NCBI GenBank assembly: GCA_032622095.1
Contig: CP136069.1
Coordinates: 187,663,122-187,727,121, forward strand
DNA length: 64,000 nt
Source: Siphonodentalium dalli
Taxonomy: Eukaryota > Mollusca > Scaphopoda > Gadilida > Siphonodentaliidae
Direction: 5' to 3'
Shown here piece after piece: positions 1 through 64,000 of the stretch. The translations under genes and the position numbers were made by a program. The first letter of the stretch is position 1; each line of letters begins with the position of its first letter. The notes below the pieces were generated by a model, which worked only from the letters and a program-made list of their open reading frames with translations, searched no databases and had not been told where the DNA came from.

Positions 1-855
1 GATCCCACGGGTCAGAGGAATGACCAGGGGGGGGGGGTCTTATATCGGGGTGGGGTGCTAATTATATCCCCACTTTCTGAGACATATAATGGGGTATACT
101 AGATTGTCTTTGTCCGTCTGGTCATCCGCCCAACATATACATCTGGTTCTGGTCTGGTCATCCGCGAGCATATATAGTATGCAGACCTTGGGTTATCGGA
201 AATTTAAGCTCAATGACGCTGTTGGCAAAGTTTGGCTGTTCGCGTTTTCATGTTCTGATGTTATCCTTCTTTGTTTGTCTGGACATACGTGGTTTTCTCA
301 TGCATTTCAACCATAGCATTGACCATAAGAATGGTACTGTTTTATGAAATTGGGTGTGAAAGGTTGCCATAAGGAGTGAATTCAAAGGAGGGCACAATGA
401 AGTTGTTTATATTTTTCTGTTCCAGAGTTATCCTTCTTAGTTTGTCTGAAAATAATGGGATTTTGTCCGTCCGCGCAGATATCACAGCCACGGTTTGTCG
501 GATGTCAGTTGCATTTTGTATTGGGAATTCTTCCAAAAGACTGACCAATTATGACGCTGTTTGCATTCTCCGTTATATGGTTTATCCCCCTTTGTTTATT
601 TGATAATACTGGTTTTCTGTTACGTCCACCCACACGTCCCCACAACAAAAGTTGATCCCCCACCCCAGTTACTGGGTACTGGGGTATATAGTGTTAATTT
701 TTGTTGTGGAGACCTATGCGTCTGGCTCAGTTTATACCTCAACGATGGGTTGCAGGATCTCAATATCCAGATGATTCATTTCTTGGGAGTTATATAACAT
801 CAACAATAGTATACCTACATGTACATGTAAGTTTGAAAAATAATTCTGGTTACAG
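1..855. other. No gene recognised; diffuse repeat-like sequence
   Basis: No exon with convincing protein similarity was found before the kelch exon. There is a G run at about 29-37. Short complementary arms around 637-660 (CCCCACAACAAAAGTTGAT) and 690-712 (TTTTTGTTGTGGAG) could form a hairpin of unknown origin. Earlier exons of the kelch gene presumably lie before the window. Confidence 0.4.
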
Positions 856-972
856 GAACTAAACTTTACGTGATAGGAGGCTCGGTGCTAGGAACAGACA
901 GTTCTGTACAGAACATCGAGAGATACGACTTACTCAGGAACACGTGGAAAACCATCTACCGATTCAAGAAAG
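856..972 (+). CDS. Kelch-repeat protein, internal exon
   Basis: The exon is preceded by an acceptor (TTACAG, ending 855) and followed by GT at 973. It is 117 nt, phase 1 in and phase 1 out. The translation contains LYVIGG near the start and IERYDLLRNTW later. This is the kelch-repeat signature: a hydrophobic strand followed by a double glycine, then a spaced Tyr and Trp. Kelch repeats form beta-propeller blades, often in BTB-BACK-kelch substrate adaptors of cullin-3 ubiquitin ligases, but no BTB domain is in this window, so that role is only a family-level possibility. I cannot name the member. The next exon (3872-3963) continues in the same phase. Confidence 0.7.
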
Positions 973-2540
973 GTTGTACATGTACATGTAATCCGATAAA
1001 CCGTTTCATGCCAATATTCGCTAATTATCCGCGCAAACAAAGTATGTCGTGGGGTACAGAAATGGGTTCCATTCGTGTCCGTCCGAACTTTCCATTCATT
1101 TAGGTGTTGAATTATTCAAAGTTAAAATTCATCTATGCGAACTTTGGATCTCTGTATCGCAGTCATGTTTTGATGATCTTTCATATGATCATAAGGCAGC
1201 ATGAAGGGCTGTGAGGGGAAGAATATTCACGTGTGCCAGATCATTTTTTCATTCATTTTTCCCCCGAAATTATGGTCCTTTTGGGTGTAAAATACGCCCA
1301 TTAATTCCTGTATCTCCATCATCTCTGATAGGATGTGATACAAGTGAATGATCTTTGTATATTAACAATTGGATGAAAGGTATCTATATACAGTCACCAC
1401 ATACCATATATAGACATCTTTTGAATCAAGCCACATTTGGAAATTAATAAACGTCAGTCGAAATTAAGCCTCTTTGAGGGGTATACTATGTGTGGTGCAC
1501 TTGTTTCTATTACAAACTTTTCTTTTGTATCATATAATTTATTGCCTTTTACTATATTATCGTACCATTTAAAGGTACTCAATCCGATCAGAGGGTCCTA
1601 TATTACTATTTCTTTGGCTTTGGTGGTAAAAAATAATTGATTCGAGTCGAGGAACCTACCAATCAACGCTCAGGGTGATCAGATATCGATATTTGAAGTT
1701 TCGTTATTTCTATTCTTTCTGTCCCAGAACACAGTCAAAATTGCGTTATTATTACCACTTGATTTTAGAGTTATCCATCCTTGTCTGTTTGAATAGTGTT
1801 TGGGTGTACACATCATAAATTCATTTTCATTATAATTATCATGTTGTTTGCATAATTCATAGACACATGAGTTTATTTTGCAGTAATCCATGGCTCAAAT
1901 TCATTCATTTGTTGCATATATTCTATTGAGTATAAAAGGAGATGATCCCATAAATAGCCAGATTTAGTGTAAAGTATCCCTTTAAATTTAATAAATTACT
2001 GCTGCTGTTCCTGTCAAGGACCTTTGTTTGTTTTAATAATAATATAGAGATATATTTGTTTACTTGGGAATAACCATTTGATGACAAAATGTTCATTGCT
2101 GAGTACCTTACTCGTATTTAAATTTGGGCAGTGCTATTTTTCGTGCATCCATTGGTGCGCGATTTTAAAACTGAGCGAAAAATAGTATGACTCATAAGCT
2201 TATATCAAACAATAGGGAAAATAAAGAGGGGAATTTTAGATATATATAGTACACACTTATATTTACATATGGCAACCAATCAATCTGAATTCCATCAATC
2301 ACACGTACATGCAAAGCAACGTGTTCAAACATGATGTCCATAATTATTTATTAAATATCAAAATGCTTATTTGGACCATACATAAGCATGTACCCGTCAA
2401 AATTATTATGCAGTTGTGTTCTATTCGATGAAAGTTTTCTTCGAGATGGTCTTTGATATACATTTTTTTGAAGTCGGTATTGAATTCGCGCATCCGGGTG
2501 CGTGAATTCAAAGTGTGCGAATTCAAAACTGAGCAAAAAA
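973..2540. other. Kelch-gene intron, left half; one dispersed repeat
   Basis: Positions 973-1816 show no coding or repeat structure I can name. A dispersed repeat copy lies at about 1817-1990 (listed separately). Positions 1991-2540 hold AT-rich sequence with short inverted pieces (GAATTCGCGCATCCGGGTG / CGTGAATTC around 2480-2515) and nothing I can assign. Confidence 0.4.
1817..1990 (+). repeat. Dispersed repeat E, copy 1
   Basis: Shares the segment CATTCATTTGTTGCATATAT, then GAGTATAAAAGGAGATG and a CCCATAAATGGCCGGATTTAG-like tail (here 'AATAGCCAGATTTAG'), with 40150-40336 and 51290-51460. The unit ends in CCCTTTAA in all three places. It contains a TATAAAAG motif. No terminal repeats or target duplication were identified, so the class is unknown. 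Confidence 0.6.
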
Positions 2541-2554
2541 TAGTACTCCGCGAA

Positions 2555-2796
2555 TTTAACTACGAGATAGGTAGTTCACTTGAGGAATGTTAAGATAATA
2601 AGTTCAACAACGGTTCAACCAGCCGAATACTATAAGTTAAACTTATCATCTGAGCATTCTCTCTAAATTACTGAATAGGATTCATGTCTTCTGCACTTAA
2701 ATTATCAAACACCTCTCCAAATAAATAATAGACCATTCCAATGTATACAACTTTTACAACTGAATGAGATAATCCATTCAGTAATGAGGGGTAACA
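2555..2796. mobile_element. P4-type TTAA element, degraded copy
   Basis: Contains the P4 segments GATAATAAGTTCAACAA, CAAATAAATAATAGACCATT and a terminal AATGAGGGGTAAC related to the P4 end. The TTAA ends have decayed. Confidence 0.5.
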
Positions 2797-2877
2797 TTGG
2801 TTAACTGCTTGGCCAAGTTAGTTGCAGTAATATAGGAGTTTCTGAACAAGTTTGTCCAATATGTCACACTCTGTGAA

Positions 2878-3150
2878 CCCCATTCTGCTTAGGCCTCAAC
2901 TACTATGTGAGACCTAGGATCAGATTGAAGTTCCCCAGTTGAAGTTGGTGATGTTTGCCTCGATTTAGCAATTTATCTACTGCAAATTAGGGGATAAGAA
3001 AACTGAACAGATGGGAAAAAGTAACTAAAAACAATGTTAATTTCAGACAATAGATACTTCCCAGAAGATGAGGCATAAGCAGAATGAGGTCCCCAGAGGG
3101 TGAAACTGGTGATGCTAAACCCTCTGGGGACCTCATTCTGCACATGCCAG
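2878..3150. mobile_element. H1 palindromic element, 5' hairpin lost
   Basis: Carries the H1 internal segment (GGATCAGATTGAAGTTCCC ... TTCCCAGAAGATGAGGC) and one terminal hairpin, GAATGAGGTCCCCAGAGGG ... CCCTCTGGGGACCTCATTC at 3085-3142. The left hairpin is reduced to CCCCATTCTGC. Confidence 0.7.
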
Positions 3151-3173
3151 ACATGGCGTTAGCTCAGCATGTA

Positions 3174-3386
3174 CAGTAATGCGCTAATTAATCGACTCCA
3201 TAACCACAGCAGAATTATGGGTAACTTTTCAGGATTTAGTCGGAAATATGGCTTGTTGCCATTCATCGGAAAGCTCTCGGGGAGAGCTTTCCGATGAATG
3301 GCAACAAGCCATATTTCCGACTAAATCCTGAAAGGTTTCCCATAATTCTGCTGTGGTTATGGAGTCGATTAATTTGGGCATTACTG
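3174..3386. mobile_element. M1 palindrome (Tc1/mariner-like MITE)
   Basis: A near-perfect 213-bp palindrome starts CAGTAATGC and ends GCATTACTG, flanked by TA on both sides (3172-3173 and 3387-3388). The arms meet at about 3280 (GCTCTCGGGGAGAGC). TA flanks and CAGT ends fit Tc1/mariner-type MITEs. It lies 24 bp from an H1 copy. Confidence 0.8.
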
Positions 3387-3695
3387 TAGGTTTGCAGTGG
3401 CTATGCTGGGTAAACCGCACTATCATTAATTAGATATGACATTTTCGTCCAGAACAGCCTGTTATCGAACTATGTGATTATCACTTCAATTTGCCCTTAA
3501 ACCGAGTAATATCATATTCCAACATCACAAATCAGAGTAATATCATTTTACGACAGCATAAATCCAAGTAATATCGTTTAACGACATACCGCAAATCTAC
3601 TTCACTGTTAATTAATGTGTGGATGTACATTTTTGTGATGTTACTCATTTGAAAGAGTTGTCAGTTACAGAGAGGCGATCTAATTTATAAATAGG

Positions 3696-3838
3696 ATATT
3701 ACTCGGTTGGTTTGATATTATAGGCCTGATATCAACCCTCGGTAACCTCATATCAGCCTTTGACCTTTGGTTTCAGGCTGATATGAGGTTACCTCGGGCT
3801 GATATCGGGCCTAATATCAACCAACCAAGTAATATCCT
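3696..3838. mobile_element. Imperfect foldback element (GGTTGGTTTGATAT family)
   Basis: The arms GATATTACTCGGTTGGTTTG / CAACCAACCAAGTAATATC fold around TTTGACCTTTGG, with inner arms GGTAACCTCATATCAGCC / GGCTGATATGAGGTTACC. Related fragments occur at 42340-42450 and about 41880-41960 in the WASHC5 introns. It ends 34 bp before the last kelch exon. No target duplication is clear. Confidence 0.65.
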
Positions 3839-3871
3839 CCAAATAGCTATATTCCTGGTTATTCTTTTCAG

Positions 3872-3963
3872 GTGACTTTTCTAATGTTGATTGTGCAGTA
3901 CTGGAGATTCCATCAGGCCACAAGAAACAAACAAACTATAAACTTAAGTGGGTCATCTGGTGA
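3872..3963 (+). CDS. Kelch-repeat protein, probable last exon
   Basis: A good acceptor (ATTCTTTTCAG, ending 3871) opens a phase-1 exon that joins the 856-972 exon in frame: ...YRFKK-G-DFSNVDCAVLEI..., ending KLKWVIW then TGA at 3961-3963. The TGA overlaps a possible donor (TG|GTGAGA at 3960), so the exon could instead be internal. I see no later exon before the WASHC5 3' end, which favours a terminal exon. No obvious AATAAA follows closely. The exon is separated from the previous one by a 2.9-kb intron full of mobile elements. Confidence 0.55.
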
Positions 3964-4476
3964 GAGGTGCATCGACCTTTGGTTGTATAATTATTGTACA
4001 ACATTTGTGATAAACTCTACCTCGGATGCATGATTATATTATTGTTGCTGAAAAACACATGGATTTAATACAAAAAACAAGGTCATATTTTCTGTCCAGT
4101 ATACATCAAAGAACAAGTTTGTCAGCAAGATGTCAGTTAAAGAGGAGGTCAAGAGACCAATTTCGATTGAGGTTGTCCATGGATATCTCATAAGCATGGT
4201 ATAAGAAGAAAATGTATAACAGAATTAACTGTGATAGAATATGGAAAATGCAGAAAGGGAAAATACCTCAATCACGCTATCATGGTCAATTAGTATTGAT
4301 GGAATACACGTTCCACTGGGATTTCTGGTGGTGATGGATCAATGTTCAACTTATTGACAAGCAACAACAATCACCAAGATACACTACAACGTGTTAGGTT
4401 CAATCTCCGCTGTTTTAAGTAACACGAGGAGTAACAAATTTGGGATTTTGATTAACATTGCTTACTGCTGATCCAA
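3964..4476. other. Kelch gene 3' flank, nothing recognised
   Basis: AT-rich sequence after the likely stop codon. No clear poly(A) signal, exon or repeat structure was identified. Confidence 0.4.
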
Positions 4477-4484
4477 GTCTCAAG

Positions 4485-4660
4485 CAAATCTGTGATATAT
4501 ATAAATACAAATAAATTGAGATGAATGCAACAAATCTGTGATATAAATACAAATAAATAGAGATGAATGCAACAAATCTGTGATATATAAATACAAATAA
4601 ATAGAGATGAATGCAACAAATCTGTGATAAATACAAATAAATAGAGATGAATGCAACAAA
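4485..4660. repeat. Tandem repeat, about 42-46 bp x 4
   Basis: Successive units of AAATCTGTGATATATAAATA CAAATAAATAGAGATGAATGCAAC with small length changes in the TATA run. The apparent open frames here (FISIYLYLYHRFVA repeated on the - strand) come from the repeat. Confidence 0.85.
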
Positions 4661-5255
4661 TGATGTTTTGTTACCCATAATTTAGCATAGGACACTTTCC
4701 ATGGGCCGATTTTTGTTTTGAGGGAACCGCTATGCGTGTTATATAGCTAGGATGATTGTGTGATGATGTACTATATCCAAGATCCCATAACTCCATAAGT
4801 TTTATAGGGGTGTGGTGGCTTAGTAAGTGGCAAGGCACATTATACTGCCATAAACCATCCAGCAGTGAAGAAACTGACCCGATTCTCTAAAGGCATGGCT
4901 ATGTGATCCATGCAAAGTTTGGGTGACTAGATTCATGTATCTGGGCAAGTTTGTCAATTGCTTACCTGAAGTTGGTGGTTTATACGAAAGTGGATTTATT
5001 TCCCATTCAAATTAACCCCGCACGGTATTTCCTCCACCAATGAAACTGACAATGTCATGATATGGCATAGCAGTTGAAACAACAATAAATGCTAATAGAC
5101 GAACATAATTGTATATGAAAAAAATTCATATTATTTGAATTAATCAGAATTTAAATCAGCTTGACCAAAGAAATTCCTTTGTCTAAAACTGTTATGTCAA
5201 TTGACTGCAGCATTACTGAACATTCAGAACTAAACATTCGCTGTTGAAATGGCCT

Positions 5256-5328
5256 CAGGGGCGCCGGAAGAGGGGGGGGCAGAGGGGGCAGCTGACCCCC
5301 CTGCCCTTGGATGCTTCCGGCGCCCCTG
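5256..5328. mobile_element. 73-bp hAT-like MITE with 8-bp target duplication
   Basis: Terminal inverted repeats CAGGGGCGCCGGAAG / CTTCCGGCGCCCCTG are flanked on both sides by AATGGCCT (5248-5255 and 5329-5336). A CAGGGGCG end with an 8-bp duplication is typical of hAT elements. The body is only a G-rich/C-rich loop. Confidence 0.85.
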
Positions 5329-5473
5329 AATGGCCTTGACACTGTTTCTGAATGTCGCCGCACTGATCCAGAACCATGACATGGTGTACAGCTGAAGACC
5401 AAATGTAAACCATGTGTTGTATGTGTTATGCACTCTACTGGGCCAATAGACATTACAATCAGGAGTGTGTAAG

Positions 5474-5873
5474 CAAGTCTGCAAATAGTGTGTCTGTCAT
5501 TGGCAAAATGAGGTCCCCAGAGGGTGAATTTAGTGAAGCTAGCATCACCAAATTCACCCTCTGGGAACTTCATTCTTCTTAGACCTCAACTTCTATTGGA
5601 TCAGATTGAAGTTCCCCAGTAGAAGTTGGTGATATTCACCCATTAGTCACCTCCATTATGCATTTTATTTTCTGCAAATTAGGGAATATAGAAACTTCCC
5701 AGAAGGGAAATATTAACTAAAAACAATGTTAAATTGAGACTATAGATACTTCCCAGAAGATGAGGCCTAAGCAAAATGAGGTCCCCAGTGGGTGAAACTA
5801 GCCCGCAGTGCGGGATAACATCACTAAATTCACCCTCTGGGGACCTCATTCTGCAAATGACAAGACACAGATG
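5474..5873. mobile_element. H1 palindromic element
   Basis: Starts CAAGTCTGCAAATAGTGTG, then a hairpin (5508-5573), the internal segment with GATCAGATTGAAGTTCCC, and a second hairpin (5775-5854) built on GGTCCCCAG / CTGGGGACC. The right outer end is truncated after CAAATGACAAGACAC. Confidence 0.75.
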
Positions 5874-5950
5874 AAAATGTCATTGACCAGGCATTAACAT
5901 AAACATTTCATGTGTACGGACTTATGAACTCTCAAATCTATTATATTGTA

Positions 5951-6205
5951 CAAGCCTTGAAAGAGTGTGCCTGTCATTTGCAGAATGAGGTTCCCAGAGG
6001 GTGAATTTAGTGATGCTACCCCCGCATAGCGGGCTAGCATCACCAAATTCACCCTCTGGGAAACTCATTCTGCTGAGGTGTAAGCAGAATGAGGTCCCCA
6101 GAGGGTGAATTTGGTGATGCTAGCCCGCTATGCGGGGTAGCATCACTAAATTCACCCTCTGGGAACCTCATTCTGCAAATGACAGGCACAATATTTCAAG
6201 GCTTG
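5951..6205. mobile_element. H1 element, short form with two hairpins back to back
   Basis: Outer arms CAAGCCTTGAAA / TTTCAAGGCTTG. Two complete GGTCCCCAG-type hairpins are joined by only CTGAGGTGTAAG. Each hairpin has a GC-rich centre (CCCCGCATAGCGGG; CCCGCTATGCGGGG). ATTGTA occurs at both outer edges (5945-5950, 6206-6211) as a possible partial target duplication. Confidence 0.75.
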
Positions 6206-6229
6206 ATTGTATCAACAAAATGTTACCTG

Positions 6230-6463
6230 TTAACCCTTCCATGACTGGAGCTTCCTAAATTAAAAAAAAAAAACGTGTGCCATTAATGCATTCTCTTATA
6301 TATGCGAGTCTCCCATAAGGAGCGTTGCATATATGAGAGAATGCATTGGCCTAACAATATTTACATTGCCCATGTAAGCCAGTGCATTCCCATATATAAG
6401 AGAATGCACTGGCACAGGATCTTTAGTGCTGCACCATCGCAGCTCCCACCATGAAGGTGTTAA
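6230..6463. mobile_element. P1 TTAA element
   Basis: TTAA then CCCTTCCATGACTGGAGC at the left; GCTCCCACCATGAAGG then TTAA at the right. Two internal hairpins of the ATTCTCTTATATATGCGAG type are present. Confidence 0.8.
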
Positions 6464-6552
6464 TCTTATCATCTGGCTGAAGAAGACCATTAAACCCAAA
6501 ATTACCAACAACAGACTGTTGTTATTTTATCCAATTACAATTAGGGTTTTTC

Positions 6553-6992
6553 ACCCTTTCAGTGCCAGGTCCGATTTTTGTATCAACCCATATACCCTGT
6601 GCCAATGCATTATCTCTTATATATGCGAGTCGACCATAGGTCGCCTCGCATATATAAGAGAATGCATTGGCCTAACAATTTTTCATCATTTGTTATTATT
6701 TTTTACAATTTTAATACTTTTTTCTTATATTCTTTAACAGACTTATTTTGTAGGTTTAGTGCCAGGGAATCTTACGTTTTTCATGGGCATCAAAATTATT
6801 ACTATGAATACTTGGTGATAGTTTTGAGTTATAACATGCCCCTAAGGTTTAATCCAGTTTGTTTTTAAATTCGCTATAGCATGCTTAAGCATACCCAAAA
6901 AAAATTCAACCCAAAAAAAATAATTTTAGGGCCGATTTTACAGACTGTAAATTAGGGCCGATGAGATCGGCCCCTGGCACTGAAAGGGTTAA
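6553..6992. mobile_element. P2 TTAA element (CCCTTTCAGTGCCAGG ends)
   Basis: Left end ACCCTTTCAGTGCCAGG (TTAA lost), right end CCTGGCACTGAAAGGGTTAA. One full hairpin module with the CGACCATAGGTCG centre lies at about 6608-6670. The unique middle is longer than in other P2 copies. Confidence 0.75.
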
Positions 6993-7213
6993 ACACAGGG
7001 TAGCTGTAGTATGTACAAGTAACAAATGTTGGAAAAATTATGGTTTAATAAATATATCATGATCACTAACATATCATAATTGCACATAACAAATCTCAAC
7101 AATATAACAATTAGCACGAAATTGCAATATTTTCTGATATTCCCTTTTGCTTCTCAATAACCTCAACTAAAATCAGGTCTCCATCAATATAAATACGTTC
7201 AAGGCATTGGCTG

Positions 7214-7695
7214 TGTGAATAAGTCTGAGTTTAGTGTGCCTGTCATTTCCAGAATGAGGTCCCCAGAGGGTGAATTTAGTGACGCTATCCCACAGTGGGC
7301 TAGCATCACCAAACTCATCCTCTGGGGACCTCATTCTGCCTGCCTCATCTGTTATGGGAGACACATACTATGATACTCAGATTGAAGTTCACAATGGTGA
7401 ATATTGTTATCTACACCCATTGGGAACCTCGATTATGCAGTGTGTCGTCTGTCAATTTGGGGATATAGAGAAACTAAACTATAAAAGAAATAGAAGATAT
7501 GTGAAGAACTTTCTATATCATTTTATAATGAAGAAACTTTCCAGAGAAGATGAGGCACAGGCAGAATGAGGTCCCCAGAGGGTGAATTTAGTGACGCTAG
7601 CCCGCTATGCGGGATAGCATCACAAACAAAATTCACCCTCTGGGGACCTCATTCTGCAAAACACACTAAACTAAGGCTTGTATGTGAATAGAAAG
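7214..7695. mobile_element. H1 palindromic element
   Basis: Left hairpin at 7252-7336 and right hairpin at 7565-7657, both with GAGGTCCCCAGAGGGTGAA / TTCACCCTCTGGGGACCTC. The outer arms include TGAGTTTAGTGTG / CACACTAAACTAAGG. Flanks TGTGTGAAT and TATGTGAAT resemble each other, but the duplication is imperfect. Confidence 0.7.
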
Positions 7696-7888
7696 TTACT
7701 GAAATTCCTCCGAACAAAATTATAAATATCAACATGTGATAATGCCAGTGTATTATCATACATCACCTATAAACATATATTATTCTCAAGGTGGCAACAA
7801 GTATTGTTTTCTTATGTTTGTAATACCAACATAATAGATCACAATAATGTACAGCGACTTGAGGGCAGCCATTACTGCTGCCTATAAG

Positions 7889-8151
7889 TTAACCCTTTCA
7901 TGACGGGAGATGTGCTGATGCAGCATTAAAGATCCTGTGCCAGTGTATTCTCTTATATATGCCAGTCTCCCATAGGGAGCCTCGCATATATAAGAGAATG
8001 CACTGGCTTACAAGGTCAAGGTAAATATTGGTTGGCCAATGTGTTATCTTATATATGCGAGGCTCCCTATGGGATACTTGCATATATAAGAGAATGCATT
8101 TCCACAGGGTTTCCGCAAAATTTCAGGAAGCTCCAGTCATGCAAGGGTTAA
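7889..8151. mobile_element. P1 TTAA element
   Basis: TTAACCCTTTCATGACGGG at the left, CTCCAGTCATGCAAGGGTTAA at the right, TTAA on both sides. Two hairpin modules with CTCCCATAGGGAG-type centres are separated by CTTACAAGGTCAAGGTAAAT. Confidence 0.85.
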
Positions 8152-8732
8152 TAAAGAAATGTACAGCGCCCCATATTTGATCATAATCGTCGTTATCAGT
8201 ATTTTAGAGTTCTCTTTCCTTGTGGAAAGCATAATACTAACTTCTGTTACAGTAAATGTTTACAAACAATGATTTCGATAGCGATACCTTGAACAGGCGA
8301 TTATTCGAGACAGTACAATCATTCATCATATCCACAGACCGATTTTACTAATCATTGGACTCCGACCACTGCCATAGCCACAACTACAACCTGCATGTTT
8401 TGGATTGGGAGACGGTTCACCTATGTATACATAACCGATCGCATGGGACACCGTCCCCCATACAAATAACAACAAAACTCTCATCAAATTTCATTCCTCA
8501 ATACCATCGACTTAAATTCATCAGCAGCTGAACGCCAGGAAAGAGAAGCTTTACTAAGTTTGGTAATTTGCGCTCCGATCCCCTGAGAACCCACAACATT
8601 ATCCATATATTCTGTGTTGCAAAATATTCCATGTATATGTGGGTCACAATAAATATGTTCAAACAAACAATGATTTCAACATGCAGAATCTCATCACTGG
8701 ACGATTATTTATAATGAATGCCTTGAGACACT
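8152..8732. other. Intergenic, nothing recognised
   Basis: No exon, inverted repeat or tandem repeat stands out here between the kelch gene and the WASHC5 3' end. Confidence 0.4.
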
Positions 8733-9594
8733 TTAACCCCTTCTATACTAAATGGATTATCCCAGTCAGTTAAAAAGTGTACCTCGGAATGGTCTATTAT
8801 TGATTTGCATGGATGTGTAGGTAGTATAAGCAGACGACAGATAAATAAGAGTACAGAAGGAGTTCTATTTAATGAGGGAAATGTTTAGATAATAAGTTCA
8901 ACAAACGACCTATGGTCGTTTGTTGAACTTATTATGTGAACATTTCCTATGTGATAACTACTCATCAATGATGCTTTAGTATAGAAAGGGTTAACTTAAT
9001 ATCTGAACATTTCCTATGGATAACTACTCATCAATGATGCTTTAGTATATAAAGGGTAAAAACTTATTATCTGAACATTTCCTATGTGATAACTACTTGT
9101 CAATGATGCTTTAGTATAGAAAGGGTTAACTTATTATCTGAACATTTCCTATGTGATAACTAATTGTCAATGATGCTTTAGTATAGAAAGGGTAACTTAT
9201 TATCTGAACATTTCTTATGGGATAACTACTCATCAATGATGCTTTAGTATAGAAAGGGTTAACTTATTATGTGAACATTTCCTATGGGATAACTACTCAT
9301 CAATGATGCCTTAGTATAGAAAGGTTAACTTATTATGTGAACATTTGCTATGGGATAACTAATCATCAATGATGCCTTAGTATAGAAAGGTTAACTTATT
9401 ATGTGAACATTTGCTATGGGATAACTACTCATCAATGATGCTTTAATATAGAAAGGGTTAACTTATTATGTGAACATTTGCTATGGGATAACTAATCATC
9501 AATGATGCCTTAGTATAGAAAGGTTAACTTATTATGTGAACATTTGCTATGGGATAACTAATCATCAATGATGCTTTAGTATAGAAATAGTTAA
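8733..9594. mobile_element. P4 TTAA element whose right end is tandemly amplified
   Basis: Starts TTAACCCCTTCTATACTAAA. A perfect hairpin at about 8889-8937 (ATAATAAGTTCAACAAACG, centre CGACCTATGGTCG) follows. From about 8940 the right-hand end, CTGAACATTTCCTATG...CATCAATGATGCTTTAGTATAGAAAGGGTTAA, is repeated about 10 times with a period near 68 bp, up to TTAA at 9591. A minisatellite was thus made from a transposon end. Confidence 0.8.
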
Positions 9595-10070
9595 AGAATG
9601 AAGCAGCTAATAATTGGTCTGTATAACTGAAAGCCATCTTCAACCAATTTATAGTTAGTTTATTACATGATCTGGTACTTATTCCATTCATTAAACCCAT
9701 TCTATAATAATGATATACAATGGTCATTGTATAACAGGAAATAGTGCCATGTGTACCCAAGTGTATTATTGTGACGCAAATGTAACCTTTGACTTCCGGG
9801 TTGTCATCTGTTTACATTCCATATGCTACGGAAGAGGGATGAAGAAGAATCTTTGTCTATGACTGATATTTGTATAGTTATTTCACTAAATTTACGCCAA
9901 TGAATGCATCAAAGAGTCTTATTTATCTGGGACTCTTTCTTTATGCAGGTAAACAACACATAGTTACGTGAAACATCATCGCAGGTCTTATAGAAGCTGC
10001 TGTTACTTTAATGTCCCTTTTATTGATTTATGTATGTTTTATGGAGGTTTTGGATCAGGTAATAAATAAA
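9595..10070. other. Intergenic, nothing recognised
   Basis: Unique-looking sequence without clear coding signals. A short motif CTTTGACTTCCGGG at about 9788 resembles an ETS-type site, but no promoter can be assigned. Confidence 0.3.
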
Positions 10071-10178
10071 ATCTACAACTCGTCCCCAGTTTATAGCAAA
10101 ATTTACAAAACTTGTCCAGTAAATTAGGTATGGACTCCTTTTGTAAATTTTGCTATAAACTGGGGACGAGTTGTAGAT
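10071..10178. repeat. Short foldback element
   Basis: The 40-bp arms ATCTACAACTCGTCCCCAG... and ...CTGGGGACGAGTTGTAGAT are essentially perfect, around the loop CTTGTCCAGTAAATTAGGTA. No clear target duplication. Confidence 0.8.
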
Positions 10179-10272
10179 CCTCTATGTACTTCATATTAAG
10201 GAATGATTTTCAGCTGAATAGACATCTCACAAAATGCCTGTTCAAAGAAAGTATTGAGATTTCATCACTAAA

Positions 10273-10380
10273 ATTCACTGACATGTAATTCACTGACTTG
10301 TAATTCACTGACTTGTAATTCACTGACATGTAATTCACTGACTTGTAATTCACTGACTTGTAATTCACTGATATGTAATT
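10273..10380. repeat. Tandem repeat, 15 bp x about 7
   Basis: Unit TTCACTGACTTGTAA with T/A alternation at one position (ACTTG / ACATG / ATATG). It reads as a repeated SVNYK frame on the - strand, which I treat as an artefact. Confidence 0.9.
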
Positions 10381-10605
10381 TTGAGGATCAAGCTTCATTT
10401 CCTGTTATGATCACAGAGTATAAACAGAATGACACAGATCACAAATTTATATAAATCACATCATTTGTGACTTCATATCATTGCATTTATATCTTGTATT
10501 CACATCATGGATATTAAGCATGAACGAATAATGTTTGGTTGGGCATTCTCAATGGTAACGCTATGGAAGATAATGTAATAAATTGCAGTCACATTAGACG
10601 ACTTG

Positions 10606-10933
10606 AAGGAATAGTCAAGTTATTTTCAAGTGCAATAAAATTTGCCAAATTTGATTGAGTCACTTTCACTTTAGATATAGTTGAATTCATCTTTGTTGAA
10701 TTTGGCTTTATTCAATCCAACCAAGTATGTTCTAAATATAGCAATGATGGCCTGGATATTGAAATGTCAGAAAACGTGAGTCGAGTGAGAAGGAAATTAT
10801 TGTTGGGCTTTTATACTTGCCATTGACAATTGACAATGATTACCTTTAGTGAAAGTTATTTGACTCAATACAATTTGGTATGGCAAACATTTGGCAAATT
10901 TTATTCAAATTGAAAATAACTGGACTATGCCTT
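10606..10933. mobile_element. Imperfect inverted-repeat element just after WASHC5
   Basis: Arms AAGGAATAGTCAAGTTATTT (10606) and its counterpart GACTATGCCTT (ending 10933), with inner matches GCAATAAAATTTGCCAAAT / TTTGGCAAATTTTATTCAA and TGATTGAGTCA / TGACTCAAT. It begins about 105 bp after the WASHC5 stop, so it may lie in the 3' UTR. An AATAAA on the - strand (10905-10900) is inside its right arm. Confidence 0.7.
10900..10905 (-). terminator. Candidate poly(A) signal of WASHC5
   Basis: AATAAA on the - strand, 135 nt after the WASHC5 stop codon and inside an inverted-repeat element. A second candidate is at 10709-10704. Without transcript data neither can be confirmed. Confidence 0.35.
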
Positions 10934-11039
10934 TATCTATGAATAGCATTTAGAGTTAAACACTGATTCTCTCTGGATGGATCCCTGATGAATTCAAGTA
11001 TGGATATTATGGCGAGCATCCTTATAATGGACGACGTAA

Positions 11040-11102
11040 TCACTGTGCATACTGTGTCCGGAATTCATCCAATATATAAGTAGGAATATGCGCTTCTAAA
11101 GC
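11040..11102 (-). CDS. WASHC5: WASHC5 exon 27, last coding exon (residues 1142-1161)
   Basis: Acceptor CCTTTTCAG. Encodes [20 protein letters not shown] then TGA (11042-11040). [14 protein letters not shown] matches the conserved C-terminus of the family; the last four residues extend slightly beyond the usual end. Confidence 0.93.
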   Translation of the reverse strand, partial: ALEAHIPTYILDEFRTQYAQ

Positions 11103-14100
11103 CTGAAAAGGAAAATGAATGAGTCATTCACACTTTTAGGCTATCGGCATACCACTCATTCACACTGTTAGGCTATCAGCATACCACTTTTTGATTCATG
11201 CAAGATTCGCTAGAATTTCAAAAATTCAAATAATAACTGCTTAAGGTAAGGCATGTGAAGATAATATTAGATTTTCCAAAAGAAAGAGATGAACATTTCC
11301 GAGAGATTATGAATACATTGATATAATAAACTTAACATTTACAGAGCAGACTCAGCCTCTATGTAGCGATGGAAGTAGTGAGAGGTGGATAAAATATATT
11401 TAAACCTTTAACAATTGCAAAAGTAACATGTCTTCAGGGTCAAATATTGTAATGTAATTAAAAAAGATAATTATATCAAGGTGTAAGTTAATATTTGATC
11501 TAGTATTTGTAAATCAGCCCATAATGTAAGCCCAAGTTCTGAAAGTCAATGGTAATATAATTTTTAACCCTTTCATGGCGGGAGCTTCCTGAAATGCATT
11601 CTTTTATATATGTGAGTCTCCTATTATATAAGAGAATATGTTGGCCTAACAACATGTGAGACTTGCATATAAAATATAATGCACTGGCACAGGATCTTTA
11701 ATGCTGCACCAACGCAGCTCCCATCATGAAAGGGTTGAAGACATAGTCATGATTTCAGGAAGCTCCAGTCGTGAAATTGAACTTATTATCTGAACATTTC
11801 CTAAGGGAACTACTCGTCAATGACGCGTTAGTGTAGAAAGGATTAAAGTACCATGATAATATCGATACTAAAATAGCTCAGAGCTTGTAAAGGAACCAAC
11901 ACAAATCTAATTCATAATTTAAACTTACACTTTCCCTATATGATTACTTACCTTTCTAGAAATTCCACTGTAGAAGAGGTATTCTTCTAGGAATAGTAAG
12001 ACGTTAAGTACATCTTGTGACATCTCCTGTTGTTTTGAGCTGAGGGAGATACAGAATAACTGAGTAATATTCATCATGAGTTGCATAAAACTACAGTAAG
12101 TTAAAGGGAACTTTCCATCAATGAGTATTTAGTGAAGAAAGGGTTAGAGCCTGTGTGGTGGTTCTATGCAATGTTTATGATTTTACTTTTGATCTTGGGA
12201 TAAAAATGAGAAGAGATATGTATTCTTTACTGATTCACACAAATCCTGAAAAGTTACCCATAATTCTGCTGTGGTTAAAGGAGTCGATTACTTAGGGCAT
12301 TACTGTAGTTCTATTCGCTTAAAAAGTGGTAGATTGTATGGCCCTTTGATTGTATATGATAGAACATATTATTCTGTAGGTACATATGTTATGATCTGTA
12401 TACCATAGGCCATGCCAAGTCAATTTCCTGTTTATCAGGCCAAAACATTTAGAACAGCATGTGAGCATGTAGTTTTTAATTTAATTTTTAAATTCTGGGG
12501 ACCATGCCAATGAAGCATTCCACCCTTGTATCAGCTAGCTCTGGGTTTAATATGAGTTACCCCGAGACCATTATTACCAAAACAAATGTCCACAAAAGTT
12601 AGTTGATGGACTCCATATGATTTATTTCACCCAATAAAGTATCATTGACACATGAGTTACCCAGACGCAATTCACGATGACGGTAGTGAATTTAGTCGAA
12701 AATTTGAATCCAGAAATAGGTATGTTTGATCTCAGTTCGGAGCTGTTTGTATAAACCGCAAATAAAAAGGTTGCATGCGCAGGGTGTGGGGACCATGCCT
12801 TCAGGCTAGAGAAACAGGTAGTTTACTTTGTGTGGCCTTAAAATGGGTAAGCTTCAACAAGCGATCTAACATACTGACCCAGAAACGTCAGATGCACATT
12901 GGTATGGTACAGTAATGCCTAAATAATCGACTCCTTAACCACAGCAGAATTATGGGTAATTTTTCAGGATTTAGTCGGAAATATGGCTTGTTGCCATTCA
13001 TCGGAAAGCTCTCAGTGAGAGCTTTCCGACTAAATCCTGAAAAGTTACCCATAATTCTGCTGTGGTTAAGGAATCAATTATATAGGACATTACTGTAGTT
13101 CTACATCTGCTATTTCAAATATACTGTAATATGTCTAAGCCAGCCTTGTTAATTAGCAATGGCTATTTGTAAGCTATTCTTAGCCAAGATAAATTTCACT
13201 GAGAGCTTTCCGATGAATGGCAATAAGCCATATTTCCGAATAAATCCTGAAAACTTACTAATTCTGCTGTGGTTAAGGAGTCGATTATTTAGGGCATTAT
13301 TGTATACCTTACCTTGGGGTATCTTCCACAAGCGATCTAATATACTGACCCAGATACGACAGATACACATCGGTATGATATACATTACCTTGGGTAACTT
13401 CCACTATCGATCTAACATACTGCCCCAGATACACATCGGTATGATATACATTACTCCAGATAAATACTCCCCCAGATACATATATCATGATATACCTTAC
13501 CTTGGGTACGCTTCCATCGGTATGATAAACCTTACATTGAGTAAGTTTCCACTAGTGATCTAACATATTGTCGCAGATACACATCAGTATAATATACCTT
13601 ACCTTGGGTAAGCTTCTACTAGCGATCTAACATACTGCCCCAGATACGCCAGATACACATCTGTATTTTCTGAGTGGTATTGTTTAAGTAAGGTGATAAC
13701 CCCGGCAACGAACGGTGGAGCATCCAGTGGATCTGTAAGCTTCTTGGCCATCAGAGCACCTAAATAGAGAACACATCGATATCAGGATAAAGTGTTATTA
13801 ACCCTTTCAGTGCCAGGTCCGATTTTTGTATCAACCTATATACCCTGTGCCAATGCATTCTCTTATATATGCGAGTCGACCATAGGTCGCCTCGCATATA
13901 TAAGAGAATGCATTGGCCAAAAAAAAATTCATCATTTGTTATTATTTTTTACAATTTTTTACAATTTTAATAATTTTTTCTTATATTCTTCAACAGACTT
14001 ATTTTGTAGGTTTAGTGCCAGGGAATCTTACGTTTTTCATGGGCATCAAAATTATTACTTTGAATACTTGGTGATAGTTTTGAGTTATAACATACCCCTA

Positions 14101-17100
14101 AGGTTTTATCCAGTTTGTTTTTAAATTCGCTATAGCATGCTTAAGCATACCCAAAAAAATTCAACCCAAAACAATCTTTAAAAAAAAAAAGAAAGATGAG
14201 ATCGGCCCCTGGCACTGAAAGGGTTAACCCTTCCATGACTGGTGCTTCCTGAATTTTTGCAAAAAACCTGTGGCAATGTATTCTCTTATACATGCTCCTC
14301 GCATATATAAGGGAATGCATTGGCCTAACAATATTTACCTTGATCTTGTAAGCCAGTGCATTCTCTTGTATATGCAAGGCTCCCTATGGGAGACTCGAAT
14401 ATATAAGATAATACACTGGCACAGGATCTTTAATGCTGCACCAGAACAGCCCCAGTCATGAAAGGGTTTAACCCTTTGAGTGCCAGGTCGATTTTTGTAT
14501 CAACCCATATACCCTGTGCCAATGCATTCTCTTATATATGCGAGTCGACCATAGGTCGCCTCGCATATATAAGAGAATGCATTGGCCTAACAATTATTTT
14601 TTTTTTTTTTTTTTTTACAATTTTTTACAATTTTAATAATTTATTCTTATTTTCTTTAAGAGACTTATTTGTAGGTTTAGGGCCGATGAGATCGGCCCCT
14701 GGCACTCAAAGGGTTACAATTATAGACATGTGCTCTTGAGCAATGATATATGGAAATAGGATGAGGGAGGGAGGCTTTTATTCATATTTATCCAACCATT
14801 GTAGAAAGTAATTGATGGAAGGATAATTTTATGGAATAAAATCCTAATATTTTCAAAGAAATCTTACAGCATCTGTCCTCCAATGGCTTTCAGATAAACA
14901 TGAATACCATTACATAGGTGAATGATTTTACTTTTGACTAATAATAAATGATAGTTCATCCAGACACCTCTACATACCAGTAGTTTTGCTGTAGACTAGT
15001 TTTGTTAGCTGTCCTATGGAGAACAGGAACACGAACAATGAGAAGAATGGAAGTCGTTTTGTTGTGACATATATCTGAAAAGATATTGAAAAGAAACAAA
15101 TTATGATTTCATAGTTATTTAAGTGTAAAACAATTGGTTGTCACACAATTATTCCAGAAAGCACAGCTGCACACATGTTGGCACAATGCTAACATTGATG
15201 GTTTCGACGAAAATGCTGGAAATGATAAATCCAACTGGATGTGATATTGACAGGTGTTTGCTCCAACATATAATTGTTACTCCACTCTCAAGATGCTATC
15301 CTACTCTCAGCGCTATGACGTTATATTGTTGCATCATTCCGTATGCTATTTTAACCCTTTCGATACTAAATGAATTCTTCTATCAGTTATAAAATTATAC
15401 ATCAGAATGATCTATTATTCATTGGCAGGGATGTTCAGGTAATTAAAGCAGACAACAAACCAACAAAAAGATAATAAAAGATAATAAATTTAGTGACGCT
15501 GACCAGCGGGGCTAGCATCACCAAATTCATCAGCTGGGGTCCTCAATTTGGGGATATAGAGAAATGTAGAGTAACGCACCCCTATCCCTTATATTATTCA
15601 AGGGACGTGATGGTACATACCAAATATATCTATCTAAACTTATGGAGGGGAAGACAGGGAATATAATTGAACTAGAGGTGTGACAGTCCCAATGGGACTA
15701 CGGATACCCCCCTGTTTTTAAAATACTAAGATGTTTCACATGTCAGTAAACATTTAGTTAAAATAATAAAATAACAGTTCCCATTGCAGGTGTACAACCA
15801 TAACCCTAATCTTAAACCTATTGACCGAAAAATGTAGGAATAAAGCTTGGACAAAATTATGTATGTTGCGAAAAAATTTCTAAATCGAAAAAGGGGAATA
15901 ACTCCACCAAAAAATGTCGGACAGACGTCATAATCGCAGGTGCACAAGTTCCTATGGTACTAAATATCTTTGCCATGTTTTAAAAAAATTTACCGAAATA
16001 TGTAGGAATAAAAGCTCAGACAAAAGTATACATGTGCACAGGTTCCCATGGTGGTTGATGTCTGTGCCAAGTTTCACGACAATTGATCAAAAAACGACTG
16101 AGAAAAACTCCGGACAAATTTGTGTCCACGGACGGACGACAGACGACGGACGGACAAGCTGACTCCAGTATACCCCCCCCAACTTCGTTGCGGGGGGTAT
16201 AACTATAGTGACCCCAACCAAATTACAAAGGTCATGACTTGGAGAGGCCACGGCCTATGAGGAATGCGAACATTAACACAAAGAGAAAGTCTGATGCAAC
16301 AGACATCAGGTCAGGCCTCGGTCAAACTTCGGTCACATATACAAGAGATATCGCTAATGACCCACAAGGTCATTAGCGTATATATAAACCCTACATTAAT
16401 CTACTCTTCAATTAGTTTTGGCTCTTCAGACATATTTGGCAGATGGCAACATCGGCTCGCTAATTAATAAGCGACGCCTTCTTTCCATGGCATCCAAGAT
16501 TGATTCACCATTATGTATTGTTACCCACACCTTGCTGCTTACCACATGATGCTAGATGTGAATAAAATTTATACAGAGAACAGTCTTATTCCTTCACAGA
16601 AACTAAACTAAAAAAGAAGTTTATAAAGATATTAAAAAAAACTTGTTAAATTGATAATAAATATACTTTCCAGAGAAGATTAGGCAGAATGACGTTCCCA
16701 AAAGGTGCAATTAGTGATGCTAGCCCGCTGTGCGGGGTAGTGTCACTAAATTCAACATCTGGGGACCTCATTCTGCACACGTGTTAAGTCTACTAACGAT
16801 GTGTTTCATTGTGGTCCAGGTCATAACAAACTGATATAGAAAATATAATAAACACAACAGTTAACTGTTCTGAGTGGCATACAGTTTTCTCCTCTTGTGA
16901 GATACGACGATTATTCTTACTTCACTAGCATCTCATAAAAATAATGCTCCATATCTCAGTCTCACTTGAGAAGAGAAACCGTTCACTTCTCAGAACAGAT
17001 AGTATTGTGTATATACTGAATAAAACAGATTTGACAATGTGTGATATTTTACCAACCTTGACCACTGGATCATGGAAGCCGGCAGCCTCTAGGAACGAGC

Positions 17101-20100
17101 ATTGCTCATACATTAGTGGGTTATCTTCCTTGTGATTTTGTACGAACCTTGACCATAGGATCATGGAAGCCGGCAGCCTCAAGGTACGAGCATTGCTCAT
17201 ACATTAGTGGGTTATCTTCCTTGGGATAAGGTAGACTCGGATCCTGATAATGACGTTCGATATCTGCTAAAAGTGCACTGAAAAAACATTTAATTTATTA
17301 TTATTGAAAAATAGAGTCAATATCATAATAGTTGCATCATTAAACATCAATTCTATATGGTCTCTAATGTTTGCTAAATTGCTATAGATCAGATCAATTT
17401 CATTTAAAGTCAGATGTAAAAATATATCAACCAAGGTTAAACTACATCTTTCTATAACCATTTACAATGAACAATTAACCTTTTCTATAGTAAACACTCA
17501 TTGATGAGTAGTTATCACATAGGAAATGTTCAGATAATAAGTTCAACAAACGACCATAGGTCATTCTTATTATCTGATCATTTCCCTCAATAAATAGGAC
17601 CCTAATTGCACTTTTATTTGCTTATATTACCTTATACATTCCTTATATTACCTTATACATTCCTCCAAATTAATAAGAGAACATTCCTATGTTCACTTTT
17701 TGAACTTGTTGGGAGAATCCATTTATTATAGAATGGGATAATCTAGCTATTTAAATTTTTGAGCTCTCTCATAGATTTGAAATAAATAATTTTCAATCAA
17801 GTCTGAGTTTACTGTGCCTGTTATTTGCAGAATGAGATCCCCAGAGGGCGAATTTAGTGATGCTATACCACATAGCGGGCTAGCATAACTACATTCACCC
17901 TCTAGGGACCTCATTGTACTTAGACCCAGATTGAAGTTCCCAAATGGTGACTATTGTGATGTACACCCATTGGGAACCTCGATTATGCAATGTGTCGTCT
18001 GCCAATTTGGGGATATAGAGAAATTAAACTAAAAAAGAAATAGAATATATGTGAAAAATTTCTATAGTAAAATGATACTTTCCAGGGAAGATGAGGCCTA
18101 AGCAGAATGAGGTCCCCAGAGGGTCAATTTTGTGATGCTAGCCTGCCATGTGGGATAGCATCACTAATTTCACACTGTGGGGACCTCATTCTGCAAATGA
18201 CAGACACACTTTATAGTCCAGTGCATTTATGGTTTTACCCAGAACTAATTGCAACATAATTTTTTTTTGCTGGAATTGGTACATATACCCTCCATAAACA
18301 ACATACTAAAAATCAGCAAAAATCGGAAAAAGGGAAATTAGTGAATTTCGTGAAAAAAAATTGGGAAAATTTGGTCAAATCATCAATTTATGGATTTTCA
18401 TGAATGTATATAAAAAATTCAAATTTACAAGTCCTACAAATATCATGCCTATTTTGTCGACCACATTTTCCTGAATCCAGAACTGGAAAGCATTCTCAGA
18501 TTCCTTAAGCATTTTTCTAGTGTGCATTCAAAAACGCGTGTTTACCTGTTTTCGGAGCCTTAATTTCGCAGAATGAGCCAAATGCCGTATTATATGGTTA
18601 ATTATTTTAAAAACTAGAGCAAAATTAATGACTTTTTCACTGTTTTAGTAAATTCCTCACAAGATAAAACACAAAATATGATTAATATGTGCATCTATGA
18701 ATAAGGAGAATAAAATATTCTCAAACAAAATGTGTGTTCCATTGTATGGATGGACATAGCCAAATTTGCCTTGACACAGAACTTGTGTGATGAAATGCCA
18801 TATTTGAGGTCATGTAACTCAATAAATTAATATCCATATGCTCTGCTTTTCTCATAACATTTTGAGAATACTAGATTGAACAAATTGTGAAGGAATTTCC
18901 AAATACATTGGTGAAGAAAAGAAAATTATGGTCCTATGAACTCTTAGTCTAGCCTCTTTTCTGAAAATGCTATTTTGGGGCGTTTTTGTCAATTTTAAAA
19001 GGTTTTTAGGTATATTCAGAAAACTTAACGAAAGTTTATTGTGTAAAATTATTTGATCTGTCCTCTTAAATCATTTTTTTGTTGAGAAAATAGCATTTCA
19101 ATGGTTATACCAATGCATGTCACTGGATTTCACTCATCATTTTGGCAACTTACTCCAAATTTGAACAGCAGAAAAATGGGGTAGGGGAAAGCATATCAAC
19201 AAAAACTTCAAAATTATGCATCTTGACAGATCTTGAAGCATAAAACTTTATATTAACAGCTTCTGCTTACATTGTTTTTTCATACATAATATCCTTTGTT
19301 TATGTTTATTGACAGAGCTGTAATATTTTTTGTCAAAATTTGGCAGTGAAATGTCAAATTGGCATTTTGGGATTGTTTTTATACAACATAGCCATAAAAT
19401 TCTAAATGAACGTCCGATAACGTATTAAGCAGTTTTATAATACAACAGGAATGTACACAAACTGGAAGAAAACAACATTGTGTCTGAAATGGCTGTAATT
19501 TGGTGATAATATTACATTTTGTGATTTTTCCTACCCCTATACCAACGTTAAAATTTGGAGTCAGTTTCCTGAAAAATTAAAGAAATCAAGTGACATACTA
19601 TGGCATAACCAATGTTAGGCTAATTTTTAAACACTAAAGTGTTGTGGGAGGAAAGTTCAAATAATTTTACACATTAAAACACCCATTGTGTTTTGTGTTT
19701 ATGGCCCAAAACCTTTTAGAATGGACAAAAATGCCTCAAACTGACATCTTTGGAAACAAGCTAAGACTAGACTAAGTATTCAAAGGGCCATAAGTTGATT
19801 TTCTTAAATAATGTTCTATTATTACCTTTACAATTTGTTTAATCCAACATACTTAAAAGGTTATAAGAAAATCATGGCATATGGGTATTAAATTATTGAG
19901 TTACATGACCTCAAATATTGCATTTCATCACACAAGTTCAGTGTCAGAGGCAAAATTGGCTATGTCCATCCATACAATGGAACACACATTTTGTTTGAGA
20001 ATATAATCTTCTTCTTAATTATAGATGCACATATTAATCATTTTTTGTCTTTAATCTTGTGAGGAAATTACTAAAACACTGAAAAAGCCCTTCAAGTTTT

Positions 20101-23100
20101 TTTTAATAATTAACCATAAATAAGGCATTTTGGCTCATTCTGCGAAATTGAGGCCCCGAAAATGGGCCGAAATCAGGTAAACTCACGTTTTTGAAGGCAC
20201 ACAACTCGAAAATACTTAATGAATCTGGGACTGGTTTTCAGTACTGGGTTCAGGAAATTGAGGTCGACACAATACACATGCGATTTGTAGGATTTGTGAA
20301 TTTGATTGTTTTATATACATCCATGAAAATCCATAAATTGATGATTTGACCAAATTTCCCCAAATATATTTCACGAAATTCACCAATTTCCCTTTTTCGA
20401 ATTTTTGCCGATTTTTAGTATGTTGTTTATGGAGGGTTTATGTACTTATTCCAGCAAAAACAAATTCTGTTGCAATTAGTTCCAGGTTTGGCATTTTTTC
20501 TCATAAATGCACTGGACTATTAATCAGACTTGATTACAATGTAACTAAAAGTCCATAATTGTCCAAAACAACAACAATAGATTAAATTACAAAGTGTCAA
20601 GTCTTAAGGTCTATCTTATCCAAATAAATTAATACAAAATCAAGCATGCAACATGTGAAGTATTTCTAGAAATGCATCTTATGAATTCTTGATAGATCAA
20701 TGTGCTAAGGGCAATGTGTGGTAATCAAGCCACAACGTGTTTTCATACATTGACAAGCTCCTGTTTGTTTTAGATAATCAGGATGATAATTTACCTGTTG
20801 AATGTTTGTAAAGCACTGGCTAAAAACTTTGAATCAAATTTACAGGACATGTTTAATTCTTGAGCGATCTGCTTCCTGAGTAGTTGTAATTGGCCAACCT
20901 AAAAATGATTAGATATTTAATTAGTCATATCAGAAAATAATTTGAAAAGGGAGATATCTAAAAAAAAATAGACATATTGGAAAATAATTAGACATATCAG
21001 AAAGGAATAGCGCATATCAGAAAATAATTAGACACATCAAACAATTGCATGTAACATGTTCTATAAAATACTTTTAATTTGTGATGGTCTATTATTCATT
21101 AATTTCGTGGCTTGGATCAACATCCATCGAAAGAATTTGAGTATCAATATACAATGTACGAGATGAAATTGAAGACCGGGGATATATCTGTTTTCAGCAT
21201 GTCATAATGTTTCAGCCCTGTTAATTGCCGTCGACTATCGACTGACCAAAGAAAATATCATAAATTTTGCCAGCTATATTTTAGTCAAGGAAAATTTCAG
21301 AACCTGTTTTTTTTAGCAAAATTGAAACATTGCTGCAGAGAATGTCTTAGTGTCGCACTGTGGACATTTTTGCTAATTAACAGGGATGATGTTTACAGTT
21401 AGCCATTCAAGCAAAGATAGCAAGACAAAACTTGCAGTTTCATGCTGTTTGCATTTTGTTTTCCGTGAAATCAAATGGCAGTTCGATTGCAAACACCAAG
21501 ATAGATCATGAGGTGCTTTCCCACCAATAATATTTTTATAGCGACCCAAGTAAGAAATATAAAATCTAAACCCATCCAATATAAAAAGTAAGTAGTATTA
21601 GGTACATGCTTTGCATACAGGGGTATACAGCTTTAATTTTCTCACCCGGAGTATTATATCTAAGAAATGCTGGGAGGTTCTGGACATCTTTGATGTTGCT
21701 TGGGAGTAAAGCTTCTGTGGCTGATCTGAAATTCACAAATAATCACAGCAATTAATAATGGCTCCATATAAGTGCGCAACGCTTACGGTACTTAATACAA
21801 ATTCCTCCTTCAATCTCTAACTTCTTTTCAAGCTGTTTGTATGTTATATGTACCATCAGTTCATCTTTTGGAATGAAATAAATCTTGTTTAAACTGATTA
21901 TTTTCTGTTCAAGACTAACACATATGATCCAGTTTTTAATCAAATTTAAACCCTGTGCCAGTGCATCCTCTTATATATGTGAGTCTCCCATAGGGAGCCT
22001 CCCATAATATAGATAATGCACTGGCTTACAAGGTCAAGGTAAGTATTGTTAGGCCAATGTTAAGAAAATGCATTGGCACAGGGTTTTCACAAAATTTAAG
22101 GAAGCTCCAGTCATGGAAGGGTTAACAATTGCAAGACAAAAAAAAGACCAGAGCTCTGAGAAATATCAGCCTCTCATGAATTATTTAACGTAATTCTCGG
22201 AACCAATTGATTACTCTCTATATAATTTATTTCCTTATAAATAACAGTTATTAACTGTACCATTAACTGATTTAATCGATTGATGTAAACAGGTTTATAG
22301 ATAACACTGATTTGGCAAATGAGGTAAATAGGTCTATAGATAACACTTACTAACTGTGCCATTAACTGGTTTGATCGATTTGGCGAATGACGTGAATAGG
22401 TCCATCATATTCTTGTCCCGGAGGACGTTTCTATGAAGAGTGTTCTGGAATGTCTGTAACTCCTTGACAATCATGAAGCTGAGCAATCGGTCGAGACCAG
22501 CCAGTCCAAAGCTTCCTACTGCTCTCTGTGTGGGAAAAACAAGCATCAACTGTTAACCTTCTCATGACAGGAGCTGAGCTGGTGCAGTATTAAAGATCCT
22601 GTGCCAGTGTATTCTCTTATATATGCGAGTCTCCCATAGGGAGCCTCGCATATATAAGAGAATGCACTGGCTTACAAGGTCATAATTAACCCTTTCATGA
22701 CGGGAGCAGTGCTGGTGCAGGATTATAGATCCTGTGCCAGTACTTTCTCTTATATATGTGAGTCTCCCATAGATAGCCTCGCATTATATAAGAGAATGCA
22801 CTGACATATATGGTCATAATTAACTCTTTAGTGATGGGAGCTGCGCTAGTGCAGCATTAAAGATTCTCTTATATAAAGATTCTCTTATATATGTGAGTCT
22901 CCCATAGGGAGCATCGCATATATAACGGAATACACTCACTGGCTTACAAGGTCAAGGTAAATATTGTTAGGCCAATGTATTCTCTTATATATGTGAGGCT
23001 ACTCTCATATATAAGAGAATGTATTGGCACAGGGTTTTTGTGATGTGTTAAAGTGATGTGAAACAATCCGGTATGATGATAAAATAGAAATGGAGAATAA

Positions 23101-26100
23101 TCTTGTTCAAAGTAGTCATTTTTACAAATAGTATATCCAAACTGACAACACACACCGTCATTCTTATATATGAATTAAATGCAGTGACTCTCGATGGCAA
23201 ACTCATTTTCGTTAGTTTATCGCCGATAGATGCGTCCCGATTCGAGTAGTAAATATTTACAATTGAGCGTAGTTCTGAAGATGTTTTCTATGGAGTGGTA
23301 TGGTCGATTTGCTTCAAATTTTCGGCGATGTTAGTAGAATGTTACATTCCTCCAGTTGCCATAGCCCCTGAATACTAACTTATCAGTTTCACGCACCCGA
23401 ACAAGTACATAATATCTCTTAAACCATAAAATTTACACTAAATGGCAGACACACTATTTCAAGCCTTGAAACACATGCCACATAATTTTTACATGCAAGA
23501 CCTTTATGTGCATGAATTAGTGGATTGGTGCACTTGGGTCCGAATATAAACTATTTCAACAGTTAGGGATTTGGTGAAAGAACCAAAGTTAAACATTCCA
23601 GACAAATAGTTGAGAATGTTCTATGATACCTGGAGTTTCTGGAACATGAGTCTATTAACCACCTCATCTTTGGTCTTCACGTCATACCAAGACTTCATCT
23701 GATCAATGTATGCTGTACTTCTGTAGAAATCATAAAATAACAAATGATTTAGCAGCGACATGGCAATAGCTCAACAGAAAGCAAGTTAATATGTTTAAAA
23801 AAAATTTGAAGGTAGTATCTATGGATATTTTTTTAACATAATTATTTTCGAAACATTTTCCACCAATGAAAATAAATCCTTCTAAACTTCTATTATCCTT
23901 TTGACTGTACGTCATTGGCTTATCCTTCCAAATTTCCAAATAAATAGTCAGACTTTCATTTTTGTGGCACGCGATCGCTCTTGCGCACCATCGCGCGGCT
24001 AAAATTGAAAACCAGCGAGCGATCTATCGCGCACCTAGGCCAAATACAGAGAGTGAACCTGATAACGCTCTTTTCAGTGTCTACCCAGACGAGGTCACAC
24101 GGTGTGACGTGTCGAATGCACTATCTGTCTGAGACTGAATGATTCAAAGCTAAAATTACATTTCTATGTATGGCTTATGACGTCACATAAATTCCTGGAA
24201 AATCAATGCGAGACCACGTGGCCGGGAGATGTTGACATTTATTCTGTCAGCATGGAATCGGATTATTAAATTGATTCCTTATTAATAATTATGAATTACA
24301 ATTAATATAGGAGCATGTACAGTATAAAACATAGTGTGTAACATTCACTTGTGCTTATGGATAGTGGATTAAGCAGTGTTAAACCATCAAAGAGATTCAC
24401 TGGACATCGATCGTGAGTAAACTAATTCAATTTACGCGGCATTTATGAATGTATTTCCGCTGTTTATTTTATCTTGATAGAAACCGCGCGCCTGGCCAAA
24501 ACCCAGCGAGCGGGACTCTGCGCACCTACATTTTCTAAAAATGAAAGTCTGAATAGTGGACCATTCCAATGTATACTTTATTAACTTATTGGAGAATCCA
24601 TTTAGTGAATAATAAAGGTTAACTAACAGCACACTCCCAATGATCAAAAAAGTTGTATAGAATGCCAAAACTGGTTCATAATTATATAGACATAAGGCCA
24701 AAAAAAATTAATTAATTGATTCTCAGGCACCGCCGCTCTCATAAAATAGGGGCCGCCTAACTCTTTTTATTTGAAATCCAAACAACCAACGATCAAATAA
24801 TTCAAATCGCAGCCGATTCGCGTTCAAGTGGCGAGTTCTCCGTTTGCGGAAGTGCCGGAATTCGCTATTTCCGGTTTACGCTTTTAGCACGTGGTAATGT
24901 AATAATTACGACAGGAATACCACTTCGAAACGAACTATGGCGAGTTATGGCAGTGCGCTGCTGGGGAGATGATAGGCCTCGGTATATACGCAAAAAACAT
25001 GATTAAATAAAGCGAACTAATGTCATTCATTAAAGCAGGTTGCATTATTTACAGTTATTTATAAGTTCACAAACAAACGAGTCCTGCAGTTTCTACACTG
25101 GCAAATTCCGTGATTTGAAAAAACACGATGTTGTTGACACCGAATTATATTTTGTGACAAAATTGTCAGAAAATGGGCTGTATTGTCCATAGAATGCGAT
25201 AAAACAATTGGGCAAATGGCCGAAAAAATATTCATTGATGAGGATGAAACGGCCGAGTCGATACCGACAAATATAAACCCCTATATTTGTGAAAATGACA
25301 TTGACACTGACGCCAGTGACGGTGACAGTAGCCAAAATGATCATGAAGAAGTCAGAAAAAAGAAACCATACGTACATATGTCCATCTCCTTCCCAGACAT
25401 CTGCATAAAATGTGGTGGAATGGAAGATTTGGACAAGGTTGATGGTTGCCATCCACAGTGTAAGACGCGTCTTGAAAAATTTCAGACAGTGCTATCTCGT
25501 AAGCGCAACTTCTCTGTGAGAAACAGGAGAAGTTGAAAGCTAAACGAAACAAGGCAAAATGGGCATGTCTGCAATTTCCCAAGATGCATTTAAACAGTGT
25601 GAATGGCAAACATCAGTTTAATACCTCACTATATTTAATATAATCATTCCATTTTCCGTCCTTTCATTTGCTTAGCTTTAAAGTTTAAGAGGAACAACCT
25701 CGATGTTATTTTAGAAGTAAGATACTTCAATGCATATATTTTATTTTATACACTTTTCCAGTTTTATTTCACTACTAGTCTGTTGTTTTGTTTTGTTTAT
25801 TGGTTCGCAGTTTCAATTATAATGATTCCACAATTAATTGAGCCTTCTGGTCTTGATTTCGGGGATCCCAGATGTATGTCTGAACTGGCCGCTGGAAATA
25901 AAAAATAAAAATAAAAACCGCCCTCCCTCATTCATTTGAAAAAAAAATTGCCTGAGAATCAATTCATTAATTTTGTTTGGCCTAAGTAACATATTTTAAT
26001 CTTTGGTCCATTTACTTTTGATAAGCATAGTTTTTTTTCTGTTTGAACCTATGAATACTGGAAAACAGAAGTAGTCACTTCACCTTGCCAAAAATTGGAG

Positions 26101-29100
26101 ACGTGACACATTTTAGGGAGAAGATAGCTACAGTAAGGCCCTATATAATAGAAAATATGGCTTGTTGCCATTCATCGTAAAGCTTTCCGATGAATGGCAA
26201 CAAGCCATATTTCCGACTAATCCTGAAAAATTACCCATAATTAAGGAGTCGATTATTTAGGGTATTACTATATAACGTCACCTTTTAGTTTGTTGGCTTA
26301 TGATTGTATGCTTACTTTGGATCTGTCACTCTGATTATTTCCCTTGCTAATCTGCCGATGAAGTTGACACTTTCATCGATAGGTGCAAACCTGGGAATAG
26401 GTATCGTGGTAGACTGGTACACACTCTCAAAGTCGTAAACCTTGGTTTTCAGGAAGCTGTTGCACTCTTGTTCAACGTTGTAGTTAATGATCCTCGATAT
26501 TTCTTCTTGCCAGATTTTCAAGCCGTAGATGTTCACATAATCTTGGATGTACTCAAATGACCTTTTGAACCCATCTAACTGGTCACCGAGAGCAACAAGT
26601 TTTGGAACAAGTTCACTGCCCTAAGTAAAAGAAATCAATATCTGAGAGAAGTGTAGAAATCATTCTTGGGAAAAAATTGTGAAAATAAGTCATAGTTTGA
26701 TATAAAATTAAATATACATGTAAAATGTAGAAAATGTAAATTTAAAAAAATTTGAATAGAGTCTATTAATTTGGCAGTTTAATCTGGAAACTGCAATGTT
26801 GTCGATATATAGAGTAAGATTATATATATTTTAACCCTTTCAAAATGGGAGCTGCACTGGTGCAACATTAAAGACACTGTGCCAATGCATTCTCTTATAT
26901 ATGCGAGTTGACAATAGGTCGCCTATCAATTTTTCTTATATTCATTAACAATTTTTTATTACATTCTTTAACAATCTTTATAATTTTTTCTTATATTCTT
27001 GAACAATTAAATCATTTTGTATCATTTTTTCTTATAATTTTATCATTTTTTTTTATCATTTTTTCTTACAATATTTAACAATTTTTATCATTTTTTATCA
27101 TTATTTCTTACATACTTTAACAATTTTTGATCATTTTTTTCATTTTTTATTACATTTTGTAACAATTATCAAAACTTATTAAAAAATTGTTAGGCCAATG
27201 CATTCTCCTATGGTCGATACGCATATGCATTGGCACATGGTTTTTGGAAAAATTCAGAAAGCTCCCGTCATGAAAGGATTAAAATCTGCATTGTAATATC
27301 AGTCCATGACTGGTATGAGACTCCATGACCAGTATGAGACTCTTTGTAATATCAGTCCATGACCAGTATGAGATTCTTTGCTTTTAAATATCAGTCTCTG
27401 CTTATTTATAGCTTCTGTTTAGTATTAACCCTTTCATGATGGGAGTGTGCTGGTGCAGCATAAAGACCTTGTACTAAGGGCATTCTCTTATATATGCAAC
27501 TCTCCCACAGGGAGCCTCGCATATATAAGAGAAAACACTGGCTTACAATGTCAAGATAAATATTGTTAGGCCAATGTATTCTATTATATATGCAAGGCAA
27601 AATCCACAAAGTTCCAGTCATGAAGGGTTAACCCTTTACCCAACAGAAGGGCCCTGTGCCAATGCATTCTCTTATATATGCGAGTCGACCATAGGTCGCC
27701 TCGCATATATAAGAGAATGCATTGGCTTAACACATTAAAAATTATAAAATTGTTAAAGAATGTAAGAAAAAATGGTAACAAGTGTTAAAAACAGATTTTT
27801 TTTAGGCCAATGCATTCTCTTATATATGCGAGGCGACCTATGGTCGACTCGCATATATAAGAGAATGCATTGGCACAGGGCATAACTGTAACTATCACAA
27901 TGTGGTCAAGGAGCCGGTTCCAATGATATCCATATTTGTATGGTTCTATTGAGACAGACCGAAGATATTTTAGGCTGTTGAAGCTTTATTTGGCCGGTTT
28001 TGGCCAGTTTGTTGGGTAAAGGGTTAAATATCTTGTTACCTTTTGTTTTGTGTTAAATATTAAACCCTGGTGCAGAGCGACTGCTACTTGCTGAACCAGC
28101 TCTTTTCGGATTCCATCTTCAAGTAACTGCTTTGGATCAATCTACAAAAAATATCATAAATATAAACTTAATTCAGATACTTTATCAAAAGTGTTGCAGA
28201 CAAGTGACATCGATATGAATAACCTTGACATTGATATTAGTTAGATAACCATGACATCAATATGAGTTAAAGAATACAAAATATAATAAACTCCAAATTA
28301 TCTATATTTAAACTGAATTTCTCCGTTTGGGCAGTATATTTTTCACCCCTGTGTACAGAATTTTCTCACCCACATGTAGGTTAAGGTGAATCTCAAAATT
28401 TTATGCACTGGATATTGAGTAAATTCCCATTTTTTATTGTAGGCCTACCTTGATTATTGTAGGCCCACCTTGATTATTGTAGGCCTACCTTGATTATTGT
28501 AGGCCTACCTTGATTATTGTAGGCCTACCTTGATTATTGTAGGCCCACCTTGATTATTGTAGGCCTACCTTGACTATTGTAGGCCTACCTTGATTATTGT
28601 AGGCCTACCTTGATTATTTTTTATTGTAGGCCTACCTTGATTATTCCAACAAGAGTGGTTTTCATCATCATAATTCCTTCAGTAAACACTGATATGGAGT
28701 GAGTCAGTTTGGCTACCTGTAGAAAGAAAAGAATAAAGAAATCAAAACTAGAGGTGTGACTGTCCCAATGGGACTACGGATACCCCCCATAAAATACTAA
28801 GATGTTTCACATGTCAGTAAATATTAGTTAAAATAATAAAATAACAGTTCCCATTGCAGGTGTGCATGTTGCAAAAAAGTTTCTAAGTCGAAAAGGGGGA
28901 TAACTTCCCCAAAAAATGTCGGACAGACGTCATAATCGCAGGTGCACAAGTTCCCATGGTAGTAAATATCTGTGCCACGTTTTAAAAAAATTGACCGAAA
29001 ACTGTAGGAATAAAAGCTCGGACAAAAGTATACATGTTGCGAAAGTTTTCTAAGTCGAAAAAGGGGAGATAACTCCACCAAAAAAGGTCTGACAGACGTC

Positions 29101-32100
29101 ATAATCGCAGGTGCACAGGTTCCCATGGTGGTTGATGTCTGTGCCAAGTTTCACAGAAATTGATCAAAAAACGACTGAGAAAAACTCCGGACAAATTTGT
29201 GTCCACAGACGGACGACGGACGACGGACAGACAAGCTGACTCCAGTATACTAATTTCGTTGCGGGGGGTCTAATTATGTAAAACGTATAGATAACACTAT
29301 ATGCATGTATGAACTAGAATGCACTCAGAGCGATGCCAACGTGCGCAAAAATGTAATAAACAATAATTTTAAAAATAATTTCACTGTATTTTACTTAATT
29401 TATTTTATTTAATTTAATGTTAGATAAATTACCATTTCTCATTTCATCACAGATAAATGCAAATTAATATATTAATCATTTAAGTAATTAAAACCAATTC
29501 CATGTTGCTGAAAGGATGAGACTTTAATATCGATTACATTTTTTTCAGCGGCATATTTTCATTTTAATTTTCCGATAGTCAAATAAAACTTCCCAATTAT
29601 AAGTAAAAATACCCAAATGAAGGAGTCTATGTAGGTCCCGAAGGAGTCTATAGACTCTTTGATGTAGAGTTCTGATGGAGAAAATGTAGGTCGATCTATT
29701 TTTGTCATAACTCTGACGTATTTTGACCTGGGAGAAAAAATCGAAATCGAGGCTCACTACGAGCATGCCAGTTTTAAATATAGAAACAGGGAATCCCGAC
29801 AAATGGCGATATCGGCGACAAACAAATAATCGAAAACAACACATAAAATAAACATAGCAAAAACGCGGCACAGTAAAAATGTCAGAACGCCATGAGGTTT
29901 TACGTCGTTTTTGGTGACGTCATGGAGTGACACCAACCTACGAATCTGTCTGATCGCCATACTGTTGCGCGAGCGCACGTAACAAGAGCATCACTAGGCA
30001 CAGCAAGATATGTCCGGGGTAATTCCAACAAAGTGACATAACTCTGGTGAAAATCGGCGAGTGGAACCCAAATTTGACTTGTATTTTGGGCTAGTACACT
30101 CACATACCAAATTTCATTCCATACAGTTCAGACTTACTAAAGTTACCATCTGGAAACGATAATTGAGTGCAAATTCCAACAAAAAAGGCCATAACTCTGA
30201 TGACAATGTGCAGGCAGAATCCAAATTCAAACTGGACCTGTATTTTGTGACAGTATACCCAAATAAAATTTCATTCCATTTATTTGAGACTATCTAAGAT
30301 TATCATCCGGAAACCATATGCGAACAGACAGACCAATAACTACAGTAATGCCCTAATTAATCGACCCCTTAACCACAGCAGAATTATGGGTAACTTTTCA
30401 GGGTTTAGTCGGAAATATGGCTTGTTGCCATTCATCGGAAAGCTCTCGGGGAGAACTTTCCGATGAATGGCAACAAGCCATATTTCCGACTAAATCCTGA
30501 AAAGTTACTCATAATTCTGCTGTGGTTAAGGGGTCGATTAATTAGGGCATTACTGTAATATGTCCCGTTTAAAAAAAAAATAGGAGTATTAAAAACAACG
30601 AAATAGGATGCTGACAAAATCAAAGCCATACATAGTAGAAGAAGAAGAATGAGGTCCCAAGAGGGTGAATTTAGTGATGCTAGCCACTGTGCAGGGTAGC
30701 GCCACTATATTCACCCTCTGGGGACCTCATTCTGCAATACAACATATTTCTCACCTGATATCTCTCCTCTAATAGCGCAAACTCCTTCATTTTCTCCTTC
30801 TCTAGGCGGGTTGGAAGTTCTTTCATTTGGTTCGTCAAAATCTGTATGATTTTTGCCAGCAAACTGAACATAGTTTGTGGAATTATCTGAAGCAATAATT
30901 AGCTTGATAAAATTTGGATCGATAACGACTAAACACATCGAGATAGTAATAAAATCAGCAATAAAATGTATGTTTGTTTGAGATGATGGCTTGACTTTCA
31001 TATACCCTAGGGTTAGGTTCAGTGTTTATTGTACCCATCAAACTCAAATTGAGCTCCTTAGATGCCTTGGTGACTGAAGAAGATTTACCAGATGATTAAC
31101 CTCTTTGCTGCTGAATGGCATTATGACGTCGTATGTTATTGCCATTTTCAAGTGGGAAAATATAATGGGAATATCACAAGAACAATAAAACTGACTCAGT
31201 TGAAATGTTATTATCGTTCACAATTGTGGAACATCATACACTGTTTGAAACTTTGAGATACAGTTTTTCCGATGCACCAATCTCTGAGCTCCAGTTAAGT
31301 ATAATGGCCTACTGCTAGAGTGCTGAAGTAGGTCCGTAGTACCTACGGATAATATAGCACACGGCATGCACTTTTATGTCCATAATAGTTACGGACATCA
31401 TAGCAGCGAAGAGGTTCATATCATTGAAAACAATGATTTGTTATCTATTTATGTATTGGTGTCTAAAGTTGCTTTCAGCAGCCAGGGCTATATCACAATG
31501 TTGCCAGTTTTATTGGTGGAGGGAATGTACAAGTACTAAAGTAAATTTAGCAGTGATTTCATTGGCTCAAAGAATGACAGACAGTAATTGGCAACTCCCC
31601 CAGATAGCGATATGGGATACAAAGTCAGAGATGACTCCACTGGGAATTGAACCCATATCGTCAACATCGGAGAGCGAGTCTTTCTGGAGCAGAGTGACTT
31701 TCGCTATCAATTACTTTTTTATATAAAAATTAACCCTTTCTATACTAAATACTCATTGATGAGTAGCTACTATGATAATAAATTCAAAAAACGACCATAG
31801 GTTGTTTGTTGAAATTATTATTGAAATATTTCACACCAATGAATATTAATTCTTATACAATTCTTATTCTTAGGCAATTGTATTATCATTTTGTCTGACT
31901 GTTGTCTGCCCATATATCCTTAACCCTTTACCCAACAAACCGGCCAAAACCGCCCAAATAAAGCTTCAACAGCCTAAAATATCTTCGGTCTGTCTCAATA
32001 GAACCATACATATATGGATATCATTGGAACCGGCTCCTTGACCACATTGTGATAGTTACAGTTATGCCCTGTGCCAATGCATTCTCTTATATATGCGAGT

Positions 32101-35100
32101 CGACCATAGGTCGCCTCGCATATATAAGAGAATGCATTGGCCTAAAAAAAATCTTTTTAACACTTTTTACCATTTTTTCTTACATTCTTTAACAATTTTA
32201 TAATTTTTAATGTGTTAAGCCAATGCATTCTCTTATATATGCGAGGCGACCTATGGTCGACTCGCATATATAAGAGAATGCATTGGCACAGGGCCCTTCT
32301 GTTGGGTAAAGGGTTAACATCCCTCCAAATGAATAATAGACTGTTCCAACATGTACTTTTATAACTGAATGGGAGAATATAGTTCAGTATATAAAGGGTT
32401 ATGTGTTTCATTATAATTTCAAGTTCACATACATAAAGAAGATAGTCAAAAAGCTTAGATAATATGTAATTAATAAACTACCAAATGAATGAATATCTTT
32501 TCAACAAAAGTCTTAAGAAATTTGACGACAGCCAACAATAAAAAGCAACAGCATGTACTTTACCAGTATTAACCCTTTACCCAACAGAAGGGCCCTGTGC
32601 CAATGCATTCTCTTATATATGCGAGTCGACCATAGGTCGCCTCGCATATATAAGAGAATGCATTGGCTTAACACATTAATAATTATAAAATTGTTAAAGA
32701 ATGTAAGAAAAAATGGTAAAAAGTGTTAAAAAAATTGTTAGGCCAATGCATTCTCTTATATATGCGAGGCGACCTATGGTCGACTCGCATATATAAGAGA
32801 ATGTATTGGCACAGGGCTAACTGTAACTACCACAATGTGGTCAAGGAGCCGGTTCCAATGATATCCATATTTGTATGGTTCTATTGAGACAGACCGAAGA
32901 TATTTTAGGCTGTTGAAGCTTTATTTGGCCGGTTTTGGCCGTTTTGTTGGGTAAAGGGTTAAAGTATTATACACACCTGTAGTACTTTACCAGTATTAAA
33001 GTATTATACACACCTGTAGTACTTTGCGTACATATGCCACTAACTCCCCCGAATAATATTGTGAAACACTCAACAGATCCGGGCTGTTCGCCTGGTTAAT
33101 CCGCATCAATGGAAGGGATAGTGCTGATGCCATCTACAAGAAATGCAATATATTCGCAGGTAAACATGTGGTAAAGTAGTCCATAAAATACAAGCAGGAA
33201 TTATGTATTAACCCTTTACCCAACAGAACGGCCCTGTGCCATAGGTCGCCTCGCATATATAAGAGAATGCATTGGCTTAACACATTAAAAATTATAAAAA
33301 TAAAAATAAAAATTATAAAAATGGTAAAAAGTGTTAAAAAAAGATTTTTTTTAGGCCAATGCATTCTCTTATATATGCGAGGCGACCTATGGTCGACTCG
33401 CATATATAAGAGAATGCATTGGCACAGGGCATAACTGTAACCATCACACAATGTGGTCAATGAGCCGGTTCCAATGATATCCATATTTGTATGTTTTTAT
33501 TGAGACAGACCCGAGATAATTTAGGCTGTTTCAGCTTTATTTGGCCGTTTTTGGCCGGTTTGTTGGGTAAAGGGTTAACCCTTCCATGACTGGAGTTTCC
33601 TGAGATATTGCAAAAACCCTGTGTCAATGAATTCTCTTATTTATGCGAGTCTCCCATAGCCAATTGGCCTAACATATTTACCTTGGCCTTGTAAACCAGT
33701 GCATTCTCTTATATAGACGAGACTCATATATATAAGAGAATGCACTGGCAAATGATCTTTAATGCTGCACCAGCGCAGCTCCCGTCATGAAAGGTTAAGA
33801 TGAATATGAGGTTTCAGGCTAACATTTATGAAAAATAATTTGCTTCTAGTATATAAAGAAACACGTTTGAGCTACATAAAGCCATCTGGAATTTATAAAC
33901 TATGTTGTTAGATTTAGAATTTTCAATCCATTCAACTCATACATTCTCAATGATATTTAGGGCCACTAATAGTTATAGAGATAATTATACAATAACAAAT
34001 TTAAATTGTTTGTTATTTATACCATAAATACTTAATAGATCTGTCATGAAAGTATCATGCATGAAATTGCAGACTATATATACAAAAAACCTCCCTCCGA
34101 ATTGTGCACTTTGGTACGACATCAATTGAACTTGGTCAAGTCTGTAAATAGTGTGTCTGTCATTTGCAGAATGAGGTCCGCACTGGGTGAGTATTGTGGT
34201 GCTATCCCGCACAGTGGTCTGGCATCACCAAGTTCACCCTCTTGGGACCTCATGCAGTTTAGGCCTCATCTTCTTGGAAGTATTTATAGTCTCAAATTAA
34301 CATTGTTTTTAGTTAAATTTTCCCTTCTGGGAAGATTCAATATCCCTTAATTTGCAGAAGATAAAATTTATAATAGAGGTGACTAACGGGTGAACATCAA
34401 TAACTTTAATTGGAAAAATTCAATCTGATCCTAGGTCACCCATAGAAGTTGAGGCCTAAGTAGAATGAGATTCCCAGAGGGTGAATTTGGTGACGCTAGC
34501 CCACACTAGTGCAGGATAGAATCACTAAATTATAGTGCGATATTGTCCCAACAGAAAAACACCTCTGCTAGGACTTGCACTGTATCACAAAGAAGAATTC
34601 ACCCTCTGGGGACCTCATTCTGCAAATGACAGACACACTATTTGCAGGCTTGAACTTGGTGCACATTCACAGGAGATTTTCATGAACAATTGTGATCAAT
34701 ATTTCCAATGCATAATGCATGGCAATAGAATGTAATATGTTCATTTTATGATTATATATTGATTCTCCCATAGGAATCCTTGCATATATAAGAGAATCCA
34801 CTGGCTTATAAAGACTAGATTAATATTGTTAGGCCAATGCATTCTTTTATGACTATGACTATGATTATTTATTCATAACTCATTCATACGATATATACAA
34901 TTATATACACAGTGTAATAGTATAACATTCAATGAGCTACCGGGGACAGCATAACCAAGAAGGTTGTCTACCTGCCGTCCCCATTGAAAAGTAATATAAC
35001 TATACATGTAATAATAATTTTAATTTATCTAGGTTTTGTCTTGTTAACTTTAAACATTGGTAAATAAATGTCTGTTTTTTTAATAAATAATAGTATAATT

Positions 35101-38100
35101 CGTTTGTCGTTCACCGTTCATCGCTCAGTTTGTGATATGGTATGGGAGACTCGCATATATAAGAGAATGCATTGGCACAGGTTTTTCGCAAAATTTCAGG
35201 AAGCTCCACAAGAGAATGCACTGGCAAAGGATCTTTAACCCTTTACCCAACAGAAGGGCCCTGTGCCAATGCATTCTCTTATATATGCGAGTCGACCATA
35301 GGTCGCCTCGCATATATAAGAGAATGCATTGGCTTAACACATTAAAAATTATAAAATTGTTAAAGAATGTAAGAAAAAATGGTAAAAAGTGTTTAAAAAA
35401 GTTTTATTTTTAGGCCAATGCATTCTCTTATATATGCGAGGCGACCTATGGTCGACTCGCATATATAAGAGAATGCATTGGCACAGGGTATAACTGTAAC
35501 TATCACAATGTGGTCAAGGAGCCGGTTCCAATGATATCCATATTTGTATGGTTCTATTGAGACAGACCGAAGATATTTTAGGCTGTTGAAGCTTTATTTG
35601 GCCGGTTTTGGCCGGTTTGTTGGGTAAAGGGTTAATGCTGCAACAGCACAACTCCCATCATGAAAGGGATAAATATAAACGCATACTTCTCTAAATTTTG
35701 AACCTCTTAGCATGGCATAATGTAATGTGTTGAGGGTCAACTTCTACATGTCTATGTATGAGGACATTATGACTGCTATGGTTGTTTATACATGTCTATG
35801 TATGAGGGCATTATGACTGCTATGGTAGTTTATACATGTCTATGTATGAGGGCATTATGACTGCTATGGTAGTTTATACATGTCTATGTATGAGGGCATT
35901 ATGACTGCTATGGTAGTTTATACATGTCTATGTATGAGGGCATTATGACTGCTATGGTAGTTTATACATGTTTATGTATGAGGGCATTATGACTGCTATG
36001 GTAGTTTATACATGTCTATGTATGAGGACATTATGACTGCTATGGTAGTTTATACATGTCTATGTATGAGGGCATTATGACTGCTATGGTAGTTTATACA
36101 TGTCTATGTATGAGGGCATTATGACTGCTATGGTAGTTTATACATGTCTATGTATGAGGGCATTATGACTGCTATGGTAGTTTATACATGTTTATGTATG
36201 AGGGCATTATGACTGCTATGGTAGTTTATACAGGTCTATGTATGAAGGCATTATGACTGCTATGGTAGTTTATACAGGTCTATGTATGAGGGCATTATGA
36301 CTGCTATGGTAGTTTATACATGTCTATGTATGAGGGCATTATGACTGCTATGGTAGTTTATACATGTTTATGTATGAGGGCATTATGACTGCTATGGTAG
36401 TTTATACAGGTCTATGTATGAAGGCATTATGACTGCTATGGTAGTTTATACAGGTCTATGTATGAAGGCATTATGACTGCTATGGTAGTTTATACATGTC
36501 TATGTATGAGGGCATTATGACTGCTATGGTAGTTTATACATGTCTATGTATGAGGGCATTATGACTGCTATGGTAGTTTATACATGTCTATGTATGAGGG
36601 CATTATGACTGCTATGGTGGTTTATACATGTCTATGTATGAGGGCATTATGACTGCTATGGTAGTTTTCCTACTTATTAACACTGAAGGACGTACCTTGA
36701 GAAATGTTGCTCTGAGTTTGATGACCATAGTTGGGTCTTTCTTTATTCCCTCCTGCATATAGCTTGTGTAACTAGAATGAGAAATATATATCCATATACT
36801 GGTTTTACCTATTTATGGTTGTTGTGCACAGTGATACAGTTGTACACAGTGATTCATGTTCCCTCAGACATGTTATATATATTATATTTGTCTTAAAACT
36901 TTATAAAATGATTATGTTAGTAAATCTATTATAAATCCCCCAAAACAGTTGTCATGAAAAATCAATGGATTATTAAAACAATGTTTTTATCCACTGTAAG
37001 TGGTGAAGTCCAAAAATAAAATTAATTAATTAAATAAATAAATATTCAAAGTGTCAGTAACAATCCCCAAAGAGGGTATTCTCTAGAATCAGAACATTAG
37101 AAGGAATTGGTTACACCATGCCTTACTCAAAATCAAGAAGTATCAAAACAGGTATGCTGAAAAATGAGCATAACTTTGTCATAGATATTCTACGCAATAC
37201 TTAGCCTGGACAAAATGCTGGTGTTTTCTATTACAAATATCTCTGTGTCGCTATAAACTTCTCAAGCGACCCATGCAACAGTGAACACATAGCTTTATGA
37301 ATGACAGATATTGCCTGCATATCTGACGCTCCAAACTGGTGCTATTTTTAGCTATGTGGTGAATCTACCGCCGATTTGGGATTCCGACAATCGCTCGAAT
37401 GGCTACAATCCATTGCATTGCTTATCTGATAGATGTTGTGATTGGATGACACTGACGTAATGAATTCTGGTGAAACAGCGGCATTTTCTCCAAACTCAGT
37501 GTTGCGTAGTTATTCGAGTGGGGTTTAACCCTTTACCCAACAAACCGGCCAAAAACGCCCATATAAAGCTTCAACAGCCTAAAATATCTTGGGTCTGTCT
37601 CAATAAAACCATACAAATATGGATATCATTGGAACCGGCTCATTGACCACATTGTGATGGTTACAGTTATGCCCTGTGCCAATGCATTCTCTTATATATG
37701 CGAGTCGACCATAGGTCGCCTCGCATATATAAGAGAATGCATTGGCCTAAAAAAATCTTTTTTTAACACTTTTTACCATTTTTTCTTACATTCTTTAACA
37801 ATTTTATAATTTTCAATGTGTTAAGCCAATGCATTCTCTTATATATGCGAGGCGAGCTATGGTCGACTCGCATATATAAGAGAATGCATTGGCACAGGGC
37901 CCTTCTGTTGGGTAAAGGTTTACCCAGAACTGGAACTGATGGCACCCAATGCATTCATAACAGACACACGAACAAAGACTCACCCACATGATTGTCGAGA
38001 CAGATGAACAACGATCATTCCAATAGTCCCTCAATCAATGAAATAATCGATCCATTTATAACACACATTCTACGGGTACCCTGTTCCAATGCATGGGACA

Positions 38101-41100
38101 GATTACACACATTCTACGGGTACCCTGTTCCAATGCATGGGACAGATTACACACATTCTACCGGTATCCTGTTCCAATGTGTGGGACAGATTACACACAT
38201 TCTACGGGTACCCTGTTCCAATGCATGGGACAGTTATTACCCTGATGAAAATGAACACTCAATAACCATCTACTGCTTCCCGGGGAAAAGGGGACATACA
38301 GCCACATTGTGGCTAGCATACTGACAATATCTTTCACTGCTCATAATCAGGTACCCTTTTCAACACATGGGTGGTGCAAAACAGACACAGTACGTGCGAT
38401 CTTGCTCAAGGGTGTCAACTTGGTGCGAAATATGAACAGCGTACAATCCGACAATTGCATGTCAATCAATTTGGGCAAGCCACTGCTGTGTGAAACTCAC
38501 ATTAGAACAGTGGCGATCTGCGAACTCATCAAACATGAAGGATAAAACTGCGAAAACCCGGTGCCAATACATTTTCTTATATATGCGAGTTGACCATAGG
38601 TCGCCTCGCATATATAAGAGAATGCATTGGCCTAACAATTTTATAATTATTTTTTTAAATTGTTAAAGAATGCAAGAAATAAAATGATAAAATTGTTAAA
38701 AAATATAAGATAAAATGATAAAACTTTTATAGAATGTAAGAAAAAAATTCTAAAAAAATCATTAAAATTGTTAAAGAATGTAAGAAAAAAATCATAAAAA
38801 TTGTTAAAGAACGTAATAAAAATTGATAAAAAATGAAAAAAAATTGTTAGGCCAATGCATTATCTTTTATATGCGAGGCGACCTATGGTCGACTCGCATA
38901 TATAAGAGAATGCATTGGCACAGAGTTTTTAATGTTGCGCCAGCGCAGCTCCTGTCATGAAAGGGTTAAACTGTACTTACCTATCAATAAGCTGCCATGC
39001 AAAGGAGAGATCAGCCACGATTTCTATGACGATAAGTACTTCCTCTTTGATGTTGATTGTTCGTATCATCTGGTAGAGATATTTCTTTGTGTCCGCAAGA
39101 AATTGTTTGACTTGCAAGTTACTCTCGAGTTGATGGAACTCTTGGACCTGGAATCACAATCAGGCCTGAAAATATGGTGCCGGACAATGGCAGAATGAGG
39201 TCCCCAGAGGGTGACTTTAGTGACGCTATCCCACACAGCGGCTAGCATCACTAAATTCATCCTCTGGGCACCTCATTCTGCATGGCCTCATCTGCTATTG
39301 GATGCCTAGACACAGATTTAACTTCCCAGATGGTGAAGATGGTGATGTGCACCCATTGGGCACCTCGATTTTGCATTGTGTTTCTGCCAATTTGGGGATA
39401 TAGAGAAACTAAACTAAAAAAGAAAAAGAAACTATCTGAAGAAGCTTCAAAAGAAATAAAAAAATTGTTAATTTAAAAAACTTAAAAGAGTAGGATCTGT
39501 CTACTCGCAGACCCCTGGACCGATTTCAACCAAATTTGGTGTGATGTCTCAGGGTACACCAGCAGAGTTTATACCAGCATTAATTTTTCAACAAAAGAAA
39601 ATAATAATTAAAGTTATAAAAAAAAGTTTTGTTTATAAATTGAGAAAGGAGTTGAATATAAAAATGTTTAAACGATTAAAATGTGTGCTGAGGGGCCACC
39701 GTTGAATAAAGGCTCCCAGGGGAGCCTGTTTAAGATAAAAACAAAGGGGCTGCAGATCCCTATAGCACACAAATTTGTGCAGGAGCCACAAGCCCCTCAG
39801 ACACTGAATAAAGGCTCCCAAAGGGAGCCTGATTTAGTTAATTTGATAATAAATTACTTTCCAGAGAAGATTTAAAATTTAAAATCAGATTATTTTGGCA
39901 AATGCAATAAAGAGCAGCTTGTTTCCTCTTACCTCTTCTAAAGCCTGTATGAGTTGAACCATTTTACGACCCGCTGTTGTTGAATCATCATAATCAAGAG
40001 AATCTATCTGTTTCTCCATTAAGGAGAACCATGACTGAAGGTTTACTGCAAGAACAGAATTGATTTAGCATACTTAATTAATGAATTTGAGCCATGGATT
40101 AGTGCAAAATACACTCATGTGCTCTATGAATGATACAAACATCATGGTAATTATAATGAAAATGAATTTATGACACTAGCTATTTATTCATCTTCATTAT
40201 AATTACAATGTATTTTGCATCGTGTATTTTGCACTAATCCATGACTCAAATTCATTCATTTGTTGCATATATTCTGTTGAGTATAAAAGGAGATGGTCCC
40301 ATAAATGGCCGGATTTAGTGTACATTACCCCTTTAAATCAAAGCGAAATCAGTGCGTGAAGTTTCAAAATTGCTTCAATTATTATTCCATTTATGGAAGC
40401 CACGCGTTATTCCATTTCTGATTCAAGAACTGCAATTTCTACAAATGTCGCAATATTTGACAGGGACTCAATCGTCTAGTGACTCAATCATCGTGTACTA
40501 AGTTTTATATTTTATGTCTTCAATGCATCTTTCTGGGACATTAAATGTTCAAAGGGGGAGGAATAAAATCTGAACGCACCGTTCTTCTCGACTCGTGTCA
40601 GTGGTTTGGTCCCCGAGTACACCTCACTCAGTTCTTGCATCCTCTCGACACATTCAACCTTGTGGCTCATCCATTTGTTCTGCTTCTCCACCAACATTTG
40701 CTTGAACAGCTGAGAGAGAGAAATGGCGATAATGAATAAAGCCATAGAAATTAACCCCTGATTATTGCATGAATAAAGCCATAGAAATTAACCCCTGATT
40801 ATTGCATGAATAAAGCCATAGAAATTAACCCCTGATTATTGCATGTATTCACCATAGAAATTAACCCCTGATTATTGCATGAATAAAGCCATAGAAATTA
40901 ACCCCTGATTATTGCATGTATTCACCATAGAAATAAACCCCTGATTATTGCATGTATTCACCATAGAAATAAACCCCTGATTATTGCATGTATTCACACA
41001 TTAACCCCTGATTATTGCATGGAATCACATTCAGTTAACCCCTGATTATTGCATTATTAACCCCTGATTATTACATGTATTAACCCCTGATTATTGCATG

Positions 41101-44100
41101 TATTCACACATTAACCCCTGATTATTGCATGTATTCACACATTAACCACTGATTATTGCATATATTCACACATTAACCCCTGATTATTGCATGTATTAAC
41201 CCCTGATTATTGCATGTATTAACCCCTGATTATTGAATGTATTAACCCCTGATTGTTGCATGTATTCACACATTAACCCCTGATTATTGCATGTATTCAC
41301 ACATTAACCCCTGATTATTGCATGTATTCACACATCAACCCCTGATTATTGCATGTATTCACACATTAACCCCTGATTATTGCATGTATTCACACATTAA
41401 CCTCTGATTATTGCGTGTATTCACACATTAACCCCTGATTATTGCGTGTATTCACACATTAACCCTTGATTATTGCGTGTATTCACACATTAACCCCTGG
41501 TTATTGCGTGTTTTCACACATTAACCCCTGGTTATTGCGTGTATTCACACATTAACCCCTGATTATTGCATGTATTCACACATTAACCCCTGATTATTGC
41601 ATGTATTCACACATTAACCCTGATTATTGCATGTATTCACACATTAACCCCTGATTATTGCATGTATTCACACATTAATCCCTGATTATTGCATGTATTC
41701 ACACATTAACCCCTGATTATTGCATGTATTCACACATTCTGTTAACCCTTCCATGACTGGAGCTTCATGTAGGGATCCCCATACAGGTGGCAGCTTGTAT
41801 TGCTGAGTGTCGTCTGCTCACTTCTGTGAGGGACTCCATAAGGGTAGTTTAACTCTTCCATGACTGGAGCTTCCTGAAACTTTTATCAACCTCGGCTGAT
41901 ATCACTCCAAACTCGGCTGTGGACCCATTAAACATGGCTGATAACGCACAATCTTGGCTGATATAATTTGTGACATCACCAAGTGAAGTATAGTGTTTAC
42001 ATCCAATGTAATAGCCATTCGGAGGACGTAGTCACAGTGATATTCCAATATAATGAGAATTTCTAAATTGACTTGAAATCATGGTGAGTGTTTCATGCCT
42101 TTTCAAACTGATGTTTACTTCCTAATTTCAATGGAAATCATGAATAACTAAATGATCATTACGTGCAAGGTCATACACAAAGTTGCAACTCGTCAATATC
42201 TTATTTAAGAAGTAAATTTAGTGAATTTGATTACATTCTACCTGCTGTCCGTTCAATCTTAAGTTTACACTGATGAACTGATGGATAGTAATGGTATTTA
42301 ATACCATATATTTGATCTCATTAATATTAAGGTTATTACTTTGTTAGTTGAATAAAGGCCGAGATATCAGCCCTCAGTAACTTCATATAAGCCATCGACC
42401 ATTTGGTCTGATATGAAGTTACCTCTGCTGATATCTCTAAATAATATGATATCCCATTCCTGAATTATATTTTAACCCCTCCATGACTGGAGCTGCCTGA
42501 AATTTTGTGAATACCCTGTGCCAATACATTCTCTTATATATACAAGTCTCCCATAGGGAGCCTCGCATATATAAGAGAATGCATTGGCTTAACAATATAT
42601 ACCTTCACATTGAAAGCCAGTTCATTCTCATATATGCAAGGCTCCCCATGGGAGACTTGCATACATAAGAGAATGCACTGGCAAAGGATATTTAATGCTG
42701 CACCAGCGCAGCTTCCATCATGAAAGGGTTAATGCTCACAATTTCATTTTCAAATCACATTGTTTGGTTTTATGAAGGTATATTAACACAATGTCTTTTT
42801 AAAATTGTGAGGTGAAGGAGAAGATCATAGTACCATTTTGACATCAACTAAATGAATGGCTATTTATCAGTGGTAACTCAAAGCTAATGGTATACATGAC
42901 ATCTACAGAAACAAGGAAGTCATTAAAATATCTTCCACCTCATTCTCAACATGCATACCTCCTTGAGTTTAAACTCAAACTGTCCAATATTAAGCAGCAA
43001 CTGGAAGCACACGAGAGGGTTATATTTACTTTCTTGCAGCACTTGTTCACGAATCTGTTTACATCGTTTATTCTGATCTGCACCTAGAAAACAGTTCGAA
43101 GTGAGATATTGTTGTGTCTAAAAAACAATATATGGTAGAATGGGATACTATAAACACTATATATACTGACAAGAGGCCGATCGCGATCGGCAGATGTTTA
43201 ACCTGTCCCTTGGCAAAGGTAAATTTCTATGAGCAGAATCATAATACAGAGTTTTGATGTTGAATTATAGAGTATACTGTTATGATCTAAAGTAGTATAG
43301 ACAAATGTACATAATAACACAAATTATTGGAATTTCAAAATTTAATAAAACATCTAAACTATATAGAGCCTGTCATCACTATTATAGTTTAAGCAGTTCT
43401 ATTTATGTTGTTGCAAATTGCCATGTGAGATAATAAAATGTTTAAATGAGTCTAAGTAATTTCATTGAAGAAATGTTTCTTTTTAATTTTAATTTTATTT
43501 TTATTTAATAAGTTAAAAATAATTAAAATATTTTTTGTTGTTGTTAAATTGAGCAAGAAGTTGAATAAAAAAAAATGAAATTGTTTTTAATTTTGTTTTC
43601 TTCAAAAAAGGGCCATAACTCCATTTTTTTTAAATGGAATCAAACCCATATTCGAACCCTATCTGTATTTTGGGCTGAGACACCCACATACCAAATTTGT
43701 GCCGCTCAAGTGAAAAATATTTAAGTTATCGCAGCATGCATGAAGTCTATGTAAAAATGGGCCATAACTCCATAAAATTAACTCCGATCGAACCCATATT
43801 TGAACTCGATCTGTATTTTGGGCTGAAAAACGGATAGAAAATGTTCGAGTTCGCACCATGCATAAAGTGTCTACAGACAGACGGCTCGACAGACAAAAGG
43901 ATGGATGGACAGATGTATGTGACTGTTGAACTTGTTATCTGAACATGTCCTAAGGGATAACTACTCATCAATGAGTATACAGCATAGAAATGCTTAATTT
44001 TCTTATACGGATTATGAAAGATCTTAGAGTTTTGTAATAAAAAAAAGGATACAGAAATGAAACTTACTTGGTGGTAAAGCAGACGTGTGAAGCATGAGCC

Positions 44101-47100
44101 ATCGTAAGCAGACGTTACTCTCACGCATGATACTCATAAGCTTCTGTATGTTGTCTAGAACGAACTCCTCCATGAGCACACCCTCCTGAAGGTGTTTCTC
44201 CAGGATGGGGTTATATTTACTCAGCGTCTTCGAGTAATTAATAGACTACAAAGAAATTAGAATGATTATCCCTTTCATGATAGCATTAAAGACCCTGTGC
44301 CAGTTGTAATAGCTCACTATGTACGTGCTGTATATAAATAAATGCCTGGCTTACACAAAGTGTGTTTTGTGGATAATATCGCATCCATACTACTTTAATT
44401 GTATAGTCCAACGACATTAATTGTATAGTCCAACGACTTTAATTGTATAGTCCAATGACAAAAATTAATTTCATAGTCCAACGACTTTAATTGTATAGTC
44501 CAACGACTTTAATTGTATAGTCCAACGACTTTAATTGTATAGTCCAACGACTTTAAATTTATTCAACAAAATGTTTGAAATGGTAGAGAGGTATCTTATG
44601 AACATTTTTCTCAAAGCGGTTTGCAATACCATCGCCAATTGTGAAATAAAATCTGGTATGTAGGTTAACAACCACAAAATAATTAATTAATATAGTTAAT
44701 TTATGAATTAACAGATTATTCTCTGCCTAAACATGGTGAAGTTGGCCCTAGTTGGGCTAATTTGCCGCTTATGTGCTTCCTTGGCATTTTTAACCCTTTC
44801 ATGATGGGAGCTGCGCTGGTGCAGCATTAAAGACCCTGTGCTTCGCATATATAAGAGAATGAACTGGCTTACGAGATCAAGGTAAATATTATTAGACCAA
44901 TGTATTCTATTATATATGCGAGGCTCACTATGGGAGACTCGCATATATAAAAGAATGCATTGGCACTGGGTTTTCGAAAAAAAAAACGAGCTAACCACCT
45001 CGTATACGGCGACATCAGACTGTTATGATCTTATATATCCACGAGCTAAGGTAGCAGTACACGATTTCCAGCAATTTTGCCAACCTGGGAGGGGGGTACT
45101 GTCGTTCAAATCAATGCTGAGCCATTATCTTTGGCATAGGTCCCATCAAGCATGTTTTAATTTTGACAGAAATTTTAGGTGTAATCATTTGTCTGTACTT
45201 TAGCTTCTTCGTACAATTTGTTATTGAGTTATGCCCCTTGGTCTGCACACACAAAACGCTCAATTTTACCCATTTTTTTACTCAAATTGACCATTTTCAA
45301 CCCAAAAACAGACCATGACAGCGAATGTCAGTAAATAAGCTTCTTCCACCTGATAGAGCTATGTTAGTGCTGAGAAATATTTGAAATAAAAAAAAAGTTA
45401 TCGTATCAATTTGAAAAAAATGTCTTGCGAGCCCAGATGACAGAATTCAGGGGAGAGAAATCGGGCTATTTTCCTGTAACCAATAACACAGAGTTGGCCT
45501 CCACTGAATACGAAAACCCTGTTGCGTATCCAAATTTTTCAATTTTTTGAGAACTTTCCCAGTTTTGTAAAATAATTAAACCTTCAAACCAGTAAATACA
45601 CATTTAACACAGGCTACACTGGCTGTTATGGCCCCCAGATACTTATTTTTCTATTTTTCAGACCCCCTACAACCCGTGAAATCGTGTACTGCTACCTAAC
45701 CACCTCGGATAATGAACTCCTCCATGAGCACACCCTCCTGAAGGTGTTTCTCCAGGATGGGGTTATATTTACTCAGCGTCTTCGAGTAATTAATAGACTA
45801 CAAAGAGATTAGAATGATTATCCCCTTCATGATGGGAGCTGCGCTGGTTCAGCATTAAAGACATATTATGGACTTGTTCGATTGCGTGAAGTTGATAAAA
45901 TAATACATGGGGAATGTAGCATTCTACTAACATCGCCAAAACTTTCAAAGAAATTGACCATACCACTCCATAGAAAACATCATCTGAATTACGCCCAACT
46001 GTAAATATTTACATCTCGATTCAGTACGCAACTATCGGCGATAATCTAACACAATTGATTTTGCCACCGAGAGTCATTGCATTTAATTAATATATCAGAA
46101 TGATGGTGAGTGTCGTCAATTTGAATTAATATTCATAACAAGCAACAACTTCGAGCACGATTATTCTCAATTTACATTTGATCATCCTGCCAGTGTTTCA
46201 CATCACTTTAAAGACCCTGTGCCAGTACATTCTCGTATATATGCGAGTCTCCCATAGGGAGCCTCCCATATATAAGAGAATGCAACTGGCTTACAAGATT
46301 AAGGTAAATATTATTAGACCAATGTATTCTATTATATATGCGAGGCTCGCTATGGGAGACTCTTATATATAAGAGAATGCATTGGCACTAGGTTTTCGCA
46401 AAATTTCAAGAAGCTCCGGGGATGGAAGGGATAAAAATCAAATTTGAAGAAACTAAGTAAACAATGTAACACAAAGACATTGCATGACTGGCTTATGTTC
46501 TCGGATTGCATGACTAGCTTATGTTCTCCGATTGCATGACTAGCTTATGTTCTCGGATTGCATGACTAGCTTATGTTCTCCGATTGCATGACTAGCTTAT
46601 GTTCTCCGATTGCATGACTAGCTTATGTTCTCTGATTGCATGACTAGCTTATGTTCTCGTATTGCATGACTAGCTAATGTTCTCGGATTGCATGACTAGC
46701 TTATGTTCTCGGATTGCATGACTAGCTTATGTTCTCGGATTGGCCAGTTTTGATAACTAAATTTTTGTTTGTCATGTCATGTTTCAAACAATCATTAGGA
46801 CTGTCCCAATGGAACAAGGAATACAAGTTCGGACAAATTATTCTAAGTTGGAAAAGGGGGATAACTTCACTAAGAAAGTCAGATGGACCTCATAATCGTA
46901 GGTTTATAGATTAGGTTCCCACGGTACTAAAAAAGTTCTATTTATGTTGTTGCAAATTGCCATGTGAGATATTAACATAATATAGTTATTTAATAATGGA
47001 AAAGGTTAAAGGGCATGGAATGGGATTAAATGGGTAGAATGACATATCTCTGCCCTGTTTGATCCAATGTAAGTCTTAAGATCCAAGAACCTAGAGCTCC

Positions 47101-50100
47101 ATTGGTCTAGTTAAATAAATTCACCTGGCTAAGTGGTGGTTTAAAAAATTCAAAAATAAAAATAAAATTCAAAAAAAGCCATAACTCTATCAAACAAAAT
47201 CTGGTCAAACCATGATCGGATGGACCTCATAATTGTAGGTTTATAGGTTCCCAACGGTACTAAAAATCTGTGCCAAGTTTAAAAAAACATTATTGAAAAA
47301 TGTAGGAAAACAAGCTTGAACAAAATTGCATCTATGGATGGATGGACAGACATACAGCGAGACTGATAGATGGAAAAGATGATTACAATATACCTGGTCA
47401 CTGGGGTATAATTAGTAAACATGACAGGTATACATAATGCTCACTGTCATGAAGAATTGATTGATTAATACAAATCTGACAAAATTGTCCACTTTCACAT
47501 TGCAGTCCCTATTCACCCAATTTTATGGTAAGAAGAAAATGAATCAATAGCTACCTGTTCTCTGACATTTGATTGGTCGAGTGTGTTGTTGAGGGCTGTG
47601 AGTGCTGCTTTATAAGGACTCCAGGCATCCAATAGATTCACAGTCATACCCATGTAGATACTGATAACCTACATGTAGAATAGAATAACAACTTAAAATA
47701 TTATCATTCCCACCCTTAAAGGACAGCTATCCTGATGAATACAACAAAATACTATAGGAAAGCCACCCCTATTTATAATTATGGTATAAATAAAATACAC
47801 CCATAGTAGCCGAGAGTGCCAAATTTTCACCACTCGTGGTATTGTGGTTTTAACCACTCGCCAAAAGGCTTGTGATGAAAATTTGGTGTATTCTATGGGT
47901 TTATTACACACTTGTTCCCAGAAGTACAGTGTTATTGCTGTTCCATATTTACAAATACGTATGGAACGTATGTTCCATATGCATCTCGTTGACGTACATG
48001 CCATTCGCCTCAACCATGAAATCGGAACAATAAAATAAAAGCATCATCACAAATGACAAAACACACCCTCTATGTGCCTCAATAAACCTTCTAAGCCTGT
48101 ATTTTAATGCACGGATTCTAGGTCGCGAAGCATGTAATAAACACAGAACGACACGATATGTAAATGGGTTTGTCGATACGGCTCTCATGATGTCGCGGAA
48201 GGATAGAACGAGAGGCGCTTGTCATTCTGCTGAGGTGTAAGCAGAATGAGGTCCCCAGAGGGTGAATTTGGTGATGCTAGCCCGCTATGCGGGGTAGCAT
48301 CACTAAATTCACCCTCTGGGGACCTCATTCTGCAAATGACAGACACCCTATTTCAAGGCTTGATTCTGTGTATGTATTCTATATTTATCTGAAGTCACAC
48401 TTTTTTACTTATCCAAACAATGATGACTAAATTCTGGAACGATGTACTTTCTTAATCAAGTGACAACACTTTACTGCTTTGATATAAGTTGCCGACGAGA
48501 CTTATTTCAATTATTTTGCACATTACCATGGTTCAACTACAATTTTCAATTATGTTAGTGCATGGTTCTTTATATTTTTGTTTCAGATTCTGTTTTCTCG
48601 ATGATCCCATATTTTGGTTTTTCAATTAGGCCAAATTTCAACAAAATGGCAAATAAATTGGCCAAAATATTGGTCAAAAGAATTTCTAAGCCAGCGTGAA
48701 CCCTGATGTCTCTTAAATAAATTATCAAACAACTATCGACTCAGAGTGTAGAAATCTGGAATTAAGAGATTAAAAGATGCTTTGTTGACATCAATATAAA
48801 TTTTGGCTAGCACAACAAAACATTGATACATTTGGGCTTTGATATCATCGGAGATTTAGAGAAGGATTTCCCTTATGAAAGCACAGCTCAGTCGCAACTG
48901 ATTTAATATGAAGTATTTATTTTCTGAAAAATTGACTGTAATTGTAATTTTTTAGAATAAACAGTGTACTTTATATGCCACCTGATTAACATCAAGTATG
49001 CTATATGTTGTTATACTAACCCAGTTGTCTGGAAAATGCTTGTCAACAATTTCTCTCATTTTGGCTTGTTGATTTAGTAGAATATCTGGCTCAAAGTATA
49101 GAATAACATACAGCATACTAGCTTGTGTGGCGAGAGCCGTCGACCTGTGCTCTGGGAGTGGGTATGCTGATATCTGGTTATATATGTCATCTGACCGCAA
49201 TCGACCAATCACCATGTTTATATACTCTCCAAGAATTGGAACTCTCCTAAAAGAGAAATAGACCGAACCACTCACTCATACCTGAATGAATAACATAAGA
49301 AAACTAAAGCAAAGAAACTTCTCATCTATTTATAAAAACTTTAAGCTGTAACCACCCCTGGTCAAGTGGTCCTGCTAATGTGCTATGATGTGGTTGTGTC
49401 CTGCTGAATTTCTATGATGATTTTAGGGAAAACTGATGCTGTTAACAAAAAAGTACCGTTATATTTTTTTATTTGTCTTTTTCGTGGTGTTTAGTGTTGA
49501 AACGATTAGCGATTTTAAGGAATCGACTAGTTGCCAGAGGTAATCGACTACTAGTCGACTAGTCGGAACCCTTCTAAGAGTTCCCGTTTCTATGCCCATA
49601 TGACGTATAAAATGAGCCATGTGGCATCGCAGTTTTGAGTATCCAACTCTTCATTTCAGAACGAAAAGCACGTGAACGATATAATCTCACGTTTTGCCCA
49701 TTAGTCTCCCAATTTGATGTCTTAAACGCGGCTCTCCTGCAACCTCCATATAATCTCACGTTTTGGGGAATGCAGGTAATAAAAACATTTTATTTAAACA
49801 AAATTGTCGCCGGTACCAGGAAATAAATAGGCAAGTCTCGCTAATGAGATGTCGGGTGTGTTCTATTGTATTTCTGAATTGGAGCCTCATGTCGCGGGGG
49901 GAGGGTATGTGGGTATTATAATGATCTAGAATCTATTCAGTTACTGAGTTGAATTTACCAGCTTGACTTGTCGCGAATTATGTTTCGTATATCATTGAAG
50001 CCATTGTGTTGCATCATTACTCTAGTATTACACGTGCCACAGTGAGAAGTTATCACTGGTCAATTGCGTCCCATCGAACTAGACAGTGTTCAGTCGGCAG

Positions 50101-53100
50101 CTATACTTCACGTCTTTGATGATCAACATAAAAGAAACCGCGCCTACACTTGCATACATTGGGTTCAGTTCATGCCATGGAGTTCACCGCCCGTGCATGA
50201 CTGGCAGTGGCATCGTTAAAGGAACAATACAATAAGGCTTTAAGAAGTTAATATGTGTTAACTGTTACATATTATGTGATAATATGGCTGTGCAATGGCA
50301 CTGCTGTCATGATAGCAGATAGGTAGTGCTTTTTCCCACGACTAGTCGACTAGCAGATTTCGGGATCGACTAATTCAATAATCGCGTCGATTTCGACTAG
50401 TCGATTAATCGTTTCAACACTAGTGGTGTTCCAATAATCTGAGAAAAGCCATTATGTATATCAAACATTCAAAATCATATTTATTGCGAAATATTTTTAA
50501 TACTGGTTGTATTAGTTGTTGAAAATTGACTATAATCAAGATGGTTATTCACGTCATTTTAGAAACACCAGCGCAGACATTATTATATTTTTCAAAAATA
50601 GATATGTTCTTGAATGTTTCATACATGCACTGTTTTTTTTTTTAAATCGCTCGGATTAGCCAAACACAGCGAAAATGACAACTTTAGAAAAGATAACGGT
50701 ACTTTTTCGTAACGGCATCAGTTTGCACTAACCGCATCATAGCAATTCAGCAGGACCACCAGCATCATAGCATATTAGCAGGACCACTTGACCAGGGGTG
50801 GTAACAAGCAGCGCTTTGGCTGAATGAATAGGAATCAAGTAGCTACATATTAGCCCCTTTCTTTAACCCTTTGAGTGCCAGGGGCCGATCTCATCGGCCC
50901 TAAACCTACAAAATAAGTCTTAAAGAATATAAGAATCAATTATTAAAATTGTAAAAAAAAAAAAAAAGAAAAAAAAAAAAAGAACATTGTTAGGCCAATG
51001 CATTTTCTTATATATGCTACAAAAATCGACCTGGCACTCAAAGGGTTAATAAATGGATTCTACCATTCAGTTATAATAGAATACATTGAAATGGTCTATT
51101 ATTAATTTGGAGGGATGATCAGGTAATAAAAGCAGACGGCAGACAGAACGAAAAGCTAATACAAGAGCAGAAAGATTCATATTCTTTGGTTAGAAATTTT
51201 CAGATAATAAGTTCAACAATGTTTGAGAATTTATTATCTGAACATTTCCTAAGGGAACTACCCGGTAGTCAATGAGTATTTAGTTAGTATAAATTCATTT
51301 TCATTATAATTTCCATGTTATTTGCATCATTCATAAAACACATGAGTGTATTTTGCAGTAATCTGTGTCTCTAATTCATTCATTTGTTGCATATATTCTG
51401 TTGTGTATAAAAGGAGACGGTCCCATAAATGATCGGATTTAGTGTACAGTACCCCTTTAAGGCTTTAACCCTTTACCCAACAGAAGGGCCCTGTGCCAAT
51501 GCATTCTCTTATATATGCGAGTCGACCATAGGTCGCCTCGCATATATAAGAGAATGCATTGGCTTAACACATTAAAAATTATAAAATTGTTAAAGAATGT
51601 AAGAAAAAATGGTAAAAAGTGTTAAAAAAAGATTTTTTTTAGGCCAATGCATTCTCTTATATATGCGAGGCGACCTATGGTCGACTCGCATATATAAGAG
51701 AATGCATTGGCACAGGGCTAACTGTAACTATCACAATGTGGTCAAGGAGCCGGTTCCAATGATATCCATATGTGTATGGTTTTATTGAGACAGACCAAAG
51801 ATATTTTAGGCTGTTGAAGCTTTATTTGGCCGGTTTTGGCCGGTTTGTTGGGTAAAGGGTTAAGTGATTAGCTAAATAAATAATTGAAATCAAAAGTATA
51901 CTGATGTGAATATTCATTAACTATTGAACGTCCCCGACAACGGAAACAAGAATAAAATGGCATGTTGGACTCACCCGAAGAATGACTCTGGATACCCTGC
52001 AGGTCGCTTAGTCGGAATGTACCCTGTACTCCTCAGAAGTTTGCACACATCATCAATGTTTGAATCAGACGCCGAGGATTTCTGTGCACTATTGAAGAAG
52101 GCAGAAGACATATAATTTTTATACAACAAGCAATTTGTAAATAATCCAAATATTACATTTAACCCTTTCATGATGGGAGATGTGATGGGGCAGCATTAAA
52201 GATCTTGCGCCAGTGCATTCTCTTATATATGCAAGTCTCAAAAAGGGAGCCTTGCATATATAAGAGAATGCACTGGCTAACAAGGTCAATAAATATTGTT
52301 AGGCCAATGCATTCTCTTATAAACCAGTATGTGAGGCTCCCTATGGGCGACTCACATATATAAGATAATGCATTGGCACAGGGTTTTTGTAAAATTTTAG
52401 GAAGCTACAGTCATGGAAGGGATAAAGTAATGTGAAACATCGTAATGGAGAGTTCAGAATCACAATGAGATCAGTCTTGCTTAACACAGTTAATTCCATG
52501 AGCCTTGTTGCCAATTTTACAAAAAATATATCCAGGACATTTAATGTTTTTGAGTGGATACCAAACATTATCATGAGTGAACGAGAAAAATGTTTATAAA
52601 CATTTTTCAAGAATGACACACTTTTCGGTATCCACTCAAAACACTGGATATTCTTTTTATTGTATGCGCTTGCAAAGAAATTCGCCATTTATGACGATAA
52701 ATATTCTTACAATTGCCTTCAATCGATGTGTCAAAGCCAATAGCATATCACTGCCTGTTGACTTAACCATCTACCAGAATAGAGAAAAAAAGTTCCCGTA
52801 TGTTCCGTTTATTTCCCCCATTATTGTGTCGAAACGAAAAAAAATTTGTAACATACTAATAACAGAAAAGAATAACTCAACTGGTTGGCACGGATTTTGA
52901 AATATTCTGGTAGCGCAATGGTATATACACGCAAGTGAATCAGTCGCGCAAGTGAGTGTGAAATTTTAAACTTCTACATCCCCTTCTGGGGGATATCAAA
53001 ATTTATTTAACCCTTTGAGTGCAATAAACCTACAAACCTACAAAATATGTCTGTTAAAGAATATAAGAATAAATTATTAAAATTGTAAAAAAAAAAAATA

Positions 53101-56100
53101 AAAAAAAAAATTGTTAGGCCAATGCATTCTCTTATATATGCGAGGCGACCTATGGTCGACTCGCATATATAAGAGAATGCATTGGCACAGGGTATATGGG
53201 TTGATACAAAAATCGACCTGGCACTCAAAGGGTTAAGCACCATTTTTTCAATAAATCACATAAATCAGCAAAATGAGGTCCACAAAGGGTGAATTTGGTG
53301 ATGATAGCCCACTGTGAGGGATAGCATCACTAAATTCACCCTCAAGGGTGATCATTTTGCAAATGACAGTCACACTATTTCAAGGGTTGATACCACACCA
53401 AACTTGAGGTTGTAGGCCCCATTGTTGTGGGGGGACAAAATCAATAACATTGGCAACATCGCTGGGTACATGGAGATTTGATACCAAGAAGTCTCTTTCT
53501 GAAATCAACATCCAGGTATCAAGTCTCAATTTACCCCAATGTTTCCAGAGTTAACATATATTAATTGATTGGGGTTTAACTAAGCAAGCAACTAAGGTCA
53601 TATCATGACATTGCCAGTTTTACTGGTGGAGGAAATCTGTACATTTACGGCTAATCTTACAGTGATTTCAATAGCTGATAAACTCGTCGACAATGTGCTG
53701 CAAACCATTGGCGAGTAACTGGCAACTCCACCAGATAACGATTTCGAGTTGCAAAGTCCATGATGAAAACATGGATTTCAACCCTTATCGCCAGCGCTGG
53801 AGGACGAGGCTTGGAGTTGTATCCCTAACCTACTGAGCCACCAAGGCGCTTAGATAACTTATAATGTACACTGAATAGATGACTGTTGAATTACCTGTAT
53901 CTGTAGTATGAGACAAGAATTCTCTCCCTTATTGTGCCCTCAATTTTCTTGTCAGTCACCAACAGCATAACCCCATATAAGTAGAGGGCTTCACACTATA
54001 AATAGAACGATAACCGTTAAATTATATAAAAGATTACTTAGATTTGCAAATATGGATATCATTGGAACCGGTTCATCGACCACATTGTGATGGTTACAGT
54101 TATGCCCTGTGCCAATGCATTCTCTTATATATGCGAGTCGACCATAGGTCGCCTCGCATATATAAGAGAATGCATTGGCCTAAAAAAAAAAAAAATTTAA
54201 CACTTTTTACCATTTTTTCTTACATTCTTTAACAATTTTATAATTTTTTCTTACATTTTTTAACAATTTTTATAATATTTTTCTACATTCTTTGACAATT
54301 TTATCATTTTTAATATGTGTTAAGCCAATGCATTCTCTTATATATGCGAGGCGACCTATGGTCGACTCGCATATATAAGAGAATGCATTGGCACAGGGCC
54401 GTTCTGTTGGGTAAAGGGTTTGCACCACAAATAAATTAATTATAAATAATTACGAAAATGAGTACTCACACCAGACTAGCTATTTTCAGCTTGGACGTTA
54501 AAATCCATAACATTCAATGTTAATCTTCAAAGTGTTAAAAAAAAAAATTGAAAAAGTGCCATAACTCCCTTAAACAAAATCTGATCAAACCCATATTTGA
54601 ACTTTATCTGTATTTTGGGCTGAGAAACACATAAAAAAAAAATTTCCGACAAGCTAAAAAATGTTTGAGTTATCGCACCATGCATCAAGTGTCTACAGAC
54701 AGAGAGATGAACAGACGAAAAACGAGTGGCCAATCCAGACGTCATCACTATGTGTACCATACTATGGTATGCATACACATAAAAAGTAAATATTTGTGTG
54801 TAATATACCAGTAATTGCTTGCCATCATCGTTGAGTAGAACACTCTCTAGTGTTTGCTGTATGTACACTCCCTCCTCCAAATCTTCAAGGAACCTGAACG
54901 AGAAGAGTATGATGATATAAATACCCGATTTTACTGGGAAAACCACTCAGGATTATTAGTAATATGTGTCGTGATAATGTTTAGATAATAAGTTCAACAT
55001 ATTATCTGAACATTTCGTAAGGGAACTACTCGTCAATGATACAATGATATGTGAGCAGACGATGATAATACAAATGCAGAAGAATTCATATTTATTTTAG
55101 ATAATAAGTTCAAAATATTATCTATTTCCAAAGGGAACTACTCGTCAATGAGTACATGTATTCTGTATAGAAATGGTATATGCAAGCCTGAGTTTAGTGT
55201 GCCTGTAATTTGCAGAATGAGGTCCCCAGAGGGTGAATTTAGTGATGCTATCCCACATAGCGGGCTAGCATCACCAAATTCACCCTCTGGGGACCTCATT
55301 CTGCTTAGGTCTCATCTTCTGGGAAGTATCTATAGTCTCAAATTAACATTGTTAGTTACTTTTGCCTTCTGTTCAGTGTCTATATATCCTAATTTGCATA
55401 AGATAAATGGGAGACATAGACCCTAATTGAAGTTTCCAAATGGTGAATATTGTGATATACACCCATTGGGAACCTCGATTAAGTAATGTGTTGTCTGCCA
55501 ATTTGGGGATATAGAGAAATTAAACTAAAAAAGAAATAGAATCTTTGTGAAGAAGTTTCTATAGAAATTTGAAAACAATGAAAGTTTCCAGAGAAGATAA
55601 GGCCTAAGCAGAATGAGGTCCCCAGAGGGTGAAATTAGTGATGCTATCTAACATAAACTCAGGCTTCTTAATATGGAAGACTTTGATACCTGAAATTGCC
55701 TACCTTTTATCTGAATGAAATCTAGTGTGTTAACTTACCTGTTAAGATCGGTAACATATTTATGTATGCTGGAGAATAGTACCTGTTAAGATCGGTAACA
55801 TATTTATGTATGCTGGAGAATAGTACCTGTTAAGATCGGTAACATATTTATGTATGCTTGAAAAAGCTTGATAAAATCTTGTAAGGATCTCAATATTGTT
55901 CTCCCGGAACTCTTCATCCAAGTCCTGGAGTTCCTACAATCAAGAGACACATGATTTTAGGCATTATCATGTTACCTATATAAAGCAGCATTTTCAGACA
56001 GGCAATGTGAATGCGTATCTCATACCCTATGTCTAACTAAATATCCCACATTTCCAACGAATAGTAATATTTTAAAAGTCATATATGCAACTAAATCATG

Positions 56101-57229: not shown

Positions 57230-57255
57230 TGCTGTCTCTTGTTGTCTTTGCACAT
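57226..57255 (-). promoter_or_regulatory. Upstream ORF overlapping the WASHC5 start
   Basis: ATG TGC AAA ... CAA TGA: a 9-codon ORF whose TGA (57228-57226) overlaps the WASHC5 ATG (57229-57227) as ATGA. It matters only if the mRNA includes this segment, which the candidate acceptor at about 57276 would allow. Confidence 0.45.
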
Positions 57256-57418
57256 AATAACTAACTTACCTATAACAAGATAAAGCAAGATATGGTAATT
57301 TCAAAGGAGGTGGATACATACTATATAGTAAAATATGGGTTTCCTTTTTAGAAAATGTTCTCAATATTTTCTCTACTTTCTATAGACTTTTTTTTTTTTA
57401 ATTGATATGAAAACAAAA

Positions 57419-57916
57419 TTTAAAGATGGATTATCTCTTTAAATAAAAAAATTCAAAAAGTTGCGTGGGTATAAAATAATAGATATGAACTGATGACCCC
57501 TGTCCGGAAAAGCTTCTATCAATTAATATTGATTTTATTTCGAATATTAAATCGGGACCGTTTATGTTACTATTTTTAGAACAGACCATTCGGATGATAC
57601 CATATTGCGATATAGAGCACTGGGCTGTTACTATGTTTGTATTGTTTTGTTCCACAGATATAAGCGATAATGAGTATAATTGATGTTTATTTGTTACAAA
57701 ATTGTACAATAAAATTTCTGGTCTTGGTTAACAGTAACCACTATTGTTCGTTAGCTGAATAAACACGCCTTTTTAGACCAGAAAATATTCGAAATAAAAT
57801 GAATACAAATTAATCGATAGAAGCATTTCCGGACAGGAGTCTTCGATTCAAATCTAATATTTTATACCCCGGTAACTATATAATACATGTTTACAAAGAG
57901 ATAATCGACCTTTAAG
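57419..57916. mobile_element. Imperfect foldback element upstream of WASHC5
   Basis: Outer arms TTAAAGATGGATTATCTCTT / AAGAGATAATCGACCTTTAA; inner arms CCCTGTCCGGAAAAGCTTCT / AGAAGCATTTCCGGACAGG. It lies 190 bp upstream of the WASHC5 start codon, so it could overlap the promoter or the 5' UTR. Confidence 0.75.
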
Positions 57917-58707
57917 GAAGAGAATTACGATACTCATATAATATAATTTATTATCCTATTTTCTACCCATTTAATACCAAGCCGATCACATGTGAAAGAA
58001 GATGTTTGTTTACATTTGTGATGACACATGTCGGGGAAGTTCAGTTTAAACCAGGCATCGATCGACAGATATGGAAATTGAGGTGTAGAAAATAAATATA
58101 TCTCAAGCAGCCCTTGTACATGTAATTGGCTACGGCAATCAGCAAGGCTGAAGCAATTTGCTGAAGCAAACTGGGCCAGGGTAAAGGGTTGCTGTAGCTG
58201 ATTGCCAAAGCCAAATAATCTGAAATAAGAGGGCTGTTCAAAAATAAAAAACTAACTCCGAGCTTTGAAGGTTGGGGTTCCACGTCTCAAATCTAATATT
58301 TTTCTCCCCTGAAGCAAAATAAATAGTAATTTGGGTGGGTTCTATCGGACAGGGCATCTTCAAAAATGACTCACATAGACATTCAAATTTAGTTTAGGAC
58401 AATATAAATAAATTGTTAGATTTACGTCCAACATTTTATTTTTTTTATTTTATTATATTTTATTCTTCCTAACATAAATGGTCATGGACAGTTCTAAATA
58501 TCAAAGTATGCAGTTTCCTATCTTATATAATACAAGGTGCTTTATATTATCCAATTTGATAAAATAGACTGATTAATGGTTCATTGAAATGTAATTTGAT
58601 GGTTAAGGCATGAGAAAAAACATTTCAGATATCCAAATACACAAAAAATTGAAGAGGGGACTAAAAATATGGTTGGGCTAGCTGGGATGTAAATCTGGCA
58701 ATTTTTT
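57917..58707. other. WASHC5-EEFSEC intergenic, unassigned part
   Basis: No coding exon seen. A small inverted segment (GGCTACGGCAATCAGCAAGG / GTAGCTGATTGCCAAAGCC around 58125-58212) is present. Confidence 0.4.
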
Positions 58708-58715
58708 ATATTTTT

Positions 58716-58856
58716 TTCAGGATTTAGTCGGAAATATGGCTTGTTGCCATTCATCTGAAAGCTCTCCCCGACAACAAGCCATATTTCCCACTAAATCCTG
58801 AAAAGTTACCCATAATTCTGCTGTGGTTAAGGAGTCAATTATTTAGGGCATTACTG
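58716..58856. mobile_element. M1 palindrome, left outer arm lost
   Basis: From TTTTTTCAGGATTTAGTCGG through the centre AAGCTCTCCCCGACAAC to GGGCATTACTG, followed by TA. Confidence 0.75.
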
Positions 58857-58927
58857 TATATAATAAAATTTCTGTGATAATACAGTCTCGAGATAAATCT
58901 TGAGATCTCGAGATAATATATGTATTG

Positions 58928-59480
58928 GAGGAGCAGATAGCTCAGTTGGTTTGTCGGCTGACCTCTGAGCTACAACTTCGACATGGTGCGAAGGTTTGAA
59001 TCTGACATAGTATAGATCAGACTATGTGTCGTCATCTGCATTCCCTGTACCATGGGCATATCAGGAATGAACCATACTCCATAGGCATCGATGTCTTGAT
59101 CAGTGCTCTGAGAATCATTCCAGAAGCAAAATAATCTCAGACAAAATTTGAAAAACATGTACTGGGCAAATTTCATACCTCCGATCCTCTCGTAATGTCA
59201 TGACAAGGGATGACATTAGGCTGGGTACACATTCGGATCGGGATCGAGCCATGATGCTAAATGGCTGTCCCATGACCCATGTGCAACAATGTACGTGCCA
59301 CGTTATAAAGATCCCTACTGTGGCGAAGAAGTCAGATGGATTCGGCAAAAAAAAATCCTGCATAAATTGGGTGGTGGATCTACTCAATCTGTGATTCCCA
59401 GTTTGGATATGGACAGCATTGGGATTGGCTCCTGCACTGAAAACTCAACACTACAGAGTATAGTTAATAGTTATTGACCA
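58928..59480 (+). repeat. tRNA-derived SINE-like element
   Basis: Box A TAGCTCAGTTGG (58938-58949) and box B GGTTTGAATCT (58993-59003) sit at tRNA-like spacing, but the ends do not pair into an acceptor stem. A long tail includes CCATGACCCATGTGCAACAA and CCTACTGTGGCGAAGAAGTC. Where it ends is uncertain. Confidence 0.65.
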
Positions 59481-59940
59481 TGTCGCAAATCAGCCAACGT
59501 AAGTTTGGCACAATGAAGAGCAAATGTGAAATGATTTGTACTGAATCATAACCTCTATTACCAGGTGAATTTATTTCTAATTTATATATGATATATCATT
59601 ATCAACAATCATTCAACCAGCACTCACATTAGATACACACTCACATGTCATTGACAGTACACCCACTTCCGCGTTCTTTATAAATAAATGAATTTAGAGT
59701 TATCTCCCAGTAATTGGGAGGATGGGAGGGTTTTTTTTATAATTAAATGTTGTACCTTTCGTGATGTGGTAATTAACTTTGTATGTGTGGTATCTGATTA
59801 TTCAATCTACATCAATCATTGTGGTTTACACCACCAATTGCTATATTTCAAACCAAAATGTTAATTTGTACTAATTGAAAAACCAACATAATTCGGAGTG
59901 GCGTTACACTAATTATACGTGCCATAGCCAAACATTTCTT

Positions 59941-59978
59941 CACTTCCGGGTTTTTTTTTCTCACGTGCAAAAAATAAA
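59941..59978 (+). promoter_or_regulatory. Possible EEFSEC promoter/leader motifs
   Basis: CACTTCCGGG (59941-59950; ETS-type CCGGAAGT on the other strand) and TCACGTGC (59961-59968; E-box) lie 11-38 nt before the EEFSEC ATG. ETS motifs are common in housekeeping promoters near the transcription start. Functional assignment is inference. Confidence 0.4.
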
Positions 59979-60255
59979 ATGAGTCGAATTTTCAACTTCA
60001 ACATCGGTGTTTTAGGACACGTTGACAGTGGCAAAACGAGCCTATCGAAGGCTCTTAGTACGGTGGCGAGTACGGCGTGTTTTGATAAAAATCCACAGAG
60101 TAAAGAAAGGGGAATTACTCTCGATTTGGGATTTTCTTCTTTCCAAGTTGATATTCCTGCCCATCTGACAGATTTAGCAGGACTTTATGACACTCTTCAG
60201 TACACCCTGGTTGATTGTCCAGGTCATGCCTCCCTTATTAGGACAATAATTGGAG
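59979..60255 (+). CDS. EEFSEC: EEFSEC exon 1 (residues 1-92)
   Basis: Selenocysteine-specific elongation factor (eEFSec/SelB family). It is a GTPase that carries Sec-tRNA to the ribosome at UGA codons with the help of SECIS and SBP2 (family knowledge). Visible motifs: G1 GHVDSGKT (13-20), switch I ERGITLDLG (43-51) and G3 DCPGH (79-83). ERGITLDLGFS is typical of eEFSec rather than EF-Tu/EF-1A. ATG context follows TTTTTCTCACGTGCAAAAAA. The exon ends at GGAG|GTGTGT, phase 1. The divergent neighbour WASHC5 starts 2.75 kb away. Confidence 0.93.
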
Positions 60256-60341
60256 GTGTGTATGTAATCATTTTGTACATTTATATATAATAGTCCTTTA
60301 GCAGGGGCATCAGAGTTGTTAGTGGTGTGGGAAGACCAAAT

Positions 60342-61018
60342 CACAGTTGTTGGAAACTTGTCAAAAAAACCGAAAAGAGATGTCTCCACCCCTACTTATT
60401 AATATAATTGACAAGTAGGGAAAGCTACAGAGCCCACCCATCTCCCATCAAACCATGTCACCGCTCGTTTCGTGTTCAATTGCAACAATAAAAACATTAA
60501 TTTCAGAAAAGTACCACATCCTAGTAATAATACATATATTTCTTTTCATGTTTACCGTAAGTGCAGTAGAAAATTATCACTTTATAATTACTTTTATCGT
60601 AAACAACTTCCCAAAGCAACTGTGCAACTGTGGGCTGCCGATTCCACGAGTCGCCATCCGAGAGTCAAGGGCAGATAATTTCAAATGCTATTATCTGCGC
60701 TTGACTCTCGGATGGCGACTCGTAGAATCAGCGAGCCGCTGTTGTTTGGGAAGTTGTATACGATAAAAGTAATTATAAAGTGATAATTTTCTACTGCACT
60801 TACGGTAAACATGAAAAGAAATATATGTATTATTACTAGGATGTGGTACTTTTCTGAAATTAATGTTTTTATTGTTGCAATTGAACATGAAACGAGCGGT
60901 GACATGGTTTGATGGGAGATGGGTGGGCTCAGTAGCTTTCCCTACTTGTCAATTATATTAATAAGTAGGGGTGGTGACATCTCTTTTCGGGTTTTTTGAC
61001 AAGTTTCCAACAACTGTG
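60342..61018. mobile_element. 677-bp near-perfect palindrome, hAT-like, 8-bp target duplication
   Basis: Ends CACAGTTGTTGGAAACTTG / CAAGTTTCCAACAACTGTG, flanked by GACCAAAT on both sides (60334-60341, 61019-61026). The about 330-bp arms match almost completely; the centre is near 60,685 (CAGATAATTTCAAATGCTAT). The high arm identity implies a recent insertion or continuing correction. Located in EEFSEC intron 1. Confidence 0.92.
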
Positions 61019-61046
61019 GACCAAATGCAGTCCAAGTTTAGAAGTT

Positions 61047-61262
61047 AGATTTTGAGGTACACAATTGCACGTGCGCGACCACCACGCGCCTGTAATTGAA
61101 CAGTATCGCTCAGAAAGTTGCGCTCCTCACAATCTTCAAATCATGGTCAAGCTGAGTCAATACTCATCATTGGAGAAGTCATTAGCTTCAAAGTTTATAT
61201 TAGATTTTGAGGTACACAATTGCACGTGCGCGGCCACCACGCACCTGTAATTGAACAGTACC
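61047..61262. repeat. Tandem duplication, about 155-bp period
   Basis: AGATTTTGAGGTACACAATT, then GCACGTGCGCG and CCACCACGC occur at 61047 and 61203. The second copy continues into a LINE-like tail. Confidence 0.8.
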
Positions 61263-61299
61263 GCTCTGACGGGGCCTTTCCAGCCATTTCCCCCAAAAA

Positions 61300-61556
61300 A
61301 TATGCTAATTACTCTCTAAAACGAGTTCGGAAAAAAAAACAAACATCTGGAGGGATACGAAACATCCAAATTCCCTCAGCATCTCGTACGAAATCACGAA
61401 AGATGCTTCGAACTCCCTCTTGAAATAAACACAGAAGAATACAAACATTCAGTGTTTATAAGAGCGAAGATAGATTGGAACCAGCTGGACAGGAAATTCT
61501 TAGATAGCCTGGACTCTACAACTGCGTTCCAGGAGTATCTACGGGAAAACATCTAG
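61300..61556 (+). pseudogene. C-terminal fragment of a non-LTR retrotransposon
   Basis: In one frame GGIRNIQIPSASRTKSRK, then after a one-base shift CFELPLEINTEEYKHSVFIR, AKIDWNQLDRKFLDSLDSTT, AFQEYLREN and a stop at about 61556. The pattern of a basic stretch, an F-I-R-x-K-I-D-W-N-like segment and a final F-x-x-Y-L resembles the extreme C-terminus of many LINE ORF2 proteins. Clade not assigned. Confidence 0.55.
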
Positions 61557-62202
61557 CGCCTCCACACCCGTCGTAACACGCCAGAACTGGTTTCTATGAC
61601 GTAACCCAACAGAAACAGAATATTAAATGAAAAGTTTTTGAACCCGTCAGTCAGTGCATACTGTTCAATTCGTGTGTTGCATACAATCAAAGTAATCAAT
61701 GAGACAACATTTTCAAAACAATCATTGATATTGCAATGTCATGATTCACTAAGCATGTGTTCGTCGTGTTGCAAGATATATTCCGACTCTGAGTCAATGA
61801 AACAGACACCAGCATGTACTGTTCTATATTCTGCACTTACTTTTACATATCACAGCTTTAAATGACATTATGATGTATATTATACATCACAGTATAATAT
61901 ATAGAAACCAGTTTTACTTATGTTATATACACAATCAGTGATATTTATATTGAGCATATCAATTCATATCTTTATATTTACATGATTTGGAAAGTGCAAA
62001 ATTGTGGCGAATATGAAGTAAAATTACTTAATTGCTCATGAGATTAATAATAGTGATGGAAATTTTGCTCTATGTCTAAATGCCAAATAATATAGTGATC
62101 ACTGGAAATGTTCTCAAAAATTTATTATCGTTACCAATGTACTTACATGTACCGGTATGACAGCATGAAACTTGACATAATTCAGGATGTCTTCTATTTT
62201 AG
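61557..62202. other. EEFSEC intron 1, last part; nothing recognised
   Basis: AT-rich, no repeat structure seen. The EEFSEC acceptor TTCTATTTTAG ends it. Confidence 0.4.
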
Positions 62203-62372
62203 GTGCCCAGATTATTGATTTGATGATGCTGGTTGTTGATATAAACAAAGGTGTCCAGACGCAGACAGCTGAATGTTTAGTGATTGGTGAGATAACGTGC
62301 CACAAAATGATTGTTGTCTTGAACAAGATTGATATGCTACCCGAGGCCAAGAGACAAAGCTCTATCGAAAAG
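62203..62372 (+). CDS. EEFSEC: EEFSEC exon 2 (residues 93-149)
   Basis: Acceptor TTCTATTTTAG. Completes Gly93, then AQIIDLMMLVVDINKGVQTQ, TAECLVIGEI and VVLNKIDMLPEAKRQSSIEK. G4 NKID is residues 133-136. Phase 0 end at AAG|GTAGAA. Later exons (rest of the GTPase domain, domains 2-4) lie beyond the window. Confidence 0.94.
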
Positions 62373-62773
62373 GTAGAAGTTATATCTTATATGTAAAATT
62401 ACATGGGATAACCAGAAACAAGCAGTCACCGATGGTGTATCCCCCACTTAGGCGGGCAAATTTGGGGATGGGCATTTTCCAAATATTCTAGAAAATAATT
62501 AAAATCAGTTAATATTTGTTTGAGATTAGGAAATATATTTTTTAGTTACCTTACCTTCTTCGTAGGTACCTCCTCTTGCAGGAGAACCACCTTCGAGGAG
62601 GCGTTAGTAGTCCTATTACATTGATATATACATGTGGTCGTCTCGGTTGAACAGTGGGATTTTTCGTGAGTTCGTAGATATTGATGGCTGAATTATACTG
62701 AGGAGTTATTTACATAGTGTTATTTACATAGTGTTTAGACAGTCCCGCTTAGCTAAGGTGCATTGTCTTCTTT
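62373..62773. other. EEFSEC intron 2, start; probable LINE 3' region
   Basis: Up to about 62,700 nothing is recognised. A short hairpin GGTACCTCCTCTTGCAGGAG / CTTCGAGGAGG is at about 62567-62605. The last part is probably the 3' untranslated end of the adjacent retrotransposon. Confidence 0.35.
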
Positions 62774-64000
62774 TTATGCTGTTAGGATGAGTAGACGTTG
62801 TCTGTGAAGTTTGTAGCATAAGCCCCTGGATATGGTCTCCACACGTTTGGTAGTAGTTGTGTTGAGTTTGAATTTTGTACAGTCTAGCACTGCTTGCAGT
62901 CTGGACTGGTCGGATTCATGCATCTGAATATTAAGTGTTAGAGACTCTTCTAGTATACCTTGGTCAATCGCCTCCATATATGGTTTTCTGGCATCTGATA
63001 GTATTGGACAGGTTATGAGAAAATGAATTATGTCTTCTGTAGTTTTATTACATAGCTGGCACGTTGGATTTTCGATGGAGTTGCTGATTCTTGCTTTCTG
63101 TCTTTGGAGGATGTACCGGTATGTGCCTGTTGCCATTTTCATCTTAGCCGTGGCCATGGTGGTTGCAAAGGGCTCAGAGCCGCAGTTATCCCAAATTGGG
63201 TGGGTTTTACCTTGGGTGGCATCTTGAAGATTTATGTACTTCAGAGAGGACTTGTTGCTAGCTTCTTCTTTCATGTTATCAAACCAGTAGTTGTTAATGG
63301 CGGTGTCAACAAGGTGTTTCCATAGTAGTTTTGAAGGTGGGTTTATGAGGAGGTCATGTGGTGATGGTAGATCATAAAAATACGCTAGTCTGGATACTAA
63401 GAATGCAGGATTTTTGTTCACTAATGAGATATTTGTATCTATTAGCGTAGGCACTTAGGACCTCTAGCATAGTCTGCATTTCGTGGGGGTCTGACGTGAT
63501 GAGGGTTACGTCATCAGCAACTGTTGGTGTACCACAGTAAATACCTCCGAGTGAGGACCCCAGTTGGTAATCTTCCATTGTTGCCAGCAGACCGTTAACG
63601 AACACCTTGTAGGCAGCAGGAGACCATATACCACCCTGTCGGACGCCTTGTTTTTCTGCAAAACGGCGGGATTCCTCCAAACCCCATCTGACAGTGGATG
63701 ATGTTTCAGTGTACCAGTTATGGAACAGCAGCCAGTTATCGCCTGTGACCCCTATCTTTGCCAGTTCCCGAAAGAGTCATACCATACTACGTTGAAGGCT
63801 TTCTTAGCATCCATAAAAGCAATGTAGATTGGTTTCTTCGTTTCTCTGGCTTCGTTTATTAGTTCAGTTACCAGTGCAGCAGTAGTTGGGGACTCTTTTT
63901 CAGTGAAACCTTTTTGAAGAGGACGTTGGTATGCTTGTATTTTGTCCTTGTTTCTGTTGAGGTGAATTTTTTCCACAATTTTCCCAATGGTGCTTGTTAT
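62774..64000 (-). pseudogene. Decayed non-LTR retrotransposon reverse transcriptase (LINE)
   Basis: Read on the - strand from 64000. ARETKKPIYIAFMDAKKAFN (RT motif with the first catalytic Asp) is followed by a one-base loss near 63775. The frame then continues GVRQGGIWSPAAYKVFVNGL (RT motif 4) and TVADDVTLIT, the catalytic ADD box with V for the usual Y. After YKYLISEQKSCIL (63420) an apparent deletion/frame change removes sequence. The C-terminus resumes near 63390 with DLPSPHDLLINPP and includes CQLCNKTTEDIIHFLITCP, a C-x2-C-x8-H-x4-C zinc knuckle typical of LINE ORF2, ending at stop 62774. The 5' part lies outside the window. Confidence 0.85.

Follow-up and report, generated by a model that had tools for sequence, protein, structure and literature searches.

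Why are the ends of several exons of one gene, together with their splice donors, copied into the introns that follow them? The initial annotation of a 64,000-nucleotide stretch of the genome of the scaphopod mollusc Siphonodentalium dalli (contig CP136069.1, positions 187,663,122 to 187,727,121; hereafter the window, whose own numbering is used below) reported such copying in WASHC5, and raised the possibilities that duplications across the genome start at AG|GT junctions and that the copies are intermediates in the birth of introns. The assembly comprises 2.23 Gb in nine contigs, the listed contigs being 190-301 Mb long.

The gene occupies window positions 57229-11040 on the minus strand. 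Reading of the sequence, with exons joined at splice signals, yields a model of 27 coding exons supported by exon matches, with a continuous, stop-free frame of 1,161 residues. The predicted product matches the Pfam Strumpellin profile from end to end (1617 bits, profile positions 1-1084), and this full-length domain in an open frame identifies the gene as WASHC5, which encodes strumpellin. For the N-terminal 468 residues, no solved structure was matched.

Duplications across exon edges of WASHC5

A search for ungapped self-matches at distances of up to 400 bp confirmed that six exon 3' ends of WASHC5 are copied, along with their donors, into the next intron: 6 of the 26 donors (exons 2, 14, 16, 20, 23 and 25) are spanned by a local duplication, and all six are located at introns of the gene model. 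The same search found none of the 26 acceptors to be spanned. The AG|GT is repeated in the copies at exons 2, 14, 16, 23 and 25.

All these features are on the minus strand. The exon 2 array (55736-55858; exon end at 55827) consists of 2.8 copies of a 44-bp unit, that is, three near-complete units that are identical across their shared part, with the donor copies reading, in order, AACAG|GTACTA, AACAG|GTACTA and AACAG|GTAAGT; by eye, the first donor (GTACTA) looks weaker than the last (GTAAGT). At exon 14 (32958-33025; exon end at 33014), a duplication with a lag of 37 bp, in which 30 of 30 matched bases are identical, was missed by the repeat finder and read from the sequence; its second copy is broken by a transposon-like insert. 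The unit is bounded by the motif AAAGTAC, which opens it and recurs past the second copy and the insert, a layout that suggests slippage between short repeats. The array at exon 16 (28434-28645; exon end at 28636) begins with a step of 27 bp, after which come about nine of 20 bp, making about 10 copies counting the functional one. At exon 23 (17040-17228; exon end at 17148), a 91-bp unit is present twice; each copy includes about 75-80 bases of exon, and 75 of 80 such bases are shared. Diverged copies are found at exon 20 (22236-22398; exon end at 22351), where the copy at +99 crosses the donor and has lost the GT and an exon piece recurring at +68 does not cross the donor, and at exon 25 (13304-13666; exon end at 13603), with copies at +67, +102, +214 and +290.

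The 5' edge of exon 8 had also been reported as copied. The copy of this acceptor and exon edge is real (45711-45833, minus strand, for an original at 44281-44159; 120 of 123 bp identical) but it is not adjacent to the exon, lying 1,552 bp upstream of the original and outside the range of the scan. Two other arrays approach exons of the gene without crossing their edges: 21 copies of a 44-bp unit (35745-36667) begin 28 bp past the exon 13 donor, and a 23/31/37-bp array (40732-41738) stops 22 bp before exon 10.

When random points were placed in the introns of WASHC5 itself, 1.3 per 26 on average fell in a first copy, and at least six did so in 0.09% of 20,000 draws; when repeats were masked and each array was entered once, there were 6 edge arrays at 52 junctions compared to 0.6 expected. 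Relative to the donor rate in the sample of other genes described below, 6 of 26 donors corresponds to P = 0.001 and, taken as 6 of 52 junctions, to P = 0.03. These values, like those from its own introns, are after the fact because the gene was picked for showing the pattern. The fair test is an independent gene sample.

Donor copies and the reading frame

In all six cases, the first donor copy gives a continuous frame. We extended the exons to 18 downstream copy positions and found that the GT is kept at 17 of these, in line with the suggestion that donor-bearing copies are tolerated and retained. All 18 copies bring a stop codon, in each case over 55 nt upstream of the last junction, and thus, judging from the frame, the full-length WASHC5 protein requires the first donor copy, which is presumably the one used in RNA. 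Purging of decoy donors from old copies was also considered and set aside: among the arrays as a whole, several old copies lack the GT, too few to separate purging from ordinary divergence.

Exon edges in other genes

The comparison sample was chosen by protein family, blind to repeats, and includes dynein heavy chains, cullins, CYFIP, Nckap1 and adaptins, with further dynein exons forming batch 2. For batch 1, we dropped 8 of 89 dynein matches (near-identical copies on contig C3), 1 of 17 matches from one family search and 2 of 30 from another (long open frames); of the 190 exons remaining, 186 were fetched, four adaptin stretches on C9 being left out, and removal of a cullin duplicate at C1:31.17 Mb and of exons without both candidate sites left 176. 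For batch 2, 96 + 64 matches were reduced to 136 by dropping 3 near-identical ones on C3 and 21 of a paralogue cluster on C5; 92 were fetched, in a choice that favoured short multi-exon stretches and hence compact introns, and 2 of these had no usable pair of sites, bringing the total sample to 266 exons. Myosin matches were left out because of their many near-identical paralogues.

Exon ends in the sample were inferred from profile matches and from a donor and acceptor matrix built from WASHC5; sites that scored below 4 on this matrix or were too near the end of a stretch were excluded, leaving 232 donors and 225 acceptors (457 junctions). The duplication scan was ungapped, with lags limited to 400 or 250 bases, and the 'genes' of the bootstrap are 300-kb bins. 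The excess figures on which we rely are array-level counts, with each array counted once; the profile of copies by distance is separate.

Edge arrays are present at 22 of the 457 junctions, or about 1 exon edge in 20, and are spread over 13 of the 40 gene bins, so that the claim of a pattern extending across the genome, beyond WASHC5, is upheld. The closest parallel to WASHC5 is Nckap1, whose main bin has such arrays at 4 of its 14 donors and 2 of its 14 acceptors, and whose other bin has them at 0 of 1 donors.

Several side observations were made on these families. In Nckap1 (C7:207.14-207.22 Mb), the introns near the edge duplications are also rich in arrays. The region C4:274.2-275.5 Mb contains many myosin-head exons with near-identical scores, which suggests a large tandem family of myosin heavy chains. 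Dynein heavy chain exons at C3:24.99 Mb and 57.83 Mb have equal scores and opposite orientation, with scores close to those at C6:62.04 Mb; these C3 pairs are either recent segmental duplicates or a matter of assembly.

Excess over intron sequence

The explanation that we favour as the probable one combines frequent duplication of this kind across the whole genome with tolerance of those events that carry an exon edge into an intron. Small tandem duplications (with units of about 20-145 bp at exon edges) would arise often in this genome, probably through replication slippage or microhomology-mediated repair, and some would grow into arrays. When a duplication straddles an exon edge, the copy nearest to the exon body would retain the old junction and the frame, and the extra copies would become intron, so that the event would be tolerated, with selection removing wholly exonic duplications. 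The outcome would be exon edges echoed into introns at donors and acceptors alike, with WASHC5 as a gene in the upper tail. In its favour, introns bear arrays of this type away from junctions as well (17 near and 30 far, at lags of up to 100 bp). We infer the mutational route and the near-neutrality of the copies.

Plain neutrality, however, predicts only about 5-6 edge arrays at the 457 junctions, and the 22 that are seen count against this explanation: the rate at edges is above expectation, and therefore uniform duplication plus tolerance is not the full explanation. The expectation, calculated from the frequency with which a unit of a given length should land on a junction and with each array entered once, is 5.1-5.7, which makes the excess 3.8- to 4.3-fold (gene-bootstrap range 2.0-6.6), or 3.4-fold (1.7-6.1) without Nckap1. 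For copies that are at least 95% identical, 13 were observed compared to 4.4-4.8 expected (fold 2.7-3.0, range 1.5-5.1). Batch 1 alone yielded 16 edge arrays against 3.5 expected. In compact introns (92 junctions), there were 4 against 1.4 (P = 0.052) and, for near-identical copies, 3 against 0.5 (P = 0.017). With repeats masked, edge-side copy coverage is 4-5% within 40 bp of the junction, 2% at 40-80 bp and 0.5-1.6% beyond. These counts, together with those of WASHC5 (6 against 0.6), would be expected if tandem duplication truly had its hot spots at exon edges, for instance owing to effects of chromatin, methylation or transcription, with the edge arrays surviving selection, a reading that we regard as rather unlikely given the following considerations.

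Batch 2 alone is weak, with 6 edge arrays against 2.3 expected and a bootstrap range of 0.7-6.6. The size of the excess also depends on the baseline. Counting the far copies of edge arrays as interior raises it: at its highest, with the far copies of every array counted, the fold falls to 2.2-2.3 with the stronger mask (bootstrap range 1.3-3.2) and to 2.6-2.9 with the weaker one. Furthermore, repeats, which thin out toward junctions, dilute the introns, the repeat-masked share rising from 12-15% at 0-30 bp to 42-48% at 100-300 bp, and the mask is incomplete, with about half of one tested intron stretch having high-identity copies elsewhere. Finally, decay would be slower when one copy is exonic, by reasoning up to about two-fold, which could explain part of the excess. 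Transposon dilution and the slower decay of half-exonic copies could jointly account for much of the excess at edges. An exon-edge excess of roughly two- to four-fold is nevertheless likely to be real; it may be mutational or partly detection-related. That the duplication process of this genome is aimed at exons, copying their edges outward several times more than unique intron sequence and supplying a stock of duplicated junctions, is in our assessment unlikely.

The window introns themselves contain identifiable repeats. A transposon-like repeat of about 930 bp in intron 5 (49491-50424), part of the tested stretch just mentioned, has 38 further near-full copies of 87-98% identity, plus one partial copy, among the 40 candidates scored genome-wide. 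A short hairpin element (GCCAATGCATTCTCTTATATATGCGAG...), which is likely a MITE-like family, is abundant, for instance at 32580-32960, and often lies near CCCTTTACCCAACA / GGGTAAAGGG ends.

Donors, acceptors and the birth of introns

The initial annotation had proposed a comparison of repeat overlap at donors with that at intron positions. As described above, exon edges do exceed the intron baseline, but the excess is not specific to donors. Among the other genes, with arrays counted once and lags of up to 150 bp, edge arrays include 9 of 232 donors and 13 of 225 acceptors. A donor preference had seemed strong in batch 1, where donors were ahead both at lags of up to 100 bp (11 of 154, compared to 5 of 150 acceptors) and at lags of up to 200 bp (11 of 154, compared to 8 of 150); it failed in batch 2 (0 of 78 donors, 5 of 75 acceptors) and is absent when the batches are pooled. 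The claim that donors are special thus does not hold.

These counts bear directly on a donor-specific process, in which duplications would be seeded at AG|GT and would be intermediates toward new introns. In the Rogers model, as outlined in PMC3443670, a stretch of coding sequence is duplicated and the resulting pair of AGGT motifs comes to delimit an intron. Such a process would agree with the six donors and no short-range acceptors affected in WASHC5, with the lead of donors in batch 1 and with the repetition of AG|GT in young arrays; we consider it very improbable and largely refuted, on account of the acceptor counts as well as of the structure of the units. Over the 22 edge arrays, the exonic share of the unit varies from 0.08 to 0.92 (mean 0.46), with the junction located anywhere inside the unit, the pattern that unconstrained breakpoints would give; the ends of the units lie away from the junction, contrary to the idea that AG|GT is where duplications begin. 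None of the sampled exons contained a duplication entirely within it, an absence that removal by selection would produce. In 81 introns, the donor region resembles the acceptor region no more than in shuffled pairs (mean score 5.68, compared to 5.63 for the latter), with 1 of the 81 reaching a score of at least 10 (a score of 11) at a shuffled rate of 0.0029 per pair. These two results do not support the suggestion that the copies may be intron-birth intermediates. Arrays that straddle acceptors share the layout of the potato case discussed below, and by this analogy intron births there are possible.

Assembly artefacts that inflate or create copies are a most improbable explanation: some copies, such as those at exon 2, are identical and could be misplaced by assemblers, but several arrays carry diverged copies, a genome search placed the 271 bp around the exon 2 array at a single location, as far as that search shows, and genes on several chromosome-size contigs show the pattern too.

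Relation to known duplications at splice sites

The nearest parallel among the published cases considered is the potato RdRp gene, where, as presented in PMC4974935, a duplication that crosses an intron-exon boundary made a new intron. The tandem duplication of a segment that carries splice signals and crosses such a boundary is common to both cases; the potato event yielded a newly spliced intron, whereas those described here only lengthen an intron that is already present, and the WASHC5 copies are mostly on the donor side. In human genes of segmental duplications, internal tandem repeats at exon-intron boundaries have been described, and inspection by hand left 27 modifications of introns (De Grassi and Ciccarelli 2009, PMC2812944). 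The repeats reported here likewise are tandem and overlap exon edges. As portrayed in that source, the human repeats are variable, belong to young paralogues and have transcript support, whereas ours are in conserved genes and known from the DNA of one assembly; unlike in that study, as far as its description goes, both exon edges were counted here against an intron baseline.

Dual-specific AGGT splice sites in tandem repeats of UBC and VCX3A have been proposed as a route to new introns (Duan 2024, PMC10809524). The arrays described here similarly contain AG|GT, a potential donor or acceptor. The UBC and VCX3A introns, as they are described, lie within coding repeats and have lengths that are multiples of the unit; the WASHC5 repeats, in contrast, are at the intron edge, with units of 20-91 bp. 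In Drosophila, novel intron positions have been attributed to tandem duplication (Lehmann 2010, PMC2891723), which resembles the present case in the regional duplication of a segment with a proto-splice site. According to the portion of that account considered here, those duplications were within coding sequence and became introns, whereas ours include none wholly inside a sampled exon. Among the titles and abstract openings listed, in a search that mostly did not extend to subscription literature, we found no published report that tandem duplications are in excess at junctions generally.

Should the surplus of edge arrays hold up once the whole genome is annotated and its repeats are masked, the duplicated junctions of this genome would be many natural experiments, at several stages of decay, on the choice of the spliceosome among identical neighbouring sites and on the rate at which duplicated junctions turn into introns. 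If the excess fails, the data still show that a high rate of small duplication can copy about 1 exon edge in 20 in conserved genes. If the duplication process is in fact aimed at exons, duplicated junctions, including those that straddle acceptors, could let introns lengthen, slide or be born.
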